From contig JARUPZ010000011.1 of assembly GCA_031213475.1 (NCBI GenBank), positions 1,302,001-1,366,000 of the forward strand: a stretch of DNA of 64,000 bases, written 5' to 3'. Position 1 is the stretch's first letter, and each line of letters begins with the position of its first letter. Made by a program: the position numbers and the translations under genes. Below the pieces are notes generated by a model, which saw nothing but the letters and a program-made list of their open reading frames with translations, was not told where the DNA came from and did no database searches. Positions 1-64,000 of this stretch are shown here, in pieces. Source of the DNA: Nereocystis luetkeana. Its lineage: Eukaryota; Sar; Phaeophyceae; Laminariales; Laminariaceae.

Positions 1-304
1 GCACTCGTTGCCATTCCCTTCCAGTCGTTTCCCTTTCTCCGTCATCCTGAAAAAAAAAATGCTCCTCGCACTTGCGGTTCTGATCTGAAAAATAAAAATT
101 CTCGCGCAGGGGGAGGTCAATCCGTCTCTTCCCCGCACGTCGACGCTCAGTCTCCCTCCTCCCTCGTCGTCGAATCCAGCCTCCTACCGGCGCAATAGAC
201 TGTGCCGTAGTGTGGCCTGTGGTGGCGCCTGCCTCCGCGCATGGACACCCCGATTGAGCATTGCTGCTCTGCCGCAGCTGCCTAAAAAGACGCGCGAATC
301 GTAG

Positions 305-398
305 GTCTCCGTGCCTGACGCACCACGTACGACCCAACTCTACTGCCGCCTGAGCCTCGCGGCCACAGGCAGCAGCAAGAAGGTATCACTCCTTGAGG
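305..398 (+). CDS. possible internal exon of an unidentified gene
   Basis: A 94-nt open stretch sits between a plausible acceptor (tcgtag, ending at 304) and a strong donor (GAGG then GTGAGT, GT at 399-400). Read from phase 0 it gives about 31 residues including QLYCRLSLAATGSSKKVSLL, a composition that looks coding. An in-frame stop just upstream of the acceptor means it cannot extend left without splicing. I do not recognise the family, and neither neighbouring exon could be found; the gene would run off the left edge or continue into the repeats to the right. It could be chance. Confidence 0.28.
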
Positions 399-514
399 GT
401 GAGTCCGGCCTTACACCCGCCAGAAAGACCTACCCCACTCGCTATTAGCCTGATAGGGCATGCCTCGCAGCATTCCTTGCCGAGGCAGCGAGGGGAACGG
501 TACCTGTGCTATTA

Positions 515-720
515 ATAGTATGATGACATGGCTTTGCATTGCCCACTGCAGTGCACACTGCACACGTGGCAACGTAGTATCTCTGTGGCGTAGCTTTGTG
601 GCAACAGAACTTGTATCTCTTCTAGGATTGAAGAATCGGCACGGACACTGGTTGTGCTGGATGTCGACGGGTAGAAAGAACGGTTTAATGTGAAGAACAC
701 ACACACGGCTAAATAGCAAA
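515..720 (-). repeat. 180-bp dispersed repeat, copy 1
   Basis: The reverse complement of this stretch matches the sequence at 7,310-7,680, sharing the core CCCGTCGACATCCAGCAC and the following cggattcttcaatcct-like segment. The element is AT/GC balanced, carries no recognisable protein, and has no clear terminal repeats, so I cannot assign it to a class. Confidence 0.6.
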
Positions 721-1048
721 TACCTGGTACCTGGTACGTGGTACCTTTACCTGTATTATGCCCATAGTACAATGAATGGTCGGAAGGTGGAGCACCAGAC
801 TTCGAGTATACCAGTATACTATAATATCGAGTACACAAACGTGGTAATTTTTCCAACCCAACCATTTGTACATGAACACAGCAGTAGGTACTGGCAGGTC
901 CCTCGGTTCCCTTTTCTCGCTTAGGCCCATCAATCTAAGGCCATACCTGGTACTGTTGCGCGGACTGGAGATCTGTCCTGTCGTACGCAAATACTACTCG
1001 TATGCAATACGCGTACTGTCAGTATCCGGATACAACGAAGATGTAATG

Positions 1049-1560
1049 TTGCTGTTGTTGTTATCACATCAACTCATCGCCACAATGCAATGCAGTCCGT
1101 GGTCGCAGGACAGGCTCCAATAACTCTGGAGTGGAAGAAATACCTCGGTGAAAAAATAAAACAAGCAAAACGTGGTACACACGATGACTGAAACACATCC
1201 ATCTACACCTCAGACAAAACATGAAAAAAGGAGGTCCGCCCGCGTACGTATCATATACATACGGTACGTATCAGATACATAAGGTACGCTGTAGTACAAG
1301 GCGCCACAGAAACCAAGAAGACCACATACTACCCAGACAAAAAATAGACGGGATGAAAATAACAACTCGACGTCGAAAAATCGAAATCAAAAATCGAAAA
1401 AAATCACATATCCAAGAGGGAAGAGAGAAAAAAAGTTTAAGTCAGGCAAGGAAGCAATAGAAAGCAAGAAATCAAGAAACGACACACAAGAGAATGCGCA
1501 ATTTTTCGCAGATTTCAGGCTCGCACGCATCGCGAGGGGTGTAGAACAGAGGCAAAAACT
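1049..1560 (-). mobile_element. LINE family A, 3' end fragment
   Basis: Begins on the plus strand with a TTG-rich run, then the block GCAGTCCGTGGTCGCAGGAC and CTCTGGAGTGGAAGAAATAC, which is also found at the 3' end of the LINE at 8,550-10,635. It is therefore a 5'-truncated copy whose sense strand is minus and whose tail is (CAA)n. The A-rich part at about 1,285-1,560 recurs at 63,720-63,955 and may be the 3' untranslated region of a sister subfamily. Confidence 0.65.
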
Positions 1561-1740
1561 AAAAAACGTACCAGGGTACCTGGTAATGTATAGCTCCGAC
1601 GGATACCTCTTGTACGGGTTTGGAACCTTCCCTCAAACTCAAAATGCGCTTATCGGCTAAATATACGTTCGGGCCAATGCGGAGGCCATACGACGTACCT
1701 TTCCGGGATATCCGCACTATTACTTCTAACACTCGGTGTG

Positions 1741-1834
1741 TTAATTTTAGAACCGCAGTCCCATTTTGGGGACAAGCCACTCAAATGTTAAGTAGTTTGT
1801 CCCCAAAACGAGACTGCGGTTCTAAAAGGGTTGA
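1741..1834. mobile_element. TTAA-type MITE, copy 1
   Basis: Two inverted arms of about 38 bp (TTTTAGAACCGCAGTCCC and its complement) separated by a short spacer, with TTAA at the left border and a mutated TTGA at the right. The same palindrome occurs at 33,060, 40,801, 46,488 and 63,537. TTAA borders suggest piggyBac-type mobilisation (inference). Confidence 0.8.
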
Positions 1835-2080
1835 TACTGCTGTAGTTGGATACTCACAGCACATACGTACACATAAACCACTTATGATAGAGCTACTACG
1901 ATGAGGAGTGGCGTCTCCCCATCAGCGCCGTCGCCACGTTGCGTCGGTCGCGATGCCGTTTTTAGTGTTTAGCCGTCAAGCGACCGTAAGCCCGTGACAC
2001 GTCTCCATATATATCGGGAAACCTTTAGGTCAGTAAGTTTTACCTACGAGCACGCACGTGCCGTGTGCGAAAAAAGAAGG

Positions 2081-2377
2081 ATGCTCATTGTTCGGTACCG
2101 GAAATTACCGGGAAAAGGTAGTGCTTTAGGATGTAATGTTTTGGGGAAGAAATCCCGCGTATTCCCCACCTCCGCCACAACACACACAATAACTCCTGAG
2201 CCTTATTTTAACCGACTGAAAAAGGCTGGGTACGTAGCATTTACCTGGTTTTCGCTTGCCCCAACCGGCAACGTACCTGAAGAAGTCCAAAAGTACTGCG
2301 AGCTATTAGCAGAGGCTTCGCAATGTTTCCAAGTTAACGAGCGCAATGACATCACCGAAGGCACGGGAAACTGCTGA
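2081..2377 (+). CDS. unrecognised open reading frame, 98 codons
   Basis: From the first ATG this frame encodes 98 residues; the frame is open a further 87 nt upstream without an ATG. It contains PYFNRLKKAGYVAFTWFSLA and an EEVQKYCELLAEA stretch that looks helical. No signal peptide, membrane segment or family motif is apparent. It lies between a MITE and a LINE tail, so it may be a relic of a mobile element or a chance frame. No splice sites clearly extend it. Confidence 0.2.
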   Translation: MLIVRYRKLPGKGSALGCNVLGKKSRVFPTSATTHTITPEPYFNRLKKAGYVAFTWFSLAPTGNVPEEVQKYCELLAEASQCFQVNERNDITEGTGNC

Positions 2378-2426
2378 AAAACCCATCGGAAGCCGGTCTG
2401 AATGACGCAGACACCTATTAATAGGA

Positions 2427-2530
2427 TGTTGTTGTTGTGTTGTTGTTCTCACATTAAATCTCTGACGAAGGAGACCGTGGTCACATGTGAGGTACTGAGA
2501 CTGCGACCATGTAAAAACAAAACACGGAAA
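2427..2530 (-). mobile_element. LINE family A, 3' end fragment
   Basis: TTG-rich run, then TTCTCACATTAA and a diverged CGAAGGAGACCGTGGTCACA block, matching the LINE-A 3' ends at 8,550 and 26,801 in the same orientation. Confidence 0.65.
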
Positions 2531-2644
2531 ATGAAATTCGGAAGACCTGAACAACTCGTAATACAACATATGTATGCTTCATGCGATGCATATATGCCAC
2601 CGGGGGGTGGTAATTGTTGTCCACCCTTCGGAATGGCGTCTTCC

Positions 2645-2757
2645 TGGCCTGTCCTTGAGAGAGAAGAAATCGGGGGGGGGGGGGTGAAAAAGCTGAAATA
2701 GGCTGTTTCCCGGAGAATATCAGGTTCCAGCTAGGGAAACACGCATTCCTGAAAAAT
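2645..2757. repeat. dispersed repeat R2, copy 1
   Basis: Shares CTGTCCTTG, a GAAATnGn-type segment, AGGCTGTTTC, and CCAGCTnGGGAAA followed by GCATTCCTGA with 39,915-40,020. A poly-G run interrupts this copy. Class unknown. Confidence 0.5.
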
Positions 2758-3887
2758 AGCGTGCAATACATCACGTGTTGTTGTTGTTGCGGGGGTTCAT
2801 TGGCATAAAGCAGCTGAAATCCAACAGCAACAACAAGAGTCCAATCAAATCTAATTTTGCTGTTTTGGGTGAATCGGGGATATTTCGTTACTTTCCCCCG
2901 AATTTAGCCGTCACTTGCCGTCGCATCCCACAACGGCCCCTTTGCGGTGAAATGGCGGATGAAAAACTGTGGCCACCCCGCTTTTGTTTACTCGTAGGAC
3001 GTAGACAACGCCGTTGCTAAAAAGGTGAATCTGGTTTTGTTCTTTTGGAAGAAGCCTTCCTGATATCGTACCGGATATTTTTTTCACACGAGCGATATTG
3101 ATGGTCGCCGTGTACTCCCGATTATATCGTAGAGCTCCGGCTCCGTGACGGAAATACATACGTGCGAGGTAACTTTCTGCTGCGATCATTTCCTTGACAA
3201 TTCACATCGCATTTTGTTGCGGCAATTTTAACCTTGCGGCTAATAATAATATGACCAACATACGATATATTGTTGAAAGCAACATCTTGACATATCCCAT
3301 TAATACCAATACTGTGTAAAGGTTTCCTCATATTCCTGTCAGACCAAGTCTCAACCTAAATAATACCAGGTACCTACGATCGTAGACCCGGTATATACTC
3401 GTATAGATAGCTACTGGTACTTCCCGAAGCCAGCTCGCCTTGTTTCTACAGGGCGTTGCCGCAAACACAAGCATTGCATACATTCGAATCCGCGCCGAAC
3501 TTGGCTCTTGACAATCGGTCTTATTCCGCCGTAATGGAGATAAGCGGTCTCAAGAAATATCACGGAATCATTCCGCGCCACGGTCCTCGTCCTGGGATAT
3601 ATCGCATTTACGTATATGGTGTTTACATGGGGTCGGCCTCTCATTTGTTCCCCGAATCATGTCGGAGTACTCTACCGCTGGTAACTTTCATGTCACAGCT
3701 ACGAAAGGTCTTCGAACATACATACGTTCGCATTAATATCACCATAACTGCTGTAGTTGGCCACATCTTATTTGTGTCGAACGGAGAAGGGCAAGAGCAA
3801 ACCTGCCTGTAGTTTCCCCAACAAACCACCCCCAGTGGTACTGAGGTTGGGTTCTGCTTGCATATCACCTGAGGTAGAACCCTGCGG

Positions 3888-4356
3888 TGGGGGGGGGGGG
3901 GGGGGGGGTGTACTCGATAGGAGAGATGCACTCGATCTCATGCATGGCCGTAGTCGTATGGCCATAGACCCTCGCATCCCTACAATGCCGGGACGGAGCA
4001 TGTCGGGTTTTCACCGACCAGGCAGACATTGCTTATACCAAGCGCGGCGCGCCGTGAGGTGTCTGGCGATTCGCATGAAGGGTGAGTTGCATCCTACTAA
4101 GAGCCGCTGGCGAGGCGGGCTTGCATAAGGATGACAGCTTCAATGAGTTAATTTAATTTCCGGTGTAGCCACTTCCAGATACAGCAATGGGAGTACTATG
4201 TAACTGCCTCTTGGGTGCCTCACCTTGAACACTACGTGATACGATCAATTCCCTCGTGCAGAGTAAAGGTTCTTTTCTTCGCACAAAGGATCTAACTCGA
4301 CGACCAGCTGTGGGCGACCGCCAAAAAAAAAAAAACGATACCCTGGTTATCTAGCT
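3888..4356 (-). mobile_element. poly-G flanked SINE-like element, copy 1
   Basis: Starts with about 20 G, then GTACTCGATAGGAGAG, CATGGCCGTAGTCGTATGG, GACCCTCGCATCCCTACAAT and ends near CCCTGGTTATCTAGCT. Near-full-length copies lie at 29,636 and 32,671. In sense orientation (minus here) the element ends in GAGTAC plus poly-C, the same 3' end as the LINE-B fragment at 4,565-5,483, which suggests a SINE mobilised by that LINE. No tRNA-like head was recognised. Confidence 0.7.
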
Positions 4357-4418
4357 CACGCAGTGAGCGGCACGTTTTACAGTGTCATTGCCAACCGACG
4401 CCAACCCAACCTATAACA

Positions 4419-4566
4419 GGGGGGAGGGGGGGGGAATCGATAGGAGAGATGTACTCGATCTCATGCATGGCCGTAGTCATATGACCATAGACCCTCGCAT
4501 GCCTACAATGCCGGGACGGAGCATGTCGCGTTTTCACCGACCAGGCAGACATTGCTTGCACCAAGG
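4419..4566 (-). mobile_element. poly-G flanked SINE-like element, truncated copy
   Basis: Only the 3' third of the family (poly-G, GATAGGAGAGATG, CATGGCCGTAGTC through CATTGCTTGCACCA), abutting the poly-G of the next element. Confidence 0.7.
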
Positions 4567-5483
4567 GGGGGGGGGGGGGGGTGCGTACTCATTTGTTGCT
4601 TGCCTTAGTCATTTGACCATTGACCACGCATCCCTTTCGAGACGGAGCACCGTTCCTACTCCTAATAGAGACACCTCCAACAATTGGGCGCTCATTACGT
4701 GGTTTCCATATATTACATAAAAACTTTTTGCTAATCTTATCCCCTTCCTGTTTGGCCGCCTGTGGCCACCATCTATCTCCTAGGATAGCGATCGTTTTCT
4801 CGCTGCTATCTAGTTTGTCAAACTCCTCCATGTCACATTCTTATATTTCCCTCATCTCCTCTTCTAACACATCCCGTTCCTCCTTGTATATTTCACATTC
4901 TCCTACTATGTGAATTCTACCCTCTATCGCTTTGCCACACGGGCACATCTGTGCATCTATTTCCTCCTCCTCCTATACCTCTTTCTTCTTTCTGGCAAGT
5001 CCAGGTCGCCTACACGAAACCGCAGCTTCAGCGTTTTCGCGAAGTCCATTGGGCCGTGCAGATACGTTTTCATTCCTATTCCTTCCCTCAATCTCCCGTA
5101 TATCTCTAGGTGTTTTTCCATTTCCACCTTGTTTCGTAGCGCTAGCCTTTCCCTTCTTTCTATCCTTTCTTCTACTTCTGCCTTGTACTTCCCAAACTTC
5201 CCGGCGAACATCACATCTTCTTGGTTTCCCCCTACATCCTTCCATACTTTCTCAACTACGCTATCCCACCTTATTCCAGTTCGCCCTTTTGTTACTTTCT
5301 CCCATATAGCTTTATCAACTATGGCCGGCAACCTCTTTTTTGGCATGTTCCTTACTTTATATTGCCCTTTCAACTTTCTCCTATCCCTGTTTGTCTTGAG
5401 TGGGTGCATTCCCAGTTCTGCTCTTAATACTGTATTACTAGTCGTACTTGAGCATATGAGGATTTTTTTAGCTGCTGCCATCT
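4565..5483 (-). mobile_element. LINE family B, 3' end of a reverse-transcriptase ORF, decayed
   Basis: The minus strand encodes the C-terminal part of a non-LTR retrotransposon polyprotein: VLRAELGMHPLKTNRDRRKL, GIRWDSVVEKVW, TYLHGPMDFAKTLKLRFRVG, then, after a shift of frame near 4,960, a zinc-knuckle-like MCPCG...HIVGEC motif and GDRWWPQAAKQEGD. An in-frame stop also separates the last part. The RT catalytic core is absent, so the copy is 5' truncated at about 5,483. The 3' end runs into poly-C (poly-G on plus). The frame change and stop show it is dead. Family assignment comes from remembered algal LINE proteins. Confidence 0.8.
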
Positions 5484-5899
5484 GTACTGTTTATATGAGG
5501 GGGGGGGGGGGTATAGCAGCGTGTAGAAATACCAGTATTGGATGCAAATCACTCGATCCGAAAGAGCCATGGGGGCTCCGCGCTCCTCATGTGGCGCCAC
5601 GCGCTGCTCCCGGGCAGGTGTGACAGAGGTCGTTTGAGGATTGCGAAGAAAGCTGGTGCCGTAGCTCCGGTTGTCGCTACAGGCGCGTACGCAGGCGGTG
5701 TCGGGGCGGCAGGCGGTGCCGGAAGCACAGACAGACGCGCTCTGTCAGCGGTGAAGGGCCACCCTTGCCAAAAGGGCTCTGCCCCTGTTCAAATTTGTTC
5801 TCCGCGAGCGGTGCCGTCACGCACCTGTACGCATGCTGTTGTGTGGACCCCGGGTGACACTTCTTATCCTTGTTGGAAATGTTTAGAGGCCTTACCGAC

Positions 5900-5990
5900 A
5901 CAGCTGGGACAGTTGGGGGGTGTGTTCATGCCATGCATGGCCGTAGTCGAATGGTCATCGATCTTCGGGAGCGGGGGGGGGGTTGACGAA
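5900..5990 (-). mobile_element. fragment of the poly-G SINE-like 3' end
   Basis: Contains CATGCATGGCCGTAGTCGAA, ATGGTCATCGATC and a poly-G run, in a different order from the full copies, so it is a rearranged remnant. Confidence 0.4.
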
Positions 5991-7300
5991 CACCAGTGAT
6001 TACTTTGACACGATGAAGTTTTGCTTCTTATCACTGGGGGTGGTTTCCTGCGGAGGGGTTGTATCTCAGCGAAGGGTGCTGACCTAGGCCAAATACGGTA
6101 CATTCCGAAGCTTCGTAGCTCGCATTACTCGTGCGTCGTGTTCCTTGAATTGTAGCAATTTTCCATCCAGTCCTTGCGAAGTTGACCCCCATCATCGGCC
6201 GCATTCTGCCGATCTGTACATACGGGGTTTCACGGCAGGGATCCCCTCCCATTGCACGCAACCTTCCTCGGCTTTGTACGAGTATCGTACGGAGTCATCC
6301 CCACATTTACTATGTAGCCGAATCACGTTGACATGTGCATACTCGTCATGGCTTAGCTGCGTTATGGTTACTGGTACGAACGATGCCTATCTTCGGCAAT
6401 GGCAACACTATCAATAAAAAAACGTATAATATTATCGCGAATAGCATATAGGGTCAACGTGTATACTGCAGGGGTATATGGAGGGGTAGGAGGATGCCTC
6501 TCGTGCCTAAAGCCCTGCGGGTAGATAGGCCCTCGAAGTGTACGGATGTACATAGATACGTACGTACGTAAGTACCGGATTAGTCCATATTCACGTCATC
6601 CGTCATTATATCAGCTGTTTCCAGTGTCAATTTTCACCCCCCGTTCTCTCAGAAGTTCACGCTGCGACGCACCACCCGTGATCATCGTTGCATTCGACCT
6701 GCAAGACTATCAACATCTCGACGTCCGGTGACTCTGCGGTCTAGCAGTCGACTGTCACCGTGCTGGCGGTTGCACTGGGGTTGGAACGTCGGCCGGTGTA
6801 TTTACTGCACATCCATCCGCGCATGCATTCTTTTTTTTCGGTATTTTGTGCCCGAAAGTGCGGAAGCGCGGGCCGGAAAAAAATAGAACAAAACTCAAAC
6901 GAGGTCATGCGGACATGAGTTTTGAGGAAAGACTCTATCTCGCAGCTTTCGTTTCATTTTATGCCATCCAACAAACAAATCACAGGAATGCTGAACGCTT
7001 ACTACTCCATGAAGAACAGACTAAATGAAAGCAAGCACCATGGAGAAGATAACCACCTTATGACCATATGACCACGGCTTGCCCAGAATAACTGAGTGTA
7101 AAACCTTCAACCTGGTATATACGTATATACGAGTTGAGCTGGACTGAAATATATACGAAGTAGAAAAATAACACACTACACTACGCCCACCAGCGACGCA
7201 TGCAAACGTCGCGTCACATGCTACCAGAGGTATATCTACCGCACCCGTTGCGGTATGCTGTATCAGTTACCTCGTGTTATGTGGTGTAGCGGTGCGTCCG
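5990..7300. other. gene-poor spacer
   Basis: No exon, RNA gene or known repeat recognised. The longest plus-strand frame (6,846-7,028, about 60 codons) has no motif. Confidence 0.4.
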
Positions 7301-7309
7301 CCTGAAGAG

Positions 7310-7680
7310 CATACGTGTGTGTTGTTCGCATTAACCCGTTATGTTTACCCGTCGACATTCAGCGCAACCAGCGCCCGTGCCGATTCTTCAATCCTAAAAA
7401 GATACAAGCTCTGTGGTTCCAAAACTACGACACAGCAGCGACACTACATTGTTATGCAATAAACAGAGTAGACCATGCAATGCCATGCCATCGTACTGTG
7501 TGTGCGTGTTTTTCACTTTGAACCGTCCTTTCTACCCGTCGGCATCCAGCACAACCAGTGTCCGTGCCGATAGTTCAATCCTACGAGAGAGTTAAAAGTT
7601 CTGTGGTGACAAACACACGCCACATCAGAGATACTGCATTGTTTATGCAGTGAGCAGAGTAAACAACGCAACTATGGTAC
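7310..7680 (+). repeat. 180-bp dispersed repeat, two tandem copies
   Basis: Two head-to-tail, diverged copies (about 7,310-7,495 and 7,496-7,680), each with a TACCCGTCG.CATYCAGC core, CGTGCCGATnnTTCAATCCT and an ATGCA(A/G)T-AGCAGAGTA end. The inverted copy at 515-720 shows the unit is dispersed. Confidence 0.65.
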
Positions 7681-7701
7681 GTGTCAGCATACCCCGATAC
7701 C

Positions 7702-8046
7702 GGTCGCCCCGGTGGTTCAAGTGGTCAACCTCGAATTCTACTTGTTTGAGTCCTGGGTTCGAGCCCCAGGTGGGTCGGACTTTGACTTACTTGCAAAAAT
7801 AAAAAAGGATTCAATTGTTGAGAGCGCCTTGCAGCGTGGGTGCACAATTCGATGCGAGTCGACGAGGGAAGAAAAGGCTGAAATCTTCTCGCGATAAAAA
7901 TGAAGGCAAGTACCGTAGCGGGAAGGGGGTAGAAGAGCCTGCTATGTGACCCCGGATCTGAGTTACGAGTAGGAAGGAGAGAGAGAAGAAGATGTGCGAA
8001 GATAATGAATGGGATGAGAATTAACAAAAAAAAAAAAAAAAAAAAA
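7702..8046 (+). mobile_element. tRNA-derived SINE with poly-A tail
   Basis: A pol III type head contains an A box (TGGTTCAAGTGG) and a B box (GGTTCGAGCCC). The T arm folds (CTGGG/CCCAG with a 7-nt TTCGAGC loop), but the anticodon loop is too long and the acceptor stem mismatched, so this is not a working tRNA. A unique body follows and the element ends in about 20 A. Its 3' body (CGCGATAAAAATGAAGG) recurs at 30,239 with another poly-A tail, confirming a retroposed family. Confidence 0.75.
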
Positions 8047-8435
8047 CAGACAGGCACGACATTCTAAAAATCGGAGATATATCGAAAGGAAACAAAAAAA
8101 AACGCACTGGGTGCGATAGACCCGACATACACATTCTTTAAAAGAGAGACCACGAAAGAAACAAAAAAACTACCTGGTACTGCGTAATCGAAAGAAGAGA
8201 AAAAATAAAAGGAAAAAGGAAAAGGTGTCGTGCCCCCCCCGCAGGAGATGTGGCAAACAATATAGAACGACCGAAAAAAACAATACCACCACATCGAAAC
8301 AGAGAACGACTAAAAACGAGGGGAATTCACAGGCTAAACGACGCACAAAAAATATATATACCGTCCACCAACTATTGTTCCTAGGCATTTTATCGTGAAA
8401 GGTCGTCAGCCTTTTTCATGAATTTTTAGTGGGGG

Positions 8436-8549
8436 CATTAGCCAGAAATAGGTATACCTACGCCTTTTGGGCTATTCATGGGTACACTTGAGATTGCGCC
8501 CTGAAAAAAACTCCTGGCGCCCTCTGATATTGGGCCTGCGCTTCCATCG
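8436..8549 (+). repeat. fold-back element, outer part of left arm
   Basis: Reverse complement of about 12,236-12,341 (GCCAGAAATAGGTATACCTA, CTTGAGATTGCGCCCTGAA, ATTGGGCCTGCGC). It is cut from the rest of the left arm by the LINE at 8,550-10,635. Confidence 0.85.
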
Positions 8550-10635
8550 TTGTTGTTGTTGTTGTTGTTGTTGGTGTTAGTGTTGTTGTTGTTGTTGTTG
8601 TTGTTGTTGTGTTGTTGTTCTCACATTAACTCACAATTCAATGCAGTCCGTGGTCGCAGGACAGGCTCCAATAACTCTGGAGTGGAAGAAATACCTCAAG
8701 TAAAAACAGAGGCAAAAACAAAAAACAAGCATACGCACTCCACCACTAGTGACTGCGGACACCAGGGAAGCAAAAAGGAGACTATTAATAGCAGACGAAA
8801 ACCTAAAAAAAGAAGATGAAGCTAAGCAAAAAAAAACAAAACAAAACAAAAACAGACGCAGGTAGCAAAACGCAAAAAAAAGGCAAAACGGACCATACTA
8901 ACAAAGACACAAAGAGGTACAAACGGGAATGAAAGAAAAATGAAAAAAAAAAAAATGAAAAAAAAAGGGACGAAAAAGCGATAATCACGGGCGGGGGGGA
9001 AAGAAAATACGAAAGGCAGGCACTGGAGCATACAGACACGCAAAGTTGCCCAGATGGCACCATGCTAGTTACTTGGGTACCAAAGAAAGGAGTGCATCAT
9101 GACGATGATGGCCATAACTAGGCTTCAGTCTGTTGGGCAGACCGCCTCATCTCCCCCCCCCCCGCCATTCCCCCTCGTCCCCCTTTCGCCCCCCCCCTCT
9201 TCCCTGCCATTCTGCACACTCGCGTTGGCGTCAACGGCTGTGGTCGTGATTGCAGCTGTTCTATGCCGTTCTGCCGATGCCTCCTTCTCATCTGTATGCC
9301 ATTTCCGCATGAAGGCCTCCGCCCCTTCCTCGACCCATCGGAACCATCTGCCGGCTTTCTGTGCTGCCTCGCGCCACCCTTCGAGCTTGATGCCGAACTC
9401 CTTGAGGTCCTCCTCAAGGTACCTCATCCAGTCCCACTCCTGTCCTCCGGAGTAACCCTTACCCCCAACCATCTCCCCAAACATCACCCTCTTCGGCAGA
9501 CGCTCCTCTCCCATTCGTGTCACAAAGCCCGCAAACAAGAGCCCACGTCTGCGTACCGTCGTCTCAACGCTTTCAGATTTTGTCCTGAGAAGCGCGCTAG
9601 CATAGGATAGAATGTGGTCTTCGCGCTTTCGTTTTCGCCACCCGATGCATCGGAGGAGCATCTTGTGGTGGACCTCCCGTAGCCTACCGTAATCAGTCTT
9701 GCTCGGGCTCCAAGTAACGCAACCGTAGAGCAACGTTTCGATCACCTCGGCTCTCAGCATTAGCACCTTCAGGCGTAGGCGCACACCCGGGCGGTCAAAA
9801 AATTCCATCTTATACCGTCCGAAGCATGCCCATGCCCTCTGGAGTCGACGCGTTACCTCGACACTTCTGTCCGTCCAATCTGCGCTGATAGCCCCGCCCA
9901 GATACACAAACTCGGTCGTTTGTTCGTACACTTGGCCGGCGGCGGTGACGGTGAACGGCACATTCCCCCCATCTTTCGTTTGCAGACACATTATCTCCGT
10001 CTTGGCCTCCGAGACCGTCAGGCCGAAAGCAGCACATGCAGACACGATCACCGTCATCATCCTCTCCAGGCCGTTGGGTGATCTCGATACTATGCCTGCA
10101 TCGTCAGCATAGAGCATAGCCCACAGTGTCTGGGCCTCTTTATCATTCCCCTGTCCATCGGCGTGCCCGACCCGTGCCTTCCCCCTCTTCTTTTTCTTCT
10201 TCTCCTGTTTTTGTTGGAGTTGCACCAAGCTGTCCGTGATGGCTTTATCAGCAGCGAAACGTTTCTCCGCCACACGCAGCACCGCTGTAAAAAACATGTT
10301 GAACAACAATGGCGCGAGCACACACCCTTGCCGTAGGTCCTGTTTCACGTCGAACATATCTGAGCACTCGCCGTCATCCAGCCGCACGCATGCTCGCATG
10401 CCGTCGTGGAATTGGCGGATAACGGTGAGCATTCTAGGTGGCACCCCAAAGCGAGCCAAGACAGCCCACAGAGGGTTCGGTCGACGGAGTCATAGGCTTT
10501 GGTGAGGTCGACAAAGCACATGAACAGCGGAGTGTCCTTCTTCCTTGCCAATTCCTGCAAGCGTCGCACCACGAACATCATGTCGACCGTCGATCGTTCG
10601 GGCCTAAAGCCACACTGCTCCTCCGGCAGGATGCC
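8550..10635 (-). mobile_element. LINE family A, 5'-truncated non-LTR retrotransposon
   Basis: The minus strand encodes a reverse transcriptase. The upstream part has [12 protein letters not shown] and motif A ([13 protein letters not shown]); after a one-base frameshift near 10,470 a 444-codon frame follows (10,459-9,125) with [12 protein letters not shown] and the catalytic YADD in [13 protein letters not shown]. The C-terminal part has no obvious RNase H. A lysine-rich insert ([11 protein letters not shown]) precedes YADD. The 3' untranslated region is very T-rich in sense and the tail is (CAA)n, seen as TTG repeats at 8,550-8,612. The endonuclease region is missing and the 5' end is truncated. 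The two fold-back arms fix the insertion point exactly. Confidence 0.93.
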
Positions 10636-11156
10636 TACCTACGAATGGCTCAAAAAGCCAAGGTACACCTACTATCAGCTATTCAACTTCCGTAGGTCAC
10701 CCATTCATTCTTCTGAATTTCACATCAACCCACCTATCCGAATTTCTTATTTTTTGGAGAAGCTCAGCTTGTCTCGTGTTTTATGGTGCCCTTGTTCTTA
10801 ACAGAGCTACTTGTAGGGGCGGGACGTTTGTCTAAGTACCAGGGATAGTACTAGAAGAGTATCATCAGGTATTAACAGTGTGTGAATTGCTGTATTATTG
10901 ATTGACCACGGGCCTCCACAAATTCCATCTGTAGTCTGTGTGCTCTGAACACACTCGCGTCCTATCGGCAATAGGACAGCAGGCCACGCCGAGCGTACCT
11001 TGCGAAGTCGCGCGAGAGACAGGCCGAAACAACCAGAACTCAAACACATGAAAAACACAAGTAAAGTGCCATCTAGCCGAGAAAAAGAGAAGAGAGGAAA
11101 CATACGTGGATGTCTATGGTTGGCACATGTCGAAATGCACCGCATAAACCACGCAT
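10636..11156 (+). repeat. fold-back element, inner part of left arm
   Basis: Inverted copy of 11,517-12,235, sharing CCAAGGTACACCTACTATCA, GGGGCGGGACGTTTGTCTA and GGCACATGTCGAAATGCACC. The right arm is longer because of small indels and the sequence near 11,990-12,170. Mirror-image frames with the same protein start (MRSRARD) on both strands are a by-product of the palindrome. Confidence 0.9.
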
Positions 11157-11516
11157 CCATACATACATACATACATACATACATACATACATACATACAT
11201 ACATACATACATACATACATACATACATACATACATACATACATACATACATACATACATACATACATACATACATACATACATACATACATACATACAT
11301 ACATACATACATACATACATACATACATACATACATACATACATACATACATACATACATACATACATACATACATACATACATACATACATACATACAT
11401 ACATACATACATACATACATACATACATACATACATACATACATACATACATACATACATACATACATACATACATACATACATACATACATACATACAT
11501 ACATACATACATACAT
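11157..11516. repeat. (ACAT)n microsatellite at the centre of the fold-back
   Basis: About 90 almost perfect ACAT units (ATGT on the other strand) between the two arms. Long open frames of repeated His-Thr-Tyr-Ile or Met-Tyr-Val-Cys here are artefacts of the repeat. Confidence 0.97.
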
Positions 11517-12341
11517 GCATGCGTGGTTTATGCGGTGCATTTCGACATGTGCCAACCATAGACATCCACGTATGTTTCCTCTCTTCTCTTTTTCTCGGCT
11601 AGATGGCACTTTACTTGTGTTTTTCATGTGTTCGAGTTTTGGTTGTTTCGGCGTGTCTCTCGCGCGACTCCGCAAGGTACGCTCGGCGTGGCGTGCTGTC
11701 TTTTTTCCGATAGGACGCGAGTGTGTTCATAGCACACAGACTACAGATGGAGTTTATGGAGGCCCGTGGTCAATCAATAATAGAGCAATTCGCATACTGT
11801 TAATACCTGACAATACTCTTTTAGTACATGCCTGGTACTAGACAAACGTCCCGCCCCTACAAGTATTAAAAGCTCTGTTAAGAACAAGGGCACCATAAAA
11901 CACGAGACCAGCTGAGCTTCTCCAAAACAGATCATAAATTCGGACGGGTGGGTTGATATGAAATTCAGAAGAATGAATGGGTGACCTGTGTTGTCTCCGG
12001 CGTCACCTGAGTTTGTGCTGCTTCCGCAGTCTGTTCGGGCGTTTGTGTTGACAGGCAACGTCCGCTGGTTGGCAGTCCCGGCATCTGGTGTGGCCGACTG
12101 TCTAAATTTCAGTACCGAAAAAGTGATCGTTCGAGCCATTTACAGGTACAGAATTGAAGCCAAAAGTAGGTGAGACGGAAGTTGAATAGCTGATAGTAGG
12201 TGTACCTTGGCTTTTTGAGCCATTAGTAGGTACGATGGAGCGCAGGCCCAATATGAGGCGGCGCCAGGATCTTCAGGGCGCAATCTCAAGTATACCTATG
12301 AATGGCCCAAAAGCCGTAGGTATACCTATTTCTGGCAAATG
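11517..12341 (-). repeat. fold-back element, right arm
   Basis: Uninterrupted partner of the left arm; ends in CCTATTTCTGGC. It preserves the empty LINE target (CTCCATCG joined to TACCTACTAATGG in reverse complement). Confidence 0.9.
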
Positions 12342-12611
12342 CCTTTTTAACGTGACGTTCACTCGGAGTAGCTTCCATACTCGACAGCTTTCTCGACAAA
12401 CCGTGGTGACGTGGTAGCAGCAGTGTCTGCGTGGACTATGCCTAGTGCACTGGTACCTATAGGTGAACACCATGGATGGCATTATCGCCGTGCTTGCAAG
12501 GATGTTTCTGCTCAATCAAAAGTTATTCGCATCTCCTCCAACCACTCTCAGGCGAAATTTCATCATATTTAATACAGCATACATATTAATAGTATCATGT
12601 ACGGTATACAC

Positions 12612-12690
12612 GTTGATGTTCTCACATTAACCTAAATCAAGGAGTCCGTGGTCACATCATAAGTCAGTGAAACGGAAACTTGGCACTCGT
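12612..12690 (-). mobile_element. LINE family A, 3' end fragment
   Basis: GATGTTCTCACATTAA then AAGGAGTCCGTGGTCACATC, the LINE-A 3' block, with the TTG tail lost. Confidence 0.55.
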
Positions 12691-12699
12691 ACGTGACAC

Positions 12700-14015
12700 T
12701 TGGCCAGCGTGTCGTTCTAGGAGCTGTCCGTTGTCCGACAAACTCCAACAACCATTCCCTGGACCCTACTGTATCTCCAATCCCTGACCTACGCATGCTA
12801 CCCATCCTACGTATTTTCTGTCCGGAAGAAGTCGGGTTGAAAAAAAAATTGGGACGACAGTGGATAGCTACACTACTACACTACATCCAGTAGCAGTGCA
12901 CCAATAGACCATCCCACGCCAGGTGCTCGTAATAAGTACAAAAATGTGTTAACGAGCACTCGGATGCCGGTAGCGGATAATCCCTGCCCGCGAAGGCATG
13001 CGATACTTCGTGCCTTGAGGCCCCTTGCCAGTAAAAGGTTACCTCAGAAGCTATGTCGTGCAGGACGCGTAGTACTTAACAAGTTTCGTGCACGAAAGTA
13101 ACGTCGTTACTCACACGAAATCCCGAAAACCGGGGTTCGGGACTACTTAGGGTCGGAAGGCAAGCCTGGCACACCAGTTTGAATAATATACCTATTAATA
13201 GTATCCAAGTAAGGCATGCCAAGAGATGAAAACACAAGTATTCAAGGCATCAACGGGCACTTCTGTACGGTCGTCTTTCATCGCGCCTCACCTAAAACAC
13301 TTTGCTTTATGAACAGAACATGGTCTCAGGCGTGCCTTACTGCGCATGCTGAACACGCCAGCGGCGCACCTCAGCGGCGAGTGGTTGAACGCGGGAGACA
13401 AACGATCATTGAGCAACGCCAAAAAAGGGGAAAGGTGTGGCCAATGTCATTAAGCATCACCAAACGGCAAGGACGCAAAATAAAAAAATTCTACCGCCGC
13501 GCGACATACGCGCTTCCTACTAGGCTAAGCCCGCACTGTGTGCAATGGGTTACATCAAGAACGCGCGTCGACATCGAGCTCTAAAGTGCCTCAGCCAGCT
13601 TTTACGGACAAAGCAACTGACGATTTCAGGGAACCAAGTCTGCAAAACAAAAAGGAAAACACTTGACTTCGTGATTGGATTGGTGAGGCAATCGTCATCG
13701 AAACACGATCGCTCCCGCAACATACCCTCTGGAACAATGTCATGTCAACGGTTCTGAAACAGGGGTGAACAGAGCGATGCTGGTAACTACGAATAAGTGT
13801 GGTGTACGTGTACGCTTTGAAAAACTCAAAGCTCTCGGTTTTCAATGCAAGCTGCATACCGAGCCGAATAAGCGGCATACAGGACCACGTCAAAAGCTAC
13901 GCCACCTCCGCCGCTGCGCCTAGCCCGTGGTTTCATGAACCAACCAAAGAGACAGGTTTTGGGTAAACTGCACCCCCTCAAGTATAGTACTATTATAGTC
14001 CCAACACGAAACTAC
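12700..14015. other. gene-poor spacer
   Basis: Contains several medium frames (for example 13,216-13,584, 122 codons, rich in Arg and Lys) without recognisable motifs or matching splice sites. A decayed transposon is possible but I could not support a family. Confidence 0.35.
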
Positions 14016-14019
14016 GGGT

Positions 14020-16440
14020 TGTGTTGCACTCTACCGAGCGAACGTAAAGAAGGCAATCGAACAAATTGACTGCTGCTAATTTGATGCTGACCGGAAAAAC
14101 GCGGAAACACGCCCCAGAGGACAAAAAGCGGGGAAAGAGTTTGGGGACATCTTCCAACCCCTGAACCCATGTCTCTGGGGGCCCACCAGATGTTCGCGGA
14201 AGGCTCCTCGCCGTGCGGCGGGAGGACATGGCACCGCCATGGGGGTGCCATTAAAAACATTCCATGACACGGTACTGCCAGTGCCATGAGCAGGCACGAA
14301 TTGAGGGGTTAGGGGTGAGAAGATATTCTTAGTCTCGTTCCCCGCCTTCGTTCCTTTGAGGTTGGCGGAGAGCCTGGTACCGGTAGTCTGGGGCGGCGGC
14401 AGCGGTAGTAGTGAGGTGGCAGTGGCGACGGCAGCGGGTGCACGGTGGTAGACAACGACGCTTCCAGGACCAGCGCCCTGCCGGATTACCTAATCATTAT
14501 GGGAAGTGCTGCCAGGAAAAAGGTTGCTCAGCCACGGCCAGTCCAGAGGTGAGCCTCTAGTTTATCGGAGAAATACATATCTAGCACTGACTACGGTTTG
14601 GTGACAATGTTTCATTCATATCTCAACGCGGAGGCCGAGTGCCTTGTATTGGATCCATATCGGAGCAGCTTCCACTTGTTTGGCATAAAATGATGTCGGC
14701 TCATCTGACACCTGTCATCAGGTAGTATCTAACAGCTTGTCCCGGAAGGATCGTACAATGTGATCACCTGGATTTCAGGCGCTTGCTACAATATGTGTAC
14801 AGTACTTTAACCTGTAGCGTTTGCCGGCCGAAACATGTCTGACTGGCCGGGCTACTTGAACCAATATCGCTTGAATTAGTGGTGTGCCATACTAGTCTCG
14901 ATATACCTATAATAGTAAGCTTTGGGATTATTCATCGGGTTGTACTTTCATCACAGTAGCTTTTGCTGTAATACGGTTCTGGGGAGTTCCTCAAATGAGA
15001 GGCCTCATTTTCTTTTGGACTACCCCTTCCATAGCACGCGTCTTCAGTACCATGGTGCGCAAGAGCTGAGCGTTCGGTGTGTTGAGTTAGTTCTCTGTCG
15101 ACTTTTCTGTTTACGCGCGTGAACCTCGGATGAAAGTACAGCCGGACAAACTCGCGGAACACCAGGGGAGATGTGCATGTTGTGCCCTGTTCATGGGTTT
15201 TCATTGCAGCCCTCATGTCATTTCATGATATCGACATTGCTTTCATGGCACTGCTACGGGCTCCCATGGCAATGTCATAGAACTGCGATAGCACTGTTAT
15301 GGTAGCCCATGAAGTGTCAAGGGTGTTCACTGCCTTTCACGCACCTGTGTGGGCTTTCATGGCACCGCCCTGGATTTTCATGGCATCGGCTGCTAAAAAT
15401 ATGGCGATGCCGTGAAAGCTTTTGAGGTGTTCCGGCAATCTACTACTTACTGTCGTCCCCAAGACAGTAGTGCCATTACAGTAGTCCCATGACAGTGCCA
15501 CAGCAGTGCCGTTGGTAGTGTCATGAAGGCCCATAGCACTTGTATTGCCGTATCATGGTACTCCGATGGGATCCCCATGGCAGTGCCATGTCCTTTCGCC
15601 GCACGGCGAGAAGCCTTCTGCGAACTTCTGGTGCGCCTCTAAAGGCATGCATTCAGGGGTTAGAAGATGTTCCCCATCTCTATTCTCGCTTTCGTTCCTC
15701 TTGGGGGTTGAGGGGAGACCCGTGTGTCGGAGACATATAATTCTCCGATAAACAAAAGGCTCTCCTCTGGACTGGCCGCGGCTGAGCACGCCGGCTGTCA
15801 TTCGTCCTGATAGCGTCTCCCATAGTGGTCACGCGGCCCGGCGGAGCGCTAGTCCCCGAAGCGTCGTTGCCTGCCACCGTACACCGGCTGCTGCCGCCGC
15901 TGCCATCGCACCACCGCCGCCGCCCCAGACTACCGGTACGAGGCTCTCCTCCGACCGCAGAGGCGGGAAACGAGACTAAGAATATCTTCTCACCCCTAAC
16001 CCCTCAATTCGTGCCTGGCACTGGCACTGGCATTTCCGTGTGTTAACAATATTGATGGCACCCCCATGGTGGTGCCATGTCCTCCCGCCGGACGGCAAGG
16101 AGCCTTCTGCGAACATCTGGTGAACCTCTGAAGGAATGGATTTAGGGGTTGGAAGATGTTCCCAAACTATTTTCCCTCTTTCGTTCCTCTGCGGGGTTGA
16201 CGAGGAGCCTGGTACCGGTTGCCCGGGGTGGCGGTTGTGGTGGCTGTGGGAGCTGCCGCGTGTGTGCGATGGCTGGCAACGACGCTTCGGGATCAGTCCC
16301 CCGCCGGGCCGCCTGACGACATCGGGAGCCGTTGTCAGGAAGACGGCGACGAACATGGCCAGCCGCGATCAGCCCAGAGCATGAGCCTTTTGTTCATAGG
16401 GCCCGCGACGCTGTCCGATAACCAACGGACTGTCGGTTAA
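14020..16440. repeat. cluster of inverted modules (fold-back repeat)
   Basis: A module chain at 14,098-14,585 (containing CATCTTCCAACCCCTGAA, CGGGAGGACATGGCACCGCC, GGGGTTAGGGGTGAGAAGAT, CAGTCCAGAGGTGAGCCTC) is repeated in reverse at 15,737-16,200. A partial set lies at 15,585-15,735, and the second half is repeated forward again at 16,200-16,420. The middle, 15,200-15,560, is a degenerate array of CATGGCA-like words. It looks like a non-autonomous element with nested inversions; no transposase was seen. Confidence 0.75.
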
Positions 16441-18957
16441 GATAAGGTTGGCAACAGATTGACTTAGCTCTGGGCACTCGCGAGGCTGTGGTTTCGAAAC
16501 GTGCTAAAATATAGGACTAAAGACACGAAGCTCTAAAGTGCACGAGACATGTCGTCGCCATCTTATGCGGGTGTCGCTTAGGGCTCACCACCCGTCAGCG
16601 GGAGGAATCTGTACTAAACGAGCAGAGCATAGGTGTCGCCTGATTCGCGCTGTGTTGCAGAAGCAAGAGCGTCGCGCGTTTCACTGAGGTGGCGGGGGTT
16701 CACCGAAATCGATTGGTCGGGTAAACCAACGTGGAACCTGCGAAGAGTACTGTTGCACGTGGTCTGTTGTTTGGTCCGGGAGGTCGATAGTACGACGATA
16801 TCTGACAGCATACACGATGTGCACCATACTTTGCTGAGCAAACCCCTTGCGCACTCGCGGCGTGCACCGTGATGAGTGACGAGGGCACGCACGAAATGCA
16901 GACTTTCAGCCGTTCAGAAGCCCGGCCGGGACAACAATCGTCGGGTCAAGGAGAAACAACGGAGGACCCTTAAAGGTAGCATTATCAAGACGCCGAATAC
17001 ACCCACAGTAAACCACCATGTGCGAAAAATGTTCCTATAACAGTGCAGAATGCCCTATGGAACCTAGTGATGAGCACTTTCGCCAACAGATGGTTCACAC
17101 ATGCCAAGACGCCTTCGGGTAGACGGGCACTCACTCCATCGTTGTAGTACAGCGTACGGCTGTCGGCAACTCTGGCCGGCCATATTTTGTTCTACGCCAA
17201 TTATGAAGCGGACAAAATCGTCTGGGTGCCAGCACGCGGAGAGACTCCAAGAAGCGCAGCGTCGATTTTCTTCGTTTGTCTGACAAAATGTGGTGAGATT
17301 GTACCATTTCAGAGGAAGACATTGCTGCAGTTTACAGGAGATCGCCTGGAAAAAATAGGCAATCCACAACATTATACGTGGTAGCTCTTTCGCGAACAGC
17401 TTGCTGGGGCGGTCTCTAACGCCTTGGCGAAAACTTTACTTCACTGGAATTAGTTACGCGAGGGTATCGGACAAAACTGACCACTCGCCCTTGACCCACA
17501 TCCCGGTTAGGAGCTGTATTGCCTTCATAGGGGGGGCTGTTGCGGCTGACAGCGGTACGGTACTGTTTTCCATTTTGAGCTTCGCTCGTGTCTAGTTTAA
17601 TTGCGTGTACTGCACTGTGCCTACCGTTTCGACGTCAGCTGTCGACACGCACTATACCGCACCACGGGCTGCTCTGGGTCAGGGTTAGGGTCGTTGGGAA
17701 GAAGCATCGTTCGGACAATTGACCAATTGGGTACTGCATAGGGTTCGTCAAGCGTGCGAGCCTAGATTCTGCAGATAAGCTACCCCAATGATAGACCACT
17801 ACGGACGGAAATGGCCAGTAGTATGACTTTACGTGTACAAAGCCTTCAAAGTTCGCCTCAATGAACAAGCAAACAAGGCGAAAAATACAAGACACATAAA
17901 ACCTAAATGGCACGCCAAAACGAACACATCAGGAAGCGCAAATCTGGCACCCGGTGGACCCCACAAAGTGCCACCCCGCTCCACGGGGGGGGGTGGGGGG
18001 TACTATGCTTGAGTATGATTCAGATTGCACTCCCACTACGCCCTGCTCCGATTACAGGGCGACGCTTGCCAAGGTATACCTGGGTGGATTCCCTGCGACT
18101 GTGTGAAACAGACGTACTGATAAGATCTTCCTCAACCGTGCGAGCTCCATGTCGTGTGTGGCCTTTCGTGCAGCCGCAGCAGGTCATGCGGGGAGTATGC
18201 GTATGAATCTACGTGCGTGTGTATCAAATCTGCGTAAAATCTACGCTCTTGAAGAGCCAGCGTGTGACTCTCGAGAAGACGGGCACCTGTGCGTGCGTAC
18301 CCAGGCATACACTCGGCAGTGTTCGAAATATAGAAAAAAAAAAAAAAAAGCCACGAGAAATGGAGAAAAAAAACTGTTGCAGAATTCCAGCAAAGAGGGT
18401 AGCGAGGTATGCCGCTCAACTCCATCGATACACTCCGGAGACACGGCTGAAAACACACAAACATCCTGAAGACCGGTATATCCGGTGCCCGTATCGCCGC
18501 CCATTGCCGGCGAACTCCGAAGAATGGGCCCGCGCTCAGTGCATGAGCCTGCGCGGTCGAAGGGGTGCAGCTGCCCTTCGAACAAAAACGTATGTGTATG
18601 CATGAATTTATGCCATACGCTTTGGAAAGCAAGATAAACAAGGCAGTAAACATGGAAGAACACGTGAATTTCACAAAAGTATCTGGATATAACATATGCA
18701 GGGCATGGGGAAGGGAGTGACTCGTGTAGGACATGAACAGCAGCGTGACGGATCGAATAGGTACAGCACCATAGAGGCGCAGGGCGTTACAGCTTCTTGG
18801 GCTGCCTCGCCAACTGGACATGTTCACGGCGCCGACGGAGCCTAGGTAGCGCCCCAATTGCCAAATGGAGGCGTGGTTGCAGTCGCGCAGCGCTGGCCTC
18901 CCTGTGCCAGACCTGTACCAGAATATACGATGTGTATCACAATGGTTGTACACTCAC
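16440..18957. other. spacer downstream of VKOR exon 3
   Basis: The missing VKOR exon(s) should lie on the minus strand here or further left, but no stretch encoding a CxxC-containing membrane helix was found. No other gene or repeat recognised. Confidence 0.35.
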
Positions 18958-21900
18958 CAGCAACAAGGAGCGAGTTGATTTGTCGACGGATTCGTCGTCC
19001 AGCTTGAGCGGGACGAGAGCCAAGGCAGCCACCGCAAAGTACCCCAACATACCAAAGGCTGACAACGGGACGCCCTGTCGGTAAGGCAGACAACCAAATG
19101 CGTCAAGAAAAAACATCGTCACTACATATAAAAACAATGACACAAAACAGAATGAAACAGGAGGAACCAAAATGGTGCGGAAAACAGACTTCATTGGATT
19201 GATCGATTGTCCTCGCATACCCCAATACGACGAGTTCCTATATACACAGCTCCGCGAATCTCTGCGCAGTTTGGCGTGTGTCAACTCACCTTCCGCGGTT
19301 TCGACCACACTATCATAGGCAACACGGGTGTCGTGTCGAGCGGATAAGGAGGCATATATTGCGATCAATTAGACTACAGGGGGAGGGAGAAAAAAACGGG
19401 TACCCGAGCAATTGATGCTCCCGGCATCAAAACCCGTAAAGTTAAGACGAAACACGAGCGTGCGAGCGCACGGACGAATAGGTCCTGGCGGAAACCCACA
19501 ACATTCGCAAAATAGCTGAAGGTCAGCCCTACGATGTATGGCATTGCAACAGCACACCCCGCGAACAGCCTTGACCTCAAAGGGGGCTGCGGCACGGTGA
19601 AAACAATGGCACAAGATCCAGGTGACGCACCACGTGCCGCTATCGAGCTCCGTCAATCGAGAGCACCGACCACGTGCCGAGTACAATATGCGCCCTCGTG
19701 AACGATAATACAGTGTTGTGAACAATCGGCGACGAACCATAAGGGCCGAGGCAAATATCCAGATAGCAAGGGCAACGAGCAACGACACGAAAACATTTGA
19801 ACAGAGCAGGCGCACGCTGCCTCCGATGCGATATCCTCAAGGACATCTTCTTGAAGTGCGATGTCGCGCTTCAAGCACCTTGGCGTACAGCACACCACGG
19901 CATGAGGGGACAGGAGCTTACGAAGAGCCTCGAGTGCACCTTACTCGCAACTCATGCCTATAATCAGGTGTTGCCCATAAACGAAAATGGGACGATGTTT
20001 CGATAGTGGCGTTGGTGACAGCGATGCACCGCCCTGATAAACCCCCACCAGCAGTCTTGCTGCATTTTGGGCACCACGCGTGATGCAAGTGGCCCCCAAG
20101 TGTACCGCAGTGCTTACGCATACACCGATGGTTGCACAGTCGCCCCCACCACAAAAGCATGCACCTGGTGACACGCGTTGACAGCTCGTGCACATGGAGA
20201 CATGCTTTCACACCTCGCACATAAAATGGCATGCATCAACACTCATGTACAGCGCGAAGGGCCCCTGAAGCCTCACAACATATGCCTGATACTTTGTGAG
20301 GCCGGCGGTCAGCAACTCAACAAAGGTACTCACACGGATCATGCATCGACCTTGCCCTTGCTCGGTAAGAGTACCCCTATTGCCCGCAAAGCCGGCATGC
20401 TCCCATACAGAATCAGTGTGATTGCAGGTAGCTTCGCGGCGCTCGCTCTCGCCCAGCTATCAAGACAGGATCTCGCCATCGCGAAGCACGTTGACGGCAA
20501 CTTGCGCCTGGTGTGTTTCCTTTGGCGCTCTTCGAATGACGGCAGACATTTGCTGGCGGCTTTAGCATGCGCCAACGCTCATGGAATAGAACAGACAACG
20601 CTCATGGAATAGACAAAATGCAATTCAGAAGCAAAGGTTTCCCTCACCAGAACTTCCGAGTACGGCCCGCTCAGAACGTCGGCACACCCCCCGCTAGCTC
20701 CGCAAAGGAGGTCAAGTCCCCCCGGTTTGAGCTTCTGGTAGGTCAGGAACGCCGATTCTAGCGCTCCAACGCTGGCCATCGCTCCGATGGCCTTACGATT
20801 GATCGTGGGCCACGCGGAATACTCCGGGACTGCCGAGGGAAAGACGCAGTTTGAAAGGCAAGGCGTATGCAGACAATCGAGGGTTAAGGTGAGCAGAACA
20901 GTGTGCTGTTAACAGGTATACCCTGCAGCCGTAAGGTCTACTTCATTGCCTTGATTATTGGGTGAGGTTCCGAGTCCCCAAGCCTGTGTGTGCGTACGCC
21001 GCCGTACTGTCTGTAGGGGGGCTCTGGACAGCCGCTGTGCAACCATCACGTGCGCTATTGTGTGCACCCTGACACCGCTATGGACGGAAATGTAAAGACA
21101 GTTTTCGTCTTCCTATTTACACCACAACGGTCCTTGCATTGCAGTCCGGAGTGGTACTTCGTACTACGATACTGCTTTGTACCAGGTATATCATGTAGCA
21201 CAAAGTGGTGAAGTGCGTTGTGTTTCTCTGCGGGGCGTACAATACGACCTTCGTTTGAGTGGGAGGGCGAAGGCGTCAACCCTGACAAGTACGCGACGTC
21301 GGACACTACCTAATGTCGGACAACCATAGAACTGGTCGGTATTGACGTGCTAACTCGGACGTAAATAGAGTGCTATTGTGGAACCCACCCGGGGCCAATG
21401 AAACGCAACAGAAACATCATGCACGCTCTGCATTGCAACAGAGTAGTTGTACATAGAGCTCGAAGGGTAAGCATACACAACGCGTGCATTCGATGTGGTT
21501 GTGAAGAGCACGACATGGAGGTCAGCCCTTTCCGCAAGGAGCCAAGAGCCGAAACTATAAAATCAGAGCAAGTCGGATGTTAGCCAGATTTTCGAGTTGC
21601 ATCTGTTCGAGGGATGTTCCGCTTTTTGACTCCCCGCCACCGTCATAACCGTGTGAAACTATTGGGTTTGCGGGGGCCTCGCGGGGTTAAAACAAATAGA
21701 AAGTAACTACACACTCACACGTACGTCAATGCTACTACCGCCGTAGTACGCATTTATGGATGATCTGCATCGCGGATTTTGGAGCATTTTCCCCACCGTT
21801 AGAAGAGCAAATGCGAGTTCTTCCGCCGCCCTCCAAGCCACCATTCGCGCCCACGGAAAATCAGCAAATACCTGGTAGTATACCTGGTATCTCACAAAGA

Positions 21901-24086
21901 CCGGTCCTGCCGCTCATCGCCTTCTTTTGCGATCGGTGGGCTGTCAAGCCGGAATCTTAATAATATCACCAAGTATGCAGAAACCTATACGCACCATGGA
22001 GGGTTCCGACCCGAAAAATCGTGAACAAAAAAGCCGCCCACGACACGCCATGTCTCAACCACAATATGGATGTTGATCACGTCCTCTTATCGAATACCTG
22101 GTAGTAAATAGGCTGTCGCAACAGCGAATGGCGTGTAACCGACGCGCCGACAAATACTCCAACAATGCAATAAGGATACTACAATACAACAGAGCGCTGC
22201 CAACGAACAAGAGAGGTCGCCACCAGGGAACACAGGGATGTAATAGGTAAAACAGCGGTAGGCCACAGAAAAAAATAGGGGTGTGTCAGGCTTATAGTAT
22301 TTGGCCTCTCTCAAACCAGTAGCTATTAGGTATCCTGTGTGAGAGAGTTCTGGTTTTACACCGAGTGTTCGATACAAGACAAGGCCTCTCTTATATCGAA
22401 TACATAGATAATAATGCCGCCGCTTCGAGGGCACTGCAAGTAATGCCCTTGCCGTTGTGGCTGCCCGATAGTATGAGATATAAAGTGTACCACGTATTCA
22501 TTTGATGACCCCTGTTGCACTACAGTGACTCAAGCCGCAGACTCGAGCCGCAGTGCCGCGACCCCTGCACTCACCCATAAAACAAAAGCACACTCAATAA
22601 ACAGCTGAAAAAACGCGCATCCCTCTCGCCCAGCAAAAGAGCACTGCTATGTACTATTAATGCTACTGTGCATGACTACTTGCATTTGATACTACAGCAG
22701 AACAGCACAGCAGTACGAGGATATACTCCAACATTATGTTTCGTCTTCAAGTTTCATGGTCCCACACCTGTTCACACCCTCGCCCGCTCTGGTGTCGAGC
22801 CACCGAGCTCGAGTTCGAAGGGGTACCAATGAGTTCGTTCGAAATGAGAGAGAATCCCGGGGGGGTCGATCAGAATCACTCGGATATGAACCACGATTTG
22901 TGCCAAGCCATTTTGACCTCACTTAAACCAGTACTTGCCCCAATTCGGTACCGTACCAGGAGGCTCTAAACTGCGATTTGTGTTGTACTCAGTATCATTA
23001 AGGATGACTATTATGGGGGACCATATTAACTAGGACCTACGGTACACGCAAAAAGCTGTATATTTCGCTATTTTTACCAAGAACATTTGGTCCTATTTAA
23101 TATGGTCGTCCCGTAATATTAATAGTAAGTATTCGTACCTTACGGCCACTCTCATAGCTGATACTTTCATCTCCCTGTACTTGCTACGTGCGTACAGCAG
23201 TAACAGTCAGGAAGAAGCTCGAGTTCCAGGGTAAACCGCGAAGCACTGCTGAAAAACTGCTCGTAGAGACCGCGGGTCGACCCCTTGACTGACCACCCGC
23301 TGCACTAAAAGTAGTATCTGGACGCCAAAAAGGGCTAAAAGAGGCCTTGACGGCCCAATATGCCCAGTCTCTTACTCGTCATGATTTCCTATGAATTAAT
23401 TCATACCAGTAGCATATTAGCTTTGTTTGAGGGTGGATTAGAACGGACTACGAACCGGCACGTCGGCAAATGCGGTATACATGGCGGTATCATGTGACAT
23501 GTTGATGGATGGATCGCGTAATATAATGCCCGTATGTGCGTATCATATAGGCTTACAAGAGTACCCATATACCTGGTAGGCTTACAAGAGTACCAAGTAT
23601 CGTATTCGTACGTACTTTTATGTCCTGTCTACACACCAACAGACTGCATGCAGGCAACAGACAGACGGCAGTGGCCACGCCAATAGCTTCAGTAAACAAA
23701 CAATACCTGGTACTTACGTACTCGTACGCCAGGAACTATTGCTACCGGCGAATGTTATCCACCAGTACTGGAACTGCAGCTATTTAATACCAGGTACCTG
23801 GTAGTATTAAATACTTTAAGTACACACTACTGCATGCACTCGTACGTACGTGTATACGTACCTGCCAAGTACCAGGTATCAGGTACCATCAGTACACACA
23901 GCAGCAGCAGTATCGGAACCTGTGGGAGGCAAACCGTCTAAAAAACACGGCGTGGGAGAACAGCAAGCAAAACCGAGGGTACCAACCTGAAACGTGAATC
24001 GAATTAATGGAATGTTAATGTTTGCCGCCTGCGCCGGTTGCACTGCTGCTGCTATCATAGACCAGGCTGCTGCGGCGGCGGCAGCA

Positions 24087-24117
<31 letters not shown>

Positions 24118-24596
24118 CTGCTACTGCTGCTGCCGCTGCTGTGACATCGAACGTGAGCTGTCCAGATTCGGTTTTCGACCACTTCATCGAATTCGCGTAC
24201 ATGTGTACGCAAATAATCCCCCAAGCTTCGCCAAACAGACGCCACTAACTCACCCGTCGAGTCGCCATCTTTGTCTCCACCATCGCCAACATTCCCAACG
24301 CCCATCCTGGACACTGCTGTCGTACGTGTTCGTCGATTGACCTCTCGACGAGTCAGTCCTCTGTCGGTGACTCCTGCTGTCGTTTGGTACCATGGTCGCC
24401 CCCCGTCCAACACCCCGCCCGGTCGTAGTTGCATTCGACCGCTCCCTGAGATGGGCATCCCGGGGGTAGAAACGAAAGCAGCAGTGCCTGGAATACATGT
24501 GACTGCCACAAGAACGATGGCAAGGACTATGGCGAAGGAGCACGGTCGCCATGGACGCATCGCGCCAGTCGGTGAGGAGACGAGTGTCGGTCTCAT
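18958..24596 (-). CDS. VKOR: plastid-targeted vitamin K epoxide reductase (VKOR/LTO1-like), 3' end not located
   Basis: Exons on the minus strand: 24,596-24,254, 20,829-20,648, 19,074-18,958 (214 codons; the phases 1, 0, 0 fit). Exon 1 opens with a hydrophobic signal (FAIVLAIVLVAVTCI) and TAAFVSTPG, the heterokont plastid cleavage motif, then an Arg-rich transit region. Exon 2 carries helix 1 (GALESAFLTYQKL) and the loop cysteine pair in LLCGASGGCADVLSG, spaced as in cyanobacterial VKOR. Exon 3 gives GVPLSAFGMLGYFAVAALAL. VKOR proteins oxidise thiols in the thylakoid lumen, passing electrons to quinone; in plants LTO1 is needed for photosystem II assembly. The active CxxC of the last helix and any thioredoxin domain were not found. 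The donor after exon 3 (CTG then GTGAGTG) is strong, so more exons are expected. A second Met at codon 13 could be the true start. Confidence 0.85.
23011..23117. mobile_element. GGGGGACCAT-type MITE, copy 1
   Basis: About 105 bp with inverted ends (TTATGGGGGACCATATTAA against a right end of TATGGTCGTCCCGTAA) and an AT-rich centre. Copies at 32,545 and 49,571. It lies in VKOR intron 1. Confidence 0.8.
24058..24146. repeat. CTG/CAG trinucleotide tract
   Basis: An impure (CTG)n tract in VKOR intron 1, about 110 bp past the exon 1 donor. Open frames giving poly-Ala, poly-Ser or poly-Cys across it are artefacts if the splice at 24,254 is used. Confidence 0.85.
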
Positions 24597-24948
24597 GACG
24601 TGCCGAATTGCGGTTTAAGCACTCCCTGCGGTAGGGCACTCAGCGCAGCAGCAGCTCCGTAAAACTGAAGGTGTTGCACTTGGGTCGCACCGAGGAGAAA
24701 TCGGTCGACAATCAAACTGGCGAGGTCAAGGGTGGTCCGCGGTTGCGTGCGGGAGCGTGCTGTTGTTGTTGTTTTGAAGTTTGAACCTAGGTACGGAGTT
24801 CCAAAAGATGCAGTTAGCGTATCATTAGAGGGGACAGGGGTGAAGGCTTTTGTTTTCGTCTGCGTTCAAATGTGATGTTTTCTATCCTTCCCTGGTCACT
24901 TTCTTGCTGCCCTGCCTCCCCTCCACGCTGTGTCCCAATCTTTTGCCG
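24597..24948. promoter_or_regulatory. shared divergent promoter region, VKOR / PTAR1
   Basis: These 352 bp separate the two start codons and must hold both 5' ends. No TATA box is obvious at a sensible place. The stretch nearest PTAR1 is pyrimidine-rich (CTTTCTTGCTGCCCTGCCTC), typical of an initiator or 5' untranslated region. Inference from gene layout. Confidence 0.5.
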
Positions 24949-27900
24949 ATGGAAGCAGCGTTTCCGCTGATTCGAGAGATTGATGAGCTTTTTCGGCAAG
25001 ATCCGGACATGTAAGAGTAATCCGAGCTCGATGCTCTCTCCGTACTGGTACGAATACACTGACATACAGAAAGCAGAATACCAAACCCAACTTCAGAGTG
25101 CCACGCATGGGTTGGACGATGGCACACCATTTTCACTCACAGCGTCAGACACACCAGCCACTACTGCTGTGACTATGATAAGGTGCATGTTTTTATAAAG
25201 AGTGTGCTTGTCTCGTCCTCTTGCAGCCTTGAATGCGCGTACTGCTCGTTCTTCTATGAAACTTCTATCTTCCGCTCACCGCTACAAGTATCAAAATATG
25301 ATACCTGGTAGAAGAGGCAACGTACGAGTGTATTCAAATTTAAACACGGCCTCTCTCGCCTGCCCGGCAGTAGCCGCTACTACTGCTGAGCAGAGGTACC
25401 AGCGGACTATATCATACTCTACGAATATGATGTGTCTGGTATCTGGTATCATTCATACCGTGCATACCGGCACGGCACCATGTGAAACAAAGAGCAGTCG
25501 CGTAGTTGACGTAGTGCAGATGAAACGGGCATTTTTGAAGTATACGGGGAGCGGTAAGTCGGCCGCGTTCAGGCGTGTGCACCGGCGGCGACACCGTCGC
25601 TTCGATGGTGGGATTGAATGACGCTGGGCATCGCTTTGCCTGAGAGCGCGCCGTTAACGCCTTGTCATCGTGAACGTATGGAACATTGGTAGAGTATGGA
25701 GGTACGGATGTATACGGACAAGCCCTGCATTTTGGTACAGAGTAAGTACCCTTCCATACTCCAGTAAAATACGAGGCAGTGTGCGCCGGCGGCGACACCG
25801 TCGCTTCGATGGTGGGATTGAATGACGCTGGGCATCGCTTTGCCTGAGAGCGCGCCGTTAACGCCTTGTCATCGTGAACGTATGGAACATTGGTAGAGTA
25901 TGGAGGTACGGATGTATACGGACAAGCCCTGCATTTTGGTACAGAGTACCCTTCCATACTCCAGTAAAATACGAGGCAGCAGCAGAAGTACGCGTGTCTG
26001 CAATGGTACCTGGTACATACACTGCTGTGCATACAGTACCATAATGGTATAAAGGTTGTTACCCTGGAACCAGGCATTATGTTGTTGTCTTGACGCTGGC
26101 TAATGTTTTAATACTGTAGATTGACACACCGCCCCCCCTCCCGCCCACGGTTTCTCAACAGCGACGAGCTCGGCATAATTTTCTGCAAGTCGCCGCCGAT
26201 CGCAGCACCAACAGCAGACTCCGGCGACCCCGATGACGCCAATGCCGGAGCAGCCCCGTCGTCAGAACCGCACTTCATCCTCCAGGAGCACAAGCTAGGA
26301 GTCTCAGTGCACAGTGTACACCCCCTTATCAACGAAGCCCGGCGGGCGTTTCCCGCGGCCCGCGAAGAGTATACGCGAGCACGGCGTGTAAAGCGCAGCA
26401 GCGATAGCGCCGACGAGCAAGACGCAGGGTGCGGCGACATGGACGCAACCGCAAGTAGGTTGTTGTCGGTCACTCGTGCTTTGCTCTTGGTGAACGCGGA
26501 CCATGGATCGGCCTGGAATGCGAGAAAGGCCCTCGTGAGAGACGGGGTGCACGAGAGTGCCAACGTTCGGCAGGAAATCAAGGCAGGTTATCCCTAACTT
26601 TCGTTACCATCGTCTGCGTTTGTGCTGCCCGTGCGGGTGTCCTTCTATGGTTTTCCCTTCGCTACTTTTTGTGCCTTTCCGATTACTCACACACTCTTAT
26701 GAGTTGCAGAAGTGTCATATGGCGTTCGAGGTTTCTTTCATAGCAGGCAACGGGCAACAAGCAACGGTCATTTTTACGTCTGTTTACTCGTGTTTCTGTA
26801 TATGTTGTTGTTCTCACATTAACTCTCTGGCGAAGGAGTCCGTGGTCACACAAAGGTGCTGGAGCCCTAGGAAGATCCGAAAAACCACAAAAAAAAAAAC
26901 GAAAATCGGCTGCCTAAAAATACACGAGACGAAGAAAGCGCACACAAGATATACCTGGGACCGGCGCTATATCAACCGTTGAGCTTGCAGCGTTATCATA
27001 GTTGGTGGTCACTCAGGTCGCTACTTGTGGCGTATATATCAGGTACAGCATCTATTTGCATTGGTGGACGGCAGGTGTGACGAGGGGTTTCGGCTGTCCC
27101 GGAAAAATCAAAGCTCGGTGCTCACGATAACTTTATACTGCGTATCCTTTTGTATACAGCTTACAACAGTCCATCCTCCCGCCAGCGACCTTCTTCTCCG
27201 GGTGCCCCCCGCCTACCGCTCTCCCCCCCCCCACCCTCCGCCACACAGCTTCTGAACTTGATTTTCACGAAACATGCGAAGAGCCCGAACGCATGGGCTC
27301 ACCGGCGTTGGTGTTGGAGGAACGAAAACGAGGAACGCTTCCGGAGACCGCAGACCAACCCTTGGCAGCCCCTCGATATCGGAGAGGAGTTGAAGGTATG
27401 TGACACATGTGCCTTCGCATCATAAGCAGGACGAAAACAGGCAGTGCAGTGTGCTTTCTTTCGCCCCATCTCGGCTGTTCTATGATACCTGCGCTGCGTT
27501 AGTTTCGAGCAGTATGTGTGATTGTACGCACCCACAAGGCAGCGGGCCACAGGTGCTATGATGTCCGTAAAAACGAAGATTTGATTCGGCTTTGCGCCCG
27601 TGCACCCGCGTGCTTGGCACGACAGGTGTGTGAGAGGGTCGCCGACTTGTACCCGAAGAACTACTACGCGTGGACGCAACGGAGCTGGGTAGTGCTTCGA
27701 GTGGTGGGTGGTGCCATCGAAGGCGTTGCTGGGGGCGTGGAGGGCGGAATGTCGTCATCTGTGGAACATGCCGAAGACCTGGTGAGTTTCCTGTCATACC
27801 TGAGGCAACCTTTTATGTGTCGAGGAACATAATCGCGATGCGTATTCTCGTGTTGACTCGCCTCGCGCGGTTTTGTTTCTTTTTACGCTGGGGTAACTCG

Positions 27901-30804
27901 AACGCTCGTGGTCCAACTGTCGTGGGCACATTGTCTCGGTACATATTATTTCACACATGGAGCACGAAATCACCCACGCAGAACGTACTGGCGAGGACAG
28001 CCCTACTGGTCTGCTGGTTCTGCTGGTATCCAGCATCGTCACCGGTATGTTCTGTTTTTGAAAGAACAGCCTACTCGCAGGTGACATCGGCGTGTCAAGA
28101 CCGGGACCGCATTGGGTCCAGGCGCGAGACACTGCAGCCGCAACTTCGCCAGCAGCAGTGGCGCCCTTGCGCGTCTGTTTCGATAAAACCCCGGGGCTGT
28201 CGTCGTTCTGTCGTTGGTAGGCCAGTATGCCGATTGGTAGAGCGCGTGGGGGAGTCCAAACCCGAGGACGCGCCGCGAAGCATGATAAATAGTAGCCCGT
28301 GTTCGACGAAACTGGCCCGTCGGTTTGCGCATGAGAGTCGGCAATTTCCGATCGTTGTCGATAGAGCTAGCTAGCTATGCTGTCGATGTCATGTCATGTT
28401 CGCAAAGTCTCAAGACGCGTTTGCGCCAAAAGTCAATATTTTGTTTTTTTTATCTTCCCCTGCTGCAGTATTTGGTTGCTGCATATTTCTACCATAGTCA
28501 CGGTGGTAATTGTCCGGTCTGTTAATAGTGTTTCAGAATTAGGCGGAGATCTGACAATATCGTCCGAATATATTGGCAACGAATGTGGAGGGTTACCTGA
28601 CGAGGAAAAGGAGGTGCAGCATAGTCTAGCATTTAGCAGTAGCGGGGGGGCGAGGGCAAACCTGCCGCGACTTGAAATCAATACCCCGCGCCTGAGCCCT
28701 CTGCTGCATCTAGCGTGGTTTGTGCATCTGTAGAGCTGCTGCTGTTCGGCCAACACAAACACGGGCGTAGGCACGCTGCGAGACGGACGACGTGCAGCAA
28801 CCAAGGGAGTGTAGTGGGTGGCAGGGGTGAAATCCTGCGTAGTCGTAAGGATCCGACATACAACAGAACATCGCTTCTGGCTGTGCAGATATTATTGTAC
28901 TAGTATTACTAGTATAGTCATGACTGCTGTGTTTTTTCATCAGGGCGCGGAGGGTTTCCCTCGCGTTTTTTTTATGGACTCTTGTTTACTGTGCTGGAAA
29001 ATGCCCCCAGTACAGCCCCCCCCCCCCCACCCCTCCAGGTCCACGGCGATACCCCCTTTGGAAACTTAACGTGGTTCTATGTCGTGCCCTCTGCATGTCC
29101 GCACGTCGCAGCTGCGAGGCGAGATCTGTTTCTTGGACAAGTGGTTGACTAGCCATGTTTCCGATCACTCCGCGCTCAACCATCGCAAAAATGTGGTGTC
29201 TGCATTGGCCTCAGTGTCTTCAGGTGAGGGTGCTGCTGTCACATGCTGGCATATTCGAGATTGTCCCTGTCTGCCCGCGTTTGTTGGCTGGGGTAGGCGA
29301 CCGGTGGTCAACGTGTCGGCCCCGCCCGCTTCACCTTCGTGTGCTGCGGCGGCTGCGCACCACTCCCAGTAGTATCTGCTTGCGGTGTGCTGGCTCTCTT
29401 CCCTTGCCGTTCGGCACTCTTGTCGTGGTCCCGGTAGCAAGTACGCCTCGTAGTAGTGACAGTCGAAACGTCTGCACGGGTCGGGTGCCTGACCACCGCT
29501 CTGTGTTGCCTACGTGCCGTACGTGAGCATCTCTATCGATCGAATCGAACAGGTAAGTTACGCGGCCGCTTAAATGTAGGGCATGCCTTACTTTTGAGCT
29601 CGGTGTAACAGTAAAAGCTACCGAAACTCCTGCCCGGGAGGGGGGAGGGTGTACTCATTACCATGTATGGCCGTAGTCGTGTAATCATAGACCCTCGCGT
29701 CCCTGCAATGCCCGGACGGAGCACGTCGGGTTTTCACAGACCAGACAGGCAATGCTTGCTGCACCAAGCGCGAAGCGCCATGAGGTGTTAGGCGAGTGGG
29801 ATGTGGTGTGAGCTCCATCCTACTGAGAACCGCTTTTGAGGCGGATTTTCTGACATATGGATGACAGCGTCAATGAATTGTTTTTTTCTGGTGTGGCCAC
29901 TTCCAGAGACAGCAAAATGGGTTTACTAAGTGACTGCCTCGTGGGTGCCTTATCATATACCAGTACACACTACGTGATGCGATCATCCCCCTTGTGCGGA
30001 GTGAAGGTTCTCCCCGCACAAACATGATCCAACTCGACCGCCAGCCGTGGTGACCGGAAAAAATCAAATTGGCACCCTGGTTGTCTAGCTGGAGGGGGGG
30101 GGGGGGCTGTGGCTTTAACCAGCGCACAGTTGACGACATGGCACTTTATGTACCTTTTTCTCATCGCGGAAAGCTTGAGAGCGTGATTTATCAAAGTTCG
30201 ATGAAAACCGACGAGCAAGGGGAATTCTGAATGAATCCTATGCGCGATAAAAATGAAGGGGAATACCGGGGGGACGAAGGGAAGAACAGACGCATGTGGC
30301 TAACGCTTGTCCAGAAACACGGGAAAAAGTAGAAGTGCTGGTAGGAAAAAAAAAAAAACAGTTAACGACAGCCATGACGCACGTATACACCAGCACGAGT
30401 TCTGGGTTCTGAGCGAGAGCTACCCTATGTCCCACGCATGGATCGCCACCCCGCGAGGCAGGTACGCCTGGCGGGGGCGGCAACGACTGCACCGCAGCGT
30501 GATTGTGTGATCCATACCGCACACCACTGCCCCCGCACCCCTTCAACGGCCCCTGTGTCTTATCTTGGTGTATTTCTCCTGTGTGTTTGTTTCTTTGTGT
30601 CTCAAGCCTCGGGTAGGCCGGGACTCGACTTCATGCACCAGGAGCGGTCGTCGAACTCTGTTCTGATTACAGATTACCCCGGACACGAGAGCCTTTGGTG
30701 CTACAGGCGCTTCCTCTGCCAGACGTTCCTCGTGGCCGCGCCGCGTGAGGCCCTCCTCTGTACGCCACCAACGGTGGAGCAGCGACAGCAACAGCAACGA
30801 CAGC

Positions 30805-30847
<43 letters not shown>

Positions 30848-32195
30848 CGAACCAAACCACCACAGACCCCAGGACTGCTGCCATACCGGGTCGACGACTG
30901 GGAAAGGCGGCTCATCGGATACGCAAGGGGTGGCAGTACCGACCCCTGCGCCAGTGGCGGTGCCGATGGCAGTGGTAGTAGCCGAAGGGAATAACTTGGC
31001 AGCCGCGACCGGCGATCCCTACGATTGGCCGAAATGGAATCGGGCGGTGGCGGAATGGTACGAGACGTGTGTCCGGAAGGACGCTGAAGAGGAGGACTCT
31101 GCAGAGGCCGAGGAGGTCGAAGAGGACGAGCTTGATGGCGTTGGCGACATGGTGGAAGGGGATGCACCCGATTTGAGTGGCGTCCCGGGAGGGGAACTGC
31201 CTGGGGTGATGGCCGGGGGTGGGATGCTGGAGGAATTTCTTGGGCGGGAGGCGTGTTTCGCGTTGAAGTGTGCTGCGGATCAGGTATGTAGGTAATCGAA
31301 GACTGGGCTTTTCAGTTTTTTGCTGTAGATCGCCGGAGGTCGACAGCAAGGTGTCCTGTGGTTGAGCTACTCGACGTGGTGTTAATGGTGAATGCAGTAC
31401 ATATTTCCTCCTCGGCCAAAAGCAGTAGAATTTTCTCACCCGCCACGTTTATTTTTCACAACGATCTCAAGAGACGCCCACGGAGCGTCAGTGAAAGCCA
31501 TGCACCCCTCGATAATTAACTTTGCCGAGCTGTTTTACTGCGTCCCTCGTTTTCACTTTTATTTTGCTTCGGGTCGCATTCTTGCACAGGGAGCGTGGCA
31601 ATTTGCCCAGCAGAGGCGGCATGCCCTCGCCCACCTCACCTTCGTCTCTTACGCTACTGACCGCGTATTGGGCAGCAACCGCCAGGAAACCATATACCAA
31701 ACAGATTGCGGTCGTAAGGAAGGCAGAGACGAGGTCGGCTCCTGTGTAGCCGCCGGCGACTCAGGCCACAAGGAAGACAGCGCTGTGGGAAACCGTGACA
31801 AGGTTATTCGAGAAAGCTCGTGCGAAGTCACGAGAGCGCAGGAACTGAAGTTCCCGCTTGAACTGCTCTCAGAAGATAACCCTGCTACTACGATAGCCGA
31901 GACGCCGACTGATGCTGGCCCTGGAAACTGTTGGACATCCCCGACCGTCGAGGCCGGACATAACCGTCGTCGACGCAGTGATAGCGTGAGCGGTCGCGGA
32001 GGGGCGCGGCACCGCAAGGGGATTGCGGGCGCCAGGGACGATGTCCTAGGTGCTCTGCGTGGGCTGAATGCGTTCGCTGCCGGACTATTAATAGCTGAGG
32101 CGAATGATGCGGCGAAGCGGGGCGCAGGGGGCGAGTGCTACGGTGGTACCGTCCCGTATAGAATGCAAGCGGGACTCTCGATTCTGGGTGTTTGA
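24949..32195 (+). CDS. PTAR1: PTAR1-like protein prenyltransferase alpha-subunit repeat protein
   Basis: Exons: 24,949-25,010; 26,120-26,582; 27,249-27,395; about 27,503-27,781 (acceptor could be at 27,539 or 27,626); 29,112-29,223; 30,607-31,283; 31,611-32,195 (or from 31,590). About 774 aa. The alpha repeats come in family order: LLLVNADHGSAWNARKALV, IFTKHAKSPNAWAHRRW, VADLYPKNYYAWTQRSW, LTSHVSDHSALNHRK and DYPGHESLWCYRR, after an N-terminal LNSDELGIIF...QEHKLGV block. In animals PTAR1 pairs with the Rab geranylgeranyltransferase beta subunit (GGTase-3), which lipidates FBXL2 and Ykt6 in the cytosol. Human PTAR1 is about 400 aa; extra length here lies in the linker after repeat 5 (poly-Gln, acidic run) and a C-terminal tail of about 180 residues. 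All junctions are in phase with GT-AG except exon 2 to 3, which fits only a GC donor (AAG then GCAGGT). The start was chosen because MEAAFPLIREIDELF resembles the family N-terminus. Confidence 0.93.
25575..25978. repeat. tandem duplication, two 200-204 bp units
   Basis: Units start at 25,575 and 25,779, share CGGCGACACCGTCGCTTCGA and GAACATTGGTAGAGTATGG, and are nearly identical apart from a 4-bp indel (AGTA), so the duplication is recent. It lies in PTAR1 intron 1. A minus-strand open frame (26,077-25,412) runs through both units, but nothing else suggests it is coding. Confidence 0.9.
26801..26965 (-). mobile_element. LINE family A, 3' end fragment
   Basis: TGTTGTTGTTCTCACATTAA then GAAGGAGTCCGTGGTCACAC and an A-rich stretch; lies in PTAR1 intron 2. 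Confidence 0.7.
29636..30106 (-). mobile_element. poly-G flanked SINE-like element, full-length copy
   Basis: Bounded by G-runs on both sides (GGGAGGGGGGAGGGTGTACT and, at the right, GCTGGAGGGGGGGGGGGG). Contains CATGTATGGCCGTAGTCG and CCCTGGTTGTCTAGCTGG. It lies in PTAR1 intron 5. Confidence 0.8.
30239..30360 (+). mobile_element. tRNA-SINE, 5'-truncated copy with poly-A
   Basis: Matches the 3' body of the SINE at 7,702 (CGCGATAAAAATGAAGG, then TACCGn..GGGA) and ends in about 12 A. It is in PTAR1 intron 5, next to the preceding element. Confidence 0.55.
30785..30845 (+). repeat. CAG/CAA tract coding poly-Gln in PTAR1
   Basis: About 17 Gln codons, mostly CAG, in the non-conserved linker between alpha repeat 5 and the C-terminal helix of PTAR1. 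Probably length-variable among individuals. Confidence 0.9.
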
Positions 32196-32544
32196 ACACA
32201 GGATTAAAAGCGGCAACCGTTGTCTTTTTTTTCGCGTGTTAGTACTGTTATACCAGGCGTAGGTGCAGGTGGCTCGAACCCAAGCCCGGGGCACTGGCTA
32301 CAACCTTGACATGATGCAAATATATTTGATGAGGACCTGGTGCGGAGCTTCTTTTTTGTGTGTCCGTAGTATTCGCAAGTTGAAACGAGTTTATACATGC
32401 GGTGTTTGCGAACACGCTGGTTCACGCGGAGTTTTTCATGTACCTGGTATCATGTTATGTGTGGTGTACGGTGTACGATGGTGGGAATCAGCAGTACTCG
32501 AGGTGAGTCGACGAGCCCGTGGCGAAAACGCTCAAACATGTTTA

Positions 32545-32654
32545 TTACGGGGGACCATAGTTAATAGGACCAAACATTGTGAACAAAAATAGCGAAATAT
32601 ATACCGGTAGGTGTTTGTGTGTACCCTAGGTCCTATTCACTATGGCCCCCCGAA
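32545..32654. mobile_element. GGGGGACCAT-type MITE, copy 2
   Basis: TTACGGGGGACCATAGTTAA at the left, TATGGCCCCCCG at the right; the centre is inverted relative to copies 1 and 3. Confidence 0.8.
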
Positions 32655-32670
32655 AACATGTACCACGATG

Positions 32671-33462
32671 GGAGGGGGGGTGCACTCGATCTCATGTCAT
32701 TCATGCATGGCCGTAGTCGTATGGCCGTAGACCCTCGCATCCCTACAATGCCGAGACGGAGCACGTCGGATTTTCATCTACAATGCCGAGACGGAGCGCG
32801 TCGGGTTTTCACCGACCAGGCAACCATTGCTTGCACCAAACGCCGTGAGATGCCCGGCGAGTAGCATTGGGGTGAGCCGCACCCTACTGTAAATAAGAAC
32901 CGCTTGTGAAGCGGTCTTGCATATGGCTGGCAACGTCAATGAGTTAGTTTATTTTTCCGGCGTCGCCACTCTCCAAGACAGCAATAGGGGTGCTACTACC
33001 GTGTAACTACTGTAATTGCCTCATGAGAGCCTTTCATAAACACTCCGTGATACTAGTGTTTAACCCTTTTAGAACCGCAGTCCCGTTTTGGGGGCAAACC
33101 AGTGAAGGTTTTTAAGTAGTTTGTCCTCAAAACGGGACTGCGGTTCTGAAGGGGTTAAGGTGTACGATATGTTCCAGCCATGATGTGTGTCTGGCTGTTC
33201 TCTTTTCTTGTTTTTTTTTCTATACTCTCTTCCCCTGAGGTACTCTTCCGATAGGGTTTTTTGGGGCCTGTTCTATGGCCACGGACCGCATATTTTGGTC
33301 GTATTATTAGTTAATGGAAAAACAACATCATCATTCCACGTGTGGAGTGAAGTGAAAGGTTATCCGCCCCGCACAAACGGTCTTTAACTCGATCGCCAGC
33401 TGTTACCGACCGGCCGAAAAAAAAGTACCCTGATTGTCTAGCTCTTAGGAGGGGGGGGGGGG
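32671..33462 (-). mobile_element. poly-G flanked SINE-like element, full-length copy split by a MITE
   Basis: Flanked by G-runs (GGAGGGGGGGTGCACTCG and TTAGGAGGGGGGGGGGGG). Contains a short internal duplication (about 32,755-32,810). The TTAA MITE at 33,060-33,158 is inserted within it, so the MITE moved later. Confidence 0.8.
33060..33158. mobile_element. TTAA-type MITE, copy 2 (clean TTAA on both sides)
   Basis: Both borders read TTAA (33,060-33,063 and 33,155-33,158) followed by CCCTTTTAGAACCGCAGTCC in inverted arrangement. Its nesting in a different repeat makes the borders easy to place. Confidence 0.88.
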
Positions 33463-36037
33463 TCTCCTTCAAGACCTCCAGTCTACTGCACGTTGCGACG
33501 AACAAAAGGCCGCTCGCTGTGATAGCGGATACAAACGCCGTAAAAGGTGCAGAGAGGAGATACTACTGAACAAAACACAAATCGCATATAAAAATATGTG
33601 CATGCATGGAGCAAACGATTGTCAGGCGAAAACCCACGCCTACCAGTCCAAGCGCACATGATGACCATGATATCATATCCAGGTGTATGTAATTGAGTGA
33701 AGGTTGTTCCTTCGCGCGATGGAAACCGTAGCCGGGGGGGCGAGAGGGGGCGGCTCGGGTGTTGACGGACCACTGAATCCATTGGACGACGTTAGATAGA
33801 AGCGAGGACTATAGAGACGAGAACGAAGGATCTAGAGACACCGCGAAAAAACGTATCACTGTATTGTGTACAATGAATGGCGATCCCTTTGACCCCCTCC
33901 AAACCTACCAGGCATGACGTATTATATCTCGGCATGGGTTGTTTATTGGTCACACAAGTGTTATTAATAGTGGCCGGAATCACTACTTGAGACTGGAAAG
34001 AAAAATGCTACTCGTACGAAGCACTGCTCTGTAGTGACGGTACCCGGTCACTGCAATCAGTAGTAGTAGTAGGTGACAGCGGTCCTGTTTTGGCCGTGGC
34101 CCAGGTGTCCGGATCCCCTATCCCCTACCAAGTAAAGCCTCCTACAAATATGTGGAAACCCCCCGGAATCGTAACCTCAAACAGGGGGGGCAGTTTTCAA
34201 ATCTATTCGAAGGTGTTTACAGGAAGTCGTGCAGCGAGGAGACTTTTATGTGTCCCCTACATTTGAATGTGTTCACTGAAAGTAGCACTGAGAGGATAGT
34301 TTCATGTTTCCCCGCGTTTATCCGTCACGCCACCCATCTCCGTTAAAATACGGTCACCCCCCACATTGGTTCGCCACCGCAAAATTGTCTCGAACGTTGA
34401 TTCCGAGTGTTCTTTGTCAGTGACATCTCAGCTGCGGTCCGGTTCTACAAAAAAATACGTTCAGTAATACTGGTGTCAAAACCGAGATGCTTTCATGGTT
34501 TCGTTTCAATCAAAATCTCTCGGATGGTCTGTAGTACCCCCCAACAGAGCTAACGGTTATCGCGAGACGATGCTATTAATAGTTGACGTGTTTTTCCTCG
34601 TTTTCTTTTGTTTCAAGGGGCATTACAGGTCAAAAATAGCGATGAACGTTCTGGCGCCGACAACAGTTGAGGCAGGTTGCCCTACACTCTGATCGAGGCG
34701 TATGCTCTCAAACTGCAAAAACTAAATAAGCTAGTAACCTGGCAAGCATGGAACGTGATTAATGTAAATAACGCAGTGAGGGCCAGGATCGTGTGTACAA
34801 GGGCTTGGCATTTTGCTATACTGACAGCTGTGGTGCGATCATACAAAATTAAAATCCCGGGAGGGGAGTCTTGGGGCATTATTCGGAATTTTTGTGCACA
34901 TAATTATCAAGAAAAGGTGACATATTTCAGTCAGCGCAGCGCAGCAAGAAGAGTATACCACGTAAAGCCGATCAACAGCATGTGGCGTTCCACGTGGTGG
35001 ACAGCTGATGCTACCACGAGTAACCTCAAGGAGGTTTCAAATCCACACAATGGCGTGTGGCGGGCGGGAAGTAATCACAGCAGGCAACCTTCAAGAACTG
35101 AAGCGCCAGTCTGCCACGGTCAGGCCAATAATGAAAAACATAAACGTGCAGTCGACACACCCCAAACATGGACGTCACAGGACAGTACCATGATCTGACG
35201 AAAATTGATGATTGCTCTTCAAGTTAACGGACGATCAAGCATACTGGGGTGCGAACACAAGATGCTGCAGCCGGTACTTAGATTAGGATGCGCAACGATT
35301 GCAGCGCGGCGGATCCCATTATGCGATGGGTCACACTCCAGATTTTTCAATCTCAGCGTCCCCACCACCAGCGAATAATGAGCCTTAACACCCTCGAGCC
35401 AAGCCAAAAGCCTCGGGTCAGCTGAAACACGTTTCTCTTCTTGCCTGTCCGTGTTTTTACAGAGCAGTCGTCACGAGGAAAAAAACACAAAAAAAAACTT
35501 TCGCAAAAAAAATATATAAAGCGCGCGCGTCTCAGCTCCAACAAGCACAAGCGCACCCGGTGTACCAGAGACATAACAGGGGTAGGGCACGCCCCTCTCT
35601 GCTGCCATGAACTAGTCTCCGGCAGAAAGGCTTGGGCAGACGGTCACGCTTTTACGTGTTGATCACCACGGGGAGTCAGTAAACAAAAAGACACCGAAGA
35701 TACTACACGTCGCCGATACCCGAAGTAAAACCGCGTAGAAATCGGCGAACTATTGACTCCCAAGTGCTTTTCCTTCCCGAGGCCAAACAAAACGTTCTCC
35801 GATCCCCAGGCAGCCACCAGGCGCCATCGATAGTGCCACCTCCCCCCAGAGAGAAGCCACATCGAAAAACCACGATCGGCACGGCTACTCCGTTCCGAAG
35901 ATCGCCCCCGAAGGCGTTGCATAACCTGCGCGAGTGCTGCACCCGACCAGCAGCACGGACGTAATGGTGTGTGTGGATATCGCCTGGCGACCGCGGTCTT
36001 CAGCGCAGCAGGGTCGCCATAAAAGCTCTTCAACAGT
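33463..36037. other. convergent intergenic region, PTAR1 / psbU
   Basis: Holds the 3' flank of psbU. A 173-codon plus frame at 34,677-35,198 has no motif and no start context that convinces. No RNA gene seen. Confidence 0.4.
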
Positions 36038-39000
36038 TTACCGGTAGAGGCCGTTGTTGATGCGGTCGATGGTGTACATAGCCTGGGGGTCCATGGTGAC
36101 GAACCTGCTCTCGTGCTTCTTCATCGCGGCCTTTTCCTCCCCTAAACATTTTCACATTAAAAAACCACGACAAAAACACCAGCCAAGAGAGAGATAAGAG
36201 ATAAGAGATAGGGGGAGGGGGGGGAGGTTAGATGTAGACGAAGCAAAGTGGATCGATCATGATTGTGGGACTTCAGTGTTGTCTGTAATCGTCATGCGAT
36301 GTACATATTGGAAAACTGATCAACCAAAAACGGCGAATGACGCAGCTTGCAAAGTATGGGCACAGCCACGGTCGAACTCACAGCTGCCGTGTCCAGTACT
36401 ACATTGGCTGCGTGCTCACATGGGTGAAGCCGTGCTTGCATTTCATTCATCCAGCGGGTTCATTAGCCTCCGCTAATAAACATCCGCACGCCAATACAAC
36501 TCGGATACTCTAGCCACCCCCCTGTAAGCAATCACTACCAAGGTGCCAATGTTAACCCACCCGACGACTCAAACTGGATAGGCGTGCGTGCGTACAACGG
36601 GGTGCGTGGCTCTTCCCATGAAAGCACTGAGAGTTGAAGCCGCACCAGTTGTCAAAGTCGGTCAGTCGGACATGAGTTTATCAGTCGATAATATTCGTAC
36701 GGCCTCGTACAACGTCCATCGACATACCGGCCACAGCGGTACAGAACTTTAGTGTTCATGGTCTACTTGCTCGCTGTAGAAAATCATCAAGTTTCCAACA
36801 CGGAGGAGTGATCCGCGCTCTTGGAAGCATACCCCAAATAACGCCCATGATCACGCCAACTTCCGGGCGAGAGCTACCGCAGGAGGGAGCACGCGTCTGA
36901 TCTCCACACTCCTCGCCGGCATCAGCACGTCAATTGCCTTCATACAGCCCGTCCCACGGTAGGACGGCCCTAGAGTCGGGCTGGGGCTGTTTGAAGGCAA
37001 CCCTTTATTTAGCTCACGCCGGAGAAGAGCGTGGGGGTCAGACGCGAGCTCCCATTTACCTTAGTTTCACTGTAAAATACCATTTTCCCCATCATATCGC
37101 CCTTCGCTATTTCATCAAGCTCGCCCGGATTTCGACGGCTTCAGGAATGCACTCCTCTTTCTTGTAGTGCAAATCTTAAAAACGTACTATACTAATACCT
37201 GGTAGTGCACTACGAGGTTGATATGTACAGCGATACTACAAGGATCAACCCGTTTAGGACGGCACTCCTTTTCTGCAAAACAAAAACACCTATTAATAGT
37301 ATAGGCTTTTTCTGCAAAAAAAAACACCTACCCGGTATTATAGGAACTACAGTTGTAGGGTGAGAGTAACTGCTATTATTAATACTACCGTAGTAGGTTT
37401 TTGTACTACAGTGCAGTAGTCGAAAGGGTTCAGAAAATTACAGAGAAAGGTGGTAACAACCGCCAGAAAACAGCTACAATAGGAGACAGATCTTAAGAAC
37501 ATCTGCAGCATTTCCCTTGAATCCCTCCATAATTGCACCCACCTTCGTTATCGATACTTCGAATAAGCGTCGGGTAAGTGATTGCCGAACTTCGAGGGCT
37601 GCTATCTGCCAAACCATACACTCCACACAGAAGTTACTACACAGAGGTGATGAGTACATACTTACGCTAAATGCTCACCAGGTACCCATCAATAGTGATA
37701 TACCATGAAAAGTGGCAACAGAAGCCCTCATGCACCCCTTCCCTTCCACTGCATTCTTCGCATTCGCCTGGCACATAAAAGCTCCTACTCACATATCAAC
37801 GTGTTCGAGGACCATCCAATACCTAGGCTGCTCCACCGCCCACGGCGAGCAAGTCACTACGAGTACAGGCAGTACTGCTGGAGACGGCCGTTACGTTTTT
37901 CAATAAGGTTCCTCTCTAAACACCTCATCACCAGTCAACAACTCCGCGACATAGCACGTGAAATCTACACTTGTCGAGATGAGTTTCAAAGTGTCGGCAA
38001 ATCAACGTGTCGACGAGGCAGACGTTCAGTACCGAGTAAACGTTGACAATGTGAGTGATTTTTTCTCACGTGCCGAAAAAACACGCACACCCACTGCAAA
38101 CTCCCCATTCCGCACTTACCGGTGAGCCCCTTGATGTTGTACAGGTCAGAGACGGACGAGTACGGCCCGTTCGATACAATTTTTCCGGCCGCGTTGGGGT
38201 ACCTGAGGTATTCAACAGAATCACGGAGAGTACGTCGCATAACGGGTGATGCCACCCATCGAGCCTGTGAACGTGTGCATGCAGTATCGATCAAAGCTTG
38301 GTACATCATAAAACATACCAGGTAACAGGTACCACGTACAGGTATGGACTACAAAACCGTAGACGCAGCGGGGGCTAGCTATTTGCGTAGCTGATCGTAA
38401 TATCCTTCCGAACTTTCAATATGTCTGTTTTCGACTACTGTAAAATACAGGGGGGTATGTTACACAGCGAAAAACAGTGCGAACGGCGGCCGTCCGCACG
38501 GAATTATCCGAAAATGCCAACAGCTAATACGTCAATACAGGGGATGGAAAGACGGGGGGTTTCAAGCAGATAAAGAGGTATTTATTTCCCATCAGGCCTT
38601 ACTTGGAAAATGCCGCCAACAGCAATAATTTTGCGAACGGCGCGCCGATCGAACGAACGCGAACGTACGTGCAACGAGTAACGCCTCCTTGCTAAAATAC
38701 ACCACCATCGAGGTCAAAGCACACACCGAATCTTAGTCTAACCCAGAGCTTAGTTCTTGAACAATGTTGCTTCACCGACACCGCTCTGATGTATTGGCGT
38801 GCTGTGCTGAAGCCGACATCACGAAAAAATCAACACCACGTATCTGTGCGAACACATAATAAAAAAAACGTATACTGTCGGCGTTTCAGGGCTTCGCACC
38901 GGACAGCAGTATGTATCTGCTTGCGACACCTATCGAGTGCTTGAGCCTGTCAGCATATTTCAAGTCGACGCTAGCTTTGATAAGGCGTCCAGGAATCATG

Positions 39001-42000
39001 CCAACCTATTTAACGGAAACCCCAATAAGAAATCCCGCAGAGGAGATATCTGAACACACCACAAATGTAGATTGTCTTATCATCTCCCCAACTTCGGCAC
39101 GCCTACTAATGATATTAACATTTGCGAATACTCGTCGAATGATATCTCGTTTTTGTACGTCTCCGCTCGTTTTGTGTCGACGCACACAGTCAACCCAGGG
39201 CAACAAATTTATTTAATACCAGGTACCAGGTACCAGGTATGTACATTATTGAGCACAAATTTGTCATAAGAAAGTAGACGAAAACGTGTTGTTTCTTAGT
39301 GCGAAGAAGGTATTAATACCATCGTGAGAAACAACACCAGTCCGGGGGGGGGGGGGGGGGGGGTGGTCTCTCTCCGATACGCTTGGGGTTACTCGTTGTC
39401 GAACTCAGAATGCTGATATAGCCCAGCGTACCAGGAAGTGAACGCTGTTCTCTACTGATTGCAGGCATTCGTATTTCCCGGTAGCGGAAACTCCTCGGAA
39501 ATAGTACCGGTATAGCTCACGGAAATATATTAGGTAGAAGAACGGCGTGTCCATTGCCCCCTCTCAATAAAAATCGCCCCCAAGATAGCATGGAAACCCC
39601 AGTTGTTTTCATGTTTTACGCTGTAGAAAGTTGTATTGTGTAGCATTTACCGTGTTTTCGAACGCCCAAAAAACACATTTTATTCAAGTCAGCGAGGACA
39701 TGGAAAAAATATAGGAAAATATTGGAAACAAGAGCTGCAACCGGTCAACATGCTTGGGATACTCAAGTTGTCGCCAACTGCTGTGATACCACGCGGAGAA
39801 AAACCGCATGAAAGGAAAGCCCGAAGGCCTGAACAAATGGTACACTTCGGCTTGATAGAGTTCTTGGGCTACCGGAGGTGATACGTTTAGCCCTCGCCTA
39901 AAAATGACGCCTCACTCCTGTCCTTGGACGAGAGGAAATAGCGGAAAAAATCCGGAAAGGCCGAAAAAGGCTGTTTCAAATATTCCGGGTCCAGCTGGGG
40001 AAATAGGCATTCCTGACAGATGCAGGTTTTGCCCGTGCGCAGGCCCTGCGAGTGGCATTTTAAGGTATAATGCTTGTACTGGCATGATGGCGTGATACAT
40101 CTCAGAAACAGAAGGCATTACGTAATCGGTACCAGGTACCTGGTACCTCGTAGTGCACGGCCGTACGCAGAGCTTCAAATGTGCGCTTCGGCTGTACGTC
40201 TCATAGTACTATTATTCATAATACTTCGTGCTATTTCTCTGTAGTAGGAACGATACTGCTCGTACGTACGTACTAGTATTTTATACCAGGCAGGCATGCC
40301 AGTACGGCCCACGAATGTATCTGGTTCATTTGTAAATACCTGGTTCATCCCGACATGTGCGTACGAGTCCGTCCTCGTTTACGTAAGCTACGGGGAATTT
40401 AGAAGCGAATACGAGGTACGACCGTACTACAGCAGTGCTTTATGAATACGACGCCAAAGAACTAGGGCGCAATTTCGAGCTGGAGTACTGCTTTCGATTT
40501 TTGAATTTGGAGGTATTTCACGGCGGCCGAAACCTCCTGCTGTAAACCAAGCATCATCGGAAGACAACGACCACCTTCCACCAACGCACACAAATTGTCG
40601 ACAGCAGTTGAAAATAAACCCGTACGCACGTTCGGACGAACAGCGACAGCCAAACTATCAAGTGGACTGCTGTTACTTGGAGTCTTGTCTTGTTAACACT
40701 GCATATACGGGTCAAGTTGCGCTGCGAACGGTTAACGGCCTGGACTGGACTGTGTGTCGCATTACTACTTCGCTACTGATACAGCTGTAGCAGGAGGGCA
40801 ACCCTTTTAGAACCGCAGTCCCGTTTTGGGGACAAACCACTCAAATTTCAAGTAGTTTGTCCCCAAAACGGGACTGCGGTTCAGGAAAGCCTTTCCGTTG
40901 GTGGGGAAAACATTCAGAATTACAGTAGGTTGATGCACACCGCAGTACAGCACAGAGCTGATGAGGTTGGAGTACGTACACCGCAGTACTTCGTAAAAGA
41001 GCTGTATCATTACAAGCGGTACAAAAAATGGGAGTTAATATGAATCTAGAAGAGTACGAACAATTTCATTTTTAATAAGAAATCAAGCCTGAGTCAGCGT
41101 TCATGTTTCTTACTGCTAGCCTTGCAGCGGAATGTACGAAAAAGTACGAGTACTCGTCGCAATCGTGTACCCAGCGAGAGCCGTGACTTCTCGTACACTG
41201 ACGGGATTTAAATACCAGGAAACCCACTATTAACATGAATCCCATCAACAGAACTCCAGCCTGCACCATTCCGTTCCTTTCATACGAGTTCTAGCGCCCA
41301 AGTACTCCCATGAAAATACAAGGAACATCAGTAGTATTAATATTAATAGTAGTATTATTAATAGTAGTGTGGGCAATTTGTACTGCTGCAGTAAGGGGTC
41401 CTAAAAAGCGAGTACCTAGTATGATACATCCCAGACCAACGATTCGCACACAGCCGTCAAGTACAGCAGTCAAGTCAAGCTCAAACTACCGGTGCGAGCA
41501 GATCAACCACTTCACCGTTGACTTCATTATCGTCTCTCTCGCGACTCAGTGACGCAGGACCAAATCAGGCATCAGGTGTACCAGTACTTCCAAGTATATA
41601 TCAATCAGTTGACACGAAGAATATCTCCTGTCCCAGAAACAGAGCATTCACACCGCACTGAATGCAACCCCAAACCGCACAACCTCTCGCGTGGCCTTGC
41701 CGCGGCATTGCGCGCGGTATCGTGCTGTCCTGTCCTATCGCAACCCCCTCGCGCCACCGCGCCTTCGTGCGGGACTCACATGCCCGGGAGCTTGATGTAA
41801 GCGCGGACGTTGGCGTTGTTGACATCGATCTTGTCGCCACCACCCAGGAAAGGCACAATCGGGTTGTCCACCTCCGCCAGCACAGGTGCCGCCGCGAGTC
41901 CGAACACAGCCGCCGCGGACACCGCGGACTTGAGGAAGTCCCCACGGCTTGCGGGTGTCGTGTTCTCGGCGGACATGACGGTCGTCGAGCTAGGGGTGCA

Positions 42001-43123
42001 GGAGGAGCAGGAGGAGCAGGAGGAGCAGGAGGAGCAGGAGGAGCAGGAGGAGTGGGGCGTGCAGAAAAACGCAGGTAGCAAGCGCAAACAAGGCAGGTCA
42101 AGACAAAAAGCAGACCCATCACATACGTTTCGCAAGTACGAAAGTGGGCGTCAGATGATCGGCGGAGAAGGGAGACAGACATCTGTGATCTGCAAGGCCG
42201 CTCACGTTCATATGACTGATGATAGAAAAGGAAGTACTCGTACTCGTACCTATAAAATGATACCAGGCAGAAACTCGTAGGGACATGGCTACACCCGCTA
42301 TGCAAAAACAGGACGCGGGAGGCTACTAATACCGATGAGGCAAACTCGACTGAACGGTCTCCGCGACAAGGGAAAGCAGTCTCGAGTGAGCCTGTTTAGG
42401 AGACTTCGCATCTGGGGCCACGCATTTGGAAAAGCCTCACTTGAGTTTGTTTGCCTTGGGTACGTTTCACATAAATAGTGAGTGTTCCGCCATGCCGTAG
42501 TCTGAGCAAACGACTCCTGGCTTCGACAACAACGCGAGCACCCCCCTATCCAACCACGTACAACGAATAACAAGGGTACCTCTCCCCTCGTGGTATATCC
42601 GCCATTCGGTATGGCAACGTATCGGTACCGGTAGGGATAGCACTAGCGATCGCATGGCCCCACGTCCTGCTGCCGCGATGGAACACGAGACATGCTTACA
42701 TCAGGCAGCAGGTACCGGGTACACATCAAAGCACATACTCTTTCAAAACATGCCAACGAAACAGGTACCTGAGCGACACGACTTTGCCTCATGCGTCTCG
42801 AAAACATCAGATATCGGCATGAAAACAAAACCAAAGCATGCATGCGCAAGGGCAAGCTATCCCGCCTCGCGGCACAAGCCCCCGTATGACCACCAAATCA
42901 GAGGCTGCCAAGCTACATGTTCAAAGCCCGTAGGCTCTCTGCATCCCGCCCGGGTATCCTGTGCCCTCTGCCAGCGACGCACTCCGACCCCCGGAAGCGA
43001 CCAATGACCCTGCCCTAGCTTGAGGCTCCCTCACCTCATGCGAGCCGAAGGGAGTGCGTGGGGCACGAACGCCTGGGTCGATCCCACGCAAGCCAGCACC
43101 GCGACAGCCGAAGTGAACTTCAT
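36038..43123 (-). CDS. psbU: photosystem II extrinsic 12-kDa protein PsbU, nuclear-encoded precursor
   Basis: Exons on the minus strand: 43,123-43,035, 41,989-41,780, 38,202-38,120, 36,141-36,038; 486 nt, 161 aa, every junction GT-AG and in phase. PsbU sits on the lumenal face of photosystem II and stabilises the oxygen-evolving cluster. Exon 1 is an ER signal (KFTSAVAVLACVGSTQAFVP) ending in the heterokont Ala-Phe plastid motif. Exon 2 gives the transit region, a thylakoid signal (SRGDFLKSAVSAAAVFGLAA, cleaved after VLA) and the mature start, with DKIDVNNANVRAYIKLPGM. Exon 3 encodes YPNAAGKIVSNGPYSSVSDL and YNIKGLTG; exon 4 ends in YTIDRINNGLYR. This is the helix-hairpin-helix fold and length usual for PsbU. 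The thylakoid signal has RG where twin-arginine signals have RR, so Tat or Sec is open. Introns of 1.0, 3.6 and 2.0 kb hold mostly repeats. Confidence 0.96.
39300..39365. repeat. poly-G run in psbU intron 2
   Basis: About 20 G at 39,344-39,363 followed by TGGTCTCTCTCC, not joined to the usual poly-G element sequence, so either a bare remnant or an independent homopolymer. Confidence 0.5.
39915..40020. repeat. dispersed repeat R2, copy 2
   Basis: Counterpart of 2,645-2,757 (CTGTCCTTG, AAAAAGGCTGTTTCAAATAT, CAGCTGGGGAAATAGGCATT). It lies in psbU intron 2. Confidence 0.5.
40801..40884. mobile_element. TTAA-type MITE, copy 3
   Basis: ACCCTTTTAGAACCGCAGTC and its complement around CAAATTTCAAG; the outer TTAA has decayed. 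It is in psbU intron 2. Confidence 0.82.
41990..42056. repeat. (CTCCTG)n tract forming the polypyrimidine tract of psbU intron 1
   Basis: Plus-strand GGAGCA repeats. On the psbU strand they read as CTCCTG/CTCC repeats ending in TGCACCCCTAG, directly abutting the exon 2 acceptor at 41,989. Confidence 0.85.
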
Positions 43124-45603
43124 GATTTTGAGTTTAGGGGTGAAGGTAGCTAAAGGGGTGTAAGAGGTGGTAGACGATGTGCTTGCTACGTGTAGATGGA
43201 CGAGATAGGAAGCAGAGGCTGGGAGAAGGGCGGATCAGGCAAAACACTTGATTTCAGTATGTCGAAATCCGCCACTTCAAGTGTCCATGATTTTTGTATT
43301 TTTGAGGATAAGGTGTGGTTCCAGTATCGACCGAAAAAAATTGCTCGGGGTTTTTGTACGATGAATGTGAATTCAGTCTGCCTCGAATGTTATCCTGCAC
43401 TATTTACAGGAGTACACCAATTCACGGCAGCAGCAGTAGCATAATAGGGTGCAAGAAGGGCGATCGCAGACCATCCACCAAAGCGCTGTGGTCAGACTCA
43501 GTCACCTCTAACTTCAAGCGAGATCCGCTCACTCTGTCTCGCCCAGTACCCTCTATCCCCCCTGTGCGTACTAATTATACTCACTCTCAGCATGGACTTA
43601 CAGACGTATTCCACACCCACAGCAGCACCACACTATTAATATTGATAGTACGTACACGGGAGCAATGTACGTCAAATAAATGTGCTGCATAATAATGACA
43701 TGACATATACTACTCGTACACGTGCGCGTGATACATACCGGTACCTGCTTCCACCTTGACCTCAAGTTGTAACCTGGAGTTTGGCATTATTTTACTGATG
43801 ACTGACTGATGACTGGGCTATAACAAAAAAGGCGTTACGTACTCCTCCCTGGTGGTGGTGTCTTTCTTGCAGCCGAGAACGGTCGAAAATATACTGCTGT
43901 GTTAGTGGACTGCCGCGAACAAACCTTTCTTTACAGCTAATAAAATAACAACAACAAACATCTCAAGCAGCAGCAGTCGATGCAACGACGATGCACACAA
44001 GAGACATGCGCATATTGCTGTAATACCGAGAGAGATGACCGAGAATGGGGGCTCGTGTAATATTATCAATATGAAAGAATGCCACATACATGATAATCAC
44101 GAGCATCATTTTTGGGGTGGTGGATAGGGGTGGAGGGGTAGGGTGTACAAATGACATGCGGTAGTCGTATTATTACTGATGTGGGGGGGCAAAGTACGAG
44201 GGAACTCATGTTTTCATGTTGTCCATCGCTGTGTACACGAAGCGAATTTGCAAGTTTGACAAAAGTCGCACCATTGGAATAGGCGGTACATTGTGTACGC
44301 ACACACATTGTTGCCATCTGTTGCTTGCTGCTGTGTCTGCTTAGTCAGTCTAATAAACATGCATGTACGTAGATGAAGGTGAAGGAACAAACAAATGGAA
44401 TCTATGGTCGATAATGTTTTTGGGGCGTTCCCATATAGCCCGTTATTGTGACGCTTGGACTTCCGCAAAAAAAACAGCAGTGTATTTGTAGGCGAAGAAC
44501 GACGTTGCGGGAGCGCTATGATATTGAAAAATATGACGTACTGCTGTAGCCAAAGCCCCACGTCACGTCTGTACCCCATCCGAGACGACGCGAGTAAACC
44601 GTCGTGACAACCATCATGATAACTACGGTAGGTACGTCGAACGAAGTTTGAGCTGCTTCACAAGGTGAAGGAGAGTACATCATGAAAAACAGTGAATACA
44701 GCACAGCCGTTATTAATAGCTGGCGTCACGCCGGCGGCTGGCCTACCACGTACAACTACAGTAGCACGCTGAAAAAAATAACAAGTGATTGAAACTGTTA
44801 CCGTTCGTTGTCAATTGCGATGAATAGGATGGCGAAACGAGCTCCGACGTGTCACAATACATCAGCACTGCTGTAGGCGAACAGTAGGCAACCAGTATCC
44901 CAACAAAGGCAGCGCGTACATAAGATGCTTCCCTCCAACGAGCCCCCGAACCAAGCACGCAAGTGCGCAGCATGCCTACCAATCATGTAGCGTCCTTGAA
45001 ATCATAGCGTCCGCATTAAGCCCCCAAGTCAGCCGACAGGTTACGCCATATGGGCAAGGTTGCCGGATGGTATTCTTCAAACGTATGAAAAACCCTGTCC
45101 AACTGCGCGCAACACAGGCGACTGCTGTCTTATTGCTTCAGTCTACAACCCAGCTCAAGTTGCGCGTCAACCGGTGCTCTCCACAAACAGGAGAAGTCAC
45201 GCCTCACATGTTACCGCTGCTCGTTTTGTCACTAGACTGCACAAACCTACGCCAGACTCCACACCACGCCATGACCACAACAAACCTATTGAGCGGGACT
45301 CCGTCACCATCGACATGCTCTTGGAGGTCTCACATGCTCTTCTACCCTACGAGTATAGCAGCATTCTTGAGAACCACGGTTGTTTCCAAACGCTCGCTTC
45401 CTCGCTGTTTTATAGGCCGGCAACGCGAACCAGTACAGACATGCTCTCGATGACTATATACCATGGCAACGTAACGACGCGCACACAATTAATAGGCAAG
45501 ACCAAGGCATCTTGTCTCTTGAACGCCTACCTACTTTCGCGCCATCTGAGACAACTCCACCTATATCATACATCAACGAAACCGACGTCGACCTCGGTCC
45601 AAG
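43124..45603. other. intergenic region, psbU promoter side to OST4 3' end
   Basis: No recognised exon. The first few hundred bases hold the psbU promoter; ATG context is aaaatcATGA. A minus frame of 79 codons at 44,982-44,743 and a short hydrophobic one at 44,087-43,902 have no family signature. Confidence 0.4.
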
Positions 45604-45723
45604 TCACGAGGTAATGTCTTTTCGGTTGGCCGTTAGAACGTGATACAAAGTGATGGATGCGAAGACCAACACTCCAAGGATGTTTACGAACACGGACAGC
45701 GAGGCGTCCAGGTTGTGAGCCAT
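45604..45723 (-). CDS. OST4: oligosaccharyltransferase subunit OST4 (39 aa)
   Basis: A single-exon frame of 39 codons plus TGA. It begins MAHNLDASLSV, has one membrane helix (FVNILGVLVFASITLYHVL) and ends in a short polar tail, TANRKDITS. Human and yeast OST4 are 36-37 residues with the same plan: a few polar residues, a helix with an F-N-LGV start and a YH near its end, and a charged tail. OST4 sits in the ER membrane and holds the catalytic STT3 subunit to the rest of the oligosaccharyltransferase that N-glycosylates proteins. No intron is needed. A different frame on the same strand (45,881-45,684) overlaps the start but has no features. The risk is chance resemblance, since the protein is tiny. 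Confidence 0.78.
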   Translation of the reverse strand: MAHNLDASLSVFVNILGVLVFASITLYHVLTANRKDITS

Positions 45724-46032
45724 TCTAGTGCCGTTTTCGAGACGCCGCCGACAGCCTCCGCAACGAAGAAAATGCAAACGCGGTGACTGGTATTCCAGCT
45801 ATCTGTGCCTGTCTGCGCGTACGGGGAGGATGTGGGAAAGGCGACGAGCGCGGAGGGGGGTGGGTTCACGTCATTCATCATCCGACCTAGGCAATCCCTC
45901 CCGTAGTTCTGATGTTCCTGTTACCAAAGGCCAGAGGACCGTACCCCTCGATACATGCCATTTGGTGGGACTGCCGTGATTCTGTCCGAAACGCTACACA
46001 TTGTGCGAGCAGGTGTCCCACTAAGTCGTTAC
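45724..46032. other. 5' flank of OST4
   Basis: Should contain the OST4 promoter. No repeat or exon recognised. Confidence 0.35.
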
Positions 46033-46235
46033 GACAGTGGTTGGCGGTACACTTGAGCTGACTAACCCCCTGAACGAAAGTGCTATTGCGGTTGCACCCC
46101 TTCTCCTGACTGTGTACCCTCGTGACGACAGTATGGTCGACGGTACAATTGAGCTGGCTGACCGCCTAAACGAACGTACTACTGTTGCGGTTGCAGCCCC
46201 TCTCGTGATTGTGTACCCTTCCCCAACGAGTGTGG
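46033..46235. repeat. imperfect tandem duplication, about 105-bp units, open frame through both
   Basis: Units share GACAGTnTGGnnGnCGGTACA and GTTGCnnCCCCTCTC/GTGATTGTGTACCCT-type blocks. The plus frame from 46,037 is open through both units and gives a repeated LxELxxxLNE...AVAxPL...VYP pattern over 100 codons. No known family. Confidence 0.6.
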
Positions 46236-46487
46236 TTTGGATTGTGCAACTCTTCCATGGAAGGGCATCACTAGCTATCAGCAGCTGCAGCCACTACACA
46301 ATAGTTGTTCTGTACTCCATTGTCGTCCTCGCGTCATAAGAGGGACGCACCGCACCCCGCAGTGCCCCGCAGTGAGTGGCGTATCTCATCGAGAGAGACA
46401 GTCTGCCAGTACTGATGTACAAGAAGTAGCAAATGCTCACGGTGTACGTATAGAGTAAGATTGCACTCGTGCGTACCTGGTATGAAA

Positions 46488-46580
46488 TTAACCCTTCAGG
46501 TACTGCAGTCCCGTTTGGGGGACACACCACACATATTTCAAGTAGCTTCTCCCCTAAACGGGACTGCATCACTAAAAGGG
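46488..46580. mobile_element. TTAA-type MITE, copy 4 (diverged)
   Basis: TTAACCCTTCAGGTACTGCA at the left, GGACTGCATCACTAAAAGGG at the right; more decayed than the others. Confidence 0.75.
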
Positions 46581-48654
46581 ACATCAACAACAATATGCGC
46601 GCGTCCAACACCCTTCCCAAGGAACGTGGCCAACAGGCTGTCCGATCGAAACATCCGACACCAGACATCCTGTAATATGCCTTACGAAGGAGCACTAGAG
46701 CATCAACGTTACAGGGCTGCATGCGCCATGCAAGCTCTACGTTCGAGCGTGTGTTGTTTTTGAAGAAGGCGCGTCGCGGTAGGCAATAACTCAACGAACC
46801 AGTGGGTTAGTATCCATAGACAGGAGTAGTGGATGTATAGAGCAGAGCTTGGACGGAGGAAGGCTATCCTAACGATCGATTGATCGATTCGTCGAAACGC
46901 TCCTTTTTCCAAGGCGTAGATTGACCACGGCAACGCCAATGATACAAAGTGGGTACGGTTCTACAGAGGCGGTGAATCGGGGTCGTGTCTGCCTTGTCGC
47001 TCAGAACGTCCTTCAAATCACTCTGCTAAGATATTCCAAGAGGCCCTCGAGGAAATCGGAAAACGAGCTGCATATATATGGCCGCGGGAAACACACAAAC
47101 CGCCCCCCATCGTGGTATTGGCTTGCGTTCGCGGTTGTTCACATCGACATCTTTCCAAAGCCACCACCAGGTATTATTTTGGTCGAGAGCGATGTGTCTA
47201 TGGAAATATTTCGTGATGATTTTTCAAAGCCACCTAAGTCGTATTTTGGTTGTGAGTGCTTCTCTTGCTTTGGGGAAGCTGGGCTCGGAAAAAGCCTTGC
47301 CTGTTGCTACCTCGTACGAGTACACAGTAGAACGGCCATCGGGTTGGAGACGTGAAGCGTCGACCACTCTGTGATAATGTTCCTTGCACAGTAACCCGGT
47401 ATGCGTCCGGAGCGCGACAGTTCGCTTGTACGTAATGGCCGGGTCGATGTTTTTTGTACGGATACCCAACAGTCGGAGCGGTAACGGGTTCTATAACAGG
47501 CCCTGCCTTCGAGCTATTGTTACTATCGATACAATGGTCGGTCATACAGCATATACCTCTAGAGAGAGGATGTGGCTTGAGGACTGAAAAACAACAGGAG
47601 TGCTCGTAGCAGCAGTATTTGTGAATATACGCGTCAAGAATGCCGAATCAATCTATTACATCTCGGTTGACAGTTTTTCCGCGTGGAAACAAGACCAAAA
47701 TTCACAAAGAGCTGCAGCATTCGAGGTGTGCTCTTGAGTACTGAGTACCGCTCTAGTAGTAGTGGCTTTGGCACACCCTTTGGTATATCGGATGTTCTGA
47801 TACGAGTACGAGTATGCATCGGGTACGAGTGCATGTTACATTGTTGCATCGTCTTGGAGCAAACAAACGAGTTGGGTCTGCAGGTGCCGTGCAAACACAA
47901 GCAAATCTGAAAGTGAAGCACATAGCGGGCGGCTGCAGAGCTCGACGGGAGTCCGTGCCCCACTCGCACACCGGAAATATCTCAAGAGAAAAGCACTACA
48001 AGCACAAAACGAGTGCCAAAGGGCATGCATGGTCATCGTGCAAGCAGGGTCGCGTGCTGTCAACTCTCCGCATTCCGCGTTCCGCATTCCATCCCATACC
48101 GTCGGTCGAGAGAGAGCCGCCGTTCGTTCGTCGTCTTGCAAATGTAGGATAGGCAAAGAGGGCAAGATCAACAGTAGCCCAGCTCAATCTATACCAGGTA
48201 CCAATACTCAAGTTTCGAACGCAGTTGTAGCATCCACTGCACAGCAGAATGCCCCGAATATCATCGTATGCTTCCGACTTCGAACTGCTGAGTGGTGCGA
48301 TATGATGGTACTGGTACACATACTCGTACTGCGCGTTACTAAAACTCGGAGTAGGGCAAATACTATCTATCCCATCTGAACAGAAGCATCTAGTCATCGC
48401 AACATCACCCAATATCAGGATATATCAGCTCACCTTGTGATACCCCACGTCCTTTTCGGCCACCTTGCGCTCACAGCCCCCCAGTAGATCTCGCTTGGCC
48501 GGTAGTGGGCTTGCTTCACTGGTCGTACGTACTACTCCCGTTTAGGTAACGCCTCTACATCTTTATAGACCCGTTTCGAAGCATGGTTTCTCGGTCTCTC
48601 GTGCTTCTTCAATCTTTAACCCTTTTCGTTGTGCTCTTGGAGACTGCAGTCAAT
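46581..48654. other. intergenic region upstream of bL28m
   Basis: No exon or known repeat supported. A weak direct repeat (TTTCCAAAGCCACC / TTTTCAAAGCCACC) lies at about 47,150-47,245. Confidence 0.4.
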
Positions 48655-51600
48655 ATGTCGCTTCTGCGAAGACCGTCGATGAGCTTGCTGGAGGACTTTG
48701 CTAGAGGGTGCAAAAACCCCAAGATGACCCAGTATTCTAAACGAAGTCAGGTTGGGCTTTACGCTGGAAAGGATATTAGGTGAGTCAACACCGCAAACCC
48801 CAAAGTCGTGTAGCGTCCACTTGAGACTTAGGGCTGCTGACTGCTGAACAGCAGTACCAGGTACTGTTGTACTACTGCTGTAGTACCTGGTACAACTTAA
48901 TTTTCTCTTTGCGGCAGCAAAACAGTTAGATTGCGTAGCAGTACGCACAATGGGGTCGGAGCACAGTGGTTGGCGCCACCCTCTGTGCCGAGAGCCGAGA
49001 GCACTGCTGATATGGTAATGTTTTGAGAGCGTTCGAAGACGTTCTGCTGTGTACAGACAAAAGGTGTACGAGTACATACTTCGGATAATCATGCATAACC
49101 CGGTTACCCAGTACACCCGTATGGGCAAAACGCGTGACGGGTCGGGTTTGACTCGAAACACGCGGGTTTTGGGGGTAGCCAAAACCCGGGTACTCGGCCT
49201 GCACCTATGTTGCCCTGTCCTAGAGGTGTCCCCCGGATGATCGAAACCCGGGTACTCGTCGGGTACAACCCGGACGGTGACGGGTTCGGGTTTGAAACGA
49301 AACCCGCGGGTTTAGGGGGTGTCCAAAACCCAGGTACCCGTATGTTTGGCGTGTCCCCGGTTTAGTATGACTCACAATATCTCTATAAACCTCTCAAATC
49401 GACCCGAAACGGGGTGTCCCCACAGGTACTATTAATACCCGTTTTTCAGACTGAATGAAGGAATACCCATGCCTTCTCCACGATTTGCACGGAGGATTCG
49501 AGGATTCCCACTGATAGTTTCACACGCGTGTCTGCATGCTAGTATCTTCGGTATGCTGGGGGGGGTTACTATTACGGGGGACCATAGTTAATAGGACCTA
49601 TGGTATACATAAAAACCTATATATTTAACCATTTTTACTAACAATATTTGGTCCTATTAAGTATGGTCCCCCGTAAATAGGGGGGTTACTACCGGTGTAT
49701 ATTTGTATGATAGAGATGGTCCACAGCGTGCAGTTCCACTGCCCGCGGATCCCAGTGAGATCCTGCACACGAAGGCCAGGATTGGTAAAAAAGACGGGGA
49801 TGTCCCGCCGCGCGGGAGCTGCTGTATGCACCTCTTTGAATAGAGAAGTATTCGCAACAGGCAACAGGCAAGCAGACGAAGGCAGGACAGTACCCTCTTG
49901 TTGTTCTACGTGTACACACACAGAGAACAGGCCCCGGATATATATACCCTCGTTTGTAGTCCCGCCGCACCGGAGCTGCTGTGTGCGCAGATAGAGGTAT
50001 TCGCAACAGACAGACAATAAGCAGGCAGACAGAGGCAGGACACAATACTCTCTTGTGCTACGTCCACACACAGAAACAGGCCGGGATATACCCTCGTTTG
50101 TAACCCGCTGTAAAAGCGAGGAGAATCGGATCTTTAGGTTGGTAGTCTGCTAAGAAATTGTCATCGTAATAAGAAAAACGGCACAGCGGTGAACCGGGTT
50201 GTTTGAATATTAAGAACCTCAGGCTCGCCAAGATTGGGCGCGTCTGGTTGCCTGGCCCATACTCTGTATGAGTGTAATCGCCAGAACAGCCTGTGGTCAC
50301 AGGACAGGCAAAAACCGTCACCGATAGTATAAAAGCATCCAGGGGAGTCATTATTATGATTATTGACCAGTAGTCGATCGCGGGGGAAACAATGGAAAAC
50401 GCTCGAACGGGTTACGACGGTTGCAACGCTGAGTATCAACCGATCGGTTGAACTCACAGCTGACGTGCTTTGTGAGGTTTTTATAGGTGACAGCCCGATG
50501 AGCGAACGTGTCGGCAGCTTGAAGAGAAGATGAGTTTCGATCACTCAATCGGTCGTACTCACAGCTGAAATATAGAAAAAACAAAAGCGAGTTTCAACCA
50601 CTGAATCTGTCGTACAGCCACCTGTGATCACAGGTGACGTTTTTTCTTAGTTCGGCTCATTCTTATCGGAAATCATTTTTTACTTAATCATCTCCAAAGT
50701 TTGGAAATAATTGGAGATATGTATCAATATACGGAGGCGTTCTGTCAGACCTATGCCAATGGTACAGCGAAGTTGCAATAAAAAGTTTGAATTTCAAAAA
50801 TACCCGCCAAAAAAAATCAGAACACGCTTCCTATGGGCCACGTAAAAAAAATATATATATATCCTAACTTTTGGAAAAGCCCAAAAAAAGCAAATCTGGG
50901 GCCGATGTTGGGCCAACATCGGCTTGAGAAAAACTCAGGCCGATCTTTGGTTCGAAGCGGCGAGATTCCGAGTCCTCGACAGACATCGATCAACAAAACC
51001 AATGATTGCGCCATGAATTCTGAACGGAGTGCGCTCGTTAGGGGCTCCGACCCACCCTAGGGTCACCGTCTTCACACCATGGCCGGTGTCATGTGGCGGG
51101 AGCTGACCAGGAGTGTGATAAAAAAACATTTGGCCGCTGGTTTGCACAAAACAGAAGACAACACTTCTCCATCCGTCTCGAATGGCAAAAAATAGAGTTT
51201 TTTTCAGGTTTGGGAGGATACCGAAGGACGCCGCCGGCAAGCTCTCGCCCCCTAGACCATGAATCCACCCGATATCTTCGAGGCCGTCATCTATATTCGT
51301 TGGGCTTGCCAGATACCGAGTGGGTTGGCCGTGGGCTGAGTCTATGTCGAGATCGAGCGTCGATCGTCGCACGAGCTGGTTTTTATTACCGTGTTGACAA
51401 TTTGCGACCAGGAAAACACAAATTGCGCCGCCTGCAGCCGTTGGGGGGAAAAAACAAAAAAAAAAACATTTTTCTCTTTTTTTCCCCACAGCGGCGGTAC
51501 GAGAATTTTTTCGGCTGTTTTTTGAAAGCGATATATTTGAAAAAAAACTTTTGAACTTCGCGTTTCCATTGGCATAGGTCTCACTATTCGTGAAATTCTC

Positions 51601-54600
51601 CTAAAGCAAAAAAATAAGTTCGTTAAATTTCACACATTTGCAAAAAAAAACAGGAAAATATGGAAGATTGAAATATTGGGCGAAAACGATGTCGAAAATA
51701 TGGGGGGGGAAAAACTCTCCGATATATAAGAGTTCCGTAAGAATGTAATCATAATGTAGCAAAGGCTCAAATTGTAAAAATAAAAGATGGGACACTGACG
51801 AAAGTTTGCGAGTGGGTTCCAACCACTCAATGGATCGGACACACAAGTAAAAATGCGCAACAAGAATTCAGGCGAGAAACATTCCTCACGTCGGACAGAT
51901 AATCGATGATCTAGATATTTGAGGGCAGATATATTTCCTTTTCTCTGCGATCTAGCTCATGTTACAGGGTGTCGGGCGATCTGCCTTCCGTATAGGATGG
52001 CGGAGCTAATGCAATGCACAAATATTTGAAAAAATATGTTTTTTCACTGAACTTAACCTATACCTGGTACAGAAGAAGCAAGCGCCGAGGCTGCTTACTA
52101 GCGTGTCCACCCAACAAGAACAAACGAGTTACTCGGCGTATCGCCCTAAACGCAGCTCGAGCACGAGGCCGCCGGCTGTATCTCGTCGAGTGGACTTCGC
52201 CAGCGATTTACTTTCCACGCCAGCAGCCTTACTGCTCTACGACATCAAAACAGAGAGCCGAGCCCTTTACCCGCGAGGGTGGGCTTCACGTACGCCCATG
52301 CTCGTCAAACCGTGTTTGAGTACCAAAGAACGCAAGAAGAGCTCGAAGTAACGTCGCGGCAGAGGGAAGAAGGCAAGCTGTTCTCGTTCGTGCGTCCGGT
52401 GGAGGCGCGGTCAACGGAAGAGTCGACATCGCGCGCTCACTGACGAAGGTCGCTCCACATGCCCGAACTGACGGATTGGACAAGGCCCGACCGCGGTAGG
52501 CTCATATCGGGTCTGCCGGAGCTGCCGCACACTCACCCCCCCAACCCGGCGGAGGAACAAACGATGGATACGCCACGTGGGCGACGTCCCTCCTGAAGGC
52601 AATCAATAAGACAGATCCACCTTTCTTCACCAACAGAGAGACCGTACATGAAATAAGAGAGACCGTACAGCGGATGCGAAGTATCTTCATGGCCACAGCG
52701 ATGAATGTAGTCTTGTGGGTCTTTCGTCGAAACCGCGAGGCGTTCTTCACGATCCGTGACAAGGATCTCGTCTTCGGAGCTTTCGTTGCCGCTTGACCCT
52801 TCCTGTCGACGATCCTCTTCGGCGAGCGAAGATCTGATCCACGCGAAAACGGGCCTTGTGCGGCATAATATAGGCTTTTGAGATTTTATGCTTTCCGACC
52901 AACCCATGATCTTGCACACCGCAGGAGGCGCGACGAGCTCTGTTCCCGATAAAACAGTGCACAAACTAGACTGTACAATCTTCCGGGCACGCTCAGAAGA
53001 GGGAAAGCCTTCCCCCTCCTATCGCAACCTAGGCACAGCATCGGATAAGAGAGGAAGAATGGTACCCATTGTGCGAGTCGATTTTGTTCTGTATACATCA
53101 AGATGTAAAATACAAGACCACGAGCGTCGCCATTTCCAAGGATTACTTTGATGCCCATATTGGAACGTACACACTGTTGAACGACCCGATTGACGGAGTT
53201 GATGTGGGTTGACCCACGCCTGACTTCGACGATAAAATCGTCATCGTCGGCTTCAGGTCGCTGTCCGGCCTGGCGCGCAGCCTTTCGCGCGCGCGTAGCA
53301 CGAAGAATTTCAGCTTCAAGTAGCTGTGCAGGTTGGTGGTCGGCATGCTCGTCCATATGTATTCGAACATTATCCATTTCAACAGAGCCATCTCCATGCA
53401 CACGTTTTACCATTCTTGATTTACTACCGATTTATATTCGTATGATAGAGATTCATTTCATTTACTCGAGCCGTGACGCCTGCTCGCCATGGAGACCTGG
53501 GAACACCACCTACTACCTGTGGCACACATAATGTCAACATATCTTTCGCTACCTGAATGTATGTGTTTGCTGTACTCGTATGGAGTTCGAGTACGAACAG
53601 AAGTGTGTCGAGTACTCGTATCTGCTTCTTCCTGCGCAACCATACATAGGCTGCGCGCTACAATTTATACTAGGTATCATCAGGCATTTATCCCTACTTT
53701 GGTACATATACTCATCATGTTGTGTAGCTCGCAAAGAACTGCCAGGTAAGAGTACCGTGTTCCGTATGTATCAGGTAGTAGATCCGTACAACATCCAAAG
53801 GGCAAACCGATTGCGTTTATTTCTAGTGCTGTAGTTATTGGGGGGTTTTTAATACCCGGGCCTCTGTTCAAAGTACAAGATTAAATAAACACACCAGCTG
53901 AGACCTACGCCAATGGAAACGCGCAGCCCAAAAGTTTTCTTTCGAAAATATTGCTTTCGAAGAACAGCCGAAAAAATTCTCGAACCGCCGCTGTGGGAAA
54001 AAAGAGAAAAAATGTATGATTTTTTCTTTTTTCCCCCAACGGCTGCAGGCGGCGCAATTTGTTTTTTTCTGGTTACAAATTGTCAACACACTGATACAAA
54101 CCAGCTCGTGCGACGATCGACGCTCGACCTCGACATGGACACAGCCCACGGCCATCCCGCTCGGTGTCCGGCAAGGCCAACGAATATAGATGACGGCCTC
54201 GAAGATATCAGGTGGATCCATGGCCTAGGGGGCGAGAGCTTGCCGGCGGCGTCCTACGGTATCCTCCCAAACCTGAAAAAAAACTATATTTTTTGCCATT
54301 CGAGACAGATGGAGAAGTTTTGTTTTCTGTTTTGTGCACAGCAGCGCCCAATTGTGTTTTTTATCATATGCCTGGTCAGCTCCCGCCACATGACACCGGC
54401 CATGGTGTGAAGACGGTGACCCTAAGGTGAGTCGGAGCCCCTAACGAGCGCACTCTGTTCAGAATTCATGACGCAGTCGTTGGTTTTGTCGATCGATGTA
54501 TGTCAAGGACTCGGAATCTCGCCGCTTTGAACCAAAGATCGGCCTGAGTTTTTCTCATGCCGACGTTGGGCCCAAGATCGGCCCCAGATTTGCTTTTTTT

Positions 54601-57600
54601 GGGCTTTTCCAAAAGTTTGGAACTTTTTCCCCCCCCAAACGTGCCCATAGGAAGCGTGTTCTAAAAAATCTCGGAGGGTATCTTTGAAATTCAAACTTTT
54701 TATTCATTCTTCGCTTTCCCATTGGCATAGGTCCGAAATCGATGAGTTCGTCGAAGCTGATCTTTGCAAGCTGTGTGTGATACTTGCTGGTAGTGTTATT
54801 TGAGGGTTATAGTTATGGTTTCGACATCAAATCGTAGTCCGCACTGCTGTCGTCCGTTTGTGATACCCCTCCATGACCGTAAAAACGAAAACGGCTTGTC
54901 CGAGTACCCGGCTTTACCCGAGTTCTCGTCAAACCCCTTTGATTTCGTCTGATTACCCGGGTTACCCGCGACGGGTCCGGGTTTCATTTTCAGAATTATC
55001 CGAGTATTATACCCGTTTGTGACGGGTAATCGCCGAGGTACACCTCTAGACTGCCCACAAAAAAACTGATATTGTCAAAACTCCCGGCACCTAGAGGCAC
55101 TGGAACCACTTCTTTTTCCTGAGGAAACTTCCTTCTTTTGCTCCACAGTATTATAGCTCCGAACGTCCCCATGGAGCTAACATTTGTCAGGGCAGATATT
55201 ACCTCCTTGGCGCACTCGCGTGAGTGTGCCAGAGCGACAGCACTTTTCGTGTCCCCCCTCGGGGCGGACCTCGTCGCTCAAGTTTGAAAATGTGGTTCCA
55301 GGCGCTTGAATTTTCGGGTTCTCGTACTGTCGTAGGCACGTACAGTAGTTTTTCTTCTGGTGCAGACCAAGGAGACAAGGAGGAACGCAGAAGCTGCACG
55401 AGTACGTACTCACAACAGGGTGCACACAGTTCGGCTCGCGTGCTCTCGCTTGCGCCAGTAGAAGCATGCAAAAAAACACTGATTTTTTCCCCGATGCCCA
55501 CGCAGACGACACGTAGTGCGCTTGTCTCGATATTATAGGCTGGATATGCTCTTGGGAAAAGGTGCAAGAGAACAACGGAGCCTATTTTCTACATATGTAT
55601 GCACGAGTGAGTATATACGGCAGTAGCTTTTCTCCTGGGCTCCTCCTGCTCGTTCTACTGCAGGGAAAAGAACACTTAGCTACAGTACGAGAAACCGACC
55701 GTTCGAGCGCTTGGAACCACATTTTCAAATTTCAGCGACGAGGTCCGCCCGTAAGGAGGACATGGAAAGTGCTGTCGCTTTGGCACGCTCACGGGAGTGC
55801 ACCAAGGAGCTCATATCTGCCCTGCCAAAATTTGGCTCGATGGAAACATTCGGAGCTACTGCAGAGCATAAAACAAAATATCCCCAGGAAAAAGGTTTTA
55901 CCACTAAGAATTGTAATACGTAACACTGATTACGAGCGAACAGTGGCAGACGTGGATCCAGTGGTTTTGTTGTCGGGGTGTTTGTGTTTTGTGAGCAGTG
56001 CAATCCAGGTGGTGACCGGTTGGAGCATCTGGGTACCCTTATGTTTGGCACATGTCCCCCGTTTAGTATGTCTCAGAAAATCTCTAGAAACCTCCAAATC
56101 GACAGAAAACGGAGGAGCTACTACTTTTTACGAGGAACAGTGCGGAGATTTTAATCACGATTACGGGGACATTTACGAGCCATCCCCGGAATTCAGGCCT
56201 TGCGTTCGGGTTGGAGATAGGGTTAGGGTTGTTGTTAGTTGCCGGCTGTGAGAATTGCAGTGACGGGACTTGACGTGATCTTTTTTATAGTGTTAGTTGC
56301 CGGTCTTTGTTTGTATCACGTGAAGTCCCGTCGCTGTAATTAACACGGTCTTCAAGTCCGGCAACTAACACTAACCCTCACCGTATCCCCTACCCTAACC
56401 CTATCTCCAGCTCGAAACGCAAGGCCTGAAATCCGGGGATGGCTCGTAAATGTCCCCGTAGTCGTGGCGCCAACCCTAACCCAACGTAATCGCCATTACC
56501 AGTTCCCGGAACCGGGGTCCCTGTGGCCTGTCCACACTGCCCACAAAGAGTTTCCGCTACTGCTGTCGTTTTTCCTGTCATGTTTGTTGATATCTTTGAT
56601 GGCCTTTGGGTCTACTACTTGCAGATGCACGATGTACCAGGTACGCTCGTAGGCATGCAGTTCTTTTCAGTTCTTTTAGTTGAGCCGTGACACCTGCCCG
56701 ACACGGAAACCTGTGAACGCCGACTACTATTAATATATGGCGCACATAATGTCTATTTGCATTTGGCTACCAACCTGAATGTGCTCACTTCAGGGGCATA
56801 CATAAGTGTGGGTATATGATGTTTCGGTGTTCACGTAAAGCTGCCCGTTCAGGCCAACTTCCTCAGGAGCCTTTACCGCCATCTTGACCAACAAAACGGA
56901 CCAGATTAATACATGTTTGCGGTGGTCCGCGCATTTTTCAGATCGTCCGAAACGCGCGGCGATTCCGCGCTCGGGTCGAGCCCTAGCCTGGACTAGGGTT
57001 GGGGTTGGGGTTATGACTAAGGTTGGAGTTGGGTTGGGTTGACGCCTTTTGGTGATTTGTTGGCAAAAAAACGTCCAAAGGACGTAAAACCGGCAAAAAT
57101 CAGAGTGTATTTGGTACCCTGTATCTGGTATGATTTCCATGCTGAAGACCGGTAAAGGTACCTCAAGTTCCTTAGACGTGCCCGAACAGAAAATAGAGCC
57201 TTCCCAAGCATAACCGCAGCTGGCACACCAACCAAGTAGGCCTCTCTCTGGTTGGGGTTACGGTTAGGGTAAGAGTTGCGGGTCGGGGCGGTGGCCGCCG
57301 CTAGCCGAAGCCGGCAAACGTCTGACCATCAGGCAGCGTCGGGGACAAATCCCCTGCAGTTTCGTGACTAAACCCTCCCTCATAAGAAGAGCGTAATTTG
57401 TTTCAGGCACGTCTGAAAAGCTTCGCCTGAACGGGCAGATATACGTCAGCTGTTTTTTTTGCGTACAACCATTACATACATACGCCGCACGCCCTTACTC
57501 GTACACGCACGGCGTGTCGCTCCATAGCAGCACATCATAGTCATTAGGTTGTGCAACTGGGCATGAAACACCTAGGTAGTGCCGGTATGTATCGGGTGTC

Positions 57601-60600
57601 ACACTCAAAAACCGAGGCAAGCGGGTTGCACATGTTTTCGTGATTTCTTGATATTCTTACGAGTAGGAGTATTTAATACCCGGCGCTCTGTTATTGTTGT
57701 TTGTTGGTTCTAGCTTTCGTTTCGACATTGAATCGTACTACACTCTGTTATCCGCTTGTGGTACCCATTGATAACCGATAACCGAAACCGGTTGTTCGAG
57801 TACCCGGGTTTTACCCGAGTACTCGTTGAATCCGTTTGATTTCGTCTGAAAACCCTGGTTGCCCGCGACGGGTTCGGGTTTCAATTTCAGAATAATCCGA
57901 GTACAGTACGCGTTTGCGACGGGTACTCGCCGGGGTACACCTCTAGTCTAGCTATTCAAAGTACAATTTGTGCCGAGAGCAACATGTTTTGAGAGACGAG
58001 TTCGTTGACGCTACAGTACTTACTGCTCACCTGCACGTCCACCTGGCATCTGCGTGTGTCGTATGCATTGCGTTATGTTGCAGGCACAGACCTCTAGCAG
58101 CGTAGTTGCGGTATTTGTGAATGCGGCAGTGCATTTTGCCTGGTATTGTTGTTGTTCTCACAGTAACTCATGCCCGGCCATATTGACTCCATGGTCACGG
58201 AACAGGCTCCAAAAAACGTATACGAGTGTAGCTGCATACTTGAAGACGAGGTGTACGTGATAGTAGAGCTCGTTCGCGTGGGAAGCTTTATTGGCTGAGG
58301 CGCAAGTACCATGACGCTGGCGTTTACTCTTCGCAAAAGCCTAGGAGCCCCGTCGGCCGTCAGCGGACGCTATTTACGTAGGAAGTTTGTGGTGTTCGTA
58401 TAAAGTGTCGAATTGGCTTTCTGCGGCGCTACGTTGACGCAGCAGCACTGTAATGACTGACTGTCGTTGTATTGCATCGCACACATTCCACCGAGAGACG
58501 AGCAATGCACCCTTCTGGCGTTGTCATGCCGTCACACACGTTACGATACCCGCAGCACTTACTACGTCTACAGCACTACAGCACTATGGCGTCAAACTTT
58601 TGCTATGCTGAATGAAGCTGCTGCCATATACCGAGCACGCGCACATATACGCGGCACGACTACCTTGCTGTCTGTTGTTCGTCTCGTGGGGTTAGAGTTA
58701 CAGTTACCTGGTACACTCGTAGGCCGTTTCGGACCCAGGCATTGCCACCCTAAGTATGATGCCAGATACCAGGTATAGCACCTGGTATGACAAGTGTGGT
58801 CTCATCGACAGCAGTTCGGTCGGTCTTTGGTCGGTCTTATGAACGGTCTCTAACGTCAATGATTTAATAATGCCAGGGTCGTGTCAGCGCGTAGCAGTTG
58901 GAGTGCGGTGGTATGGGTGTGGTGTCGCGCAGCACGCGGTTCGTCAATGGATTTTCCCCTATCCCAGCAGGTGGAGCTGATTCCTATGGGCGATGCTGTA
59001 GTCGCCATTTTATTTCGTCGGGCGTTGCCTCTGAAAGCCCGGACGCCCAAAAGGGTCGTACCCTATTATACGCCTGCTGTACGGACGGTAAATCATCTGA
59101 AAGCATTTTGTCCCAATTTTTCTGGCCATCCGCTATCAAATATGACAACATCTGACAAAGGGCGGGGTTTAACCTCTCAACCATTCCATTCGTCTGTGGA
59201 TGATAGGATGCTGATACACTCGATGCTGATCCTCTTCCTGTTGCCTAAACAGGTTCGGCAACTCTATCTCCTTCTCCAACAAGAAGAACAGGAGGACATG
59301 GAAGCCTAACGTGCAGAAGAAGGCCCTCTACAGCGAAGTGCTTGACGAGTAAGAATCGGGTTAACTGCCGGTACTATTCTAGCCGATGTATGGCAGGCCT
59401 TTCAAGTGACACAGCGACGCGCTTATATATTATCGCATTGTCATATTATACGTGTTATCATATCGTCGCTAACATTTGTAGGTATAATTGTATACTATTT
59501 TCGCCTAGGGTGCACGCTTCCAGGTGTTCTTAAGCCCTATGCCATCGACTACCGAATAGCAAAAATATATATATATGAATGTGTATGTGTCATTCAAAAG
59601 TGCCCAACTATATGTTGTCCGCTCTATTTTGTACGAGCACGTACTCATTGTATCGGCAATCGACACACGCTGCAAAAACTGGAGGCTTGATGTACGAACT
59701 GCGTAAGCCGTATAGTGCGTATGAAATACCAGGGTTTATGGTACCAGGTATCCGTTTGGGTTGTTTTGTGTATGTCGTGTCCCATTTTCGACGTCTGAGC
59801 GCCCTCCTTGCCTTGCCTTGCCTTGCCTTGTCTTGCCTTTCCTTGTATTTCCTTGTCTTGCATTGCCTTGTTTTGCCTTACCTTATCTTGCCTTGTCTTG
59901 CCTTCCCTTATTTTGCCTTGTCTTGCCTTGTCTTGCCGTGTCTTGTCTTGCCTTGCCTTGCCTTGCCTTGCCTTGCCTTGCCTTGCCTTGCCTTGCCTTG
60001 CCTTGCCTTGCCTTGCCTTGCCTTGCCTTGCCTTGCCTTGCCTTGCCTTGCCTTGCTTTGCCTTGTCTTGCCTTGTCTTTCCTTGGCTTACATTTCCCCG
60101 CCTTGCCTTGCCTCGCCTTGCCTTGCCTTGCCTCGCCTTGTCTTGCCTTGCCTTGCCTTGCCTTGCCTCGCCTTGCCTTGCCTTGCCTTGCCTTGCCTTG
60201 TCTTGCCTTGCCTACGGTCGGGTGTTGCTTGGCTGTTGGGTGAACAGCTGGATCAAGTTTCATTTGACGACACACGCTCTTCGCTGCGTCGACAAGGCTG
60301 GTGGGATTGACAAGTGCGTCTGGTCGTTTTGCCGTTTCAATCGAGGCCACTATTCTCAGCCACAGGGTGGTCCACTGCCGAACCACTTGGCGACAGTGTC
60401 ACTAGTAATATTAATAGTAAAGTGTTACCTGCTGCAAACTGCGATGCCAGTTATTCATACTAAGAGTGTCGGCGGCAAAGTGGTAGGCTGCATTGCTACC
60501 GAGCAGCAGTGTCAGCGGTAAACGTGCTACGCTCGTACTGCAATGTTATTAAGCACCAGGTTCAGTAGCTTAGCGTTGTACTGCTTTGTAGCGTTCGTTT

Positions 60601-61567
60601 CGTGGCTTTCCTTACACCAGCACCAGTGTAAACTATACCAGGTAAACGGAATGGTGTGACTAGTAATGAACCAATGCCTCCGAACGGGGCGCGTTAGATT
60701 CGTTGGCGTTTGCCCCCCTATACGGATAGCCGAAACTAAACAACACTTCGATTATTCTTGAGACTACTGTAGAGAGAATTTTGAACTTCAGATCACGTTA
60801 GGAGGGAGCGCGCTTCAGCAGCGTCGCTTTCGCACGCATAGAGGCGGGGGGGGGGGGGGGGGGGGCGTACTCATTTGTTGCTTGCCTTGGTAAGATGACC
60901 ATTGACCACGCGTTATTTTCGAGATGAATGGAGGCGGGGTACACTTTATGGATTACGATGTAAACTCCTGCGAACGGCAACGCGGTGGGGCCAGTTCGTG
61001 GGCCTACTACTGTAGTTATTCCTGTACCGCATTGGTGTCGCCTTTGCGTTAACTGCAATCTCGCGCCGGCAAGGTATACTTGTTATTCCGCGCTTCTGGA
61101 GCACAGTAATATATATACCCTCGGCGCTGTGATACACATTTTGCTGGGCCACTTGTGATACTGATAGTGTTGATATTTTTATCTTGAGAAGAATTTCAGC
61201 TAAGAACCGAGGCTGTCAAGAGTATACACACGCTCCAACAGCATTTCGCACTGTATGCAGCAGTACTGCCTGTCTCCGTGTCAGCCCGATTTCCCCGTTC
61301 AGAGTTTTCAGCTACGCCCCCCGCCCGCCGTTCCGCTCTTTCCTCGCCTCGCCTCGGGCGTTCAGATACCTCCTCAAGACGCCAGACAAGTGGCTCACAT
61401 CGATAGAGGGATCGAAGGCCAAACGACAGATACAAGAAACTCTTGCCGCGCGAATCGCCTCGGGGGAGCTCGGCGGACACGCGATCGATAGCATTAGCGA
61501 GGAGGAGGCGGGGGAGGGGGCAGTCGATGGAGGATCGCAGCCGGAGAAAGAGAGACAAGCAAACTGA
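48655..61567 (+). CDS. MRPL28: mitochondrial large-subunit ribosomal protein bL28m
   Basis: Exons: 48,655-48,779; 59,253-59,348; 60,248-60,313; 61,366-61,567; 489 nt, 162 aa, all GT-AG and in phase. Exon 1 has an Arg-containing presequence (MSLLRRPSMSLLEDFARG) and the bL28 start SKRSQVGLYAGKDIR. Exon 2 gives FGNSISFSNKKNRRTWKPNV and QKKALYSEVLD; exon 3 WIKFHLTTHALRCVDKAGGI; exon 4 YLLKTPDKWLTSIEGSKAKR and an acidic tail. The joined product follows the mitochondrial bL28 plan, with the RTWKPN and DKAGGID signatures, and would bind the large rRNA in the mitochondrial matrix. An upstream in-frame ATG at 48,583 would add a hydrophobic stretch unlike a mitochondrial signal, so the second was preferred. 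Intron 1 is 10.5 kb and packed with mobile elements; intron 2 ends beside a long CCTTG array. Confidence 0.94.
49080..49430. repeat. GGGTACTCG-rich dispersed repeat R3, copy 1
   Basis: Multiple short blocks such as AACCCGGGTACTCG and GACGGGTTCGGGTTT, shared with 54,885-55,050 and 57,765-57,955. The end (TGTCCCCGGTTTAGTATG) also matches 56,040-56,115. It is in bL28m intron 1. Confidence 0.65.
49571..49678. mobile_element. GGGGGACCAT-type MITE, copy 3
   Basis: Best preserved copy: ATTACGGGGGACCATAGTTA at the left and TATGGTCCCCCGTAAAT at the right. Confidence 0.88.
49804..50103. repeat. tandem duplication, units of about 157 and 143 bp
   Basis: Units begin CCGCCGC.C.GGAGCTGCTG and end TACCCTCGTTTGTA; divergence of the order of one base in eight plus indels. 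It is in bL28m intron 1. Confidence 0.8.
50748..51590 (+). mobile_element. 840-bp terminal-inverted-repeat DNA element, copy 1
   Basis: Ends are GACCTATGCCAATGG at the left and CCATTGGCATAGGTC at the right, with subterminal AAGTTTGAA. No transposase. A minus-strand frame inside (51,489-50,935) resembles a frame in copy 2 but shows no protein motif, so coding is doubtful. Confidence 0.85.
51591..53896 (-). mobile_element. decayed Helitron remnant between two inverted elements
   Basis: The minus strand at about 53,413-53,000 encodes RRGSTHINSVNRVVQQCVRS and NMGIKVILGNGDARGLVFYI, the pattern of the Helitron replicase-helicase region after the Rep domain. Further down (52,964-52,540), in another frame, come ELVAPPAVCKIMGWSES and HPLYGLSYFMYGL, which fit the next conserved blocks. 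At least one frameshift near 53,000 separates the parts, and neither a Rep HxH motif nor helicase walker motifs were seen, so the copy is incomplete and dead. Helitron ends could not be defined. It lies within bL28m intron 1. Confidence 0.7.
53897..54738 (-). mobile_element. 840-bp terminal-inverted-repeat DNA element, copy 2 (inverted)
   Basis: Reverse complement of copy 1 along its whole length, bounded by GACCTACGCCAATGG and CCATTGGCATAGGTC. With copy 1 it makes a 4-kb inverted arrangement around the Helitron remnant. Confidence 0.85.
54885..55050. repeat. dispersed repeat R3, copy 2
   Basis: Contains TTTGATTTCGTCTGA, CCCGCGACGGGTCCGGGTTT and AGGTACACCTCTAG, matching 57,765-57,955 in the same orientation. 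Confidence 0.75.
55110..55910. repeat. 800-bp palindrome (fold-back)
   Basis: Arms of about 400 bp: the left arm's CAGGGCAGATATTACCTCC, AAAATGTGGTTCCAGGCGCT and TCGTACTGT occur inverted in the right arm as GCTCATATCTGCCCTG, AGCGCTTGGAACCACATTTT and ACAGTACGA. Arms are diverged with indels. Overlapping mirror frames are by-products. Confidence 0.85.
56150..56470. repeat. 320-bp palindrome with GGGTTAGGG / CCCTAACCC
   Basis: Arms share TACGGGGACATTTACGAGCC, CAGGCCTTGCGTTCGG and GATAGGGTTAGGGTT; the centre is GTGACGGGACTT..AAGTCCCGTCGC. A short telomere-like motif sits in each arm. Confidence 0.85.
57765..57955. repeat. dispersed repeat R3, copy 3
   Basis: Contains TTTGATTTCGTCTGA, CCCGCGACGGGTTCGGGTTT and GGGTACACCTCTAGTC; direct repeat of 54,885-55,050. 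Confidence 0.75.
58146..58215 (-). mobile_element. LINE family A, 3' end fragment
   Basis: TTGTTGTTCTCACAGTAACTC followed by GACTCCATGGTCACGG and AACAGGCTCC, the LINE-A 3' block in the usual orientation. Confidence 0.6.
59808..60212. repeat. (CCTTG)n pentanucleotide array
   Basis: About 80 CCTTG units, perfect in the middle, with T and C substitutions at both ends. It ends 36 bp before exon 3 of bL28m. All six long open frames over it are artefacts. Confidence 0.96.
60846..60930 (-). mobile_element. LINE family B, 3' end fragment
   Basis: About 20 G then CGTACTCATTTGTTGCTTGC and TGACCATTGACCACGC, the same 3' end as the LINE-B fragment at 4,565. It lies in bL28m intron 3. Confidence 0.75.
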
Positions 61568-61744
61568 AAGCTTAGGGCTTAGGTGTTGCGAAGGAAGAGC
61601 GGGGCCTCGTGGTAGGGGTTACCCTCCCCTTGCTGTCATCGTCGGCGTCTAGCCTTGGCTGAAAAAAAACTTCGTCTTGGATAAGCAGATATTACTTCGC
61701 TGATGCCGTGGTAGCCTCGGGTGGCGGCTTTTATAGTACGATTC

Positions 61745-62060
61745 CGCTACCCCCCCTACCTCACGTCTGGAAATGCCTACACGGGAAATTAAATGAGCTC
61801 ATTGAAGTTGTCATCCATGTGCAAGCCCGCCTCAAAAGCGGTTCTTAGTGGGATGTAGCTCACCCTTCAGGCGACTCGCCAAACACCTCACGGCGCTTCG
61901 CGGTTGGTGCAAACAATGTCTGCCTGGTCGGTGAAAACCCGACGTGCTCCGTCTCGGGATTGTGGGGATGCGAGGGTCTATGGTCGTACGACTACGGCCA
62001 TGCATGATATCGAGTACATATCTCTTATCGAGTACCCCCCCCCCCCCCCCCCCCCCCCCC
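61745..62060 (+). mobile_element. poly-G flanked SINE-like element, opposite orientation, truncated
   Basis: Shows the family in sense: CCGCCTCAAAAGCGGTTCTT, GTGAAAACCCGACGTGCTCC, GACTACGGCCATGCATGA and a terminal run of over 20 C. It is the only copy of the family in this orientation in the window. Confidence 0.8.
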
Positions 62061-63536
62061 CGCTCCCTGACGGGTTCGTGACAATGTGCCCCTTGCCCTC
62101 CCTGGTGGGGCTATCACACTCTGCCGCAGGGAACGGGCGGCTTACTTACTTTGAGGTTCGCCGGTTTTTTTGTCTATAGAGGGTCTGGCTGTGTTTTGGC
62201 GCTCAAGTGTGGGTGAGGTGTTAAAACGACAGCTTGTTGGGTGGTTGTCCATCCTACGCCGTTCGTAGCGCAGTGCATCAACACCAACCAGGCCTTGCTC
62301 GCTGCTCGTTTTTCTGCTCGAGGCATAAAGGCTGTTCTTTTTTTTTTTGTGGCGCGGTTTCACGCCGTGCATAAGAGTCTGCCCACGGTGCGAGGCAGTT
62401 CCTATCCGCCTCTCCTGCCTCGCAGTGTATGTGAAGCTTTGGTAGTAAATAGTGTCGGACACGATTTCTTTGTGCCTGATCGATTTTACTGCAAATCGTG
62501 GGCATCCGCGAAAACCTCGGTACACGCGATGGTAACCACATTTTTCCGGGTTGACCCTGCGCGTAGATCCAAACCATAACCATGACCGCTGTTTGCCGGC
62601 GTCACCTGCCTACAGTCGTGTGACATGCGCTCCTTCAGCCGTTCGGGCTTGTAACGTCCTGACAGCGTTGCCTGTATCGCACAGCAGTTGCAGTTGCCTT
62701 GATCATGCCGTGCTCATCAAGGGCAACCGCCGAGCCCCCCTCTTTTTTACTTTTGGGTTTTATATCGCGGCTAAATCCCAAACCAAATCAAGGTCTTTCG
62801 TCCTTGGGCCGTTTGACAGAAAACGGTATACCGTGATATAAAACGGTATGCCCCGGAATGGTTTGTTGGGCCTTGAGCTGACGTTCTACCGCCAACTGGC
62901 AAATAAACCACCGACATACCGTTATATGGCGATTTGGAATATTATTGCGGACTCGTGCAGACTTCCCGTGTTAGAATACCCTACGTAAACCTATGGAATA
63001 GACAGCTCAAGCCCCTATGTAACAACGCCTCCTGACTAGAAAAATCCAACGTCTCGCGAGTTACGCCGAAACAGGCTTCACCGGTGTGTCCCACCTATTG
63101 ATGCGGTCACTAGGATATGCGGAGTGTCGACTTATTCGGCGTTTTTTTTTCAAGGCCTGCAGTGGGATTGCAATGGTAGGTTTGTTTCTGGAACCAGCAC
63201 GTAGTATTAATTGTCATCAAGAGTGATTTGACTGGAAATTTTAGACTGTTGCCTGTTTATACCGAAGCATTCAAGCTGACGGTCGTCACCTCGATATAGT
63301 TTTTTTTGGTGGAATAACTGGCATTGCGACATTGCTACTCGTATACGCCAGGCATGCAAGTGTTCACTCGGACTCTTCTCTCCTTGTCCTTGACTTGGTT
63401 CCGTTTTGGATTGTGATTGCACGGCCAAGGAACGGGGTTGGCGCGCTTCTCCACAGGTGTGTGTACTCGTAACAACTTGTGGTAGTTGGTCGCGTCTGTT
63501 TGAGAGTTTGAACACCCCATATCCTATGGTCTCTGC
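62061..63536. other. gene-poor 3' flank of bL28m
   Basis: No exon recognised. Two plus frames of about 100 codons (62,241-62,579 and 62,551-62,841) lack motifs. A copy of the AT-rich block AAAACGGTATACCGTGATAT and its near repeat at 62,819-62,850 forms a short palindrome. Confidence 0.35.
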
Positions 63537-63634
63537 TTAACCCTTTTTAGAACCGCCGTCACGTTTCGGGGGCAAACTACTCAAATTCTAAGTAGTTTGT
63601 CCCCAAAACGGGATTGCGGTTCTAAAAGGGTTGA
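63537..63634. mobile_element. TTAA-type MITE, copy 5
   Basis: TTAACCCTTTTTAGAACCGC at the left, GGTTCTAAAAGGGTTGA at the right (TTAA changed to TTGA). Confidence 0.85.
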
Positions 63635-63719
63635 CATCACCTCGCGCTGAAAATCTCAAAAACTATTCGTATTCTCTTGTGTGTTTCCGTTCCTGATTCT
63701 TACTCATCAGACAAACGCG

Positions 63720-63955
63720 GTACACTGTACAAGTCGCCACAGAAACCGAGAAAAACGCCTACTACCCAGAAGAAATAGACAGGATGAAAATAACAACTCG
63801 ACGTTGAAAAATCGAAAAAATGAAAAAGGGAAGAGAGAAAAAATTGTTAAATTGAAGCAAGAAAGCAAGAAAGGAGACACGCAAGAGAATGCGCAGATTT
63901 TCGCAGGTTGCAGGCTCGCACGCTACGCGAGGGGTGTACGTAGAACAGAGATGAG
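63720..63955. repeat. A-rich dispersed repeat, second copy of 1,285-1,560
   Basis: Shares GTCGCCACAGAAACC, GATGAAAATAACAACTCGAC, AAGAGAATGCGCA and GGCTCGCACGC with the left end of the window. Possibly a LINE 3' untranslated region. Confidence 0.7.
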
Positions 63956-64000
63956 AACCGAAAACAAATGATTTCCTCTGCTACTACAGTAGAGAGAAAA

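Follow-up and report, generated by a model that had tools for sequence, protein, structure and literature searches.

A near-palindromic TA-CCWGG-TA word in the genome of the brown alga Nereocystis luetkeana as a probable excision footprint of a cut-and-paste DNA transposon

Introduction

In Tc1/mariner transposons, a central mismatch yields two forms of the excision footprint, and the target preference is palindromic. Ciliate IESs are bounded by TA and are removed by programmed excision, which is precise and restores one TA. Selection can also keep a motif throughout a genome, and the HIP1 words of cyanobacteria are an example of this.

How active a cut-and-paste transposon has been over its lifetime is difficult to measure, since its excision often produces varied traces or no trace at all. 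According to excerpts of PMC7827188, the 3-base 3' overhangs of Sleeping Beauty and mariner become the footprint between two TAs. For rice, an excerpt of PMC4423477 gives 8 perfect cases among 94 putative excisions. The brown alga Ectocarpus carries almost 12,000 Mariner-Tc1 copies, which are mostly non-autonomous, and the main text of the paper that describes them (PMC12477816) uses the terms "footprint" and "excision" 0 times. Among the papers listed in literature searches, judged by titles and abstract openings, none described the word studied here as a genome-wide scar.

In this study, we analysed a stretch of 64,000 nucleotides from contig 11 of the Nereocystis luetkeana assembly (hereafter the window), additional loci and the whole assembly. 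We believe, with a probability of about 0.8, that a cut-and-paste DNA transposon with TA as its target left each copy of the 9-mer TACCTGGTA (reverse complement TACCAGGTA) as a footprint when it was excised. As in the Tc1/mariner elements Sleeping Beauty, Mos1 and Tc1, as far as the cited excerpts describe them, TA is duplicated and a few terminal bases remain between the TAs. Unlike in those elements, five bases (CCWGG) remain here instead of three, and more than 180,000 scars stand against no element seen in the 276-293 kb searched. Since the dominant product has five bases, which does not agree with a three-base overhang, we do not file the parent of TACCWGGTA in Tc1/mariner (IS630). One exact product prevails here, unlike among the rice DNA-transposon footprints in the excerpt above. 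The large-scale removal of TA-bounded segments would resemble that of ciliate IESs, except that a 7-bp scar remains. Excision footprints as such are known; none of the papers listed in our searches showed one prevailing scar that is this dense, has a self-complementary core of five bases and seemingly attracts further insertions.

Abundance and dispersal of the word

The window contained 35 exact sites of the word on both strands together, and 100 dinucleotide-preserving shuffles of the window gave 0.40 on average and 2 at most. The 465-Mb assembly (465,085,209 bases counted) contained 91,155 + 91,240 = 182,395 copies of TACCTGGTA/TACCAGGTA and 883 + 861 = 1,744 copies of the reversed control word, which is an approximately 105-fold excess and a spacing of one word per 2.55 kb. 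In an unselected sample of 264 kb, made up of the window and 20 loci of 10 kb, 21 stretches in all that were selected without regard to the word, 87 copies were found vs 2.35 expected; the density ranged from 0 to 6 per 10 kb and was zero in 3 of the 21 stretches. A preliminary description of this DNA had reported the word as over-represented and near-palindromic. Both statements hold, the excess goes beyond what was claimed, and each of the 13 positions cited there has an exact copy within 5 bp. The sites in the window are collected in Table 1.

The flanks were distinct at 79 of the 87 copies in the unselected sample, which bears out the earlier view that the word is not tied to one repeat family and rules out a single family as its source. 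The same description had found the word absent from exons; our weak test agrees with this, as the three ORFs that matched Pfam, one with a score below the curated cut-off, contained 0 words. The Pfam scan of 10 window ORFs and 85 sample ORFs returned reverse transcriptases and ordinary domains, and neither the Rfam (gathering) nor the tRNA scan of the window had a match. Viral contigs searched with two doubled words gave 1 and 5 stretches, respectively, and 0 when searched with a MITE end.

Table 1. Positions in the window of the word, of its tandem forms and of the control MITE with its predicted footprint
Feature	Position	Strand	Observation
Tandem double footprint TACCTGGTACCTGGTA	721..736	+	exact word twice, 7-bp step
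Footprint TACCTGGTA	944..952	+	exact word
TACCAGG-G-TACCTGGTA, double footprint with one additional G	1569..1585	.	exact word at 1577-1585
Footprint TACCTGGTA	3364..3372	-	exact word
Footprint TACCTGGTA	8171..8179	+	exact word
Footprint TACCTGGTA	21180..21188	-	exact word
Pair of footprints, 12 bp apart	21869..21889	+	exact words
Footprint TACCTGGTA	22095..22103	+	exact word
Footprint TACCTGGTA	23570..23578	+	exact word
Footprint TACCTGGTA	23704..23712	+	exact word
Mixed double footprint TACCAGGTACCTGGTA	23788..23803	.	exact 16-mer
Footprint TACCTGGTA	23870..23878	-	exact word
Footprint TACCTGGTA	25302..25310	+	exact word
Footprint TACCTGGTA	26007..26015	+	exact word
Footprint TACCTGGTA	32441..32449	+	exact word
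Footprint TACCTGGTA	37196..37204	+	exact word
Footprint TACCTGGTA	38316..38324	-	exact word
Triple tandem footprint	39217..39239	-	exact word three times, 7-bp step
Mixed double footprint TACCAGGTACCTGGTA	40130..40145	.	exact 16-mer
Footprint TACCTGGTA	46474..46482	+	exact word
Footprint TACCTGGTA	48192..48200	-	exact word
Footprint TACCTGGTA	48855..48863	-	exact word
Footprint TACCTGGTA	48884..48892	+	exact word
Footprint TACCTGGTA	52061..52069	+	exact word
Footprint TACCTGGTA	56635..56643	-	exact word
Footprint TACCTGGTA	58705..58713	+	exact word
Footprint TACCTGGTA	58767..58775	-	exact word
Footprint TACCTGGTA	59742..59750	-	exact word
Footprint TACCTGGTA	60636..60644	-	exact word
Full copy of the 105-bp MITE (ends TTACGGGGG/CCCCCGTAA), internal control family	49572..49676	.	
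CTATTAATAG, predicted footprint of the control MITE in its own target	509..518	.	
Further CTATTAATAG positions	2415, 8782, 13192, 32085, 34573, 37290		

Insertion at TA

The word aligned to a bare TA in paralogues, with a clean 7-bp gap, at L015:2705, L013:6518 and L018:1633. The paralogue test covered 116 word sites in 293 kb, some of them in loci chosen for the presence of the word or of a related one. A paralogue spanned the site in 13 of the 116 cases, among which 4 were empty, 3 filled and 6 not callable. All 3 filled sites belong to a single locus (L003) that contains a 282-bp local tandem duplication; of the 4 empty sites, one (L009) is based on 75-84% identity. For the control sites TANNNNNTA, paralogues were available at 256 of 1,023, and 160 were filled, 76 not callable, 9 empty and 11 both; one of the "empty" controls coincides in part with a word site, and a second one is TACCAAGTA, which is one transition away from the word. 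Without L003, the word sites were 4 empty to 0 filled (Fisher p = 2e-5, or 2e-4 when "both" is counted as empty), and with L003 kept, the values were 6e-4 and 6e-3, respectively.

At the loci whose paralogue could be called, the word corresponds to a net gain of 7 bp, TACCWGG, at TA. One TA was present in the empty paralogues and two in the filled sites (4 callable sites), and the TA duplication of the putative parent is deduced from these scars and not from an element. The paralogous empty sites suggest that the insertions postdate the duplication of the repeats, that is, ordinary transposition in time.

Target context and ageing of the word

At the 70 solitary sites, the word was preceded by A or G in 86% and followed by C or T in 81%. 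TA was found at -7 in 18 of the 70 and at +6 in 17 of the 70, vs 8-9% beside background RTAY. The target of the word is palindromic, R-TA-Y, and a further TA tends to lie 7 bp away on either side. Since this preference is symmetric about TA, it is what would be expected of a dimeric transposase that picks a palindromic target.

The one-mismatch neighbours of the word in the window numbered 0-6 each, vs 35 exact sites. In 264 kb, there were 57 one-transition neighbours vs 19.0 expected and 41 transversion neighbours vs 33.1 expected, and the one-mismatch excess was 0.54 of the exact excess, approximately 0.06 changes per site. This spectrum looks like the neutral ageing of initially identical copies, and because the excess near-copies are mostly transitions, we read it as neutral decay. 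One exact product prevails, with minor TA-X-TA forms in which X is CCGG (16 sites), CCCGG (9), CCAGGG (7) and CCATGG (4); these fit other joinings of the proposed CCAGG/CCTGG ends or later mutation.

Tandem doublets

The preliminary description had called the word often doubled. The mixed doublet TACCAGGTACCTGGTA is present only 2 times in the window, which makes "often" a loose term, but its 4,522 genome sites against 0 for the reversed control do support doubling. The same-type doublet TACCAGGTACCAGGTA, counted on either strand, had 9,539 genome sites (reversed control 2), and the mixed doublet of the other order, TACCTGGTACCAGGTA, had 1,856 (reversed control 0), so that AA/TT : AT : TA was 9,539 : 4,522 : 1,856. 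CCAGG and CCTGG were thus mixed in 6,378 of 15,917 doublets (40%), and the same-type share was 60% vs 50% under independence. Duplication of a unit cannot yield mixed doublets, and they therefore rule out slippage, which had been offered as the origin of the palindrome, as the main source; the same-type excess leaves room for a part of slippage.

The mixed doublets can be explained by repeated insertion, and the 2.4-fold gap between their two orders suggests a side preference of the second insertion at a footprint. A neighbour at 7 bp was found for approximately 17% of the words in the genome and for 16 of 86 in the sample, which, in our judgement, is far above random landing; it fits the favoured TA at that distance.

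A control MITE and its presumed footprint

A MITE with the ends TTACGGGGG...CCCCCGTAA had 16 full copies in the sample, 12 of them of 105 bp. It is short, has terminal inverted repeats and a TA duplication and is present in several copies, and we take it to be of the Stowaway-like kind. Among its 32 flanks, T was at -2 in 29, A at -1 in 26 and C at -3 in 24; farther out, beyond the C, A was found in 17 and T in 13 of the 32. The MITE inserts into C-TA-G, outside which the base preference is weaker. If a 3-base TTA overhang paired over two of its bases and was then filled in, TA-TTAA-TA would result. The second word in great excess is TATTAATA (TA + TTAA + TA), as predicted from the TTA ends of the MITE. 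Its 92 flanks had C at -1 in 55%, A at -2 in 58% and T at -3 in 61%, which places the predicted footprint in the MITE's own target, with a partial match of the outer bases. The genome contained 22,282 sites of CTATTAATAG vs 267 of its control, and a single TATTAA insertion of 6 bp against paralogues was found (L020). Part of CTATTAATAG might be pre-existing favoured targets instead of scars. Because both the element and its presumed scar are visible in this family, the footprint reading of the first word becomes more likely.

The form TA-X-TA recurs among the strongest dispersed words of the sample, several of which have CCWGG, TTAA (inside CTATTAATAG), CTCG, CCGG or CAGCAG as X. The words TACAGCAGTA, TACTCGTA and TACCGGTA were also in excess in the 264-276-kb sample and are possibly footprints of other TA elements. 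The telomere-like word CCCTAACCC was found at 15 distinct places vs 0.98 expected in the 264-kb sample. The word TACCAGGCATG had 1,374 sites vs 98 of its control genome-wide, a 14-fold excess, and is not readable as a simple footprint. As an element end it was rejected, since 20 fetched of the 1,374 sites (L025-L044) diverge after CATG, with the exception of L026 and L027. In their first 70 bases, these two have a common hairpin-like inverted repeat that ends in TACCAGGCATG and runs across the word. The joining of longer ends by CATG micro-homology was rejected as well, as the joined form TACCAGGCATGCCTGGTA had 0 sites.

Search for the parent element

An element with CCAGG/CCTGG ends was not found among the matches listed for the 276-293 kb searched. 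The search for inverted ends in 276 kb gave 168 TA-flanked pairs, 70 of them listed. Ends starting with CCW formed 31 pairs vs 2, 14, 22 and 6 with other flanks, and ends starting with CC formed 45 pairs vs 8, 33, 31 and 22. As we read them, the 30 listed of the 31 CCW pairs are mostly footprint pairs or known repeats. When pairs of CCWGG half-sites were tried, 2 of 38 had 8 or more of 15 matches. No transposase was found in the Pfam scan of 85 of the 788 listed sample ORFs.

Discussion

We propose that the ends of the putative element start with 5'-CCAGG (or CCTGG) and that the transposase, on excision, would leave the five end bases as overhangs at both flanks. These overhangs could pair with each other as C:G, C:G, a mismatched A.A or T.T, G:C and G:C, and sealing and repair would then give TA-CCAGG-TA or TA-CCTGG-TA. 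We infer the length, the polarity and the pairing of the overhangs alike. Later insertions would favour a TA with another TA 7 bp away. The footprint itself offers such a TA, and the scars may therefore grow into tandem arrays of mixed CCAGG/CCTGG units. The number of near-identical scars would then be the record of a very active transposon. Several points count against the footprint reading. Neither an element with CCAGG/CCTGG ends nor a transposase was found within the scope given above, and 182,395 scars is a very high number for an element without visible copies. Five bases exceed the three of Sleeping Beauty and mariner, and would make this footprint a variant. Few word sites had a paralogue that could be aligned, and TACCAGGCATG does not fit a simple footprint. 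Tentatively, and rather doubting it ourselves, we consider a lineage with a self-complementary five-base end (CCAGG) that has more than 180,000 near-uniform scars and few resident copies; it might be a domesticated system for excision, or else a transposon that is hyperactive and either does not accumulate or purges itself, and its scars would draw the next insertions and form a readable history.

A programmed or domesticated excision like that of ciliate IESs, in which a germline-limited or self-purging class is removed nearly always and scars outnumber elements, would account for 182,395 scars without a parent copy found in the 276-293 kb searched and for the prevalence of one product. We consider it unlikely, since the paralogous empty sites suggest insertion after the duplication of repeats and the removal of an IES leaves a single TA, not CCWGG. 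To our knowledge, no such process is known for algae. It is about equally improbable that the word is a protein-binding or methylation motif with a CCWGG core kept by selection throughout the genome, as the preliminary description had suggested among its possibilities. An exact, near-palindromic word with an approximately 105-fold excess and so few one-mismatch neighbours in the window would be in keeping with it, but a maintained motif fails to explain the exact 7-bp insertion at TA and the near-copies dominated by transitions; the base preference outside the word and the like behaviour of the second, MITE-linked word also speak against it. The recombination motif named in the same place comes nearest to our reading, if recombination is taken in the broad sense of transposition.

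We give even less weight to microsatellite-like slippage, by which a 7-bp unit TACCTGG would arise and spread locally through tandem duplication. Tandem arrays with a 7-bp step do exist, and the same-type doublets are somewhat over half, but 70 of 86 words are solitary, 40% of the doublets are mixed, and solitary words at unrelated sites would require a template. Just as hard to credit is an origin without any footprint, in which the word belongs to an abundant dispersed repeat or to the end of one element. Several repeat families occur in the sample, and among the half-sites TACCWGG without the second TA (91 in 276 kb), TACCAGG is commoner than TACCTGG (49 vs 31), with a short CA(TG) leaning (TACCAGGCA), which would suit such an origin. 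It is opposed by the distinct flanks of most sites and by the half-sites themselves, which have no common continuation except a three-copy repeat in L008 and the leaning just named.

If the word is an excision footprint, a single scar per 2.5 kb that ages by point mutation would make transposition countable and datable genome-wide, and target choice and repair outcome would be readable from over 10^5 events. Many 7-bp insertions are implied, which would shift the frame where they fall inside exons. If it is true that the element keeps few copies yet moves often, this would challenge the view that copy number tracks activity.

Other features of the window

An ORF on the minus strand at 24015-24596 has a hydrophobic leader and an AAFV motif, which by eye is like complex-plastid targeting, and had no Pfam match. 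An ORF with the reverse transcriptase domain RVT_1 lies at 9125-10459 (-). A large inverted repeat extends over 10636-12232, and its centre is a (CATA)n array at 11154-11520. The window also contains a CCTTG pentanucleotide array of 81.6 copies at 59806-60213 and two copies of a 204-bp tandem unit at 25571-25979.
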